Positions 1 to 52,853 of a stretch of 52,853 nucleotides of DNA are shown here, one piece after another; positions within the stretch are counted from its first letter, which is position 1; each line of letters begins with the position of its first letter. The notes beneath the pieces are model-generated. The model saw nothing but the letters and a program-made list of their open reading frames with translations. It was not told the origin of the DNA and did no database searches. This DNA is from Terriglobus sp. RCC_193 (GTDB lineage Bacteria > Acidobacteriota > Terriglobia > Terriglobales > Acidobacteriaceae): contig NZ_JBFUPK010000005.1 of assembly GCF_041355105.1 (NCBI RefSeq), positions 1 through 52,853 on the forward strand, read 5' to 3'. A program made the position numbers and the translations under genes.

Positions 1-399
1 ACCCCAACAGATAGACGATTTTACAGCCACCAAAACCGTAACCCCAATCAAAAGACGATTTTAGAAAAACAGGGGGGAGGGGGGTACCCGGAGCGTTGTA
101 GAGCGCTGCGAGGAATGCAGGCCCTTCAACTCCGCTTCGCTTCGTTCAGGATGACGGTCTACGACCGTATGAGCTTCGCTGGAATGGTCTTGGGCTGTAT
201 GAGCTTCGCCTTCGCGAAGCTGGTTCTGGCTTGTGGCTGGAAGGGTTCAGCTTGTCGGTCGGTGAAGCGTCTCCGGATCTTCGCTCGGAGCGACGGGCGT
301 TTGCTCTATGCGTAATACTTTCGCTGTTGATGGCAATTTTGGCTGCGTGCAACCCTTCGGTATGGCACGTCTCTCAAAGTGGAGGAGTCTGAATTTCTT
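1..399. repeat. Repeat-rich gene-free spacer
   Basis: No convincing gene lies here. Positions 1-23 and 39-62 are imperfect direct copies sharing the block ACCCCAA followed by GACGATTTTA. A purine run of two G6 blocks separated by one A lies at about 72-84. Positions 118-250 hold short TTCGCTTCGTTCAGGATGAC-type and GAGCTTCGCnTTnGCGAAGCTGG-type segments, which recur in altered form at 1138-1250. The short reading frames across it follow the repeats and have no ribosome-binding site. Confidence 0.55.
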
Positions 400-1044
400 A
401 TGAGTTTGCGATCGTTTGTCTTTCTTTCCGTTTTTGTTCTGGGTGGGGTTGCGACAGCAGCCGCGCAGGATACTGCGCAGAAGCCCTCCGAGTTAGTGCA
501 GCCAGCGCTGGACAAAGTGGCGCAGGCGGGCAGCAATGTGGACCTGAACAAGTGGAAGGGTGGCAATGGGCTGCGTAGCGAAGTGGACGCGAACCTGGCG
601 TCGGTCCAGAAGGATTTGCAGAACACGCTGCCTTCGATCCTCGTGGATTCCGACAAGGCGCCTGAATCAGTGCCTGCGAGCCTTCGTATTCTGCTGAACC
701 TGGACGCGCTGTACAACGTGCTGCTGCGCATTGAGATTGCAGGTAAGGCAAACGCTCCTCGTGATCAGGCGGACGCTCTGGAGGGCGCGCTGGCGGCATT
801 GGATGGGGCACGTCGCAGTCTGGGTGACCACATTACAGCTTCTGCCGCGGCACAGGAGAAGCATGTGAGCCAGTTGCAGGCGACTATTCAGCAACAGACA
901 ACGCAGATTGCTGCGGCGCAGCAGGCTGCTGCGGCCGCGGCGGCTGCTGCACCTGCGAAGACGACTCCTAAAAAGAAGACGGTGAAGAAAAAGCCTGCCG
1001 CGACGGCTCCCGCAGCGGCTCCTGCGCCCGCGCCTCCGAAGTAG
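400..1044 (+). CDS. Secreted protein with Lys/Ala/Pro-rich C-terminal tail, function unknown
   Basis: The predicted protein is 214 residues. The ATG at 400 is chosen because GGAGGAG lies 12 bases upstream; a GTG at 379 would add seven residues and lacks this site. Residues 1-23 form a signal peptide ending in AAAQ, so export is likely. The middle (about 30-150) is mostly helical and polar. Residues about 155-180 are Gln/Ala-rich and coiled-coil-like. The last 30 residues are a Lys-rich then Ala/Pro-rich tail, suggesting contact with a polyanion or the cell wall. I do not recognise the family. It stands alone, flanked on both sides by related intergenic repeats, with GGC-TAAA-GCC hairpins just after the stop codon. 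Confidence 0.75.
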   Translation: MSLRSFVFLSVFVLGGVATAAAQDTAQKPSELVQPALDKVAQAGSNVDLNKWKGGNGLRSEVDANLASVQKDLQNTLPSILVDSDKAPESVPASLRILLNLDALYNVLLRIEIAGKANAPRDQADALEGALAALDGARRSLGDHITASAAAQEKHVSQLQATIQQQTTQIAAAQQAAAAAAAAAPAKTTPKKKTVKKKPAATAPAAAPAPAPPK

Positions 1045-1393
1045 ATTCCCTCAGCGGCTAAAGCCGCTTTCCTGGGTGTCGTGGTTACGGCAGGGCTAAA
1101 GCCCTGCCCCTTCAAAGAAGACGACCTTCGGTCGTTTGAGCTTCGCTTTTGCGAAGCTGGTTTGGTTTTTGTGCTTGGAAGCTTCCCGAGAATATTGGCA
1201 GGATGAGAGGTTGTCGGGATTCTTCGCTGCGCTCAGAATGACGGCCTTTGGACGTTGGATCGTGCTTTCGACTTTGGATTGCGCTTTCGACTTTGGATCG
1301 CACTTCGGACGCTGGACGTTGGATCGTACTTTGGACCGCGCTTTGTGCGATGCCCCAGGTTAGCTGCGCGAACCTGGGGCAGCCGTCTCCCAT
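1045..1393. repeat. Interspersed hairpins and degenerate tandem repeats
   Basis: Gene-free. It contains AGCGGC-TAAA-GCCGCT at 1053-1068 and GGCAGGGC-TAAA-GCCCTGCC at 1089-1108, two hairpins of the same design with different stems. Next comes a GAGCTTCGC..GCGAAGCTGG unit (1138-1160) that resembles the one at about 200-223. Positions 1245-1345 hold degenerate units of about 20 bases of the type CTTTCGACTTTGGATCG. A perfect 10-bp inverted repeat GCCCCAGGTT/AACCTGGGGC lies at 1352-1380. Open frames in this stretch are by-products of the repeats. Confidence 0.6.
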
Positions 1394-1432
1394 AAAACAA
1401 AGGAGGCATCCCGTTTTGGGATGCCTCCTTTG
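1394..1432 (-). terminator. Rho-independent terminator of trxB
   Basis: A perfect 15-bp stem (1398-1412 with 1418-1432) with a 5-base loop is followed on the minus strand by TTTTATG. It lies 46 bases beyond the trxB stop codon. Confidence 0.85.
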
Positions 1433-1477
1433 TTGCTTGTTGATCTGATGCGAGACAGGCAGTTTAGCGAATGCTGA

Positions 1478-2452
1478 TTAGCGACCGTGTTCTTCGAGGT
1501 ATTTTTCTACTTCGAGGGCTGCCATGCAGCCGGTGCCCGCGGCCGTGATGGCCTGACGGTAGCGACGGTCCTGCACGTCGCCTGCGGCGAAGACGCCGGG
1601 GAGGACCTTGCCGTTGTGCGTGGTGAAGACGTTGTCCTTGCTCTTGATGTAGCCGTCCTCGTCGAGGTCCATCTGGCCTTCAAAGAACCTGGCGTTCGGG
1701 ATGTGACCGATGCCGAGGAAGAAGCCGCTGAGCGCGATGTCCTTCACCTCGCCGGTGATGGTGTTGCGCACGCGGATGCCGCTGACTTCCTTCTCCTCGA
1801 CACCGAGGACCTCTTCCACGACCGTGTTTGGCAGGAACTCAATCTGGGGATGGGCCATGGCGCGTTCCAGCATGATCTTGCTGGCGCGGAAGGTGGAGGA
1901 ACGATGGATGAGGTAGACCTTCGTGGCGAAGCGTGTCAGGAACATCGCTTCTTCCATGGCCGAGTCGCCACCGCCGATGACACAGATGTCCTTGCCGGAG
2001 AAGAAGAAGCCGTCGCAGGTGGCGCAGGAGGAGACGCCGTGGCCGATCAGTGCCTGTTCGCTGGGCAGTCCTAACCAACGTGCCGATGCGCCGGACGCTA
2101 CGATGAGTGTGCGCGTGTGCACGATGCGGTTGCCACCGAAGTTGAGCTCGATGGGGGTCTTTGAGAGATCTGCGGAGTGGAGGTGGCCCATCTCAATTTC
2201 CGCACCGAACTTCTGTGCCTGTTTGCGGATGTTCTCCACGAGTTCAGGACCCTGCACGCCGTCAGGCCAGCCGGGAAAGTTCTCCACCAACGTGGTGATG
2301 GAGAGTTGGCCACCGGGTTCGTGGCCTTCAATAACAAGCGGCTTCAGGTTGGCGCGAGCCGTGTAAATGGCAGCGGTAAGGCCGCTGACGCCGGAGCCGA
2401 GGATAACAACGTCGCGTGTGGCGGTGGAAGGCGTAGAGGATGTGTTCGACAT
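1478..2452 (-). CDS. trxB: Thioredoxin reductase (NADPH)
   Basis: The predicted protein is 324 residues, the usual size for bacterial low-molecular-weight TrxR. It transfers electrons from NADPH through FAD and a redox disulfide to thioredoxin in the cytoplasm. The N-terminal FAD-binding motif GSGVSGLTAA is near residues 18-27, the CATC redox pair lies in the middle, the NADPH motif GGGDSAMEEA follows it, and the closing FAD motif GVFAAGDVQD is near the C-terminus. I chose the ATG at 2452 because the 49 residues upstream in the same frame have no family similarity. It is a single-gene unit with its own strong terminator, divergent from the small membrane protein gene at 2588. The family assignment is secure; the exact start is slightly less so. 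Confidence 0.95.
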   Translation of the reverse strand: MSNTSSTPSTATRDVVILGSGVSGLTAAIYTARANLKPLVIEGHEPGGQLSITTLVENFPGWPDGVQGPELVENIRKQAQKFGAEIEMGHLHSADLSKTPIELNFGGNRIVHTRTLIVASGASARWLGLPSEQALIGHGVSSCATCDGFFFSGKDICVIGGGDSAMEEAMFLTRFATKVYLIHRSSTFRASKIMLERAMAHPQIEFLPNTVVEEVLGVEEKEVSGIRVRNTITGEVKDIALSGFFLGIGHIPNARFFEGQMDLDEDGYIKSKDNVFTTHNGKVLPGVFAAGDVQDRRYRQAITAAGTGCMAALEVEKYLEEHGR

Positions 2453-2587
2453 GAGGTCCGATCTGCTGTCTCTCTTGCGCTGACCTGTACGAAGTAGCGC
2501 AACAGCCATCATTCTAAATGCGCGAACACCATGAAAGGATTCAAATGGGCCACCCGCCCGGACAGGGACGGCGTCCCACGGAGTGAT

Positions 2588-3016
2588 ATGAAAAAGCACA
2601 CGAAGAACCTACCGGCACCGAACCGTGACATTTTGAAGGGCGCACTGGCTGGACTGATTGGCGGGCTGGTTGCCACTGCCGCCAGAACCGTTGCGGAAAG
2701 AGTGTATCCTCCGCACCCGGAACTGGCACGGCAGGAGAGCAAAGCAACGAAGCTGATGCCGTGGGTGCTGGGCGCTGCGGCAGGTGCCGCGTATGGCGCG
2801 CTGGCAGAGCTTTATCCGCAGGTTACGGACAGGCACGGAGCCAACTTTGGCATGACGATGATGGCCGTGACACACGAGGGTGTTTTACCGGCGCTGGGGT
2901 TAGCGGAACGCCACGCACAGCAGGAAGGGCGTGAGCAGCGCAGCGAGATGGTGACCCACGTGGTGTATGGCGTGGTGTGCGAAACGGTGCGGGTGGTGGC
3001 GCGACGCGCTCTTTGA
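2588..3016 (+). CDS. Small membrane-associated protein, DUF1440-like
   Basis: The predicted protein is 142 residues from the ATG at 2588, which has GGAG four bases upstream; an in-frame ATG at 2531 would add 19 residues with no ribosome-binding site. A glycine/alanine-rich hydrophobic segment (about 17-33, KGALAGLIGGLVATAA) and a second (about 60-75, VLGAAAGAAYGALAEL) look like membrane helices. A weaker third hydrophobic stretch follows, and the C-terminus is basic. The arrangement resembles the DUF1440/YagU-type inner membrane proteins, but this is from memory of the pattern and no function is known. It shares the bidirectional terminator at 3118-3167 with the convergent NIPSNAP gene. Confidence 0.65.
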   Translation: MKKHTKNLPAPNRDILKGALAGLIGGLVATAARTVAERVYPPHPELARQESKATKLMPWVLGAAAGAAYGALAELYPQVTDRHGANFGMTMMAVTHEGVLPALGLAERHAQQEGREQRSEMVTHVVYGVVCETVRVVARRAL

Positions 3017-3117
3017 GCGATTGACAAGCGTCGGGTTCAATACACATGCGCGAAGGTCGATGCAGGCAAAGTCTGTCACGTTGCCGAGTGCGAAGAGCGC
3101 TGCTTGCTGGTAGATCA

Positions 3118-3167
3118 AAATGCCCTCTTCTCTCGTCGGTAAAAAGACTGGGAGAAGAGGGCGGTTT
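3118..3167. terminator. Bidirectional terminator
   Basis: A perfect 11-bp stem GCCCTCTTCTC/GAGAAGAGGGC (3122-3132 with 3152-3162) is followed by GGTTTTGTTT on the plus strand and by ATTTTGATC on the minus strand. It sits between convergent genes and can serve both. Confidence 0.8.
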
Positions 3168-3184
3168 TGTTTCGTTATGAGCTA

Positions 3185-3970
3185 CTAAATCTGCGAGTAG
3201 GCCGTGGGCGTCAGCACCAGGTTGTCTACGTGCGTGACGATGGGTTCGCCGGCGTAGCGTGGGTTGCTGGAGAGTTTCTTCCAGTCCGGATGGCTGGTGA
3301 AGTTCTTCCAGTTCTGGTCCATGGCCGCGAGGTCCTTGTGCGCCAGCATGTAGGTGAGGCTGGGGAGATCGGGGCCGATGAGGTTGTCCGAGTAGAAGAC
3401 ACCACGTGCGCCCGCTTCCTCAAAGATGCGGAACTCGCCCTGGTGGAACATTTCAACCTTGCGTTCATGCGCGGCGAAGGTGGGGCTGATGTAGGTGCGG
3501 AGCTGCAGGATGCGCGGCTCCTTGGCCGGGACCACGAGCTGCGGGAAACCTTCAAACCCAATCGACAGGCGGCTGGTGACGCTGATGAAGGGCGACTGCG
3601 TGGCTGGCGTAGCCCAGAACGGAGCAGCGGCAGAGACGAACGCCGGGTCTTTCGCGAGCAGGAGATCGAGCTTTGCCAGCTTCTCAAGATCGTTACCGGG
3701 GATCAGAACGTAGACCTGCGGTGTGGCGTCGCCATAGCTGAGATTGAAGACTCCGACGGGACCGAGGCCAAGACGCTGCAATGCGGGCAGAAGTGCATCC
3801 GAGAGGTACGTGCTGAGGAGCTTGCCGGAGGGGCCAGACTGCATCCTGTAAGTCCGGGTCAGAAAATAACTGCGGGGCTTGCTTGTCTGTGCAACCGATG
3901 TTCTGGCGTTCGCCATGCCTGCGGCGGCTGCCAGAGCAGCGCCTCCCTTTAACCAGTCGCGCCGGTTCAT
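3185..3970 (-). CDS. Tat-exported NIPSNAP-family protein
   Basis: The predicted protein is 261 residues. The N-terminus MNRRDWLKGG plus an Ala-rich hydrophobic stretch to about residue 28 is a twin-arginine signal, so the protein is probably exported folded. Two ferredoxin-like NIPSNAP repeats follow: one from about residue 33 (YFLTRTYRMQSG) and one from about 150, which carries the typical ILQLRTYISP start, a central HxGEFRIFEEAG-like stretch and a late HPDWKKL segment. NIPSNAP proteins form dimeric alpha/beta barrels; the biochemical role of the bacterial exported form is unknown. AAGGA lies 8 bases before the ATG. It is a single gene, convergent with the membrane protein upstream in the window. 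Confidence 0.85.
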   Translation of the reverse strand: MNRRDWLKGGAALAAAAGMANARTSVAQTSKPRSYFLTRTYRMQSGPSGKLLSTYLSDALLPALQRLGLGPVGVFNLSYGDATPQVYVLIPGNDLEKLAKLDLLLAKDPAFVSAAAPFWATPATQSPFISVTSRLSIGFEGFPQLVVPAKEPRILQLRTYISPTFAAHERKVEMFHQGEFRIFEEAGARGVFYSDNLIGPDLPSLTYMLAHKDLAAMDQNWKNFTSHPDWKKLSSNPRYAGEPIVTHVDNLVLTPTAYSQI

Positions 3971-4083
3971 ATTTGTTTCCTTCTTGGATGAAATGGAATG
4001 TGCGGAGCAAGTGTACTCGTACGAGGCATGGATTCGCGAGTAGTTTCACACGCATGACACCTCCTGGCGCAGGGCGCTCCATT

Positions 4084-5013
4084 ATGCTGGATGTCATGCG
4101 TAAGTTCCTTGCCATAGCCGCCCTTATTGCAGTTCTTTTGCCTTCTGCCGCACATGCCTGGTGGGAGAAAGGGCATCGCCTGGTGGCGCAGATTGCATGG
4201 GACCACCTGACGCCCGTGGCGCGGAAGAATGTGCAGTTTCTGCTGGGTAAGGAATCGCTTTCGGATGTTGCTTCCTGGCCGGATGTGTATCGCCCCAGCG
4301 TGACGCAGACCGGCAACTGGCACTTTACGGATATTCCGGGAGATACGGATAAGTATGATCGCGATCGCGACTGCCCCTTGCAGCCGGGTGTGAAAAAGGG
4401 CAGTTACAACGACAAGGTGCGCGACTGCGCCACGGACCGCATTCCGTTTTTTGAAAAGATCGTTGCAGATACAACGGCCGATCCTTCAGAGCGCGCTACC
4501 GCGTTGAAATTTCTGGTTCACTTCGTAGGCGATATTCATCAGCCATTTCATGCGTCGGGTGTGGAGAAGGGTGGCAATGGCATTATCGTCACCGCTTTTG
4601 GCCAGCCGACATGCAGCAGCTATGCCACCGCATCGAAGTGCAACCTGCACGCCATCTGGGATGGGTTCCTGATCGACCGGCGCAAGCTGAGCGATAAGCA
4701 GTATCTGAAGATGCTGGAAGGTGATATCAAAGCGCACTCCGTTGAGGCGGGACCGATTGATGCCGTGGCGTGGACGGAGCAGTCGAAGATTGTGTCTGAC
4801 GCAGGCATGGTGCAGAGCGGTGCCGATATCGATGAAGCGTATTACCAGAAATTCATCCCAACGATTGATCGCCAGTTGGAGTTGGGCGGACTTCGGTTGG
4901 CAGCAGTTTTGAATGCGGCCTTCACGCAGCCGCCACACACCTTTGTTCCAGTGGATGCAGAAAAGGCGGAGGCGCAACGCGAAAGCGCATCGCAAAAGCC
5001 TGCGAGTAAGTAA
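4084..5013 (+). CDS. Secreted S1/P1-type zinc nuclease
   Basis: The predicted protein is 309 residues with a signal peptide ending AHA, so the mature chain starts at Trp26. S1/P1 nucleases cut single-stranded DNA and RNA with a three-zinc centre. All nine expected zinc ligands can be placed with family spacing: Trp26, His31, Asp67, His80, His146, Asp150, His156 (in VHFVGDIHQPFH), His189 and Asp193 (in NLHAIWDG). An extra loop between the last two clusters carries two cysteines (about 177 and 186) that could form a disulfide. The ATG at 4084 has AGGG nine bases upstream; an ATG at 4096 would give an equally good signal peptide. Its likely role is nucleotide scavenging outside the cytoplasm. 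Confidence 0.9.
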   Translation: MLDVMRKFLAIAALIAVLLPSAAHAWWEKGHRLVAQIAWDHLTPVARKNVQFLLGKESLSDVASWPDVYRPSVTQTGNWHFTDIPGDTDKYDRDRDCPLQPGVKKGSYNDKVRDCATDRIPFFEKIVADTTADPSERATALKFLVHFVGDIHQPFHASGVEKGGNGIIVTAFGQPTCSSYATASKCNLHAIWDGFLIDRRKLSDKQYLKMLEGDIKAHSVEAGPIDAVAWTEQSKIVSDAGMVQSGADIDEAYYQKFIPTIDRQLELGGLRLAAVLNAAFTQPPHTFVPVDAEKAEAQRESASQKPASK

Positions 5014-5038
5014 GTTACGACTTATCGAAAATGCAATG

Positions 5039-5069
5039 AAGAGGGTCGCCAGATGGCGACCCTCTTTTT
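5039..5069 (+). terminator. Terminator of the S1/P1 nuclease gene
   Basis: A perfect 12-bp stem AAGAGGGTCGCC/GGCGACCCTCTT with loop AGAT is followed by a T5 run. It starts 26 bases after the nuclease stop codon. There is no T-run on the opposite strand. Confidence 0.85.
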
Positions 5070-5089
5070 ACTTTCCACTTAGCGGGAAA

Positions 5090-5491
5090 CTAGTTTGCTG
5101 CAGGAGAAGGCGCTGAGGCCGTGGTTCCCTTTGCCGCACTGAAGCTACCGCTGACACCGAACGGATCTACATCCATGGTGCCGGTCAACGCGCCTTTATC
5201 CAGCTTGCCGTGATAGGTGATGGTGTAGTCGTCACCATTGTATTTGCCGTTGTGCTGGAAAATAACGTCACCACCTTTGACCGAACCGGTGGTGGGCCAC
5301 TTGGCTCCCTGCACGTCGCAGCTTCCCGTGAGGCTGGCGTCATCCGCCTGAGTAAAGGTGCAGTGTTCCACCACCTGAACACCTGCGACTTCACCGCCGA
5401 TGTCCCATACACCTGCAACGTTTGCCGGAGCTGTCGTCTGCGCCAGGAGGGGTGCTGCCACTGCGAATGCTGCGATCCATAGTTTCTTCAT
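5090..5491 (-). CDS. Small secreted beta-rich protein, paralogue A, function unknown
   Basis: The predicted protein is 133 residues with a clear signal peptide (MKKLWIAAFAVAAPLLAQ). The ATG at 5491 has GGAGG nine bases upstream. After cleavage the chain is dominated by alternating polar/hydrophobic segments typical of beta strands. It has two cysteines, in EHCTFTQ and GSCDVQG, that probably form a disulfide, and a Thr/Ser/Ala/Pro tail. It aligns over almost its whole length with the next gene (GVWDIGGEVAGVQVVEHC against GTWTTQTEVQGIAVNETC, and the G(K/R)LD..(A/S)(L/I)TG(T/S)(M/I)D block), so the two arose by tandem duplication. I do not recognise a named family; a lipocalin-like or small barrel fold is possible. 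Confidence 0.75.
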   Translation of the reverse strand: MKKLWIAAFAVAAPLLAQTTAPANVAGVWDIGGEVAGVQVVEHCTFTQADDASLTGSCDVQGAKWPTTGSVKGGDVIFQHNGKYNGDDYTITYHGKLDKGALTGTMDVDPFGVSGSFSAAKGTTASAPSPAAN

Positions 5492-5530
5492 GTATCTGTC
5501 CTCCACCAAAGGGGTGTTGCCGTACTGAGA

Positions 5531-5908
5531 TTACTTACTGATCTTTTTCATGGCAAAGGCTCCACCCGCATTGATCGGCTGCATATCAATGGAGCCAGTG
5601 ATCGAAGCGGGTGAATCCAACCTGCCGTAGAAGGATACCGTCATGTCCTCTCCCTGGTACGCAGCAGGATGTGAAAAGGTTACATTTCCGCTGTTGGCTT
5701 TTCCCGTAACGGCAAACTTTCCACCGGGTGTATCGCAGGTGCCGCTCACCACACCATCTGCAGCCTGCTTCAACATACAGGTTTCATTCACGGCAATTCC
5801 CTGCACCTCAGTCTGGGTGGTCCATGTTCCCGTGATATCTGAAGGAGATTGCGCGTGAATCATGGAAGCAAGAAACAAACATGCACAGCTGGAAATGGGC
5901 AGTTTCAC
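5531..5908 (-). CDS. Small secreted beta-rich protein, paralogue B, function unknown
   Basis: The predicted protein is 125 residues from a GTG start at 5908, chosen because GGAG lies six bases upstream and the first 20 residues (starting MKLPISSCACLF) then make a signal peptide ending in HAQ; the longer open frame to 6058 has no such support. The mature part aligns with paralogue A, including both cysteines (NETCMLK and GTCDTPG) and the terminal GSIDM/GTMDV strand, but it lacks the Ser/Ala/Pro tail. It lies 39 bases upstream of paralogue A in the same direction with no terminator between, so the two are probably cotranscribed. Confidence 0.75.
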   Translation of the reverse strand: MKLPISSCACLFLASMIHAQSPSDITGTWTTQTEVQGIAVNETCMLKQAADGVVSGTCDTPGGKFAVTGKANSGNVTFSHPAAYQGEDMTVSFYGRLDSPASITGSIDMQPINAGGAFAMKKISK

Positions 5909-6013
5909 AAATATCTCCGCGGAAGTTTTTTGGTTAACTCCCACTGTAGAACCTGTTTTGATTTTTGTCTGATACAAAACGTTCGGACACTCCAGGCTTT
6001 TTTTGCCAGATAG

Positions 6014-7474
6014 ATGTTTACAGCGTATGCCGGTAAGATGGGGCCATTCGCAATGCACACCCTTTCAGGCCGACGAGAACATCGACCGTTGCTATGGCGC
6101 AAAGGAGAAAGCACTTCTCTGCACGCTGTGAGAATCATCGTGGCCACCGCTGTGATGCTGGTGGCATTTCCGGTGCTTCTGGGTTGGGTGCTGCCGGATA
6201 CAGCACAATTTGTACCGTCGGGATGGATGGCCATGAAGGCCAATACCGCGCTGCTGATCCTGATGAGTCTGGCGAGTTTTCTCTGCACCGAACGGGACCG
6301 TTCGCGATGGATGAAGAGGTTTGGGTTTGTAGCAGGTGTAGCCGTATTTGTATTAGCCGGTGCTACGGCGCTTCAATTTACGGACGTTTACCTTTTCCCG
6401 GTAAATACCTTCCCGATAAATACGATGCTGGCACAGGATCCGTATGGGACGATTCCAGGGCAGCCGTCGCTGCAGGCAAGCATTGGATTCCTGCTGATGG
6501 GGGTGGCCCTGTGTGCATTGAGCGGACAGGCGCACCGCACGCTGCGAGTTGCGGATGTCATGGCTATGCTGCTGATCCTGTTTCTCCTGAGCTTCGTGGG
6601 AAGTATTTTCTTCGCGCGCGAAGGTTCACCCGGATGGTCTCTTAAAAACCAAATCGCACCGGGGACCTTTGTCTGCCTCTGCCTGCTGACCCTTCTTGTG
6701 GCGTTGCGAAGAACTGAGCCTGGCGGTATCTTTCATATCTTTCGCGAGCGCGGTATCGGTGGAAAGACCGCGAGGCTGGCGGGCCCTGCAGCACTGGCGT
6801 TTCCTTTTGTTTTGTCAGGGTTGCGCGAGGTGATGATTCGTTTTCACCTGCTTGCCGCGAACTATGCCGTCGCCTTTGCTCCTGCTGTGACAGCCGTGCT
6901 GGCGCTGCTCTTTGTCCTGCTGCTGGCCAGGCGAAGCCGCGATCTGGAAACTGCATTACACGACCTTTCCCTGCGCGACGAACTGACCGGTGTGTACAAC
7001 CGGCGAGGGTTTCATCTGCTGGCCGAACAGGCGTTTCGCGAAGCCTTGCGCGCGAGTTCCGGCTTCTCCGTCATCTTTCTGGATGTGGACGACCTGAAGG
7101 TAATCAACGATACCGCAGGACATGACGATGGGTCGCGACTGCTGCAGCGCATGGCGAAAGAACTGCACCATGCCTTTCGCTTAACGGACATTGTGGGACG
7201 AATTGGCGGGGACGAATTTCTGGTTGCAGCGAAGGCAACACAGAATGAGATATTACATGCCATCCAGAGATTGCATGATGCCACTGCCGTCGCTTCAGAC
7301 GACGAGTTTCCACTGCGTTTCAGCTACGGAATTGCTTCGCTGGAAACAACCAGCGATACGCTGACAGACCTGATTCAGCAGGCCGATGCACGCATGTACG
7401 AAACCAAGCGCAGAAGGAAAGGCGAAAGCGGATGGCACTCCAGGATGGAGTCCAGAGAACATCTGCAGCAATAG
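6014..7474 (+). CDS. Membrane diguanylate cyclase (GGDEF)
   Basis: The predicted protein is 486 residues. Seven or eight membrane helices fill about 41-305 (for example 41-60, 75-91, 103-122, 155-173, 180-200, 215-231 and 285-305), followed by a cytoplasmic GGDEF domain from about 318. The active-site motif GGDEF is at 398-402 and the inhibitory-site motif RLTD at 389-392, so the enzyme should make c-di-GMP and be product-inhibited. The substrate-binding DELTGVYNRR and FLDVDDLKVIND stretches are intact. The start is uncertain: ATGs at 6014, 6038 and 6053 are in frame and none has a strong ribosome-binding site. It is convergent with the SPFH gene, with only 9 bases between the stops and no visible terminator. 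Confidence 0.9.
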   Translation: MFTAYAGKMGPFAMHTLSGRREHRPLLWRKGESTSLHAVRIIVATAVMLVAFPVLLGWVLPDTAQFVPSGWMAMKANTALLILMSLASFLCTERDRSRWMKRFGFVAGVAVFVLAGATALQFTDVYLFPVNTFPINTMLAQDPYGTIPGQPSLQASIGFLLMGVALCALSGQAHRTLRVADVMAMLLILFLLSFVGSIFFAREGSPGWSLKNQIAPGTFVCLCLLTLLVALRRTEPGGIFHIFRERGIGGKTARLAGPAALAFPFVLSGLREVMIRFHLLAANYAVAFAPAVTAVLALLFVLLLARRSRDLETALHDLSLRDELTGVYNRRGFHLLAEQAFREALRASSGFSVIFLDVDDLKVINDTAGHDDGSRLLQRMAKELHHAFRLTDIVGRIGGDEFLVAAKATQNEILHAIQRLHDATAVASDDEFPLRFSYGIASLETTSDTLTDLIQQADARMYETKRRRKGESGWHSRMESREHLQQ

Positions 7475-7483
7475 TTCGTTTTG

Positions 7484-8062
7484 TTACCTTTCTGGTTCTA
7501 CGTGCTTCATGACCCAGCCGAGCGAAATGCTGTTGGACACCTCTAACGAGGTCACACGCAGACCGTACTGCGCGGCTCGCGGCTCAATGAGTTCCACGAT
7601 GCGTTCCGCAAAGAGCGAAGGCGAGTTGAGGATGATGTCCGTCTCAAACTCGACCGATGTGGATGGGATGACCTTCTCCAGCGCGACGTAGAGAGCACCA
7701 AATGCATCCGAACTTTGCGTGACGTAAAGCTGTGGGTCGCTGACGCGATATTCGCCGCCGAACGATGCGCGGATAACGCCATCGTTCGCGGTAAGCAGTT
7801 CACGGGCGGAAATCTGGAACGGCTTGGTGCGCATGTCGACCGGCACCAGCGACTGCGATGGCGTGACCCAGTGATAGCCGGGTTCGACAACCTTCACCAC
7901 GGAATCGCCCTTGAGCAGAACACCGCGATTGAACGGCAGCAGTTTGATGCGCGACGGCACAAACGAAAGCTTGCCGAGAATGCGCTGCAGAACCATGCCT
8001 GCCAGCACAATCAGCGCCAGTTCCACCGCTACCCCTGCCAGAACATCAAACGAGTTCGCCAT
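7484..8062 (-). CDS. SPFH/band 7-domain membrane protein
   Basis: The predicted protein is 192 residues. A single N-terminal membrane helix (about 7-27, VLAGVAVELALIVLAGMVLQ) is followed by one SPFH domain (about 45-180) with the typical opening RGVLLKGDSVVKVVEPGYHWVTP, the VDMRTKPFQISARELLTANDGVIR strand pair and the late YGLRVTSLEVSNSI segment. SPFH proteins assemble into membrane microdomain scaffolds. This one lacks the long C-terminal coiled coil of flotillins and is closer in size to slipin-type cores. The ATG at 8062 is chosen because the 61 residues upstream in frame overlap the receptor's terminator and have no similarity. It follows the TonB receptor gene on the same strand but lies beyond that gene's terminator. 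Confidence 0.85.
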   Translation of the reverse strand: MANSFDVLAGVAVELALIVLAGMVLQRILGKLSFVPSRIKLLPFNRGVLLKGDSVVKVVEPGYHWVTPSQSLVPVDMRTKPFQISARELLTANDGVIRASFGGEYRVSDPQLYVTQSSDAFGALYVALEKVIPSTSVEFETDIILNSPSLFAERIVELIEPRAAQYGLRVTSLEVSNSISLGWVMKHVEPER

Positions 8063-8130
8063 AATCTCTGTTAACAGATTAGACGCTCTGCGGGCGGGAG
8101 ATGATTCTGCCTCAGAGGCTGCGGTCCAAG

Positions 8131-8164
8131 AAAAAGTTGGACCCGCCGCGAACGGCGGGTCCAA
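8131..8164 (-). terminator. Terminator of the TonB receptor gene
   Basis: An 11-bp stem TTGGACCCGCC/GGCGGGTCCAA (8137-8147 with 8154-8164), extended by one G-C pair closing a UUCG loop on the minus strand, is followed there by CTTTTTCTT. It starts 23 bases after the stop codon. Confidence 0.85.
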
Positions 8165-8186
8165 TGGCCAGAGGAAAACCAGTTCC

Positions 8187-11100
8187 TTAGAAGTTGAACT
8201 TCGCGGCAGCCTGGAAGATGCGAGGATCGCCTGCGCCATTCGCATATCCGAAGGTGCTGCTGGTGGGATTGGCAGTGGTGAAGCTGTTGAGATACGGGTG
8301 GTTGAACATGTTGAAGCTTTCCAGCCGAAGCTGAAGATTCAACCGCTCATGGATGGGGAAGATGCGGCTCAGCGCAACGTCCATGTTGTAGTACGCGGGA
8401 CCACGCAATGAATTGCGCGGCAGGTTGCCGTAGGTTCCCGTGGCATTCAAAGTGTATGCCGAACCGACGAAGTAAAAGCGATTTCCGGAAGCCGTGGAGG
8501 TGGCCGCCGTGCTTGTCACCTTGACGCCGCTGTAGACATTGGCGCCCGGAACCAGGTTAGGACGATCGTTTGCCTGTGCGGTCAGCGAACGATCCGATCC
8601 GGTGGTCACGTTGTATGTTGCACCGCTCATGATGCGCAGATACGGGGCAAGCTGCCAGTGGTTCACCAACGCCGATGCCCATCCATGCAGACTCTTGAAG
8701 TTGCTTTGTGCAACGACGGTGACGTTTGCAATGTGACGGATATCGAAGCCGCAGTAGGAATAATCTCCGCGTGGGTTATCTGAGTTCTGCAACGTTGTGG
8801 CGGCCACGTCACCCGGGTTGTCTGCAAGTGACATGCACTTGGACCAGGTGTAGTTTGCCAGGAAGCTGAAGCTTCCTGTACTCCGATGCTGCACGGTAAA
8901 GATGCCACCGTGATACACCGAGTATGCCTTGTCGTCGATCAGAGTCATCGTGGGCGTGTAGTAAGTGCCCTGTGCAGGACTCGTAAGAGAAAGCGGTGTA
9001 CGTGCATTCGCATTGGCTGAGGCCGTGGTGGAGCAGGCCGAACCATTCGCAGGCAGATTCGACCCTGTCAATCCGCCGCACGATCCAGCCAGACCAGTGG
9101 AAGTTCCCGGAATGTATCTTGCATGGTTAAAGTAATTACCAAGCCACTGGAAGTTATTCCGGTTGCCAAGATAGTTCATGGACATGGACCATCCCTGTCC
9201 AAGGTCATGCTGCATACTGGCCGTCCACTGATAAATAACCGGCGTGCGGATATTCCGCTTCAAGATAACGAACTGTCCCTGCGTAGGAAAGGTCGCAGTC
9301 TTGTCCGGTGGAAATACACCCGGAAACGGGCTGCCCCCGGAATATACAGACCACGGATCGGCGAAAGGAATGTTACCGGTGATATTGATTTCATTGGTGT
9401 ACGGCGGATTTGTGATCTGCCGCTGATTCATGTAAAGGTTAGGCACGTCATACATGATGGCGCCGCCGATACGGAGCACTGTCTTATCGTCCGCCGCATA
9501 GGCAAGACCGACGCGTGGCGAGAAGTTCAACATGCGATTGTTCGTCAGGCTCTTTGGAATGCCCGCATCACCGTAGTACAGCGAACCCGCAGGAGCATTG
9601 GGGAATACCGTGGAGTGAGTTCCATTGTTAAACGCCGTCTGGTCAAACGTGCTGCCACGGCCTTGCTTATCCGTCTGATACAGCATCGGTTCCCAACGGA
9701 GACCATAGGTTGCGGTCAGCTTCTGCGTCGCATGCCATGTGTCCTGCCCGTAAAGCGAAAAGATGTTTTGACGAAATTGATTGGGCTGGTTACGACTTTG
9801 ACCAAAAGCCTGCATGCGTCCGGTAAGGAAGTCGATCATACCTTCACCGGTGTTGCTATTCTTCGCACCACTTAGCTGGCCGTTGAATGTGTAGTTACCA
9901 TTCTGCAGATAGCCTGCACTTACGTTGTTGCCAGTACGGATGTACTCTGCACCAAACGCAACTCCATGCTTTCCAAGCTGCCAATCGATATCGTCTGAGA
10001 ACGCCTCGGTGTTCACGTTGAAGAATCCAGGAGAACACGTTCCGCAGCCAACAGAGAATCCATTGGTCACACTGAGACGGAGATCAACCGGAACATACGT
10101 GTAGATATTGACACCGAGTGTCTGCGCATTGATACCACCGGCTGTCGGTCCGCGAGTGTTTCTACGACGCGCATAGGTTCCGTGGAAGGTGTTGATCATG
10201 CGCGATGTGAGGTTAAACGTGTCTCCAAGTGTGAACGTTTGTACACGCTCACTATTGCCCGCCGTGGTGGTAAGCAACAGATTCGTTGGTGAGTAATACG
10301 ATGGTGCGTTGTAATTCGTAATGTAATAACGACCGAACAACGAGTGGCGCGGGGACCATGTGTAGTCGACACGGCCGATGTATTGGTCTTCTGTGTAATT
10401 CGCTGGCAACGCAATACGGATATAGCCGTACTGGTCCGCCTGAGATAGTGGAAGATACTTCACCAGGTTCAACGCCTGCTGACTGTACGTGGAAGTATCC
10501 ACACGGCGATAGTTTGCAGATCCGGATGTGGTGGAGATCGTCGCTCCATTTGCCGGATTGACCAGCGTCTGACCGTCCTTCACGTTGAAGGTGCAGTTGC
10601 CGCCCATCTTACTGAAGTTACCCGAAAGCTCTGCAGTCGTGGGAATGCAGTATCCCGTGGCGTTACCTACCTGCCGGTTTCTTGTTCCCTGATAACCGCC
10701 AAAGAAGAACAACTTATCGCGCAGGACATAACCGCCCAGCGTGCCACCAAACTGATTTCGCTTCAGCGTGTCCTTGGCTGCTGAGAAGAAATTCGTGGAG
10801 TTGATAATGTTATTGCGAATGAACTCAAAGGCAGTACCGTGCCATTGGTTGGTGCCGGAGACCGTGACCGCATTGACCAGTGCGCCGGGGTGAATCCCAT
10901 TGCGCGCGGGAAGCGAGTTGGACTCTACCGAAAATTCTCGCAGTGCGTCGGGGAATGGGAACGGCAGGTTGACATTGGTGAACTCGTCAACGTGATAGCC
11001 ACCATCCAGAACGTAGTTGTTGTAATTGCCCTGTCCACCGGCTACGGCGATCACCGTCGATGTGGCATAGTTTTTGGAACCCACCATGTCGCCGCTGGGA

Positions 11101-11621
11101 GCGGTAACGGCACCGCCCGTGATGAGTACAAGCTGCGTCGGCTGGCGGCCGTTCAACGGTAGTTCATTAATGCGCGCGGAGTCGACGACCTGTTTGTAAT
11201 TCACCGTCTCTGTTTCCAGAGAGACATTGTTCGACTGAACTGTTACCTCTTCAGTGGAAGCGCCGACCTTCATCTCCGCATTAATGGTGCTGCTGTTACC
11301 CACCTGGAGGAGGATGTTCTGCTGCACATACGAGGCGAAGCCCGTGGCCGTGACGGAGAGCTTATACGTTCCCACGGGGATATTGGGGAAGGAGTAGCGG
11401 CCTTGCGCGTCGCTGGTAGCGGTACGCGTATAGTCCGTGGCCGGGTTGTTGAGCGTGATGCTGGCCCCTGGGATGGTGGCGCCAGCGGGATCAACCACCG
11501 CTCCCGAAAGACTGGCCGTTCCAGCCGCCTGGGCATACGCGGCAGGCGCCGATACCAACCCGGCTCCGCCTACAAGTAGCGGACATAGAAGCAATGCGCT
11601 TCTCCGCAATGATGATGTCAT
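8187..11621 (-). CDS. Oar-like TonB-dependent outer membrane receptor with CarboxypepD-regulatory domain
   Basis: The predicted protein is 1144 residues. A signal peptide of about 31 residues ends in AYAQ. A carboxypeptidase-regulatory-like beta-sandwich (about 35-115, GAVVDPAGATIPGASITL ... DAQGRYSFPNIPVGTYKL) precedes the plug (around NELPLNGRQPTQLVLITGG) and a long barrel ending in the aromatic residues FNF. This layout is typical of the expanded receptor families in Acidobacteria, which import large ligands, often glycans or peptides, using TonB energy. No SusD-like partner or regulator is adjacent. GGAGG lies four bases before the ATG at 11621. An 8-bp palindrome AAACGTTT at 11659-11666, in the leader, resembles the core of LacI-family operators. 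The ligand cannot be told from the sequence. Confidence 0.93.
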   Translation of the reverse strand: MTSSLRRSALLLCPLLVGGAGLVSAPAAYAQAAGTASLSGAVVDPAGATIPGASITLNNPATDYTRTATSDAQGRYSFPNIPVGTYKLSVTATGFASYVQQNILLQVGNSSTINAEMKVGASTEEVTVQSNNVSLETETVNYKQVVDSARINELPLNGRQPTQLVLITGGAVTAPSGDMVGSKNYATSTVIAVAGGQGNYNNYVLDGGYHVDEFTNVNLPFPFPDALREFSVESNSLPARNGIHPGALVNAVTVSGTNQWHGTAFEFIRNNIINSTNFFSAAKDTLKRNQFGGTLGGYVLRDKLFFFGGYQGTRNRQVGNATGYCIPTTAELSGNFSKMGGNCTFNVKDGQTLVNPANGATISTTSGSANYRRVDTSTYSQQALNLVKYLPLSQADQYGYIRIALPANYTEDQYIGRVDYTWSPRHSLFGRYYITNYNAPSYYSPTNLLLTTTAGNSERVQTFTLGDTFNLTSRMINTFHGTYARRRNTRGPTAGGINAQTLGVNIYTYVPVDLRLSVTNGFSVGCGTCSPGFFNVNTEAFSDDIDWQLGKHGVAFGAEYIRTGNNVSAGYLQNGNYTFNGQLSGAKNSNTGEGMIDFLTGRMQAFGQSRNQPNQFRQNIFSLYGQDTWHATQKLTATYGLRWEPMLYQTDKQGRGSTFDQTAFNNGTHSTVFPNAPAGSLYYGDAGIPKSLTNNRMLNFSPRVGLAYAADDKTVLRIGGAIMYDVPNLYMNQRQITNPPYTNEINITGNIPFADPWSVYSGGSPFPGVFPPDKTATFPTQGQFVILKRNIRTPVIYQWTASMQHDLGQGWSMSMNYLGNRNNFQWLGNYFNHARYIPGTSTGLAGSCGGLTGSNLPANGSACSTTASANANARTPLSLTSPAQGTYYTPTMTLIDDKAYSVYHGGIFTVQHRSTGSFSFLANYTWSKCMSLADNPGDVAATTLQNSDNPRGDYSYCGFDIRHIANVTVVAQSNFKSLHGWASALVNHWQLAPYLRIMSGATYNVTTGSDRSLTAQANDRPNLVPGANVYSGVKVTSTAATSTASGNRFYFVGSAYTLNATGTYGNLPRNSLRGPAYYNMDVALSRIFPIHERLNLQLRLESFNMFNHPYLNSFTTANPTSSTFGYANGAGDPRIFQAAAKFNF

Positions 11622-11931
11622 ATAGCCTCCAAAAGAAACGCAGTAACAAACCCGAGGAAAACGTTTCATATCGCAAGACCAATGGCCCTGCAAGTTGGAG
11701 AGCAAGCTATGTGAAATAACGAAGATTCGTCAATAAAAATGTTTCTTATCGAGAATCACGTCCCATCTTGGAACGCCATTATCGATATGGCAAAACTACC
11801 TTCCATAGATTCAAGGAAGCGGTAAAAGAATGCGCTACACTGGCAATCCAACGGCTACTAGACATCGGTCGGATCGACGCGAAGGCGTGGTTCTGTGACA
11901 CAGGGTGGAGGGTAAGGCGATAGGGAATCCT
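11622..11931. promoter_or_regulatory. Divergent promoter region of the TonB receptor and the second diguanylate cyclase
   Basis: This is a 310-base gene-free interval between divergent starts. On the minus strand TTGACG lies at about 11734-11739, but I see no good -10 at 16-18 bases from it. The palindrome AAACGTTT (11659-11666), embedded in GAAAACGTTTCA, lies 37 bases before the receptor ATG and could be an operator. On the plus side, AGGG at 11922-11925 precedes the GTG at 11932. Nothing else is recognisable. Confidence 0.35.
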
Positions 11932-13548
11932 GTGCCGCGGCGGGGGATGCATGGCTGGCGGCTGCCGGAATGGCAGGGGCGCCATATGTTCCTGCTGCTA
12001 TTGGCGCTCGTGCCGCTGCTGGCGCCGCTCATCTCACCCTATCCCGACTACTACTTTCTGTACCCCTGTCAGATGGTCATAGGATCGCTCGCTGGCATTT
12101 GCTGCCTGGTGGCGGCGCGACGCAATCCCGGCGCGGAACGGCAATGGCGACTGCTCAGTGCGGCGCTGTTTCTTGCCTTTTTCTTCCTTTACGGATACCT
12201 GACTCTCGGCCATGTCCATTCGGTCTATCCGGAGACAGGACTGTTTTCTCTGCGGGTTCACGAGGGATTCCGCTCTGCCACCTTCAGCCTCAGCCTGGGG
12301 CTCATTCTGGTGGCTGTCTCCTTCTTTCGCCACGAAGCGGATTGGCGGGTGAGGGCGCTGGATGCGACGCTGCTCGTCCTGTGCATTGCAGTTCTGTTCC
12401 TGGCGGAACAGATCGAGCAGAGTTTCGGGTACAGTGAACTTCGTCAGACGCTGAACTTCTTCCTTTTCGTCCTGCTCGCCTGCATCGCGCAGGCCGCCGC
12501 TGTGTCCAATACTTCAGACGCGCTGCGCGGATTCTTCCGGGCGGTCACGATCTATCTCTGGTGCTGTGTCGCCAGCCGTTTTTTCATCAGTATTGTGAAC
12601 TACACACTGCTGCCCAAGCCCTACGCACTGCCCTCGAACCTGCTGCTGTCGTTGCCCGAGATTCTGCTGTGCGAGTTCGCCCTGCGTAAACCGCCCAAGC
12701 CAAAGATCGAATTGCGAGCCAGAGTAAGCACTCTGGAATGGGCCTTCATCGGCAATATGCAGGCCTCGGTTCTTGCCATCGGTACCGCAGCCATCGCGTT
12801 ATTTGTACTGCAGCATCATCTTGCCTGGTATGTTCTTTTTCTGGTTCTGACAATCGCCTGCTATGCCATACGAACACACGTGTTCTATTCCGTGCTGCTG
12901 CGCGAACAGCAGAGGTTACAGGTCCAGGCGCAGCAGTTGGAAACCCTGGCCACTACCGATCCACTCACCGGGATCGGTAACCGACGCTGGTTTGAGCAGC
13001 AGGCTCTGGCTTGCCTTGGTTGTCCGGAACCTCCGATGGTCGCCGTGATGCTTATCGACACGGACTCATTCAAAGAGATTAACGATACCTTCGGACACCA
13101 TTCCGGCGATGTCATCCTGCGTCGCGTGGCAGAAGGTTTGCAGGAGGTCACCAACTCGATTGAAGGAGCCTTCTGCTCGCGGCTTGGAGGAGATGAGTTT
13201 GCTGCCATGCTGCCAGGAGTGACAGCGGCGCAGGCAGAGAACGCGGCTGAGAGCTTCAGAAGAGAGATTGAGAACTCGGATTTCGATGCATCTCTGTTCC
13301 GTAATCCGATGAAGAATGGGGCTCTCGAGAAGTCCACCGTCAGCGTTGGCATCGCAACGGTGACGGGTCATCGCATCGAGCTCGGAACTCTGCTTCGGTG
13401 GGCAGATGCAGCACTGTATCGCGCAAAGGCTGACGGCCGCAATTGCGTGCGCCTCATCGACCTGAACAACATGGATACGATGAACATGCCATCTTCTGTG
13501 GAGAGCCTTCCCAGGGTAGGCCGTGATCCTAATGTCTTTGCAGAGTAG
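11932..13548 (+). CDS. Membrane diguanylate cyclase (GGDEF) with degenerate inhibitory site
   Basis: The predicted protein is 538 residues from a GTG at 11932 with AGGG six bases upstream. Other possible starts are a GTG at 11905, an ATG at 11947 and an ATG at 11989 with a good AGGGG site. About seven or eight hydrophobic segments occupy residues 19-320, a short coiled linker (REQQRLQVQAQQLETLA) follows, then a GGDEF domain from about 341. The active-site motif GGDEF (419-423) and the nucleotide-binding DPLTGIGNRR and IDTDSFKEINDTFGH stretches are intact. The position of the inhibitory RxxD motif reads IEGA, so product inhibition is probably lost. It differs from the cyclase at 6014 in its membrane part. 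The plus-strand glutathione peroxidase gene follows after 93 bases. Confidence 0.9.
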   Translation: MPRRGMHGWRLPEWQGRHMFLLLLALVPLLAPLISPYPDYYFLYPCQMVIGSLAGICCLVAARRNPGAERQWRLLSAALFLAFFFLYGYLTLGHVHSVYPETGLFSLRVHEGFRSATFSLSLGLILVAVSFFRHEADWRVRALDATLLVLCIAVLFLAEQIEQSFGYSELRQTLNFFLFVLLACIAQAAAVSNTSDALRGFFRAVTIYLWCCVASRFFISIVNYTLLPKPYALPSNLLLSLPEILLCEFALRKPPKPKIELRARVSTLEWAFIGNMQASVLAIGTAAIALFVLQHHLAWYVLFLVLTIACYAIRTHVFYSVLLREQQRLQVQAQQLETLATTDPLTGIGNRRWFEQQALACLGCPEPPMVAVMLIDTDSFKEINDTFGHHSGDVILRRVAEGLQEVTNSIEGAFCSRLGGDEFAAMLPGVTAAQAENAAESFRREIENSDFDASLFRNPMKNGALEKSTVSVGIATVTGHRIELGTLLRWADAALYRAKADGRNCVRLIDLNNMDTMNMPSSVESLPRVGRDPNVFAE

Positions 13549-13641
13549 TGGGCAAAGTACGAGAGAAGAAAGACTGCTGATCCAGCGGTTGTTTATGACG
13601 CGGCCTATAATGTCTGCAACAGCAGAGTTGGGAGACGAATC

Positions 13642-14199
13642 ATGCGCAAGCAATTAGTGGCAGTGGCAATGTTGGCAACAAGTGTCGCCGCGAATGCAGG
13701 TTCGACGGCGTCGGTCTACAACTTCCGCATGAAAACCATTGATGGTGCGCCGGCAACACTGGTCCCTTACAAGGGTAAGGTACTGCTGCTGGTGAACGTG
13801 GCCAGCGCCTGCGGCTATACCCCGCAGTACGCCGCGCTAGAATCCGTCTACGAAAAGTACAAGGACAAGGGACTGGTGATCGTCGGCATCCCTGCCAACA
13901 ACTTTGCCAACCAGGAGAGCGGTACCGAGGCAGAGATCAAGACCTTCTGCAACCGCAAGTACCACGTGACCTTTCCGATGATGTCGAAGATTTCCGTAAA
14001 GGGTGCGGACCAGACACCGCTGTACGGCTACCTAACCAGCACCACCACCGACCCGAAGTTCGCTGGCGATATCAAGTGGAACTTCACCAAGTTCCTGATC
14101 GCTCGCGATGGCCAACCGGCAGCCCGGTTTGAACCGGCAACTACGCCAGATTCACCGCAGGTGATTGCGGCAATTGAGAGTGAACTAAGCAAGAAGTAA
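13642..14199 (+). CDS. Exported glutathione peroxidase-family thiol peroxidase
   Basis: The predicted protein is 185 residues with a signal peptide of about 20 residues (ending ANAG). The GPx fold follows: catalytic Cys57 in NVASACGYTPQY, Gln91 in the ANNFANQESGT loop, and Trp146-Asn147 in KWNFTKFL complete the tetrad. Cysteine, not selenocysteine, occupies the active site. A second cysteine at 103 (TFCNRKYHV) is a possible resolving residue, in which case thioredoxin could be the reductant, as for many bacterial GPx-type enzymes. GGGAG lies about 8 bases before the ATG, and a perfect TATAAT at 13606-13611 may be the -10 box, although no good -35 is visible. It ends at the terminator shared with rpoC. 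Confidence 0.92.
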   Translation: MRKQLVAVAMLATSVAANAGSTASVYNFRMKTIDGAPATLVPYKGKVLLLVNVASACGYTPQYAALESVYEKYKDKGLVIVGIPANNFANQESGTEAEIKTFCNRKYHVTFPMMSKISVKGADQTPLYGYLTSTTTDPKFAGDIKWNFTKFLIARDGQPAARFEPATTPDSPQVIAAIESELSKK

Positions 14200-14303
14200 G
14201 CGAACCTATCCAGATCAATCAGAGCCGCTCATCATGAGCGAGTTAGACAAAGAATCTTAAATATCTGAGAACATAGAAATTCGTTGTTCATGTGAGTAAC
14301 AGT

Positions 14304-14336
14304 AAAAGGGCGGACTCTTTCGAGTCCGCCCTTTTT
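14304..14336. terminator. Bidirectional terminator of gpx and rpoC
   Basis: A perfect 14-bp stem AAAAGGGCGGACTC/GAGTCCGCCCTTTT (14304-14317 with 14322-14335) has a 4-base loop, reading GAAA on the minus strand. T-runs occur in both directions. It lies between convergent gpx and rpoC. Confidence 0.88.
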
Positions 14337-14399
14337 GCCTTGGTGGAAACCCACATCTCAGAATCGAGATGTGGGACACCCAGTTTGTTGTGATCGCGC

Positions 14400-18593
<4,194 letters not shown>

Positions 18594-18713
18594 GTAGTTA
18601 GTCTCCGTGCAGTTGCGGTTCTGTGGGGAACCGGTCCTGCGGTTGGTACTGCTTCTTCGCGGTCACTTGTGGCGGGCCGCATGCCCATTCCAAAACTCTG
18701 TGCACGCGAACCA

Positions 18714-18743
18714 GGTGTCGAGGGATTTGCACCCCTCGACACC
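18714..18743 (-). other. Hairpin between rpoB and rpoC
   Basis: A perfect 11-bp stem GGTGTCGAGGG/CCCTCGACACC with an 8-base loop lies 10 bases after the rpoB stop. There is no T-run, so it is not an intrinsic terminator. It may stabilise or mark processing of the rpoB-rpoC message (inference). Confidence 0.5.
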
Positions 18744-18753
18744 GATCCGGCGT

Positions 18754-23235
<4,482 letters not shown>

Positions 23236-23887
23236 ACGTTGTAGACTCCCCTTGTTCGTGCCGAGGCCTCCCTGCCGATTTCCACCGCATCCGATGCGGT
23301 AGAGTTTCGATTGAGAGCCGAAACATAGCCGTGTGGGCGGCTGTTTCGTGGGTGGTGTGCGCTTAAAGTTCCTGCGGAGGCTCTGCCCCGGTGCGAGTTC
23401 CGCGCGCAATTGAGATGGGCTTGATGCCCGTTTGGGTAATACGAAGCTTGTCTTTCAGTTACTGCTGATTTCCTGCCATTACAGTGCTACGCCGGTGTGC
23501 GCGGTCTGCTCGGAGGTTTCTCCGGAAACGCGAAATGGCTCACAGGGACAGGAAAGCCCGTGAGCGCAAGATCCGACTTTTGCACCAGTTCAAATTTGCT
23601 AAAAATAACTGCCGCCCTTGTTACCTTCTCGCTGCCTGGCGGGGCAGGAGACTTGAGGCGTTGACTGCACGATAAACCTCCGCCGCCTGAGGTATACCGC
23701 GACCGGTTCTGGCTTGAACCGGAGAAGGTCCGAATGTCGTTTTGAGGCCGACCGTCGCGCCGTTACGCAGTCCTACGCAGGGCGGTCTTCTTCCAAACGA
23801 AAGAATACTGCTTTCGTGAATAGAAAGCAAATCGTATACACGGCAAAGGGCTCCCGGCGCGAACGCCGGGAGCCGCATTGGCCGGAA
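23236..23887 (-). other. Long rplL-rpoB intergenic leader with hairpins
   Basis: A 652-base interval with no supported gene. On the transcribed strand, going from rplL to rpoB, it holds a perfect 11-bp hairpin with a UUCG loop (23849-23874) 13 bases after the rplL stop, followed only by CTTTGCC; a 7-bp hairpin CCGGTTC/GAACCGG (23703-23722); the inverted repeat GTTTC/GAAAC at 23516-23529; and CCGCAT/ATGCGG at 23285-23299 in the rpoB leader. In other bacteria this position carries a transcription attenuator and an RNA processing site; the same role here is inferred. I see no convincing separate rpoB promoter. Confidence 0.5.
23849..23874 (-). terminator. Candidate attenuator after rplL
   Basis: A perfect 11-bp stem GGCTCCCGGCG/CGCCGGGAGCC with loop UUCG on the transcribed strand is followed by CTTTGCCG, a weak T-tract. 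This form would let part of transcription through to rpoB and so lower polymerase synthesis relative to L7/L12. Confidence 0.55.
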
Positions 23888-24265
23888 CTACTTGATTTCG
23901 ACAGTTGCGATGCCGTCAAACTTCTTGGCGATCGCTGCTGCGTCATCCTTGGAAATGTTCTCCTTCAGGGGCTTAGGAGCACCGTCAACCAGGTCCTTTG
24001 CTTCCTTCAGGCCAAGAGCGGTCACTTCACGGACAGCCTTGATGGTGTTGATCTTGTTCGCGCCGGCATCCTTCAGGATAACGGTGAACTCGGTCTTCTC
24101 TTCTGCTGCCGGAGCGGCTGCGCCGCCGCCTGCTGCAGGAGCAACTGCCACAGCTGCTGCTGCTGCCGAAACGCCGAGGCGCTCTTCAAGCTTCTTCACG
24201 AGCTCAGCTGCTTCGAGCAGGCTCAGGCTAACGATTGCGTCTTCCAACTGCTGGATGTCTGCCAT
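23888..24265 (-). CDS. rplL: 50S ribosomal protein L7/L12
   Basis: The predicted protein is 125 residues, full length. The N-terminal dimerisation domain (about 1-33, [22 protein letters not shown]), a flexible Ala/Gly/Pro hinge (about 34-58) and the C-terminal domain that recruits translational GTPases ([20 protein letters not shown] ... [17 protein letters not shown]) are all present. It forms the ribosomal stalk with L10, encoded 175 bases upstream. It is followed by a candidate attenuator separating it from rpoB. Confidence 0.98.
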
Positions 24266-24440
24266 GATGTTTTTCCTTTTAATTCAATCTGGATACTGCT
24301 GATTACGTCCCCGGAATCCAATTGCTATTCCGGCTGCCCTTCCCGTATTCAAGGTTTCCGATGCGCCCAGACTTGCGCCCCTTGAAACAGTCACGACAAA
24401 ACTTGTTGCGAACCCGGCGATACCCTGCCGGGCCAAACTT

Positions 24441-25073
24441 TTATCCCTCTGCGGGAGCTTCGTCAGCAGCGGCTTCTGCCTGCTCGGAAGCGCCTTCTGC
24501 ATCGGCTGCCGGAGCAGCTTCTGCTACAGCCGCGACCGGAGCCGCGCCGCCCAGCTTGTTCTGTTCCACGGCCTGGTTGATCACTACAGCCAGATCGCGA
24601 CCGGTTGCGTTGATGACCGTAGCCAGACGCTGCGCCGGAGCGTTGATAAGGAACAGCAGCTTCGAGAAGAGCTCTTCCTTGCCCGGCATGGTTGCCAGCT
24701 GGTTCACTTCCGCAACGGAAAGAACCTTGCCGTCCACGATGCCCAGCTTGAAGGTGAACTGCGAGTTGTCCTTCACCCAGGTGCTCAGAGCCTTCGCCAG
24801 AGCCACCGGATCGCCGGAGGTGTATGCGATGGAGCTGACGCCTTTCAGGCCGCCCAGCGCACTCTCAATCTGTGTGCCCTCGCCAGCCTTGGGAGCCAGC
24901 TTGTTCTTCAGCACCTGATACTTGCCGCCCGCGTTGCGGACAGTCTTACGGAGATCAACATCCTTTGCCGCGGTCATCGCGGTGAAGGTGCCGATGATGG
25001 CAGCGGTCGCGCCCTGCAGCTCGCCCGCGAGCGCCGCAACCTTCTCCTGCTTCTTCTGCTTGGTCAATGCCAT
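24441..25073 (-). CDS. rplJ: 50S ribosomal protein L10
   Basis: The predicted protein is 210 residues. The rRNA-binding globular domain (about 1-130, with KNKLAPKAGEGT and the GDPVALAKAL stretch) is followed by the helix that carries L7/L12 dimers and then an Ala/Glu-rich tail from about 165 to the end, longer than the 165-175 residues of most L10. L10 anchors the stalk on the 50S subunit. The rplA-rplJ spacer (25074-25207) is filled by AGCTAAAAGC-type repeats, discussed separately; if L10 autoregulates, its site would have to lie there. Confidence 0.98.
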   Translation of the reverse strand: MALTKQKKQEKVAALAGELQGATAAIIGTFTAMTAAKDVDLRKTVRNAGGKYQVLKNKLAPKAGEGTQIESALGGLKGVSSIAYTSGDPVALAKALSTWVKDNSQFTFKLGIVDGKVLSVAEVNQLATMPGKEELFSKLLFLINAPAQRLATVINATGRDLAVVINQAVEQNKLGGAAPVAAVAEAAPAADAEGASEQAEAAADEAPAEG

Positions 25074-25207
25074 TGTCTTAGCCTCTAGCTCTTAGCTTTT
25101 AGCTACTAGCTCAATCTATGTCGGGAGCGAACCTGCCGCCTACCCGCGAATCTTCACTCAGCAGAGTCTCAGCTAAAAGCCAGAAGCTAATAGCTAAAAG
25201 CTCGCTC
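25074..25207. repeat. AGCTAAAAGC-type repeats in the rplA-rplJ spacer
   Basis: Copies of TAGCTTTTAGCT and related words at about 25084-25112, and their complements AGCTAAAAGCCAGAAGCTAA and AGCTAAAAGCTC at 25171-25203, could fold into one long imperfect stem. The same word family recurs at 29370-29490 between rpoA and rplQ. Confidence 0.6.
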
Positions 25208-25918
25208 CTACGCCTTTGCGGCAGCCTCAGCGACAGCCTGATCCAGCTCAATGCCAGGGCCCATCGTGGACGAGATGTACATCGCCTTAATGTACTTGCC
25301 CTTGGCGGCAGCCGGCTTCGCCTTCACCACAGCGCCGATCACGGTCATTGCGTTCTCGACCAGCTTCTCCGCTTCAAAGGAGCTCTTACCCACCGGAACG
25401 TGAACCAGCGCGGTCTTGTCTGCGCGGAACTCCACCTTACCGGCCTTGATTTCCTTCACAGCAGCAGCCACATCGGTGGTCACAGTGCCCGTCTTCGGGT
25501 TCGGCATCAGGCCACGGGGACCAAGCACCTTACCGAGACGACCGATCGAACGCATCATGTCCGGCGTTGCGATCAGGGCGTCGAAATCTGTCCAGGATTC
25601 CTTCTGGATCTTCTCCACGAGCTCTTCACCGCCGACAATATCCGCACCAGCTTCTGTAGCCAGACGCTGGTTTTCCGCGGTCGAAATCACGGCAACCTTC
25701 TTCGTCTTGCCCAGGCCATGCGGCAGCAGAACGGTCGCGCGAACCATCTGGTCAGCGTGACGCGTGTCTACGCCAAGGCGCAGGGTAATGTCGACGTTCT
25801 CATCGAACTTCGCGTACTTGATCTTCTGCAGGAGGGGGACTGCGTCCGTCAGGGCGTAGGTGCGGGGCTCAACAGCCGCGCGCGCCTTAGCCAGATTCTT
25901 CGAAATCTTGCGTGCCAT
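25208..25918 (-). CDS. rplA: 50S ribosomal protein L1
   Basis: The predicted protein is 236 residues, normal length. Two-domain L1 with the signature stretch [18 protein letters not shown] in the middle and [14 protein letters not shown] near the end. L1 binds the mobile L1 stalk of 23S rRNA and helps release the E-site tRNA; in many bacteria it also represses its own message. I chose the ATG at 25918 (AAGGAATAGGA just upstream); the 91 residues before it in the open frame cover the leader RNA. Here rplA heads the operon, whereas rplK usually precedes it. A promoter and a structured leader with an L1-site-like hairpin lie upstream. Confidence 0.98.
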
Positions 25919-25952
25919 TCCTATTCCTTTGTCTCCCACCGCCTGAACCATT

Positions 25953-26051
25953 GGACAAAGCGGGCTGATGGATTCTTCTAGCCCAGCGGGCATGCCTCGC
26001 GCTGACATCCGGACTTTCGTCCACTTACAGCGAGGGCCCCGCCCTTTGTCC
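25953..26051 (-). promoter_or_regulatory. Structured rplA leader, candidate L1 autoregulatory site
   Basis: On the transcribed strand, GGACAAAG (26051-26044) pairs perfectly with CTTTGTCC (25960-25953), closing a domain of about 99 bases. Inside it, CCTCGCTG (26035-26028) pairs with CAGCG..AGG (to 25995). The inner part is a 4-bp stem GGAC-GAAA-GTCC flanked by the internal loop TAAGT / GGATGT. L1 recognises helix 77 of 23S rRNA, which has a similar asymmetric loop next to a short GGAC/GTC-type stem, and mimics of it control L1 operons in other bacteria. The structure is seen in the sequence; L1 binding is inferred. It lies 34 bases upstream of the rplA start. Confidence 0.55.
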
Positions 26052-26214
26052 GCAGCGTAATTTTCACGCTGAACCCGTCCCGAATTGCGATTACTCAACT
26101 GCTGCGGGGAACGAGCCGTTCGGCCGTGGTGTTGGACGGAAGCTGCTTTCGCAACTTCCATGTATTCGAGGACCGCAGGCACTAGGCACACACGGAGGCT
26201 CGGACACTCTTATC

Positions 26215-26243
26215 AGTATGCAGCAGGAGGGATAAAATGTCAA
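26215..26243 (-). promoter_or_regulatory. Sigma-70-type promoter of the rplA-rpoC operon
   Basis: A perfect -35 TTGACA (26243-26238), a 17-base spacer, and -10 CATACT (26220-26215). The predicted start near 26208 gives a leader of about 290 bases containing the candidate L1 site. The plus-strand VanZ gene starts at 26460, so the interval 25919-26459 holds divergent control regions and no supported gene. Confidence 0.65.
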
Positions 26244-26459
26244 GGATGATGCCATTTCACCGTGCGTCTGCGTAAAAACCTTTCCACACCCGTGATTTCT
26301 TCCATCACTAAAACAAGAGGAGAAACACGAGAAACGGATAATAAAGGGCATGGAGTCTGCGACTTAGCCCAATAATTAAGAATGGCACGCCAGTTGCTTA
26401 TCCCTATGTAGACGCGAGGCGGACCACCGTCTCCAGCAACTTCCCGGAGGACTGCAGCT

Positions 26460-27176
26460 ATGGCTATCGCAACAACTGCTCCCACGTCTGTTCGTCATCA
26501 GGCTGCCTGGCTTCCTGTACTTTTCGGTATCGCCGTTATTTGCGCCGAATCCACTAATACGATGGGCGCGAACCACACAGGCATCTGGCTGTCTCAGCTT
26601 GCCGCGTGGTCCGGTCATCCGGGCGGCCCGTTTGCCCTGATCAACCATCTCCTGCGCAAGTCGGGCCATTTTACCGGCTATGGCCTGCTGGGAATCTTCT
26701 TTGCGCGTGGCTGGTACTCCGTACTGCGGCGCCGCCTGGTTGCCAGTTGGAGCACGCTTCGTTTACGCGCAGCGATGTTCGGCATCCTCTCAACGGCTGT
26801 GGTTGCCTCTGCTGATGAGATCCACCAGATCTTCTTGCCGACGCGCGGCGCGTCTGTGTGGGACGTCCTGCTCGATACCAGCGGGGCCGTGGTGTTAAAT
26901 ACCCTGTTTCTTGCGTTTTTGGCGGCGCGGCGCAATGCCCTGCTGCATCCGCAAGCCCAGTTCATCACGCTGGGATTGTCCTTTGCGCAGTTGCCAGAGC
27001 AGTTTGCAAACTCGCACGATGTACGTGTCCTGCGCGTTCAGTCTGCGAAGGGGATCGCCGAACTCCGCCGCGGTGTGCGTAATACAAAACGCTGGTCCGC
27101 GCCGTCTCTTCGGACACCTACCTTTATTCGCTTGCAGAGCGTAACAACTTCCCTATCAAGAAAGACAGAAGAATAA
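26460..27176 (+). CDS. VanZ-family membrane protein with long C-terminal extension
   Basis: The predicted protein is 238 residues; GGAGG lies about nine bases before the ATG. The VanZ core (about 15-160) has about four membrane helices and the family motifs HLLRKSGHFTGYGLLG and ASADEIHQIFLPTRGASVWDVLLDTSGA. VanZ proteins are linked to low-level glycopeptide tolerance, but the biochemical activity is not settled. Residues from about 165 on are basic, lack hydrophobic segments and look unrelated to the family. The last 53 bases overlap the end of the convergent second VanZ gene, so this tail may have arisen by loss of an earlier stop. No terminator is visible between the two genes. Confidence 0.85.
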   Translation: MAIATTAPTSVRHQAAWLPVLFGIAVICAESTNTMGANHTGIWLSQLAAWSGHPGGPFALINHLLRKSGHFTGYGLLGIFFARGWYSVLRRRLVASWSTLRLRAAMFGILSTAVVASADEIHQIFLPTRGASVWDVLLDTSGAVVLNTLFLAFLAARRNALLHPQAQFITLGLSFAQLPEQFANSHDVRVLRVQSAKGIAELRRGVRNTKRWSAPSLRTPTFIRLQSVTTSLSRKTEE

Positions 27177-27648
27177 AACAAACCGCACCGGAAGTATCGA
27201 GCCAGACGTCGGATACCATCCCGGTGCGGTCTGCCATGAAGCTTTGGTGCAGCTCATCCAGCGACGCCACCAGCGTGGTGCAGGCAATGGCCATCACCAT
27301 GGCATAGCCCCGCCAAACGCTCTCCGCACGATGCTTCATGGGTACCAGCCAGAAGAGTAACCATGCTCGCAACCATGCGAGTCCAAGCAGACCGTAGCCA
27401 GTGAAATGGCCTGTCTTACGGATGTGATGGTGGATCTCCAGCCATCGTGTATCGGATACCTGTCCTGCAATCGCCTGATAGAGCGCGCGCAGCCATCCCG
27501 AGGTGTGATCGGAGGAGAAGGCGTGCGTTGATTCAATCGCGATAGCCGCCAGCATGGCCAGGACCGGCAACCATGTACGGAACAGCCAGACCCAAAATGT
27601 TCGGGCCCCGGGAGCTTCGTCTCCTCCTATCAAAATGGGGCGCTTCAT
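27124..27648 (-). CDS. VanZ-family membrane protein
   Basis: The predicted protein is 174 residues with about four membrane helices (starting about 20, 80, 115 and 150). The motifs HHIRKTGHFTGYGLLGLAWLRAW and LVASLDELHQSFMADRTGMVSDVWLDTSGA match those of the plus-strand VanZ protein at 26460 closely, so the two are paralogues in tail-to-tail orientation. Its start codon overlaps the stop of the upstream membrane protein gene by four bases (ATGA), so it is translationally coupled to that gene. Function is unknown beyond the family link to cell-envelope resistance. Confidence 0.9.
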   Translation of the reverse strand: MKRPILIGGDEAPGARTFWVWLFRTWLPVLAMLAAIAIESTHAFSSDHTSGWLRALYQAIAGQVSDTRWLEIHHHIRKTGHFTGYGLLGLAWLRAWLLFWLVPMKHRAESVWRGYAMVMAIACTTLVASLDELHQSFMADRTGMVSDVWLDTSGAVCFILLSFLIGKLLRSASE

Positions 27649-28688
27649 GCGGTTGCTGACGAAGCAGTGTCGTCACTCTCCTGCAGGAGGTAGCGAACAA
27701 TGATGCTCGCTGCAGGTATGACAAGCAACAGGTAGAACGGTACGAAGATACGGATTTCCTTAATGGACCCGACGGCATACCAGAGCGGCAGGTAAAGCAA
27801 AGATGCCCCAAGACAAATCCAGTCAACAGGACGCAGCAAGCGACGCTGCACAAACGCTCCCCAATAGATGGGCACAACCGGCAGGGTAGCGGTCACGAAT
27901 GTCACCAGGAAAGTACGAGTCAGGTTCATTCTCCACATGAACACGGGAGTGCCCGGCGGATAGATGAGATGGGGAAACGCTACACGTTGCATATAGAGCT
28001 GTACGCCGCCAGCGATGAGTGCAATTGCTGCTCCAATCCCCACCATCAGCCAGCGTGGCCCCAGCCGATCCAACAGCCCACACACTGCCAGCAAAAACAG
28101 CGCAGCTCCTAACGTGAATGCCACGTCGCTGCGGACCACTCCCTGCCACGCACTGAGCAGGAGTAATGGCGCAAGGAAGAACCGCTTGTCCGCGACGCGT
28201 TGAAGAATCCACACCGCACATACGAGGAAAAACGCGGATGGGATAGTTACATTCCGGAGCCAGTCCATCGTCCACACGAATGGAAAGTGTGCCGCGGCAA
28301 GAGCCATTGAGATCGCCGCCACCCTGCGCGGATAGGCTGTTCGCGAAAGGCTGTAGCCACTGGCCACAAGGCTATACAGAAGGATCAGGGCAGCAGACCC
28401 AAACAGAAAATCAAACGACGCTAAAATCCCGGCAAGAGAAAAACCTGGCACTATCCCCTTCACCAGATGCATGAGAAAAGGAATACCCACACGGTAGGCT
28501 TCTGGAGCATAGACATGATGGAGTTCCTCTGCCTGGCTCAACGTCGGCGTTATCTGTTCCAGTTGCGCCCAACGCTCCCGGATCACCCGCGCAAGCACCA
28601 GCATGGAACAAAACACATAAAACAACACAACAAAGCGCTCTCTACGGAGAGAGGCGCGTCCTTCTATCTGCTGCATCGAGTCAAGCAA
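27645..28688 (-). CDS. Polytopic membrane protein, function unknown
   Basis: The predicted protein is 347 residues from a TTG at 28688 with GAGG about eight bases upstream; an ATG at 28676 has no ribosome-binding site. About nine or ten membrane helices run through the whole chain (for example 20-37, 85-110, 122-138, 150-165, 172-185, 193-207, 215-232, 265-285 and 310-338). The periplasmic-looking loop after the first helix contains EELHHVYAPEAYRVGIP. The general shape (loop after the first helix, many helices, no soluble domain) resembles polyprenol-dependent glycosyltransferases of the GT-C type, but I see no firm motif, so this is only a possibility. It is coupled by a four-base overlap to the VanZ gene downstream. 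Confidence 0.75.
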   Translation of the reverse strand: MLDSMQQIEGRASLRRERFVVLFYVFCSMLVLARVIRERWAQLEQITPTLSQAEELHHVYAPEAYRVGIPFLMHLVKGIVPGFSLAGILASFDFLFGSAALILLYSLVASGYSLSRTAYPRRVAAISMALAAAHFPFVWTMDWLRNVTIPSAFFLVCAVWILQRVADKRFFLAPLLLLSAWQGVVRSDVAFTLGAALFLLAVCGLLDRLGPRWLMVGIGAAIALIAGGVQLYMQRVAFPHLIYPPGTPVFMWRMNLTRTFLVTFVTATLPVVPIYWGAFVQRRLLRPVDWICLGASLLYLPLWYAVGSIKEIRIFVPFYLLLVIPAASIIVRYLLQESDDTASSATA

Positions 28689-28789
28689 TGTGTATCCTCA
28701 CCGGTTCTCAGATCCACGGGCGAAAACCGTTTAAACAATCGGGATTTCAGCTACTGTAGCATTCGGAATTTGCTTGCATGTAAAGCCGG

Positions 28790-28816
28790 AAAAGGGCCAC
28801 AACGGTATGTGGCCCT
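28790..28816 (-). terminator. Terminator of the alpha ribosomal operon (after rplQ)
   Basis: A 9-bp stem AGGGCCACA/TGTGGCCCT (28793-28801 with 28808-28816) is followed on the minus strand by TTTTCC. It lies about 30 bases after the rplQ stop and closes the long ribosomal cluster. Confidence 0.75.
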
Positions 28817-28844
28817 CTCCTGCGATTCAGTATCGAAATCTGAT

Positions 28845-29315
28845 TTATGCAGCTTCGCTGTTCTCGTCGCCGCCCTGCTCGGCAAGCTGCTTCTGCAGCT
28901 CTTCGCGCTTCTTCGTCTTCAGGTCTTCACGCTTCTGCTGCTTCGCGCCCAGTTCCTTCTCAGCGCCCAGCAGCTCGATGATGGCCTTTTCGCCGCCATC
29001 GCCCTGACGGAAGCCCGCCTTCACGATGCGCAGATAGCCGCCCTGACGATCGCCGTAACGCGGAGCCACGGTCGCAAACAGACGCGTCACGGACGCGTCC
29101 GTCATCAGGAACGCAAGAGCCTGACGACGCGAATGCACATCGCCCTTCTTGCCCAGGGTAATCATCTTTTCAATCAGCGGGCGAACAGCCTTGGCCTTGG
29201 CCAGGGTCGTCTCCACGCGATCTTCAATCAGAACCGAGGTGACCAGGTTGCGCAGAAGTGCGCGGCGGTGGCTCGGATTCCGTCCAAGTTTATTTCCAGC
29301 TTTGCGATGACGCAT
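28845..29315 (-). CDS. rplQ: 50S ribosomal protein L17
   Basis: The predicted protein is 156 residues. The core (1-118: [57 protein letters not shown]) is standard L17. About 38 further residues form a highly charged Lys/Glu/Gln tail, probably helical and surface exposed. It is the last gene of the alpha operon, separated from rpoA by a 176-base spacer rich in AGCTAAAAGC-type repeats and an 12-bp hairpin. Confidence 0.98.
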
Positions 29316-29369
29316 AGTACTTACCTTCCAATTTCAAATTCGACGGCTCGCACTGGAGCGCATCGCTAA

Positions 29370-29491
29370 CACTTAGCTTTTAGCCACTAGCTCTTAGCTT
29401 ATCGCTTCTGGCGAATACCCAGAAGGAAGCTAAGTGCTTCGCTCTGCCGCTGGCTCTTAACTCATTGCGTTAAGAGCCAGCGACTAAGAGC
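29370..29491. repeat. AGCTAAAAGC-type repeats and hairpin in the rpoA-rplQ spacer
   Basis: TTAGCTTTTAGCCACTAGCTCTTAGC-like words at 29376-29400 match those between rplA and rplJ. A perfect 12-bp hairpin CTGGCTCTTAAC/GTTAAGAGCCAG lies at 29450-29480, just after the rpoA stop. No T-run follows it. Confidence 0.6.
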
Positions 29492-30583
29492 TTAGAAGTT
29501 TTCCGTCTCCGGCATCACGAGGTCGTCCTCGTCTTCTTCGTCTTCTTCATCATCGAAGTTGCCGAAGGAGGCTGCCAGCGTTGCCGCAGGCAGAACCGAG
29601 GTCGGTCCCGGGACCGGGTTGCCCTGTTCGTCGATCTTCATGCCGAGCGAAAGGCCCATCTGAGCAAGGATTTCCTTGATCTCGTTCAGGCTCTTGCGGC
29701 CGAAGTTCTTCGTCTTCAGCATCTCGGCTTCGGTCTTCTGAATCAATTCACCGATCGTCGAGATGTTTGCGTTCTTCAGGCAGTTGTAGCTGCGAACCGA
29801 AAGTTCCAGTTCTTCCACCGAACGGTTCAGGTTGTCGTTACGCAGAGCCGGGCCGTCGTGCGATCCATCCAGGCCGCTCTCCAGTTCCTCTTCAAAGTTG
29901 ATAAAGATCGTCATGTGATCCTTCATCAGCTTTGCCGAGAGACCGAGCGCATCCGCCGGAAGCACCGTGCCGTTCGTCCAGATTTCGATGGTCAGCTTGT
30001 CATAGTCGGTGATCTGACCGAGACGTGCCGCCTCAACTGCGTAGTTCACCTTACGTACAGGCGAGTGAACCGAATCCACCGGGATGAAGCCGATGCCAAG
30101 ATCCGGATCAAAATTCTTGTCTGCCGAAACGTAGCCGCGGCCACGCTTCAAGCGCATTTCCATGTCCAGCTTGCCGCCTTCGGACACGGTTGCGATGTAG
30201 ATGTCCTTGTCCAGGATCTCTACGTCGCCGTCCGCTTCGATCATGCCACTGGTAACAACACCGGGCTGGTCTGCGCGGAGGTACAGAGCCTTCGGGCCGT
30301 CGCCGTTCAGCTTGAACGGGATCTGCTTCAGGTTCAGGATGATGTCGGTCGCGTCTTCCACCACACCGGTGATCGACTGGAACTCGTGCAGCACGCCTTC
30401 AATCTTCACAGCAGTAACTGCGGCGCCTTCAATGGAGCTGAGCAGGGTGCGGCGCAGGCTGTTGCCTACTGTCGTACCAAAGCCACGCTCAAAGGGCTGC
30501 GCGCTGAACTTACCGTACTTCTCCGTCAGCGTTTCGGTGTCAACCGCAAGACGCTTCGGCTTCTGAAAACCTCTCCACAACAT
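29492..30583 (-). CDS. rpoA: RNA polymerase alpha subunit
   Basis: The predicted protein is 363 residues against about 330-340 in most bacteria. The N-terminal assembly domain ([12 protein letters not shown] ... [24 protein letters not shown]) and the C-terminal DNA- and activator-binding domain ([22 protein letters not shown] ... [14 protein letters not shown]) are both complete. The extra length is a tail after [10 protein letters not shown], dominated by Asp and Glu (about 24 residues, encoded near 29495-29566). It sits between rpsD and rplQ as in canonical alpha operons. Confidence 0.99.
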
Positions 30584-30754
30584 GGGGTACTCTCCTCATT
30601 TCCTGGCTTCAACACAACCGCGAAGCATTTTGCGATGCGTGAAGGTCGGTTCCTTCGGTTGAGTCACTTCAGGGAACCCTGTATTGCTACAGAGCCCCAG
30701 GTGGGACTTACGGCCATAACATCGAGTGGCCGTGCCTCGATCCGAAGCAGCTAC

Positions 30755-30786
30755 GCGGCAGATGCGGGCGAACCCGCATCTGCCGC
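30755..30786 (-). other. Strong UUCG hairpin between rpsD and rpoA
   Basis: A perfect 14-bp stem GCGGCAGATGCGGG/CCCGCATCTGCCGC closes a UUCG loop on the transcribed strand, 6 bases after the rpsD stop. There is no T-run, so it is more likely a 3'-end stabiliser or a partial attenuator than a terminator. A second small inverted repeat ATCGAG/CTCGAT lies at 30721-30741. Confidence 0.6.
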
Positions 30787-30792
30787 TATGGC

Positions 30793-31422
30793 TTACTTCG
30801 AGTACAGTTCGACGATCAGCTGCTCGTTGACCGGGATCTGGATCTCTTCGCGCTTCGGCAGAGCGATCACCTTCACGGAACGGGCTTCACGATCAATCTG
30901 CAGCCAGGTGGGCTGCGCCAGACCTGCGTGGAACTGTGCTGCACCTTCCACGATGTCGAGCTTCTTCGTTGCTTCCTTCAGCTCGACCGTGTCGCCGACC
31001 TTAACCTGATAGGAAGGAATATTCACCTTCTTGCCGTTCACCAGCACATGGCCGTGACGGACAATCTGACGGCTCTGGCGACGCGACAGGGCAAAGCCCG
31101 CGCGGTACACCAGTGCATCCAGACGACGCTCAAGCTGCTGCAGCAGCAGTTCGCCGGTAACGCCGGTCTTGTTCGATGCCTTCTCGTAGTAAGCGCGGAA
31201 CTGCGATTCCAACGTGAAGTAGATGCGCTTTGCCTTCTGCTTTTCACGAAGCTGCAGACCGTAGCCCACAATCTTCTTCGCGCGTGCCTGGCCATGCTGC
31301 CCCGGGGGGAAGTTGCGCTTGTCGATGGCGCACTTCTCGGAGAAGCAACGCGAACCCTTCAAAAACAGCTTGACGCCATCGCGCCGGCAAAGACGGCAGA
31401 CAGCTCCTGTATAACGTGCCAT
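30793..31422 (-). CDS. rpsD: 30S ribosomal protein S4 (zinc-binding form)
   Basis: The predicted protein is 209 residues, full length. S4 nucleates 30S assembly on the 16S 5' domain and can autoregulate the alpha operon. The N-terminus keeps Cys9, Cys12, Cys26 and Cys31 (CRLCRR ... GSRCFSEKC), the zinc-binding C+ form. The S4 RNA-binding domain follows ([40 protein letters not shown]). It lies between rpsK and rpoA; the rpsK-rpsD spacer carries a CGTTGCTC inverted-repeat element. Confidence 0.99.
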
Positions 31423-31513
31423 TGAATCTTTCTCTCTTTCCTGACTTCAGGTGACGATCGCTTTACAGGCCGGCAGCCCTTCATCGCGATCCAAATTACG
31501 CTTCCTCGTCTCT

Positions 31514-31571
31514 GTCGTTGCTCTCGTTGCTCCCGTCCAAAAACGAGAGCAACGAAAAACGCGAGCAACGA
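31514..31571. repeat. CGTTGCTC-type inverted repeat, copy 1 (rpsK-rpsD spacer)
   Basis: Two CGTTGCTC words facing two GAGCAACG words (arms about 31514-31532 and 31544-31571) can fold into a long imperfect hairpin. Related copies lie at 37003-37088 and 39428-39484. Confidence 0.6.
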
Positions 31572-31584
31572 AAGAAACAAAATC

Positions 31585-32007
31585 TTACACGCGGCGACGC
31601 TTCGGCGGGCGGCAGCCGTTGTGCGGGATCGGCGTGACGTCGCGGATGCTACGCACATCGATACCGGCAGCAGCCAGCGCACGTACTGCCGACTCGCGGC
31701 CCGAACCGGGGCCGGAAACGCGCACGTCCACCGAACGCAGACCGTGATCGCGAGCAGCGGTGGCAGCGTTCATAGCAGCCTGCTGTGCCGCGAACGGCGT
31801 GCCCTTACGCGATCCACGGAAGCCGAGCGAACCCGAGCTCTTCCAGCTGAGCGTGTTGCCCTGCTGGTCTGTGATGGTCACGATGGTGTTGTTGAACGAT
31901 GCCTGGATGAATACCAGACCGTACGGGACATTTTTCCGTTCCCGCTTCTTAAACTTCTTGCCCTTGCCAGTCTTGCCGGCGCCTGCCTGCTTAGTTGCCT
32001 TAGCCAT
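31585..32007 (-). CDS. rpsK: 30S ribosomal protein S11
   Basis: The predicted protein is 140 residues. After a basic N-terminus ([19 protein letters not shown]) the S11 core is intact: [38 protein letters not shown] and the C-terminal [13 protein letters not shown]. It helps form the 30S platform and the Shine-Dalgarno channel. Its start codon overlaps the rpsM stop by one base, so the two are translationally coupled. Confidence 0.98.
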
Positions 32008-32387
32008 TACTTGGTCGCCTTCTTCTTTCCGGCAACCGTGCCCTTACGGGGGCCTTTGCGCGTGCGGGCGTTCGTGTGGGTGCGCTGTCCGCGAACAGGC
32101 AGGTTACGGCGGTGACGGATACCGCGGTAGCTCTGGATTTCCATCAGGCGCTTAATGTTCAGACCGATTTCCTTGCGGAGATCGCCTTCAATGCCGCCTT
32201 CCTGCTCGATGACTGCACGGATCTTGTTCAGCTCATCTTCGTCCAGCGTGCTTACCTTGCGCAGCGGATCAATTTCCGCCTTCGCAAGAATCTGCAGCGC
32301 GCGAGAGTCGCCGATTCCGTAGATATAAGTGAGTCCGATGCGTGCCTGCTTGTTGTTGGGCACATCGACTCCGGCAATACGTGCCAT
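32007..32387 (-). CDS. rpsM: 30S ribosomal protein S13
   Basis: The predicted protein is 126 residues. It starts [20 protein letters not shown] and ends with the [19 protein letters not shown] stretch plus a Lys-rich tail that reaches tRNA in the P site. S13 forms bridges between the subunits in the 30S head. It follows rpmJ after a 193-base spacer that contains several hairpins and could hold a regulatory leader. Confidence 0.98.
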
Positions 32388-32580
32388 GTGTCTTTCCTCG
32401 TGTACTTCTTGGCCCTGACGCTGTCGTACAGGACCGGGTTATGCGGTGTGACCCGGGGTTCATCGCAAGCCTTTGCTTCGGCTAACTCGCCCCTGAGGAA
32501 CGTCTTCACACTTAGAAAGTCCTGCCTAAGTGGAAGCCGCGGGTTCCGCGGTGTTTGTTACTCAAACAAGCTGCAGCAGG
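32388..32580 (-). other. Hairpin-rich rpmJ-rpsM spacer
   Basis: This 193-base spacer has CCGCGG-AA-CCCGCGG (about 32544-32558) and a 7-bp hairpin CACTTAG/CTAAGTG (about 32513-32536) on the transcribed strand. It precedes rpsM, the first gene under S4 control in gammaproteobacteria, so a regulatory role is possible; I see no recognisable S4 pseudoknot. Confidence 0.35.
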
Positions 32581-32694
32581 TTATCCCTGACGCTGCTTGT
32601 GCTTTGCGATTTCGCAGATCACTCGTACAACACCCTTGCGGTGAACGATCTGGCACTTGTCGCAAATCTTCTTAACGGAAGCGCGTACCTTCAT
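32581..32694 (-). CDS. rpmJ: 50S ribosomal protein L36 (zinc-binding)
   Basis: The predicted protein is 37 residues, the usual length. It starts [20 protein letters not shown] and keeps the zinc ligands Cys11, Cys14, Cys27 and His32 (C+ form). It lies between infA (59 bases) and rpsM in the canonical position. Confidence 0.97.
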
Positions 32695-32753
32695 TTGCTT
32701 CTTTCCTTCTTCAGCGGCTCATACTTCCGGCCGCTGTTCTGTTCTCGCTACGA

Positions 32754-32972
32754 CTACTTGTAGCGGTACACAATTCGCCCGCGGTTCAAGTCATACGGGC
32801 TCAACTCAATAGCGACACGGTCCCCGGGGAGGATACGGATGAAGTTCTTGCGCATGCGGCCGGAAACGTGGGCCAGCACCTGGTGCTTGTTCTCCAGTTC
32901 CACCTTAAACATCGCGTTCGGCAGTGTCTCTACGACCACCGCCATGACTTCAATTGCATCTTCCTTCGGCAA
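32754..32972 (-). CDS. infA: Translation initiation factor IF-1
   Basis: The predicted protein is 72 residues, the exact usual length, a single OB-fold: [40 protein letters not shown] and [18 protein letters not shown]-1 blocks the A site of the 30S subunit during initiation. It is 39 bases downstream of map and 59 bases upstream of rpmJ, the standard order. Confidence 0.99.
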
Positions 32973-33011
32973 ACCGTCTCCTTGTAACTACTCAACCACT
33001 ACAAACTTCAC

Positions 33012-33761
33012 TTACTGCGTCAGGACGACCGGGCCATCTTTGGTAACAGCCACCGTGTGTTCGAAGTGGGCGCTCATGCTGCCGTCCGTCGTCACCGCGG
33101 TCCATCCGTCCTTCAACACCTTCACGTCAGCCGTTCCAGCGTTGATCATCGGCTCGATGGCAAGCACCATGCCCGCCTTGAGCTTCGTTCCTTTGCCACG
33201 CGTTCCGTAGTTCGGAACCTGCGGGTCTTCGTGCATGTTCCTGCCGATGCCGTGTCCCACAAAATCGCGGACCACGCCGTAACCTTCGGCTTCGCACATC
33301 TCCTGCACTGCGGCGCCAATATCACCAACTGTGCCACCGACGCGTACTTCCTGAATCGCCTGCTCAAGCGACGCCTTCGTCACATCCAGCAGCTTGCGTG
33401 TCTCCTGGCTGATTCGGCCCACGGGATAGGTGCCCGCCGCGTCCGAGTAATACCCTTCCAGAATCACGCCGCAGTCCACCGACACAATGTCGCCTTCCTG
33501 CAGAACCTTCTTCTCCGAGGGGATACCGTGGATCACCTCGCTGTTCACCGAAGTGCACAGGCAGCAGGGGTAATCGTTGTACCCCTTAAATGCCGGCTTA
33601 CCACCCAGCTCACGAATCTTCGCCTCGGCAACGCGCTCCAGGTCCATGGTGGTAGCACCCGGCTTCACTGCCGCTTCCACTGCCATGTGGACCTGACGCA
33701 GGATGCGTCCGCTTGCACGCATCTTCTCGATTTCCTGCGGTGTTTTAATCGCGATCGCCAT
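33012..33761 (-). CDS. map: Methionine aminopeptidase, type I
   Basis: The predicted protein is 249 residues. It removes the initiator methionine from new proteins. The pita-bread fold ligands are all present: His78 (VIHGIPSE), Asp96 and Asp107 (SVDCG ... GYYSDAAG), His170 (GHGIGRNMHEDP), Glu203 (LAIEPMI) and Glu234 (HFEHTVAV). There is no N-terminal SH3-type extension. It follows adk with only nine bases between them and precedes infA, so these are cotranscribed. Confidence 0.98.
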   Translation of the reverse strand: MAIAIKTPQEIEKMRASGRILRQVHMAVEAAVKPGATTMDLERVAEAKIRELGGKPAFKGYNDYPCCLCTSVNSEVIHGIPSEKKVLQEGDIVSVDCGVILEGYYSDAAGTYPVGRISQETRKLLDVTKASLEQAIQEVRVGGTVGDIGAAVQEMCEAEGYGVVRDFVGHGIGRNMHEDPQVPNYGTRGKGTKLKAGMVLAIEPMINAGTADVKVLKDGWTAVTTDGSMSAHFEHTVAVTKDGPVVLTQ

Positions 33762-33770
33762 CGGTACTGC

Positions 33771-34523
33771 TTACATGCCCTCGCGCCGCAGACGCTTCAG
33801 CGCCGCGACGATTCGTTCCGTTACCACTTCCACTGGCTGCTCGCCATCCACGACCTCAAACCGGCCCCGGGCGCGATAATGCTCGATCACCGGCGCAGTC
33901 AGATCCGCAAACTGCCGCATCCGCTCCGCAAAAACCTCTTCGGTGTCATCCGGGCGCTGTACCAGCGGCTGACCATCCACATCATCAACTCCCTCCACTT
34001 GCGGAGGATTGGTGTAGATGTTGTAAATCCGCTTCGAAACGGGGCCCGTACGTCGACCAGTGATACGACGCAACAACTCATCATACCGAACTTCGATAGA
34101 GACTGCAACGACAGGAAGCCTGCCCGCTGGGGTCACTTCGCCATTCTGTCCTGGGAAACCATCTCCGGCAAGCTGTGCGTCCAGCCACTGCGCCTGCCCC
34201 AACGTTCGGGGAAAGCCGTCCAGAATGTAGCCCCGGGCCGCATCTGGCTGGCTTAAACGCAATGCCACCATACGGTTCACCAGCTCATCCGGAACGAAAA
34301 TGCCCTGCGCCACCAGGTCCTGAAACTCGAGGCCTACCGGAGTCTTCTGCTTGATATTTTCGCGGATGATGTCGCCGGTGGAAATCTGCGGGATGCCCCA
34401 CAGATCCATCAGTATCTGCGCCTGCGTTCCCTTGCCTACGCCGGGTGCGCCCAGAAGAAGCACCGGCCCAGGGATGAAGCCATCCACTGGAGCCGGGGTT
34501 TGATTCAGTACATGTTCTGCCAC
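33771..34523 (-). CDS. adk: Adenylate kinase
   Basis: The predicted protein is 250 residues, longer than the usual 214-220 because of about 19 N-terminal residues before the first strand and a loop GDGFPGQNGEVTPAGRL in the middle. It interconverts ATP + AMP and 2 ADP. P-loop GAPGVGKGT (25-33), the AMP site (STGDIIRENI), the DGFPRTLGQAQ motif and a full LID (GRRTGPVSKRIYNIYTNPP ... RPDDTEE) without zinc cysteines are present. Translation appears to start at a GTG six bases after the secY stop. Confidence 0.97.
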   Translation of the reverse strand: MAEHVLNQTPAPVDGFIPGPVLLLGAPGVGKGTQAQILMDLWGIPQISTGDIIRENIKQKTPVGLEFQDLVAQGIFVPDELVNRMVALRLSQPDAARGYILDGFPRTLGQAQWLDAQLAGDGFPGQNGEVTPAGRLPVVAVSIEVRYDELLRRITGRRTGPVSKRIYNIYTNPPQVEGVDDVDGQPLVQRPDDTEEVFAERMRQFADLTAPVIEHYRARGRFEVVDGEQPVEVVTERIVAALKRLRREGM

Positions 34524-34529
34524 GTCTGC

Positions 34530-35927
34530 TTACCAGCTCCGCCGGCCACGGGAGCGGCCGCTCTTTGGTGTGAAGCCTTCGTAATGGCGCATGATCAACT
34601 GCGATTCGACCTGCTGCACGGTGTCCATGGCCACGCCCACTACGATCAGCAGCGACGTGCCGCCAAAGTAGAAGTTCACGCCCAGACCATTCGTGATCCA
34701 GTTGGGCAGACGGTCAAAGAACGGCCCTACCAGCCAGAGATGGTTCAGGTGCACACCGGAGATCATCATCTGCGGAATCAACTGAATGATGATCAGGTAG
34801 ATGGCGCCCACCAGCGTGATACGCGTCAGGATGTCGTTGATGAAGTCGCTCGTACGACGACCGGGACGGATGCCGGGAATGAACCCGCCGTACTTGCGCA
34901 GGTTATCGGCAATGTCGTCCGGACGGAAGACGATGGAAATGTAGAAGTAGGCGAAGAAGATGATCGCCGCCGCGCTGAGAACCTGATACCAGGGCTCGCC
35001 CGGCTTCAGTCCATCGGCAATCACGCGGAAGAATGTGTGGTTCTGCACAAACTGCGTGTTCGCGAAGAGCAATGGCGCCGACAGGATCGACGACGCGAAG
35101 ATCACCGGCATAACGCCACCGGAGTTCACCTTCAGCGGCAGGTGTGTCGACTGGCCACCCATCATCTTGCGGCCCACAATACGCTTCGCGTACTGCACCG
35201 GGATGCGCCGCTCCGACTTTTCGACAAACACGATGAAGTACACGACCCCAACCATCGCCACGATCAGTATGGCAATAGCCAGCGGCGTGAATCCGCCCCA
35301 TGCTGAGTCGCGTGCCTTTTCGTAGAGGTCGTTGATACCGTTCGGCAGACCAGCCACGATACCCGTGAAGATCAACAGTGACATACCGTTGCCGATACCG
35401 CGCTCGGTAATCTGCTCACCCAGCCACATGATGAATGCCGTACCCGTTGTCAGCGTCAGCACGCAGAGCGCGATGAACGACTTCGAACCCATCGTCACCA
35501 TCGGTGCGCCGGTGGTGGACTTGGTCAGCATCATGGCAATCGCGAACGACTGCACAATGGCCAGCAGAACTGTTACGTAGCGGGTCCACTGCGTGATCTT
35601 GCGGCGACCCACTTCGCCTTCCTTCTGCAGCTTTGCCAGCGGCTCATAGATCACCGTCAGCAACTGGAAGATGATCGACGCCGTGATGTACGGCATGATG
35701 CCCAGCGCGAAGATGGTGAGGCGGCGAAGCGAACCACCAGTGAACAGATCCACCAGGCCGAGCGACGATCCCGCATTTTGCGCGAAGTACTGCGCCAGCA
35801 GATCAGCGTTGATGCCGGGTGTGGGGATGTGTCCGCCAAGGCGGTAAACGGCAAGCAGGCCCAGCGTAAACAGCACGCGGGTGCGCAGCTCAGGAATGCG
35901 GAAGATGTTGGCCAGCTTGTCAAACAT
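34530..35927 (-). CDS. secY: Preprotein translocase channel subunit SecY
   Basis: The predicted protein is 465 residues with ten membrane helices. It starts MFDKLANIFRIPELRTRVLF and keeps the plug region (AQYFAQNAGSSLGLVDLFTGGSLRRLTIFALGI), the cytoplasmic loops ERRIPVQYAKR and the SecA/ribosome-binding RPGRRTSDFINDIL stretch. It forms the protein-conducting channel with SecE and SecG; secE is not in this window. It lies 167 bases after rplO and directly before adk. Confidence 0.99.
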   Translation of the reverse strand: MFDKLANIFRIPELRTRVLFTLGLLAVYRLGGHIPTPGINADLLAQYFAQNAGSSLGLVDLFTGGSLRRLTIFALGIMPYITASIIFQLLTVIYEPLAKLQKEGEVGRRKITQWTRYVTVLLAIVQSFAIAMMLTKSTTGAPMVTMGSKSFIALCVLTLTTGTAFIMWLGEQITERGIGNGMSLLIFTGIVAGLPNGINDLYEKARDSAWGGFTPLAIAILIVAMVGVVYFIVFVEKSERRIPVQYAKRIVGRKMMGGQSTHLPLKVNSGGVMPVIFASSILSAPLLFANTQFVQNHTFFRVIADGLKPGEPWYQVLSAAAIIFFAYFYISIVFRPDDIADNLRKYGGFIPGIRPGRRTSDFINDILTRITLVGAIYLIIIQLIPQMMISGVHLNHLWLVGPFFDRLPNWITNGLGVNFYFGGTSLLIVVGVAMDTVQQVESQLIMRHYEGFTPKSGRSRGRRSW

Positions 35928-36003
35928 CGGCGGGGCTTATCCAGTCAGGCCTTGCGGCCCGTTCTACTTAAACTTGATGCGGAGTTGATCCGATACAGGC
36001 AAA

Positions 36004-36026
36004 GGCCGAGCCATCACGGCTCGACC
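36004..36026 (-). other. Hairpin in the rplO-secY spacer
   Basis: A 9-bp stem with one mismatch (GGTCGAGCC/GGCTCGGCC on the transcribed strand) with loop GTGAT, followed by TTTGCC. It could act as a weak attenuator or 3' stabiliser. Confidence 0.4.
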
Positions 36027-36094
36027 CTTCCCTTGAAATCCGTGTGCCTTCATTCTACGCGCAGATGCCGCAACGCGCAGCCGAAGAGCGCCAC

Positions 36095-36580
36095 TTACGC
36101 TGCGGCTTCTTCCGCAGCCGGAGCGCCGAGCAGAACCAGCTTACCGCCTGCTGCTTCGATCTTCGCCTGTGCGGCCTTGGAAGCCTTATGCGCGTACACG
36201 GTCACAGCGGTGCTGATCTCGCCGTTTGCCAGTACCTTCACCAGAGCCTTCTTCTTGCGGACCAGACCGTTCTCCAGCATCGCTTCGAACGTCAGCTCCG
36301 TGACGTTCTTCGTTGCAACGAAAAGCTGGATCGTGTCCAGAGCCAGTACCTGGTACTCCTGACGGAAGATGTTGGTGAAGCCACGCTTCGGCAGACGGCG
36401 GTGCAGCGGCATCTGGCCGCCTTCAAAACCACGCATCGAGCGCGAACCCGAACGCGAGCGCTGGCCCTTGTGACCGCGCGTCGACGTCTTGCCCATGCCC
36501 GAACCCATACCACGGCCCACGCGCTTCTTGTTGCTGTTCGCGCCCTTCGGCGCATTCAAATTCGAAAGATTCAGTGCCAT
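36095..36580 (-). CDS. rplO: 50S ribosomal protein L15
   Basis: The predicted protein is 161 residues from the ATG at 36580, which has GAGG eight bases upstream; the longer open frame is spacer. The Gly/Arg-rich N-terminus (VGRGMGSGMGKTSTRGHKGQ, GFEGGQMPLHRRLPKRGF) threads into 23S rRNA, and the globular C-terminal domain is complete with a short Ala/Glu tail. It lies in its canonical place between rpmD and secY. Confidence 0.98.
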   Translation of the reverse strand: MALNLSNLNAPKGANSNKKRVGRGMGSGMGKTSTRGHKGQRSRSGSRSMRGFEGGQMPLHRRLPKRGFTNIFRQEYQVLALDTIQLFVATKNVTELTFEAMLENGLVRKKKALVKVLANGEISTAVTVYAHKASKAAQAKIEAAGGKLVLLGAPAAEEAAA

Positions 36581-36756
36581 TGTGCTTTCCTCGCTCACGC
36601 CGAACCGGTAAGTCCGACTCGCATTTGCCGCGATACTTTCTGCGGCCGCTGACATAAGTTCTATGTCAACCAAGTTATCGCCTGATCAATGCCAGGCTAA
36701 GTTGTTTTGGTGGCTTGCCTCAAAGGCTGACACAAGCCACCGAATTCATTCCCCGC

Positions 36757-36801
36757 CACGTCCCACGCTTCGAAGAGCCGCGTCGAGAACGGCACGAAGT
36801 G
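36757..36801 (-). repeat. 3'-adjacent structured element, copy A (after rpmD)
   Basis: It carries TCGAGAACGGCACGAAGTG (36783-36801, plus strand), eight bases from the rpmD stop, preceded by a GC-rich inverted segment ACGC..GCGT. See the finding on the four-copy family. Confidence 0.6.
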
Positions 36802-36809
36802 TCGAAGCA

Positions 36810-36998
36810 CTAGTCGAGGATGCGAACCAGGTGCGGGATTGCCGCAACCATGCCGCGAACCGACGGTGTGTCCTCGCGCTCCACGATCTGGTTCAGACGC
36901 GTAAAGCCCAGGCCCTTAACCACAAGCTTGTGCTTCACCGGCGTCGCGATCTTCGAGCGGTAGTACTGGATCTTGATCTTGCCCGTGTTTTCTGCCAT
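36810..36998 (-). CDS. rpmD: 50S ribosomal protein L30
   Basis: The predicted protein is 62 residues, normal length: KIKIQYYRSKIATPVKHKLV, VKGLGFTRLNQIVEREDTPS, VRGMVAAIPHLVRIL. L30 is a small 50S protein found between rpsE and rplO, as here. A structured repeat follows its stop codon and a CGTTGCTC repeat precedes its start. Confidence 0.97.
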   Translation of the reverse strand: MAENTGKIKIQYYRSKIATPVKHKLVVKGLGFTRLNQIVEREDTPSVRGMVAAIPHLVRILD

Positions 36999-37002
36999 TG
37001 TC

Positions 37003-37088
37003 TCGTTCCTCTCGTTGCTCGTTGCTCTCGTTGCTCCCGTTTCCGCGGCTCACGAGAGCAAACGCTGGAAACGAGGTAACGAGCAACG
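37003..37088. repeat. CGTTGCTC-type inverted repeat, copy 2 (rpsE-rpmD spacer)
   Basis: Four direct CGTTnCTC-type words at about 37005-37039 face GAGAGCAAACG and GTAACGAGCAACG words at about 37052-37088. The whole 94-base spacer consists of this element. Confidence 0.6.
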
Positions 37089-37092
37089 CGAA

Positions 37093-37599
37093 TTAAAGTT
37101 CGTGTACATCCTTGCCGCGCAGCGCTGCAACCGCAGCCTTGTCACGGAGCTGAATCAGCGCGTCAAACGTGGCCTTGATCACGTTGTGCGGGTTCGCCGT
37201 TCCCAGCGACTTGGTCAAAACGTTCTGCACACCGGCAGAGGTCATGACGGCACGCACAGCGCCACCAGCGATCACGCCGGTACCTTCGGGAGCCGGCTTC
37301 AGCAACACATGACCCGAGCCATAACGGCCCAGCACCTGGTGCGGAATCGATGTCGCGGTCAGGTTCACCTTGTGCAGGTTCTTCTTGGCCGCTTCAATGC
37401 CCTTGCGGATGGCCTGGGGAACTTCCTTGGCCTTGCCGCTGCCGTAACCCACAATGCCCTGATCCGGATCGCCGATTACAACCAGCGCCGCAAACGACAT
37501 ATTCTTACCGCCCTTAACGACCTTGGTCACACGGTTGATCGCGACCACCTGGTCCTTCAGGTTCAGCTTGTTTGCATCAATCTTCTTGCGAATTGCCAT
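37093..37599 (-). CDS. rpsE: 30S ribosomal protein S5
   Basis: The predicted protein is 168 residues. The double-stranded RNA-binding-like domain ([40 protein letters not shown]) and the C-terminal domain ([40 protein letters not shown]) are complete. S5 acts in decoding accuracy at the mRNA entry site. It is 27 bases downstream of rplR. Confidence 0.98.
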
Positions 37600-37626
37600 C
37601 TATAATCCTCTTTCGCTAAACCTGAG

Positions 37627-37992
37627 TTAGAACTCGAGACCGGCTTCACGCGCGGCATCGGCCAGGGCCTTGATGCGGCCGTGATACAGGTAACCACCAC
37701 GATCAAATACAACCTTGGTCACGCCTGCTTCCTTGGCGCGCTCCGCCACCAGCTTGCCCACTTCCTGGGCTGCAGCGATGTTGCCGCCGCTCTTCTTCTC
37801 TTCACCCTTCTTGAGGATGGTGGAAGCCGAAGCCAGCGTGGTGTGCGTGGAGTCGTCGATGACCTGTGCGTAGATGTGGTTGAGCGAACGGAAGATGTTC
37901 AGGCGAGGACGTTCGGTGGTGCCGGCGACCTTCGCACGAACGCGCTTGTGAACGCGCTTCCGGATGACATTGCGCTGCGGTGCAGTAATCAT
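37627..37992 (-). CDS. rplR: 50S ribosomal protein L18
   Basis: The predicted protein is 121 residues. It binds 5S rRNA. The basic N-terminus ([20 protein letters not shown]), the [20 protein letters not shown] strand and the C-terminal [20 protein letters not shown] stretch match the family. It lies between rplF and rpsE. Confidence 0.98.
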
Positions 37993-38093
37993 TTCTTCTT
38001 TCCTTCCCTATCGGCGCAAATGCCCTGCATCTGCGTTCGGTATGGTGAGCGATGGCATCTCGTCCATCGCCTCGGGTTGATGTTTCGTTGGAA

Positions 38094-38116
38094 CCGGCTC
38101 GCTCGAAGCGAGCCGG
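38094..38116 (-). other. Hairpin in the rplF-rplR spacer
   Basis: A perfect 10-bp stem CCGGCTCGCT/AGCGAGCCGG with a 3-base loop (or 9 bp closing UUCGA on the transcribed strand), without a T-run. It adjoins copy B of the 3' element. Confidence 0.5.
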
Positions 38117-38130
38117 CCCATACTCTATCC

Positions 38131-38177
38131 ACCGCCTCGAAAACACGTGCAAAGCACGTCGAGAACGATGCGAAGCA
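38131..38177 (-). repeat. 3'-adjacent structured element, copy B (after rplF)
   Basis: CTCGA (38136-38140), inner hairpin ACGTGC-AAA-GCACGT (38145-38159), TCGAG, then AACGATGCGAAGCA running up to the rplF stop codon at 38178. In this copy the short stem next to the stop reads TGC/GCA where other copies have CAC/GTG. Confidence 0.65.
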
Positions 38178-38717
38178 CTACTTCGAGCCGGTCTTGCCGA
38201 CCTTCTTCTTCAGCTTCTCGTCCGAGTAACGTACGCCCTTGTTCTTGTACGGATCAGGCTTACGCAGCGAACGCATGTCAGCGGCCACCTGGCCAACCTT
38301 CTGGCGGTCGATACCCTCAACCGTCAGGTGCGTCTGCTTCGGATCGATGGTGACGGTAATGCCGGTGGGCAGCGGGAACTCAATCGGGTGGGAGTAGCCG
38401 AGCGTGAATACAACCATGCCCGCGCCCTTCATCTCAGCACGGTAACCGATGCCGACGATGTCCAGTTCCTTCTTCCAGCCGTTGGTCACACCCTCAATGG
38501 CGTTGAACACCAGGGCGCGAGCCAGGCCATGAATGGCCTTCTGCGAATCGTTATCGCGCACAGCGTGCACGAAACCATCCTTCTGCTCCAGGCGGATGCC
38601 GGTGGGCAGAAGTGCATTCGTGGTGCCCTTGGGGCCAGTTACTTCAACGATGTTGCCATTCACCGTGTACTTCACAGTGGTAGCAACAGGAATCGGCTTC
38701 AAACCAATACGTGACAT
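38178..38717 (-). CDS. rplF: 50S ribosomal protein L6
   Basis: The predicted protein is 179 residues. Two repeated L6 domains; the C-terminal signature [23 protein letters not shown] and the middle [20 protein letters not shown] are intact. L6 lies near the factor-binding centre of the 50S subunit. It lies between rpsH and rplR. Confidence 0.98.
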
Positions 38718-38899
38718 TTACTTTTCCTTGCGGCTTGCGAGTCCCGGACTCTGCAACCAGTTAGTCTTGCGAACTAACTACCGGCAGACCGTTCCACTGC
38801 AGCCACCGCAGATCGCTCCGCGGGAACAACTTGTACTGCGAAAATTAAGAACTACATCCAGAGCAACGCTCTGGCCACGATACGGTGCGGTTGTAAGTT

Positions 38900-38938
38900 C
38901 ACGCCGCGAAGAGCGGCGTCGAGAACCGCACGAAGTGC
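38900..38938 (-). repeat. 3'-adjacent structured element, copy C (after rpsH)
   Basis: Inner hairpin ACGCCGC-GAAGA-GCGGCGT (38901-38919) followed by TCGAGAACCGCACGAAGTG (38919-38937), one base from the rpsH stop codon at 38939. Confidence 0.65.
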
Positions 38939-39337
38939 CTACCAGACGTGAGCGAGAACTTCTCCGCCTACGTTTTCCTTGCGAGCGGTGCGGCCCGTCA
39001 TCACACCCTTCGGCGTGGTGAGGATCGAGATACCAAGTCCACCCTGTACGCGGCGGATATCCTGAGCGCCGAGGTACACACGCGAACCAGGCTTGGAGAT
39101 GCGCTTCAGGTCGAGGATGGCGGAGGTGCCTTCGGCGTCGTACTTCAGGTACACGCGCAGGGTGCGGTGGTTCTCTTCCTCAACCGTCTTGTAGTTGGTG
39201 ATATAGCCCTCTTCCTTCAGAATGCGGGCAATCTCAGCCTTCAGGTTCGAGGCAGGAACATCCAGCTTCTGGTGGCGGGCATTGATGGCGTTACGTACGC
39301 GCGTCAGGAAGTCTGCTACTGGGTCGGTCAGGTTCAT
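38939..39337 (-). CDS. rpsH: 30S ribosomal protein S8
   Basis: The predicted protein is 132 residues from MNLTDPVADFLTRVRNAINA at 39337; a 13-residue in-frame extension upstream is spacer. The family ending RVQGGLGISILTTPKGVMTG and the region to the C-terminal EVLAHVW are intact. S8 binds the 16S central domain and in E. coli represses the spc operon by binding near rplE; I did not find a clear mimic of its site here. Confidence 0.98.
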   Translation of the reverse strand: MNLTDPVADFLTRVRNAINARHQKLDVPASNLKAEIARILKEEGYITNYKTVEEENHRTLRVYLKYDAEGTSAILDLKRISKPGSRVYLGAQDIRRVQGGLGISILTTPKGVMTGRTARKENVGGEVLAHVW

Positions 39338-39427
39338 GATGACTCTTCTCTCTACCTCCCGTTCTCTGCGAGCCATGCGCTGGCAGAACTGACGAAGGAT
39401 TTGGTAATCGTTACTCTCGTGGATCGT

Positions 39428-39484
39428 TGCTCCCGCTACTCACGCACCCTGCTCTAACGAGAGCAACAAGAAACGTGAGCAACG
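39428..39484. repeat. CGTTGCTC-type inverted repeat, copy 3 (rpsN-rpsH spacer)
   Basis: CGTTACTCTCG and CGTTGCTCCCG words at about 39410-39438 face CGAGAGCAAC and GTGAGCAACGAGGTAACG at about 39458-39493, giving the same design as the copies at 31514 and 37003. Confidence 0.55.
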
Positions 39485-39498
39485 AGGTAACGCAAGCA

Positions 39499-39684
39499 CT
39501 ACCAGCTGCTCTTTACGACGCCTGGGATCTCGCCCTTGAGTGCAAGGCTACGGAAGCACAGACGGCAGATACCGAACTTGCGCAGAAACGCGCGGGGACG
39601 GCCGCACAACTGGCAACGGTTATGCTGGCGGCACTTAAATTTGGGCTTCTTGGCGTCCTTGACTGCCTTTGCAGTAGTCGACAT
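39499..39684 (-). CDS. rpsN: 30S ribosomal protein S14, zinc-binding type
   Basis: The predicted protein is 61 residues, the short zinc form. Cys24, Cys27, Cys40 and Cys43 ([20 protein letters not shown]) make the zinc ribbon, and [17 protein letters not shown] is the standard ending. It lies between rplE and rpsH. Confidence 0.98.
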
Positions 39685-39708
39685 ATTTTTCTCCGATCCT
39701 TATCTGGG

Positions 39709-40248
39709 CTATGCGCGGAACGGCATGCCGAAGTGCTTGAGGAGGACGCGCGCGCTGTTATCGTCCGCAGCGGTCGTCACGATGGTCACGTTCATGCCCT
39801 TCAGCTTCTCCACCTTCGAATAATCGATTTCGGGGAAGATGAGCTGGTCACGCAGACCGAGCGTGTAGTTGCCGCGGCCGTCGAAGCTCTTCGAAGAAAC
39901 ACCCTTGAAGTCGCGCACGCGGGGAAGAGCCACGCTGATCAGGCGATCCAGGAACTCGTACATTGTCTCGCCGCGCAGGGTAACCATGGCGCCGATCGAC
40001 TGGCCTTCACGCACCTTGAACTGAGCGATGGACTTCTTCGCCTTGGTCAGAACCGGCTTCTGGCCGGTTACGGCTGCCAAATCGCTGACCAGCGGGTCAA
40101 TGATCTTGTTGTTCTGCGTCGCCTCACCGAGGCCCATGTTGATGACGATCTTCTCGATCTTCGGCACTGCCATCACATTCGTGATGCCCAGCTCCTTCTG
40201 AACGGCCGCCTTCAACTCGTTTGCATATTTCTCACGGAGTCGTGCCAC
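39709..40248 (-). CDS. rplE: 50S ribosomal protein L5
   Basis: The predicted protein is 179 residues if translation starts at the GTG at 40248 ([12 protein letters not shown]), which matches the usual L5 length and start; an ATG at 40299 would add 17 residues. The 5S rRNA-binding signature [10 protein letters not shown], the [20 protein letters not shown] stretch and the ending [20 protein letters not shown] are intact. The spacer to rplX (212 bases) is unusually long for this pair, which are normally almost adjacent. Confidence 0.96.
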
Positions 40249-40459
40249 TGTCGTTACTTCGCTTTCTCCACGGTCATCGGATTGGGCTTCGATTCGCATC
40301 ACGGCCCGTATACCGTTTCGTGGGGTGTTCCTGTGATCTGGATTGCTGTCCGCTTGAGAACTTCGCCGGAACGCACCTGGCCCAACATGTGGGGTAGCCC
40401 AGAGAGGTCTTCCAACGAACAGCGCAGGCGCTTGCGCACCTGCTGTTATCAAAAACTGT

Positions 40460-40786
40460 TTACTTCACCTTCGGGTAAGCAATCACTTCGCCGGTCGTCT
40501 TGGCAATGCGCTCACGCTTGCCATCTACCACGCGAATGTTGATCCGAGTCGCCTTACCGTTGCCGTCCACCAGAGCCACGTTGGAGAGGTGAATTGCTGC
40601 TTCCTGCTCCAGAATGCCACCCTTGATGTTCGCCTGCGGATTCGGCTTGACATGCTTCTTGATCATGCCGATGCCCTGCACGAGAACGCGGTTCTTGTCG
40701 GTAACAATGCGCAGAACGCGGCCAGTCTTACCCTTGTCCTTGCCCGCCAGAACAACCACGGTGTCATTCTTCAAAACATGTGCCAT
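40460..40786 (-). CDS. rplX: 50S ribosomal protein L24
   Basis: The predicted protein is 108 residues. The KOW motif region ([20 protein letters not shown]) and [20 protein letters not shown] are intact. L24 starts 50S assembly. AGGAG lies eight bases before the ATG. It normally follows rplN directly; here an opposite-strand gene and a terminator lie between, so rplX must start from its own promoter in 40787-41011. I see only a weak candidate there (TTGTAT, 17 bases, TAAAGT). Confidence 0.98.
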
Positions 40787-41011
40787 TTTCAGTACTCCTA
40801 TCCCGCGCCGTGGTCCCGGACACAGGCCTCTGCGAGTACCTCCGCAGGTCGAGGGGATGCAGTTGGACCAAACTTGTCTACTTTACGCGAATTTACGCCT
40901 CAATACAAGCTTTTGGGCATGAAATTAGATCTACCATCATTCCGTTGCAGCATCAGACGATGGAATTCGTCTATCTGTGAGATTCTCAACTCCTCGCAGG
41001 GAGATTCCGCA

Positions 41012-41911
41012 ATGAGGTTCAGGGTTTCAACTCGAGCGTTCTCCGGCTTCGCGATCTGTTTGATCATGCTGTCCGCGCATGCGCAGGCTATCGCCACGCC
41101 GGGCCCCACCTTCGAATCTGCCTCCGTGAAACCGGCTCCGCCTGAAGCCCCGATGGAAGGCCTGGGCTTCATGATCCCGCTCGGCCGCGCGCAAACACCA
41201 CACGGCCTGCTCACGATGACCGGCCCGCTCCCGCCGCTTATCGTGTTCGCCTACGACGTTAAAGATGAAGTGGAAGCCCGCGCCATGCGGTCGCGCCTGC
41301 CCGAGTGGGCACGAAGCCAGAAGTACACCATCGTCGCCCGCCCACCGGAAAACGCGCAGAGCATGGAAGACATTCGCCTCATGCTGCGCAACCTGCTAGA
41401 AGACCGTTTCGCCATCAAGGCTCATCGCGAAAGCCACACCGCCAACGTCAACCTGCTGAACGTGGCGAAGCCTGGAACAACCGGCCCAAACCTGCAGCCC
41501 CACACAGCCGCCTGCATAAAACCCGGCACACCGGCACCAGAAACACAACCCGGCAAACCAGCTCCACAAACCTGCGGCCTGCAGATTAGCCGCAAAGAGG
41601 GTGGCATGATGCACGTCAGCATGATCGACGTCTCCATGCCCGAAGCCTGCACCCTCTTCGGTGGCCTGGGAGGCGTTCTCGGCGGTCGCGGCATGGATCG
41701 CATGGTGGACGCAACCGGCCTCACCGGCCACTACGACATGACGCTCGACTTCCAGATCGACGAAGCCAATGCACCACAGACCAACAGCGATGGCGACGGC
41801 CCGACCTTCACCGGCGCGCTGGAAAAACAACTTGGCCTGAAACTGAAAAAAGGCTCAGGACAGATCGAGGATCTCATCGTCGACCGCATTGCCCAGCCCA
41901 CGCCAGATTAA
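41012..41911 (+). CDS. TIGR03435-family exported protein (acidobacterial), function unknown
   Basis: The predicted protein is 299 residues from the ATG at 41012 with GGGAG eight bases upstream; the open frame reaches further up over rplX but without support. A signal peptide ends near AHAQA (about 25). The family hallmarks are present: PTFESASVKPAPPE at the mature N-terminus, LLTMTGPLPPLIVFAYDV, RLMLRNLLEDRFAIKAHRES, VDATGLTGHYDMTLDF and the ending ALEKQLGLKLKKGSGQIEDL. TIGR03435 proteins are abundant in Acidobacteria, and no function is established. A central Pro-rich insertion carries two cysteines. It lies on the plus strand between rplN and rplX, interrupting the ribosomal operon. Confidence 0.93.
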   Translation: MRFRVSTRAFSGFAICLIMLSAHAQAIATPGPTFESASVKPAPPEAPMEGLGFMIPLGRAQTPHGLLTMTGPLPPLIVFAYDVKDEVEARAMRSRLPEWARSQKYTIVARPPENAQSMEDIRLMLRNLLEDRFAIKAHRESHTANVNLLNVAKPGTTGPNLQPHTAACIKPGTPAPETQPGKPAPQTCGLQISRKEGGMMHVSMIDVSMPEACTLFGGLGGVLGGRGMDRMVDATGLTGHYDMTLDFQIDEANAPQTNSDGDGPTFTGALEKQLGLKLKKGSGQIEDLIVDRIAQPTPD

Positions 41912-41920
41912 CTTTGGAAG

Positions 41921-42133
41921 TTATTCACGCGGTCCGCTCAACCGAAACACCACAATTCCAACCGCAATCGTGATGATCAGTGCAATCGGCGCAGCCAGCA
42001 TCGCCAAACCGATATCCGTCTGCGCCCGATTGCCGCCTCCATGCGAAACCCACCGGGTCATCACGATCATCGCGCCATAGAAACTGACAATCAAAGTCAG
42101 GCCACAAATCAGAAGCGGCACCATACCACGCAT
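41921..42133 (-). CDS. Small two-helix membrane protein, hypothetical
   Basis: The predicted protein is 70 residues (start at 42133 or 42124). Two hydrophobic segments (about 4-24, VPLLICGLTLIVSFYGAMIV, and about 43-65, LAMLAAPIALIITIAVGIVV) are joined by a polar loop with a Gly-rich stretch, and the end is RLSGPRE. I know no family. It is tail-to-tail with the TIGR03435 gene (9 bases) and lies after the rplN terminator. There is no strong ribosome-binding site, so the call is tentative; the membrane pattern is the main support. Confidence 0.5.
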   Translation of the reverse strand: MRGMVPLLICGLTLIVSFYGAMIVMTRWVSHGGGNRAQTDIGLAMLAAPIALIITIAVGIVVFRLSGPRE

Positions 42134-42183
42134 ACAAAAAGCATACGCTTCGTAGCAATGGCGCCTGGAATCGGAAAGGCCCA

Positions 42184-42222
42184 CAAAAGCAAAACGGAGA
42201 GCGCCCGAAGGCACTCCCCGCT
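42184..42222 (-). terminator. Terminator after rplN, inside the ribosomal cluster
   Basis: An 11-bp stem with G-U pairs (CGGGGAGTGCC/GGCGCTCTCCG; plus-strand arms 42195-42205 and 42210-42220) closes a UUCG loop and is followed by TTTTGCTTTTGTGG on the minus strand. It begins 27 bases after the rplN stop. It should end the S10/early spc transcript here. Confidence 0.85.
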
Positions 42223-42248
42223 TTGAATGGTTTTCGTGGAACGAAAGC

Positions 42249-42620
42249 TTAGATAACTTCCGGAGCCAGCGAAACGATCTTCAGGAACTTCTTGTCGCGC
42301 AGCTCGCGGGCCACGGGTCCGAATACACGGGTTCCCACCGGCTCGCCTGCGTCGTTGATCACGACGGCTGCGTTCTGATCAAAGCGGATGTAGGTTCCGT
42401 CCTTGCGGCGCGCTTCCTTGCGGGTGCGCACGATCACGGCCTTCACAACCTTGCCCTTCTTCACGGTGCCGTCCGGCGAAGCTTCCTTCACCGCGGCCGT
42501 CACCACATCGCCCAGACCAGCCTTCTTACCCAGACCGCCACCGAGCGGCAGGATGACCTGCAGACGGCGTGCGCCAGAGTTATCGGCTACGTCCAGAATC
42601 GTACGCATTTGTACGGACAT
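42249..42620 (-). CDS. rplN: 50S ribosomal protein L14
   Basis: The predicted protein is 123 residues, normal length: [60 protein letters not shown] and [21 protein letters not shown]14 lies at the subunit interface with L19. It is now the last gene of the upstream ribosomal unit because a terminator and unrelated genes follow. Confidence 0.99.
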
Positions 42621-42808
42621 TGCTTCTTCTCCTGACCTTCGAGGCTTCTGGAGCCCAAGGCCGGGGGCTATCTCGCCCCAGTGAAATCCACTTGATGGTC
42701 GCGGCCGCGGAGCGGATCGCTGAACAACCTCTTCAACGATCGTCGCGCTGGACGCGTCATGCCCATACTGTTACCGAACGATGCCGGTAACGGGCAAACT
42801 CTTCTATC

Positions 42809-43126
42809 TTACTTCGCAGCCGGAGTCGCTTCGCTCAGGCTCGAGCGGCGAACGATCTCTTCGAGGTTCCAGCGCTTCAGCTTGCTGGTGGGACGGGTCT
42901 CGCGGATGCGGACCTGATCGCCCACGCGGGCCGAGTTCTGCTCATCATGCGCATAGAACTTCTTGTTCGACTTCACGATGCGCTTGTACTTCGGGTGCGC
43001 CTTGCGCATTTCCACCGAAACCACGATCGTCTTGTCCATCTTGGTCGAGGTCACCAGGCCGATCTTCTCGGTGCGGTGGCCAATCTTCTCTGCCGTAGCA
43101 GTAGTCGTAGCAGTCGTCTCAGCCAT
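42809..43126 (-). CDS. rpsQ: 30S ribosomal protein S17
   Basis: The predicted protein is 105 residues, somewhat longer than the usual 80-90: a Thr/Ala-rich N-terminal stretch of about 17 residues precedes the OB-fold core ([40 protein letters not shown]). It starts three bases after the rpmC stop. A hairpin GTTACCG/CGGTAAC (42770-42791) nested in GCCC/GGGC follows its stop codon. Confidence 0.97.
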
Positions 43127-43128
43127 CG

Positions 43129-43383
43129 TTATGCCTTCTTCGCCTTACGGGTCTTCTTCGCGGGCGCAGCCGACTCCGTCGGAGCCGTCGCCTGGCCAAG
43201 CTCACGCTGGCGCGCCACAGTCTTAATGCGCGCGATGTCTTTCTTCAGTTCGCGCAGCTTGTTCACGCCTGAGGCATCGCCCAGGCTCTTCTGGAAGCGA
43301 ACGCGGAAGAGCTGCTCGCCCGCCTGGGCCTGCTGCTCCTTCAGTTCGCTGTCCGTAAATTCGCGGATCTTGGTCAGTTCCAT
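43129..43383 (-). CDS. rpmC: 50S ribosomal protein L29
   Basis: The predicted protein is 84 residues. The helical hairpin core ([54 protein letters not shown]) is followed by an Ala/Lys-rich tail of about 17 residues. L29 surrounds the peptide exit tunnel. It is between rplP and rpsQ. Confidence 0.97.
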
Positions 43384-43426
43384 TTCAATCTCTCATTCAG
43401 CGTCTGCATTCAAAGACGCTATGCAG

Positions 43427-43873
43427 TTACGCGGCTGCAGCAGCCTTGGGGTCAATCGCCTTGATGTTCGGACGCTGCACGAAGACGGTACGCAGCGGGA
43501 GCTTGTTCGATGCAAGCCGCATGGCTTCCTTCGCAACTTCCACGGAAACGCCTTCCATCTCGAAGAGCAGCTTGCCAGGGCGGACAACCGCAACCCAGTG
43601 ATCCAGCGCACCCTTACCAGAACCCATTCGAACTTCTGCGGGCTTCTTGGTGATCGGCTTGTCCGGGAAGATCCGGAGCCACACCTTACCACCACGCTTG
43701 ATGTAACGGGTCATTGCGATACGGCTTGCTTCGATCTGACGATCGGTGATGTAACCGCACTCCACGACCTTCAGGCCGTAGTCGCCAAACGCAAGCTCGG
43801 AACCACGCCATGCCTTACCGCGCATCTTGCCCTTTTGCTGCTTGCGGTACTTAACCTTCTTGGGCTGCAACAT
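43427..43873 (-). CDS. rplP: 50S ribosomal protein L16
   Basis: The predicted protein is 148 residues: [81 protein letters not shown]16 positions the A-site tRNA. It lies between rpsC and rpmC in canonical order. Confidence 0.98.
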
Positions 43874-43997
43874 AACTGCACTCTTTCCCGCTGCGGCCTT
43901 GGCGTCACTTACCGAATAAGTGGCCCAGTCTCCGCGCGCCTTCTGTTCTTAGTGTTAGGCGGGGCTGATTGCTCAACCCCGCAATGATGCTCGCTAC

Positions 43998-44666
43998 TTA
44001 GAACGCACCTGTCGTCGTCACGTTGTCGCGGCGGCGCTTCTGCTCGTAGATATCGCCGCGGTAGACCCAGGTCTTTACGCCGATGATGCCGTAGGTGGTC
44101 TTCGCTTCGGCAAAGCCGTAGTCGATGTCTGCGCGCAGCGTGTGCAGCGGCAGGCGACCCTGCAGATACCATTCGGAACGTGCGATTTCGTTGCCGTTCA
44201 GACGGCCCGAAACACGAACCTTGATGCCCTTGCAGCCGAAACGCAGAGCCGAATCAACGCTCTTACGCATCGCGCGACGGAACGACACACGCTTCTCCAG
44301 CTGCAGAGCGATGTTCTCTGCCACCAGCTGCGCATCCAGTTCCGGCTTATTCACTTCCAGAATGTCGATGAACACTTCGCGGTTCGTACGCTTCTGGATG
44401 TCTGCCTTCAGCTTGTCGATCTCAGCGCCCTTGCGGCCGATGATGATGCCCGGACGGGCGGTTTTGATGATGAGGCGAAGCTTGTTGCCTGGGCGCTCGA
44501 TCTCGACGGACGAGACACCAGCGGCCTTCAGCTTTTCGCGCAGCTCAGCCTTGAGCTTCACGTCCTCAACCAGCAGCTTGTCGTAGTCACGCTCCACAAA
44601 CCAGCGCGACTTCCACGGCTTGTTCACGCCGAGGCGGAAACCATACGGATGGACCTTCTGACCCAT
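43998..44666 (-). CDS. rpsC: 30S ribosomal protein S3
   Basis: The predicted protein is 222 residues. The KH domain ([20 protein letters not shown]) and the C-terminal domain ([40 protein letters not shown]) are complete. S3 lines the mRNA entry channel and helps unwind mRNA. It lies between rplV and rplP. Confidence 0.99.
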
Positions 44667-44780
44667 AACTTAATCCCTTCACTTCGCGTCCGGAGAACAT
44701 TAGTTCCGAACTTACTCAGTACTTACTCGCCGCATCAACTTCTCGGCGATGCCGGGCCGGCTTACAGCCCGGCCAGAAAT

Positions 44781-45302
44781 TTACGCAGTCGCAGCAGCCT
44801 TCTTGCTCGCGGCCTTCTTCGCCGGAGCCTTCTTGGCAGCAGCCTTCTTTGCCGGAGCAGCCTTCTTCTTGCCACCTTCCGCAACCGCTACCGGAGCCTC
44901 AGTCTGCTTCGTTGCCTCAACAGACTTCTTCTCCGCCACCGTCACGATGATGTGAGCAAGGCGACGCTGATAGCGGAACGCACGGCCCATGGGGGCAGGG
45001 CGGATACGCTTCATGCGCGGGCCTTCGTTTGCAACGGCCTGCTTCACGAACAGGCGATCGATATCCAGATCAAAGCCCTGTTCCTGGCTCAGGTAGTTCG
45101 CGTTCTGCACTGCGGAACGCAGTGCCTTCTCCACAACGGGAGCGATGCGCTTGCGGGCGAACATGAGGGTGTTCAGGGCGTTCTCCACGCTCTGTCCCTT
45201 GATCATGTCCAACACCAGCTTCGCCTTCTGCGGGCTGGTCCGCTGGAACCGCGCCTCGGCGCGGAACTCACGGATTGCACTCTTCTCGGCTGTCTTCGCC
45301 AT
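44781..45302 (-). CDS. rplV: 50S ribosomal protein L22 with long basic tail
   Basis: The predicted protein is 173 residues, about 60 longer than E. coli L22. The core (about 10-122) is standard: FRAEARFQRTSPQKAKLVLD, and GPRMKRIRPAPMGRAFRYQR, which lines the exit tunnel. Residues about 124-173 are an added tail of Ala/Lys/Pro repeats (PAKKAAAKK, PAKKAASKK) similar in composition to histone H1 tails. It lies between rpsS and rpsC. Confidence 0.98.
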   Translation of the reverse strand: MAKTAEKSAIREFRAEARFQRTSPQKAKLVLDMIKGQSVENALNTLMFARKRIAPVVEKALRSAVQNANYLSQEQGFDLDIDRLFVKQAVANEGPRMKRIRPAPMGRAFRYQRRLAHIIVTVAEKKSVEATKQTEAPVAVAEGGKKKAAPAKKAAAKKAPAKKAASKKAAATA

Positions 45303-45356
45303 ATCTCTTCCTTATCGCGCTCCGGCAACACCGGAGGCTGACGTACTTAATCTGAC

Positions 45357-45638
45357 TTAGCGGCCCTTGGCCGTCTCAGCCTTCGCTGCGTGGCCCTTGA
45401 AGGTACGCGTTGCGGCAAACTCGCCCAGCTTGTGTCCCACCATGTTCTCCGTCACGTAGACCGGGATGAACTTCTTACCGTTGTGCACGGCAATGGTGTG
45501 GCCCACGAACTCCGGGAAGATGGTGGAACGACGCGACCAAGTCTTAACGACTTCCTTCTTGTTCGCGGTGTTCAGCACCTCAACCTTCGTCATCAGGTGG
45601 GCGTCGATAAATGGGCCCTTCTTTGTAGAACGTGCCAT
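45357..45638 (-). CDS. rpsS: 30S ribosomal protein S19
   Basis: The predicted protein is 93 residues, normal: [61 protein letters not shown]19 forms part of the 30S head with S13. It lies 21 bases after rplB and before rplV. Confidence 0.98.
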
Positions 45639-45659
45639 GTTTTCCTCTCGCTCCCTGAA

Positions 45660-46484
45660 TTACTTGCTGCGGCGGTTCACGATGAACACATCGGTCCGCT
45701 TGTTGTTACGGGTCTTGTAGCCACGTGTCGGCTGTCCCCACGGCGTAACAGGATGACGTCCGCCTGAGGTCTTACCTTCACCACCACCGTGCGGGTGATC
45801 CACAGGGTTCATCGAGACACCACGGTTTGTCGGACGGATACCGCGCCAGCGGCTTGCACCGGCCTTACCCAGCGAGATGTTTTCGTGGTCCGTGTTGCCT
45901 ACCTGGCCAACCGTTGCCATGCAGTCCACCAGCACGCGGCGGGTTTCGCTGGAGGGCAGCTTCAGCAGGGCGTAGTCGCCTTCCTTGGCAACCAACTGCG
46001 CGGACGAACCGGCAGAACGCACCATCTGCGCACCCTTACCCGGACGGAGTTCCACGTTGTGAACCGTCGTACCGGCAGGGATGTTGCGCAGCGGCAATGC
46101 ATTGCCAACCAGAATGTCAGCGTCGGGACCACTGGTCACCGTCATGCCAACCTTCAGGCCAACCGGCTGAATGATGTAGCGCTTCTCGCCGTCCTTGTAG
46201 CTGATCAGAGCAATGCGCGAGGAGCGGTTCGGATCGTATTCGATCGTCGCAACCGTTCCGGGTACACCGAACTTGTCGCGCTTGAAGTCGATAATACGAA
46301 GCTTCTTCTTGTGGCCACCACCGTGATGACGCATCGTCATCTTACCGGAGGAGTTACGTCCGCCTGTGCGCTGCTTGGTTGCCAGCAGCGGCTTGTACGG
46401 CTCGTTCGTCGTGATGTCCGAGTTCACCAGCTTCGACTGGAAGCGCAGTGTCGGCGTAATCGGTCGGAATGTCTTAATCGGCAT
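45660..46484 (-). CDS. rplB: 50S ribosomal protein L2
   Basis: The predicted protein is 274 residues, full length. It contains the L2 signatures [40 protein letters not shown] and the conserved [20 protein letters not shown] near the peptidyl transferase centre. L2 is needed for subunit association. It lies between rplW and rpsS. Confidence 0.99.
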
Positions 46485-46577
46485 TTCCCTAACTTCCTTG
46501 CCATCCGCATAGCTAGTCAGGCGCGCGGATTGGGGTTACTTCGTGTACTCAAGCCATCAAGTTCACTTACTGCGCGA

Positions 46578-46620
46578 GGTCGGCTGACTTGCTCACTCGC
46601 TGACTTGCTGACCTGTTTCG
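46578..46620. repeat. CTGACTTGCT short repeats in the rplW-rplB spacer
   Basis: GGCTGACTTGCT and CGCTGACTTGCTGACCT are direct repeats, and the ends AGGTC/GACCT are complementary, so the unit could form a weak hairpin. This is a third type of low-complexity spacer in the cluster. Confidence 0.45.
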
Positions 46621-46624
46621 CTCC

Positions 46625-46918
46625 TTAGAGCGAGTTGACATACTCCGGCATCTTCGAGCCCGGAACCAGGCGCACATACGCCTTCTTCCAGTCAGGCTTG
46701 AAGCCGGTAAAGCGACCGCGGCGGCGCTCCTTGCCCAGGTAGTTGGCGGTACGAACCGCGGCAACCTTAACCTTGAACAGGTTTTCCACTGCATGCTTCA
46801 CTTCATTCTTCGTCGCGCCAGCAGCAACCTCAAACACCAGAGTGCCTTCGGTCTCCTTGGCGATCATGCCCTTTTCCGTAATCAGCGGGCGGCGAATGGT
46901 GGTGTAAACAGTTGCCAT
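46625..46918 (-). CDS. rplW: 50S ribosomal protein L23
   Basis: The predicted protein is 97 residues: TIRRPLITEKGMIAKETEGT, VFEVAAGATKNEVKHAVENL, VRTANYLGKERRRGRFTGFK. L23 at the tunnel exit docks trigger factor and SRP. Its start codon overlaps the rplD stop by one base, indicating translational coupling. Confidence 0.98.
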   Translation of the reverse strand: MATVYTTIRRPLITEKGMIAKETEGTLVFEVAAGATKNEVKHAVENLFKVKVAAVRTANYLGKERRRGRFTGFKPDWKKAYVRLVPGSKMPEYVNSL

Positions 46919-47592
46919 TACGCAACCTCCTTCTTCGCAGCCAGCTTACGGCGCGACACATTCTTCTTCAGGACTTCCTGCAGAGCCTCAATGGCATCCT
47001 GCGAGAAGATCGCGTGCTCATAGCGCAGCAGGTCGTAGGGGTGAACCTCCGAGCTCAGCACCAGCTCCACACCGTCCAGGTTGCGCGAACCCAGAAACAG
47101 GTTGTCGGTCAGCTTCTGACCGCTCTCGACCAGCAGCGCGGTCTTCTTCGCTTCCAGCTTGTCCAGCGCCTGACGGTACAGCTTGGTCTTCGGCTCGGCA
47201 ACTTCCAGCGAGGAAACCACGGTCAGCTTGCCGTCCTGCAGCTTCGAAGCAAGAGCCGAGCTCAATGCACCAAGGAGCTTCTTGCGCGGGAACGCATACT
47301 CGTACGAGCGGGGCTGAGGTCCGTGAACCGTACCACCATGACGCCAGATAGGCGAACGCACCGAACCCACACGGGCACGACCGGTTCCCTTCTGCTTCCA
47401 CAGCTTCTTGCCGGAACCCGACACGAGCTTCTTGTTCTTGGTGGCGGCGGTTCCCTGACGGAGAGCAGCGCGGTAGTGCTTCACCGACTCCCAGAGCAGG
47501 GCCTCATTCACTTCGACGCCGAATACTTCGTCCGCAAGCTCCAGCTCGCTGACTTTCTTCCCGCCGAGATCGACTACGTTAATCTTTGCCAT
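46918..47592 (-). CDS. rplD: 50S ribosomal protein L4
   Basis: The predicted protein is 224 residues. The exit-tunnel loop region (KKLWKQKGTGRARVGSVRSP, WRHGGTVHGPQPRSYEYAFP) is intact. In E. coli L4 represses the S10 operon through the leader; the leader here (48897-49120) shows no structure I recognise as that site. It is coupled to rplW. Confidence 0.98.
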   Translation of the reverse strand: MAKINVVDLGGKKVSELELADEVFGVEVNEALLWESVKHYRAALRQGTAATKNKKLVSGSGKKLWKQKGTGRARVGSVRSPIWRHGGTVHGPQPRSYEYAFPRKKLLGALSSALASKLQDGKLTVVSSLEVAEPKTKLYRQALDKLEAKKTALLVESGQKLTDNLFLGSRNLDGVELVLSSEVHPYDLLRYEHAIFSQDAIEALQEVLKKNVSRRKLAAKKEVA

Positions 47593-47776
47593 CTTGCTTC
47601 CTCTGGCCCTCGTTCTATTGCGAGCGCCCTAAGTTCAATTTGTCATCCCGCTGTCGACTTACTCATTCCGACCAAGTCCGCAGACGATGCGATGTACTAC
47701 AAAAACAACTTGAAACCACTTACAGCGGAAGGCGCCCAGAACCGCGCCGAAGGCGCATGTCGCTGGACGCGCAGTC

Positions 47777-48511
47777 CTACTTCTTCTTACCCGAAGCCTT
47801 CTTCGAAGCCTTCAGCGGGTCAACCGTGCCCGAACCGGCGAATCCACGACGCTCACGCGGCGGGTTCTTCGACTTCGAGATCAGGATCACGCCATCACGG
47901 GGTCCCGGAACCGCACCCTCAACCAGGAGGAGGTTGTCCTCAAGGTCAATACCGCGGATGCGCAGGTTGCGAACCGTGATCTGCGCGTCACCGTGGTGAC
48001 CCGGCATACGCTGGCCCGGGAATACGCGCGACGGGAACGACGATGCACCAATCGAACCCTGAATCTGGAACATGTGGCCGTGCGACTTGGGACCGCCGCC
48101 GAAGCCGTGGCGGCGAACAACGCCAGCAAAACCACGACCCTTTGACTTACCGATGATGTCCACAAAGCGCTCGCCGTCGAACAGGTCAACCAGAATACGG
48201 TCGCCAGCCTTCACAGCGCCTTCGCCTTCGTTGTCACCCGTGGTGGACTCAATGCCCACCTCGCGGATCTCACGCACCGGCGGAGCATCGCTCTTCGCCA
48301 GGTGACCAGCCATACCCTTGGTCAGCTTGGAGGCCTTCACGAACTCCACCAGACCAATCTGGGCGGCGTCGTAGCCGTCTGTCTTCTGCGTCTTCACCTG
48401 GGTGACAACGCAGGGGCCAACCTTGATTACGGTGACCGGGTGCACTACGCCGGCGTCGTCAAACACCTGCGTCATACCAATCTTCTTGCCGAGCAAACCT
48501 GTTACTGCCAT
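47777..48511 (-). CDS. rplC: 50S ribosomal protein L3
   Basis: The predicted protein is 244 residues, longer than the usual 205-215, partly through a loop rich in Glu/Gly (about 75-95, [16 protein letters not shown]) and a C-terminal Lys-rich end. The signature [20 protein letters not shown] and [20 protein letters not shown], with the Gln methylation region, is conserved. L3 organises the peptidyl transferase centre. It is the second gene after rpsJ. Confidence 0.98.
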
Positions 48512-48575
48512 GTGATTCTCTCCTCATCATGCCCGCGCACGCAGCGGGGCACTGCCGGTTTATTGAAATTTGGTG

Positions 48576-48896
48576 TTACCTGGTTACGGTCTTGATTTCC
48601 ACGTCCACGCCAGCGGGCAGGTCGAGCTTCATCAGCGCGTCCACCGTCTGCTGCGTCGGTTCCAGGATGTCGATCAGCCGCTTATGCGTACGGATTTCGA
48701 ACGCCTCACGCGACTTCTTGTCGACGTGCGGGGAACGGAGCACGCAGTACTTGTTCTTCATCGTGGGAAGGGGAATCGGACCCGCAACCTGTGCTCCGGT
48801 GCGCTTGGCGGTCTCAACGATCTCGCCGGTCGACGTGTCCAGGACACGATAGTCATACGCCTTCAGGCGAATGCGAATTCTCTGCTGTGCAGCCAT
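48576..48896 (-). CDS. rpsJ: 30S ribosomal protein S10
   Basis: The predicted protein is 106 residues: [61 protein letters not shown]10 is part of the 30S head and also a NusE-type antitermination partner. It is the first gene of the S10 operon here; tuf, which often precedes it directly, is 3.9 kb further up with two unrelated genes between. Confidence 0.99.
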
Positions 48897-49120
48897 GTGT
48901 TCGAACTCTCTCTACGCAAAGATCTACAACTGCGGCTGGCCTTCAGACCAACCTTTTGAGTGTAACCGAAACACGACGCCTTCTCCACAGAAAAGTGCGG
49001 TGAAACGGCAAAAAATGTCAGGAACCACCGCGCCGGACCCCGCTACCCCATGTTGAAAGGAGCCCCAGGTCCCGAACCAGCCGCCAATACCGCAAGCGAC
49101 CTTCACGCAGCAGACAACTG

Positions 49121-49149
49121 ATCATAGCAGCATTTCTGCCAAAGATTAA
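49121..49149 (-). promoter_or_regulatory. Candidate promoter of the S10 operon
   Basis: -10 TATGAT (49126-49121, five of six consensus bases) with a 17-base spacer to TTAATC (49149-49144, weak -35). It lies just after the GH92 terminator, where a promoter is needed. Confidence 0.4.
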
Positions 49150-49165
49150 CCAACGTCCACCAACA

Positions 49166-49211
49166 ACAAGACAAAGAAAACGGCATCTGCACCATTCCCA
49201 GTGCAGATGCC
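49166..49211 (-). terminator. Terminator of the GH92 gene
   Basis: A perfect 11-bp stem GGCATCTGCAC/GTGCAGATGCC (49182-49192 with 49201-49211) with an 8-base loop is followed on the minus strand by GTTTTCTTTGTCTTG. It lies 42 bases after the stop codon. Confidence 0.8.
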
Positions 49212-49253
49212 CTTTCCGACTTTCAGAAATCATTACGCCTTCAAGCCAAATTG

Positions 49254-51509
49254 CTATGCTTTCACGGTAAACCGCAGCGTCGACGCCTTCACCAGATCGC
49301 CATGCGCAATCACATCGCCTGCGTGCGCCTTGCCGTTCACTGCAAGGGCCGCCCGATACGGCTTTGCCGCAGGATCACCCACAGCCTCTACCGTGAAGCT
49401 GCTTCCCTTCAGTCCGCGGCGGACCTCCGCCTTCTGCCACATCGGCGAACCCAGCATCCACTCCGGTTTGCCCGGGCACAACGTGTACAGCCCCAGCGAC
49501 GCCAGCACGTACCAAGCGGCCATCGAGCCGGTATCCTCATCGCCGCTGAAGTTCTCCGGCGAATACAACTCATTCAGCACCTTGCGCACCCACTTCTGGG
49601 TCAGGTCCGGGCGACCGCCCACCGTGAACATCCACAGGATGTGGTGCGACGGCTGATTCGAATGCGCGTACTGCCCAAAGCGCACCGCAGCCATCTCGCT
49701 CATCTCGTGAATCTCCTGGTGATACACGCCCACTTCGAAACGTGGCTCCTGCTCCACACACTTCACCAGTTCCGCAACGAACGTATCCTTGCCACCAAAG
49801 GCCTCGTTCATCATGGCCTCAGGCTCATGCGGAACAGACCACCGATGCTGCCACGCCCCGCCTTCCACATAGGGCGATCCCCACTGATACTGCCGGAACT
49901 CCGGCGCCCACTTGCCATCCGCATTCTTGCCACGGAAGAACTTCACCTGCGGGTCCCACATCATGCGCCAGTTCTTCGAACGCTTTGCAAAGAACGCAGC
50001 GTCTTCGGAGTGTCCCAGCTTCGCCGCAATCTGCCCGATGCAGAAGTCACCATAGTGCGCGTCAAGCGACTCCACGCAAGCCTGTTCCACTTCATCGTTC
50101 GGCACGTAACCAAGCCGCTGATACGAAGCCGAACCGCGACGTCCGTAGCCCTTCTCCGGATCGCCTACCTGCGTCGCATGTTTCTTCAACAGTTGATACG
50201 CGGCTTCGCGATCGAAGCCCGGGATGTCCTTCACCACTGCATCGCCAAACAGCGAATCGATCAACGACCCCGTCATGCATGCGCGATAACCCGGGCACGG
50301 AAATTGCGGCATCCATCCGCCTTCGGTGCCAGCGTTCACCCAGCTTTGCAGAATTTCGCCCAGCCGCTCCGGATACAGCAGCGTCATCATGGGATACCAC
50401 GCACGATAGACATCCCAGTAGCCGTGGTCCGCATACATCACACCAGGTGTCAGCTTGCTGGTGTACGGGCTCATATGAACGGCCTTACCGTCGGCGTCAA
50501 TCTCATGCCAGATGCGCGGAAACAGCAGCGTGCGATACAGGCATGAGTAGAACGTGCGCATCTGTTCTTTACTTGCGCCATGAATCACAACGGCACGGAG
50601 ATGCTCTTCCCACATAGCCTTCGTCTTCGCTTGCACCGCATCAAATCCGTTCGATCCAACCTCCTCCTGCAGCGTGTGCTCTGCCTGTTCAAACGAGATG
50701 AAGGAATGTGCAATCGCGACCTCAACCTTCGCTGCTTTCAAATGCAATACGCCAACCACGCTGCCGTTGTTATTGCGGCCTGTGGCATTGCTCTTCAGTG
50801 CCTTCTGCTCAAACGAGGCACCGGTCGCACCACGCAAAACGTAGTACGTTGCAAACCCTTCCGGTGTACCGCCCGCACTTGCAGAGGTCTTCCATCGCAA
50901 CGTGGAAGAAGCTGCGTCCCACTGAAATTCCGCGCCCTTTTCCGGCACGTCAATCACCAGCGATACGTCATCACCCAGTCGGCTCGCTGCACGCAGTACC
51001 GCACCACGACAGGTCGGTGTCAGCTCCGCATCGATACAGTAGCGCAGCAGGTTCATCCTGAAGCCATACGGATGCGCCACCAGCTCGTCTGGACGATACG
51101 AAGTAGCACGCGCTGACGCACGCACATCCGGCTCGCCTGTCACCGGCAGAATTGTGGTGAAGCCATAATCGCTGAGCCAGGGGCTCAACTGGTGCGTTAG
51201 GCGGAAACCCTGAATTCGCTGATCCATCGGTGAGAACATCCATGGCGATCCGCTGCGCGACTCCAGCGTCCAATGCGCCATACCAAACGGTTCCGCGGCA
51301 ATCGGCAGCGTATTGCCGCGAGAAAACTGCGGGTTCGAGTTCGTCCCCTGCAACACATTCACGTAATCGCTCAATACAGCGGTATGCACCTGCGTTGCAG
51401 ATGTAGCACTATGCTTCTGCGCAGCGGCATCCACAGTCAGAGCAGGCGTACCGGCAGCTACGGCCAGAGCGCCGGTGCCTTTTAGAAAATCGCGTCGTGT
51501 TGCAGCCAT
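49254..51509 (-). CDS. Tat-exported GH92-family alpha-mannosidase-like glycosidase
   Basis: The predicted protein is 751 residues. The N-terminus MAATRRDFLKGTGALAV is a twin-arginine signal. A GH92 N-terminal beta-sandwich (about 45-270, with SRGNTLPIAAEPFGMAHWT and QGFRLTHQLSPWLSDYG) and the (alpha/alpha)6 catalytic domain follow: YADHGYWDVYRAWYPMMTLL, NAGTEGGWMPQFPCPG, and the active-site region FSGDEDTGSMAAWYVLASLG near residue 650. GH92 enzymes are calcium-dependent exo-alpha-mannosidases. The motif usually reads GN(D/E)DxGQMSAW; here it is GDEDTGSMAAW, so the substrate may differ. It is a single-gene unit with its own terminator, between tuf and rpsJ. Confidence 0.92.
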   Translation of the reverse strand: MAATRRDFLKGTGALAVAAGTPALTVDAAAQKHSATSATQVHTAVLSDYVNVLQGTNSNPQFSRGNTLPIAAEPFGMAHWTLESRSGSPWMFSPMDQRIQGFRLTHQLSPWLSDYGFTTILPVTGEPDVRASARATSYRPDELVAHPYGFRMNLLRYCIDAELTPTCRGAVLRAASRLGDDVSLVIDVPEKGAEFQWDAASSTLRWKTSASAGGTPEGFATYYVLRGATGASFEQKALKSNATGRNNNGSVVGVLHLKAAKVEVAIAHSFISFEQAEHTLQEEVGSNGFDAVQAKTKAMWEEHLRAVVIHGASKEQMRTFYSCLYRTLLFPRIWHEIDADGKAVHMSPYTSKLTPGVMYADHGYWDVYRAWYPMMTLLYPERLGEILQSWVNAGTEGGWMPQFPCPGYRACMTGSLIDSLFGDAVVKDIPGFDREAAYQLLKKHATQVGDPEKGYGRRGSASYQRLGYVPNDEVEQACVESLDAHYGDFCIGQIAAKLGHSEDAAFFAKRSKNWRMMWDPQVKFFRGKNADGKWAPEFRQYQWGSPYVEGGAWQHRWSVPHEPEAMMNEAFGGKDTFVAELVKCVEQEPRFEVGVYHQEIHEMSEMAAVRFGQYAHSNQPSHHILWMFTVGGRPDLTQKWVRKVLNELYSPENFSGDEDTGSMAAWYVLASLGLYTLCPGKPEWMLGSPMWQKAEVRRGLKGSSFTVEAVGDPAAKPYRAALAVNGKAHAGDVIAHGDLVKASTLRFTVKA

Positions 51510-51678
51510 GTGGGTAGGTCCTTACCGGAAATCCGCGCACAACATGCCAGATACACATTGCGCACGCATCAAGCAGTCTATCCGCAACGGCACTGCAGGA
51601 TGTGTGAGCTGGTGATTCTCCCCGGTGAATTTGGGGATTTCACCTTTGCAAACAAATCGCGACGCGTCCAGTTCCACA

Positions 51679-51712
51679 CATAGAAAAGCCCGGTCCATTG
51701 GATCGGGCTTTG
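51679..51712 (-). terminator. Terminator of the YcbK-like gene
   Basis: A 12-bp stem with one G-T pair (AAAGCCCGATCC/GGACCGGGCTTT on the minus strand; plus arms 51685-51696 and 51701-51712) is followed by TCTATGTG with a T-rich start. It lies 22 bases after the stop codon. Confidence 0.75.
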
Positions 51713-51733
51713 GCTAACTTGATGACTTCGAGT

Positions 51734-52459
51734 TTAGGTACGTGAGTGCCGACGCTTGCGTCTGGAAGCATGCGGGGCATACGTCCACTTGCGGACTGGC
51801 CCCGTATCGACATGCACAAATTGACTCTTCGGGTAGTAGCCAACACCACCTGCGTCGAGTGATAACGCTGCATCGCGCAGACGCGCTGCGGGAACGCCTT
51901 CCACACGCATGTCAACAGCCTTTGCTTCAATGTGCTGCGAGTGCTCCGCTGCATTCGTTGTTCCGCTGGCACGCAACGCATCATTCGTTTCCTGCGAACG
52001 ATAGGCCGAAAGCACATTGATCACGCCGCCAGCCTTACCCACCTTCGCCATCACCGTATGCAGAACGTCAAAGGTGCGCGGATCAAACGTGGTGACTTCC
52101 TGGTTGTGGCTGTCACGGAGAAAGTGGTTCAGCCTGTCCAGCGCTTCGGGGATATAGGTATCCCCCACGCGATACACCACGTCGATCATCTCGCCGCCCT
52201 GATGGGCAAACTTCAGTTCGTACTTCTGGCCATCAGAGGGTGCGGAGTCGTCACCCTCGATCGGCAGCAGGCCCAGACCAGGTAGAGTAGCATTCACGAA
52301 AGCATGAGCTACGGCGCGAATGCGCGGGTGCTTGCGCGCTTCAAACTTGCGGGCACTGGCGGATGGCGCGGTCATCCCGAGCGCCACAAGGACGCCGAAA
52401 GCGGTAACTGCGCGAGCAGACACAAGGCCGAGATTCAACGAAGAGAAACGCAGTGGCAC
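51734..52459 (-). CDS. Exported YcbK/DUF882 (M15-like) peptidase
   Basis: The predicted protein is 241 residues from a GTG at 52459 with AGGAG 11 bases upstream, giving a signal peptide (MPLRFSSLNLGLVSARAVTA up to PSASA); an ATG at 52576 would add 39 residues with no clear ribosome-binding site. The domain (about 110-235) has the M15-type zinc motifs: INVLSAYRSQETND, HSQHIEAKAVDM (His and Asp seven apart) and FVHVDTG near the end. Such proteins are probably peptidoglycan peptidases in the periplasm. It ends in a basic tail (RRKRRHSRT). It lies between tuf and the GH92 gene, each separated by a terminator. Confidence 0.85.
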   Translation of the reverse strand: MPLRFSSLNLGLVSARAVTAFGVLVALGMTAPSASARKFEARKHPRIRAVAHAFVNATLPGLGLLPIEGDDSAPSDGQKYELKFAHQGGEMIDVVYRVGDTYIPEALDRLNHFLRDSHNQEVTTFDPRTFDVLHTVMAKVGKAGGVINVLSAYRSQETNDALRASGTTNAAEHSQHIEAKAVDMRVEGVPAARLRDAALSLDAGGVGYYPKSQFVHVDTGPVRKWTYAPHASRRKRRHSRT

Positions 52460-52664
52460 AGCGACAGAAGCTCCTGGGTTCGATTCGCAGCGCCGATCTG
52501 GTGATCGTCTTCGTTGTGTTCCGTAACCGCCAGAATCACAGGAAGCTTTACCCAAGTTCAGCCCTAGGACTCCCATAGTATGCCAATTGGGGTGATCCCG
52601 GCACAATACTTGTGTCACAATTCGCGCCGTGTTAGCCCCGGCAGCGAAGAAGAGTTTTGGCTGT

Positions 52665-52706
52665 AGAGCAACAAAAAGACCCGATCCATAGAGGACCGGG
52701 TCTTTC
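52665..52706 (-). terminator. Terminator of tuf
   Basis: A 12-bp stem with one mismatch (AAAGACCCGGTCC/GGATCGGGTCTTT on the minus strand; plus arms 52675-52687 and 52693-52705) is followed by TTTTTGTTGC. It ends the tuf transcript, so the genes toward rpsJ are not read from it. Confidence 0.85.
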
Positions 52707-52726
52707 TTGTTACTTGGCCCTTCATT

Positions 52727-52775
52727 CCGCCTCGAACCGCGTCGCGCGAGCGACATCGAGAACGGCACGAAGTGG
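52727..52775 (-). repeat. 3'-adjacent structured element, copy D (after tuf)
   Basis: CTCGA (52731-52735), inner hairpin GTCGC-GCGA-GCGAC (52741-52754), then TCGAGAACGGCACGAAGTG (52756-52774), one base from the tuf stop codon. It shares all parts with copies A-C. Confidence 0.65.
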
Positions 52776-52853
52776 TTACTTGACGATTTCGGCGATGGCG
52801 CCAGCGCCGACGGTGCGACCGCCTTCGCGGATGGCGAAGCGGAGACCCTTTTC
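52776..52853 (-). CDS. tuf: Elongation factor Tu, C-terminal end only
   Basis: Only the last 25 codons and the stop are in the window; the gene runs off the right edge. The residues EKGLRFAIREGGRTVGAGAI followed by AEIVK are the standard EF-Tu ending in domain 3. EF-Tu delivers aminoacyl-tRNA to the ribosome. In many bacteria tuf closes the str operon (rpsL-rpsG-fusA-tuf) directly before rpsJ; whether the str genes lie to the right cannot be seen. Confidence 0.97.
   Translation of the reverse strand, partial: EKGLRFAIREGGRTVGAGAIAEIVK

Follow-up and report, generated by a model that had tools for sequence, protein, structure and literature searches.

A stop-adjacent double-hairpin palindromic repeat in Terriglobus and related Acidobacteriaceae

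Introduction

Among the palindromic repeats of bacteria, the REPs are reportedly stabilisers of mRNA, a role said to have been described by Newbury in 1987. The RAYT-associated, GTAG-tagged REPs are short dispersed palindromes near 3' ends, mostly downstream of ORFs, often touching or supplying a TAG stop codon and probably transcribed; according to PMC3733652, each is a single palindrome with an unpaired GTAG tag at one end and with a stem of 5-13 bp, and their dimers are mostly head-to-head. That paper also covers the CGTC-tagged REPs, which are likewise short palindromes near 3' ends, with an unpaired CGTC tag, a single 8-9 bp stem, a 4-5 nt loop, mostly a CCA-like tail and no dedicated transposase reported there, as well as the TIR-flanked tyrosine transposases (TIRYTs) of the Acidobacteriota. 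In E. coli, REPs less than 16 nt from a stop codon place a hairpin right 3' of the reading frame and have been reported to stall ribosomes (PMC12306157, citing its ref. 17). Such repeats are reported to influence either termination by the ribosome or the decay of the mRNA.

The window analysed here, the whole of a 52,853-nt stretch of DNA from Terriglobus sp. RCC_193, carries four copies of a repeat that is akin to these known bacterial palindromic repeats, yet is a distinct type of its own. Unlike the single palindromes of GTAG and CGTC REPs, its unit consists of two hairpins joined by a constant 8-nt linker, and its stem lengths and mostly 3-nt loops place it outside the CGTC class. It has no GTAG tag either: of 32 copies that adjoin a TAG, 12 have a G ahead of it, and, by eye, copies away from stops mostly have other letters at that position. 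Whereas REP dimers are mostly head-to-head, the tandem copies observed of this element are direct. It is unrelated in sequence to the E. coli REPs and belongs to a different phylum. With the TIRYTs it shares the phylum. Y1 transposases are present in the Terriglobus genome, but the TTCTCGA core is absent from all five of its Y1_Tnp loci and from their 1.5 kb flanks, and these five loci show no link of the kind that GTAG REPs have with RAYT/Y1 genes.

Among the papers listed by searches of the open-licence PMC literature, no title or displayed abstract describes the double-hairpin repeat, though an earlier description may exist in print; the available portions of PMC2817692, PMC5009743 and PMC7509114 hold nothing on it.

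Four copies beside core genes

A covariance model whose training set included copy B and excluded copies A, C and D gave exactly four significant matches in the window (E 2.7e-13 to 4.6e-6; the next at E 0.23). They lie where the sequence-only reading had placed them and are read on the minus (gene) strand.

36765..36803, minus strand: copy A (E 3.6e-7, outside the training set); hairpin 1 CAC-TTC-GTG at 36801-36793, linker GTTCTCGA at 36790-36783, imperfect hairpin 2 ending at 36765
36810..36998, minus strand: rpmD (L30), host of copy A; ORF from MAENTGKIKIQ, named by reading
38145..38179, minus strand: copy B (E 2.7e-13, inside the training set); hairpin 1 TGC-TTC-GCA, linker GTTCTCGA at 38166-38159, hairpin 2 ACGTGC-TTT-GCACGT
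38178..38717, minus strand: rplF (L6), host of copy B; ORF and reading, protein used as a query in 19 genomes of the genus
38901..38939, minus strand: copy C (E 1.7e-9, outside the training set); hairpin 1 GCAC-TTC-GTGC, linker GTTCTCGA at 38926-38919, hairpin 2 ACGCCGC-TCTTC-GCGGCGT
38939..39376, minus strand: rpsH (S8), host of copy C; ORF with C-terminus GGEVLAHVW, named by reading
52742..52776, minus strand: copy D (E 4.6e-6, outside the training set); hairpin 1 CAC-TTC-GTG, linker GTTCTCGA at 52763-52756, hairpin 2 TGTCGC-TCGC-GCGACG
52776..52853, minus strand: 3' end of tuf (EF-Tu), host of copy D; C-terminus RTVGAGAIAEIVK, cut by the contig end

C-terminal reading of the ORFs bears out the four host genes as first named, and the distances to their stops stand as well (A 8 nt, B 0, C 1, D 1). 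Copy A follows the rpmD stop (TAG, 36810-36812) by 8 nt and is preceded by a partial additional hairpin-1 unit, TGCTTCGA. Copy B adjoins the rplF stop (TAG, 38178-38180), the G of which begins its hairpin 1, while copies C and D are immediately 3' of the stops of rpsH (TAG, 38939-38941) and tuf (TAA, 52776-52778). Counterparts occur at orthologous sites in other genomes: for copy A in G166 and G031; for copy B in G200, G201, G202 and G208, and with differing sequence in G166 and G031; for copy C in G031, G166, G200, G201 and G202, with a divergent one, recognised by eye, in G208. As for copy D, G201 and G166 both have a single tuf paralogue that carries the element.

A plus-strand 19-mer said to be common to all four copies is present in A (19/19), C (18/19) and D (19/19) and only partly in B (14/19); with up to three mismatches it has 3 matches, against 0.01 expected by chance. 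The replacement of CAC/GTG by TGC/GCA in copy B is, as proposed, a compensatory change. Copies B and D do have the outer CTCGA/TCGAG pair, but it does not characterise the family, since its partner pentamer lies within 45 nt in 4 of the 115 copies surveyed below, against 6 of 115 for a control pentamer. No Rfam 15 family reaches its gathering score anywhere in the 52,853 nt, and a looser search of 36700-39000 (E <= 1) gives five matches, all sub-threshold.

Architecture and covariation

The element represents a repeat family of Acidobacteriaceae-type soil bacteria, whose members are short, palindromic and dispersed, with at least 43 copies in the Terriglobus genome itself; its exact pattern has no match in 132 genomes outside Acidobacteriaceae. 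On the gene strand the unit reads hairpin 1 (GYAC-TTC-GTRC), linker, hairpin 2, and the octamer GUUCUCGA between the two mini-hairpins is nearly constant. Stems are about 3-5 bp in hairpin 1 and 4-7 bp in hairpin 2, the loop of the latter being 3 nt in 70 of 92 parsed copies. Hairpin 1 is weak: its five-pair form has a computed RNA folding energy of -3.6 to -5.6 kcal/mol.

A copy-by-copy survey of five genomes began from 128 pattern copies; removal of 13 with fewer than three hairpin-1 pairs, two of which (L202 and L203 of G201) abut stops, left 115. Because these copies were collected through the exact linker, the constancy of the linker is independent evidence only at 18 sites found by the model. 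Both hairpins pair well beyond controls. Four pairs form in hairpin 1 in 107/115 copies (mean 77 and maximum 85 with swapped arms), and a hairpin-2 stem of at least 5 pairs in 64/92 (mean 30, maximum 39), hairpin 2 being unparsable in 23-24 of the 115 depending on the run. Among 16 selected copies, cells with changes on both sides of a pair number 20, against 5.2 after shuffling. A palindrome acting at the DNA level would yield the same pairing as RNA hairpins.

A further outer stem, drawn around hairpin 2 and in competition with hairpin 1 as in a switch, was considered and rejected as a family feature: it reaches at least 6 pairs in 4/53 stop-abutting copies, against a mean of 2.0 and a maximum of 5 with swapped downstream sequence. 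It is striking in several copies of the spc operon, for instance GTGCGGTT/AACCGCAC in copy C.

Adjacency to stop codons

The location downstream of ORFs is shared with the GTAG REPs. In the five genomes, 63/115 copies lie directly 3' of a stop codon in sense, at offsets of -1 to +3, where about 4 (some 3.6%) would be expected. Five of the 63 depend on doubtful ORFs of 43-68 codons; the 58 that are kept adjoin TAG (45), TAA (10) or TGA (3), and 53 are left if only ORFs of at least 80 codons are admitted. In 57/58 of the kept copies hairpin 1 begins within offsets -1 to +1 from the stop. The arrangement is also polar: in the 91 copies whose hairpin 2 could be parsed, the stop of a sense ORF borders the hairpin-1 end 43 times and an antisense stop borders the hairpin-2 end 4 times. 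The sequence-only reading had also raised a mobile repeat that targets 3' ends, and this part of it finds evidence as well, but 52/115 copies (57/115 without the doubtful ORFs) lie elsewhere. So do 6 of the 9 copies found by the model alone among the 30 best in the Terriglobus genome.

Short hairpins are not a general rule after stops, as 405 sampled genes of that genome do not show them. An extra pair, made with the base that precedes the four-base arm, gains no support as the reason for the preference for TAG (24/63 stop-abutting copies vs 23/52 others). With regard to readthrough or recoding, the frame of the element, judged by eye, differs between copies.

Host genes and patchy occurrence

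Core genes make up 12 of 18 classed hosts, including rpmD with its element 8 nt from the stop, against 4 of 40 random genes, the classes being assigned post hoc. Within the spc operon the element recurs at orthologous stops of rpsN, rpsH, rplF and rpmD across seven genomes; three weak model matches (E 0.014 to 0.036) being excluded, the linker is exact at 13/18 sites and the stems are mostly paired but changed. Nine genomes of another genus, g34, yield 8 matches, the 5 strong ones falling in three genomes directly 3' of def (3) and rpoC (2), and the same rpoC C-terminus is followed by an element in 4 of 8 named loci. Single pattern matches in other genera of the family (n=17) include 3 real elements after stops; of the other 14, 13 have 0-2 hairpin-1 pairs and one has three pairs and no adjoining stop. 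Pattern counts in the low-copy genomes (1-5) are near those of a reversed control (0-3 summed over strands).

Occurrence among relatives is nonetheless patchy, at rplF as elsewhere. An element follows ffh in 2 of 9 genomes with a readable gene end (18 loci in all). Of the tuf copies of relatives, 19 have a readable flank and 2 of these carry it, and none was seen after rpoC at the loci inspected by eye in the own genus (0/14, one partly N) or in further relatives (0/9). G000 and G201 have the same rpsH element, letter for letter, while G031 and G166, which look closer to G000 judging from the protein identities of an ffh search, have different ones. Some copies form direct tandem arrays, and some mark the left margin of longer composite repeats or lie within them: copies L007, L043 and L047 have the composite in common from hairpin 1 onward, and seven other copies also share about 200 nt upstream. 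The hairpin-1 arm GTAC (G000 16/30, G031 16/32, G166 14/30, G201 0/15, G202 0/8) points to partial homogenisation by genome.

The sequence-only reading is thus partly supported. Its proposal of a structured RNA-type element at 3' ends agrees with copies that covary, are sense-oriented, are enriched directly 3' of stops and often accompany core genes; a lack of both stop bias and covariation, which it had named as counter-evidence, was looked for in the five genomes, and the bias and the covariation are both there.

Possible functions and origins

We consider it about an even call that the element is a palindromic repeat of REP-like kind and that its copies beside stops, or a subset of them, are maintained for their RNA structure as 3' hairpins. 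Such copies would be transcribed in sense as the start of a 3' UTR or intercistronic spacer. Hairpin 1 would lie in the path of the stop-decoding ribosome and be opened; once the ribosome departs, both hairpins may close right behind the reading frame and bar 3'-to-5' exonucleases, perhaps also sliding ribosomes, from the coding region. In operons (rpsN-rpsH-rplF-rplR) the element would separate cistrons, at transcript ends it would sit between stop codon and terminator, and some copying process might occasionally spread the repeat. In favour of this reading are the stop adjacency, the polarity, the covariation, the recurrence at orthologous stops of the spc operon, the core-gene bias, the strong g34 copies beside def and rpoC, and the separate terminator-like sites described below. 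Against it stand the roughly half of copies with no stop beside them (52-57/115), the frequent lack of the element at orthologues (ffh, tuf, rpoC) and of a strong match in six of nine g34 genomes, the identical rpsH elements of G000 and G201 despite the nearer-looking genomes that differ, the weakness of hairpin 1, and pairing that a DNA palindrome would display equally. A possible but somewhat unlikely alternative is a purely selfish palindrome with no RNA function, copying itself through a single-stranded DNA hairpin intermediate or recombination and inserting or surviving best beside stops. Patchiness at orthologous stops (rplF, ffh, tuf, rpoC), direct tandem arrays, composite repeats, shared upstream sequence and partial homogenisation all accord with it, as does the proximity to 3' ends of published REPs, the GTAG REPs often giving the TAG stop (PMC3733652). 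It accounts less readily for the polarity and the core-gene bias (with its post-hoc classing), for the fact that genomes with just one or two strong copies have them beside def and rpoC, for compensatory changes at orthologous sites and for the lack of a link to the five Y1 transposases of the Terriglobus genome.

By analogy with what is reported for E. coli REPs up to 15 nt from the stop (nearer than 16 nt in PMC12306157), the hairpins might instead halt ribosomes shortly ahead of termination and so reduce output from the upstream gene. The uniform start of hairpin 1 at the stop fits such a brake, but hairpin 1 is short and a brake is unexpected for hosts encoding EF-Tu, ribosomal proteins, RpoC and DnaK; we regard it as rather improbable. 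Slightly more doubtful still would be a stop-anchored device in which hairpin 1, melted by the terminating ribosome, refolds to show GUUCUCGA to a family-specific RNA-binding partner, the ends of tuf, r-protein genes, rpoC, gyrB, dnaK, def and rrf forming one 3'-end regulon. GC-rich hairpins 3' of stops could also suggest an intrinsic terminator or attenuator, and in a loose sequence scan a terminator-like call (GC hairpin and U-tract) lies 12-60 nt from the hairpin-1 loop in 7/53 copies; it is missing from 46/53. In the spc operon of the window, copies stand between rpsH, rplF and rplR, inside the operon, and separate terminator-like hairpins occur further downstream, after the element in 19/53 copies vs 17/401 control genes. 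Termination by the element itself is highly improbable.

Implications

If the stop-abutting copies do act in RNA, close relatives, and in some cases paralogues such as those of tuf, would offer a ready-made comparison of core genes that have the element with core genes that lack it. The long-standing question of how palindromes near stops influence mRNA decay and translation termination could then be tested directly in a phylum remote from that of E. coli. If the repeat is merely mobile, its copies record a placement at the ends of genes that is unusual in its precision and polarity.

Architecture and pairing of the element

A re-check of the sequence confirmed the four copies that the sequence-only reading had placed beside the stop codons of rpmD, rplF, rpsH and tuf (copies A, B, C and D, respectively), all of them minus-strand and oriented in the sense of the gene each follows. 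Read on the gene strand, the element comprises hairpin 1 (typically GYAC-TTC-GTRC), one base, the linker GTTCTCGA and hairpin 2, the last often an ACG-stem and stem-CGT enclosing TTC, TTT, TAC or a similar loop. A covariance model trained on 16 copies, B included and A, C and D excluded, returns copies A-D as its sole significant matches in the window.

An exact-pattern collection from five genomes of the genus yielded 128 copies (31 from Terriglobus sp. RCC_193 itself, 35 each from G031 and G166, 17 from G201 and 10 from G202), and the 115 with at least three hairpin-1 pairs were kept for counts. Hairpin 1 has four pairs in 107 of these 115, and this falls to a mean of 77 (maximum 85) when arms are swapped between copies (500 swaps); for hairpin 2, stems of at least five occur in 64 of 92 copies against a mean of 30 (maximum 39) in 100 swaps. 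In the 16-copy alignment, which leans towards structure since its members were chosen for equal length, 97.5% of cells are paired, and double-change cells number 20, compared with 5.2 in shuffled and 0-3 in slid alignments; further pair types show no excess there (9 versus 9.0 in shuffles). The hairpin-2 loop reads TTC on the gene strand in 46 of 92 copies, hence GAA on the opposite strand. As GAA is a very stable DNA triloop, the element may form a hairpin at the DNA level.

Position relative to stop codons and host genes

A stop codon directly precedes 63 of the 115 copies, whereas the same criterion gives about 3.6% in sampled genome sequence. Offsets from the stop are narrowly distributed: -1 (22), 0 (30), +1 (7), +2 (3) and +3 (1). 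Leaving out five doubtful short ORFs retains 58 of 115, and 53 follow ORFs of at least 80 codons. The stops are mostly TAG (47 TAG, 10 TAA and 6 TGA among the 63; 45, 10 and 3 among the 58), while 405 sampled RCC_193 genes use TGA 151, TAA 145 and TAG 109 times. The polarity of the element relative to stops is strong: among 91 parsed copies, 43 have a sense stop on the hairpin-1 side and 4 an antisense stop on the hairpin-2 side. Of the rest, some form the second unit of a tandem array, some belong to longer repeats and some come after a partial extra hairpin-1 unit that is often stop-adjacent itself; others are placed otherwise.

The core hosts in RCC_193, assigned from Pfam and C-terminal reading, are rpmD, rplF, rpsH, tuf, glnA, ffh, fabH, fabF, gyrB, guaA, der and dnaK. 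Others encode an MFS protein, a metallophosphatase, a PLP enzyme, a short-chain dehydrogenase and a CDP-alcohol phosphatidyltransferase, and one has no match. By a core-gene rule fixed post hoc, once host genes were known, 12 of 18 hosts are core against 4 of 40 random genes of the same genome (TrmD, L19, PurC and TruB; Fisher p 2e-5). Other genomes add rpsN, dnaA, dnaB, rrf, rpsU, rpoC and def, as well as tldD, yqeY and clearly non-core genes.

Distribution among genomes and at orthologous sites

The RCC_193 genome (4.22 Mb in 9 contigs, the window being one entire contig) holds 31 matches to the pattern TTCGNNNNGTTCTCGA and 1 to its reverse; the covariance model gives at least 43 at E <= 0.01, with 150 of 3530 candidates scored. 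The hairpin-2 part of the model (positions 20-35) matches alone at 19 places in this genome with an identical score of 19.5 bits (for example G000:C1:429983-429998), so a hairpin-2 module occurs separately too. Across 19 genomes of the genus, pattern counts run from 0 to 35 and exceed 5 only in RCC_193, G031, G166, G201 and G202. An exact 23-mer recurs in eight stretches of named genomes (Edaphobacter, Granulicella or an Acidobacteriaceae bacterium). In a phylum-wide draw, an exact 18-base pattern occurs in 4 of 149 genomes, every one within the family, and in 0 of 132 outside it, an exact match that would miss more diverged relatives.

The rplF region was compared across the genus, where 17 of 19 genomes gave a match; some loci end short of rpsN or rpmD. 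The model places the element after rpsN in 4 genomes, rpsH in 6, rplF in 5 and rpmD in 3, seven genomes overall; a divergent rpsH copy in G208, read by eye, lies beyond the six. Stems at these orthologous sites vary yet mostly pair, and the linker is exact at 13 of 18. At rplF, for instance, the hairpin-1 arms are GTGC/GCAT in RCC_193, GTGC/GCAC in G208 and GCCC/GGGC in G200, with one mismatch each in G202 and G201. G166 and G031 carry a different palindrome there, which suggests loss in these two, since G201, G202, G200 and G208 have the element at this site. After ffh it is present in RCC_193 and G166 and absent in G031 and six further genomes read; it follows 2 of 19 tuf copies of relatives, a single paralogue each in G166 and G201. 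None of 14 own-genus rpoC loci inspected, the window's among them, carries it. It follows rpoC at four of the eight named-genome loci and in two genomes of g34, another genus. Among the other named-genome loci, L084 follows a solute-binding protein gene, L088 has the same C-terminal reading, and L086 has no stop before the element.

Other sequences noted in the window

A leader conserved in the genus, CCGAACG-[covarying hairpin]-CGCNNNUAGG, lies just upstream of rplR (L18) at 37993-38051 on the minus strand (loci L091-L107); with 12 of the 17 extracted sequences, its fold has double changes at 6 of 11 predicted pairs. We take it to resemble part of 5S rRNA, the ligand of L18, and it is a candidate autoregulatory leader. 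Shortly before rplF (about 38718-38810, minus strand) comes GGCTGCAGTGGAACG ... GACTCGCAAGCC, a possible r-protein leader whose first half is found at 17 of 17 genus loci. Another palindrome, CCCACATCTCGATTCTGAGATGTGGG, follows the rpoC stop (14400-14402) at about 14340-14385 on the minus strand; it is absent at the same place in G031, and similar palindromes lie near other element copies.

Terminator, mobile repeat or RNA signal

Terminator-like sites follow 19 of 53 stop-abutting copies; among 401 sampled genes, 17 have one at that distance. By eye, such sites lie within about 150 nt past the element at glnA, ffh, fabH, guaA, fabF and gyrB. Because these sites are separate and the spc-operon copies sit between cistrons, the element is not usually the terminator itself. 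Stop adjacency as such is not new: Di Nocera and colleagues (PMC3733652) describe GTAG and CGTC REPs as predominantly downstream of ORFs, and in the GTAG type the TAG stop is often part of the repeat. For the genomes examined in PMC1590033, stem-loops are reported to cluster in the 50 bp that follow stops. As far as tested, the element shows neither a GTAG nor a CGTC signature, is not a single palindrome and has no transposase link, and it is therefore not filed under either REP superfamily, though it may work like such a REP; searches of open-licence PMC papers found none describing it. None of the five RCC_193 Y1 transposase loci carries it; by eye, the Y1 transposase genes at L054 and L056 have other short palindromes upstream, such as GGGGCTTTAGCCCC.

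The element does take part in repeat traffic, since direct tandem copies and partial hairpin-1 duplications occur among the collected copies and it borders a composite repeat of several hundred bp common to 10 loci (L001, L003, L006, L007, L008, L043, L046, L047, L269 and L270). In three of these cases hairpin 1 is the repeat's left edge, immediately past the stop of der in one and of a metallophosphatase gene in another, and the seven other loci share about 200 nt more upstream; by eye, orthologues of this metallophosphatase gene in sister genomes have the element without the composite repeat. Neutral spread alone is hard to reconcile with the g34 copies, because they are few and lie exactly after core-gene stops. 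Over the nine g34 genomes the model has 8 matches at E <= 0.01, spread over four of them. Five matches, from three genomes, are strong (E <= 2e-6) and sit immediately after def (3) or rpoC (2); the other three are weak (E >= 0.001) and by eye have no stop before them.

As summarised by Murashko and colleagues (PMC12306157), ribosomes can be stalled by REPs that lie within 15 nt of a stop. The element described here is real, structured and polar; about half of its copies are anchored at a stop, and as far as searched it is specific to the family. Most likely it is a REP-like repeat for which we infer a maintained RNA role at gene ends.
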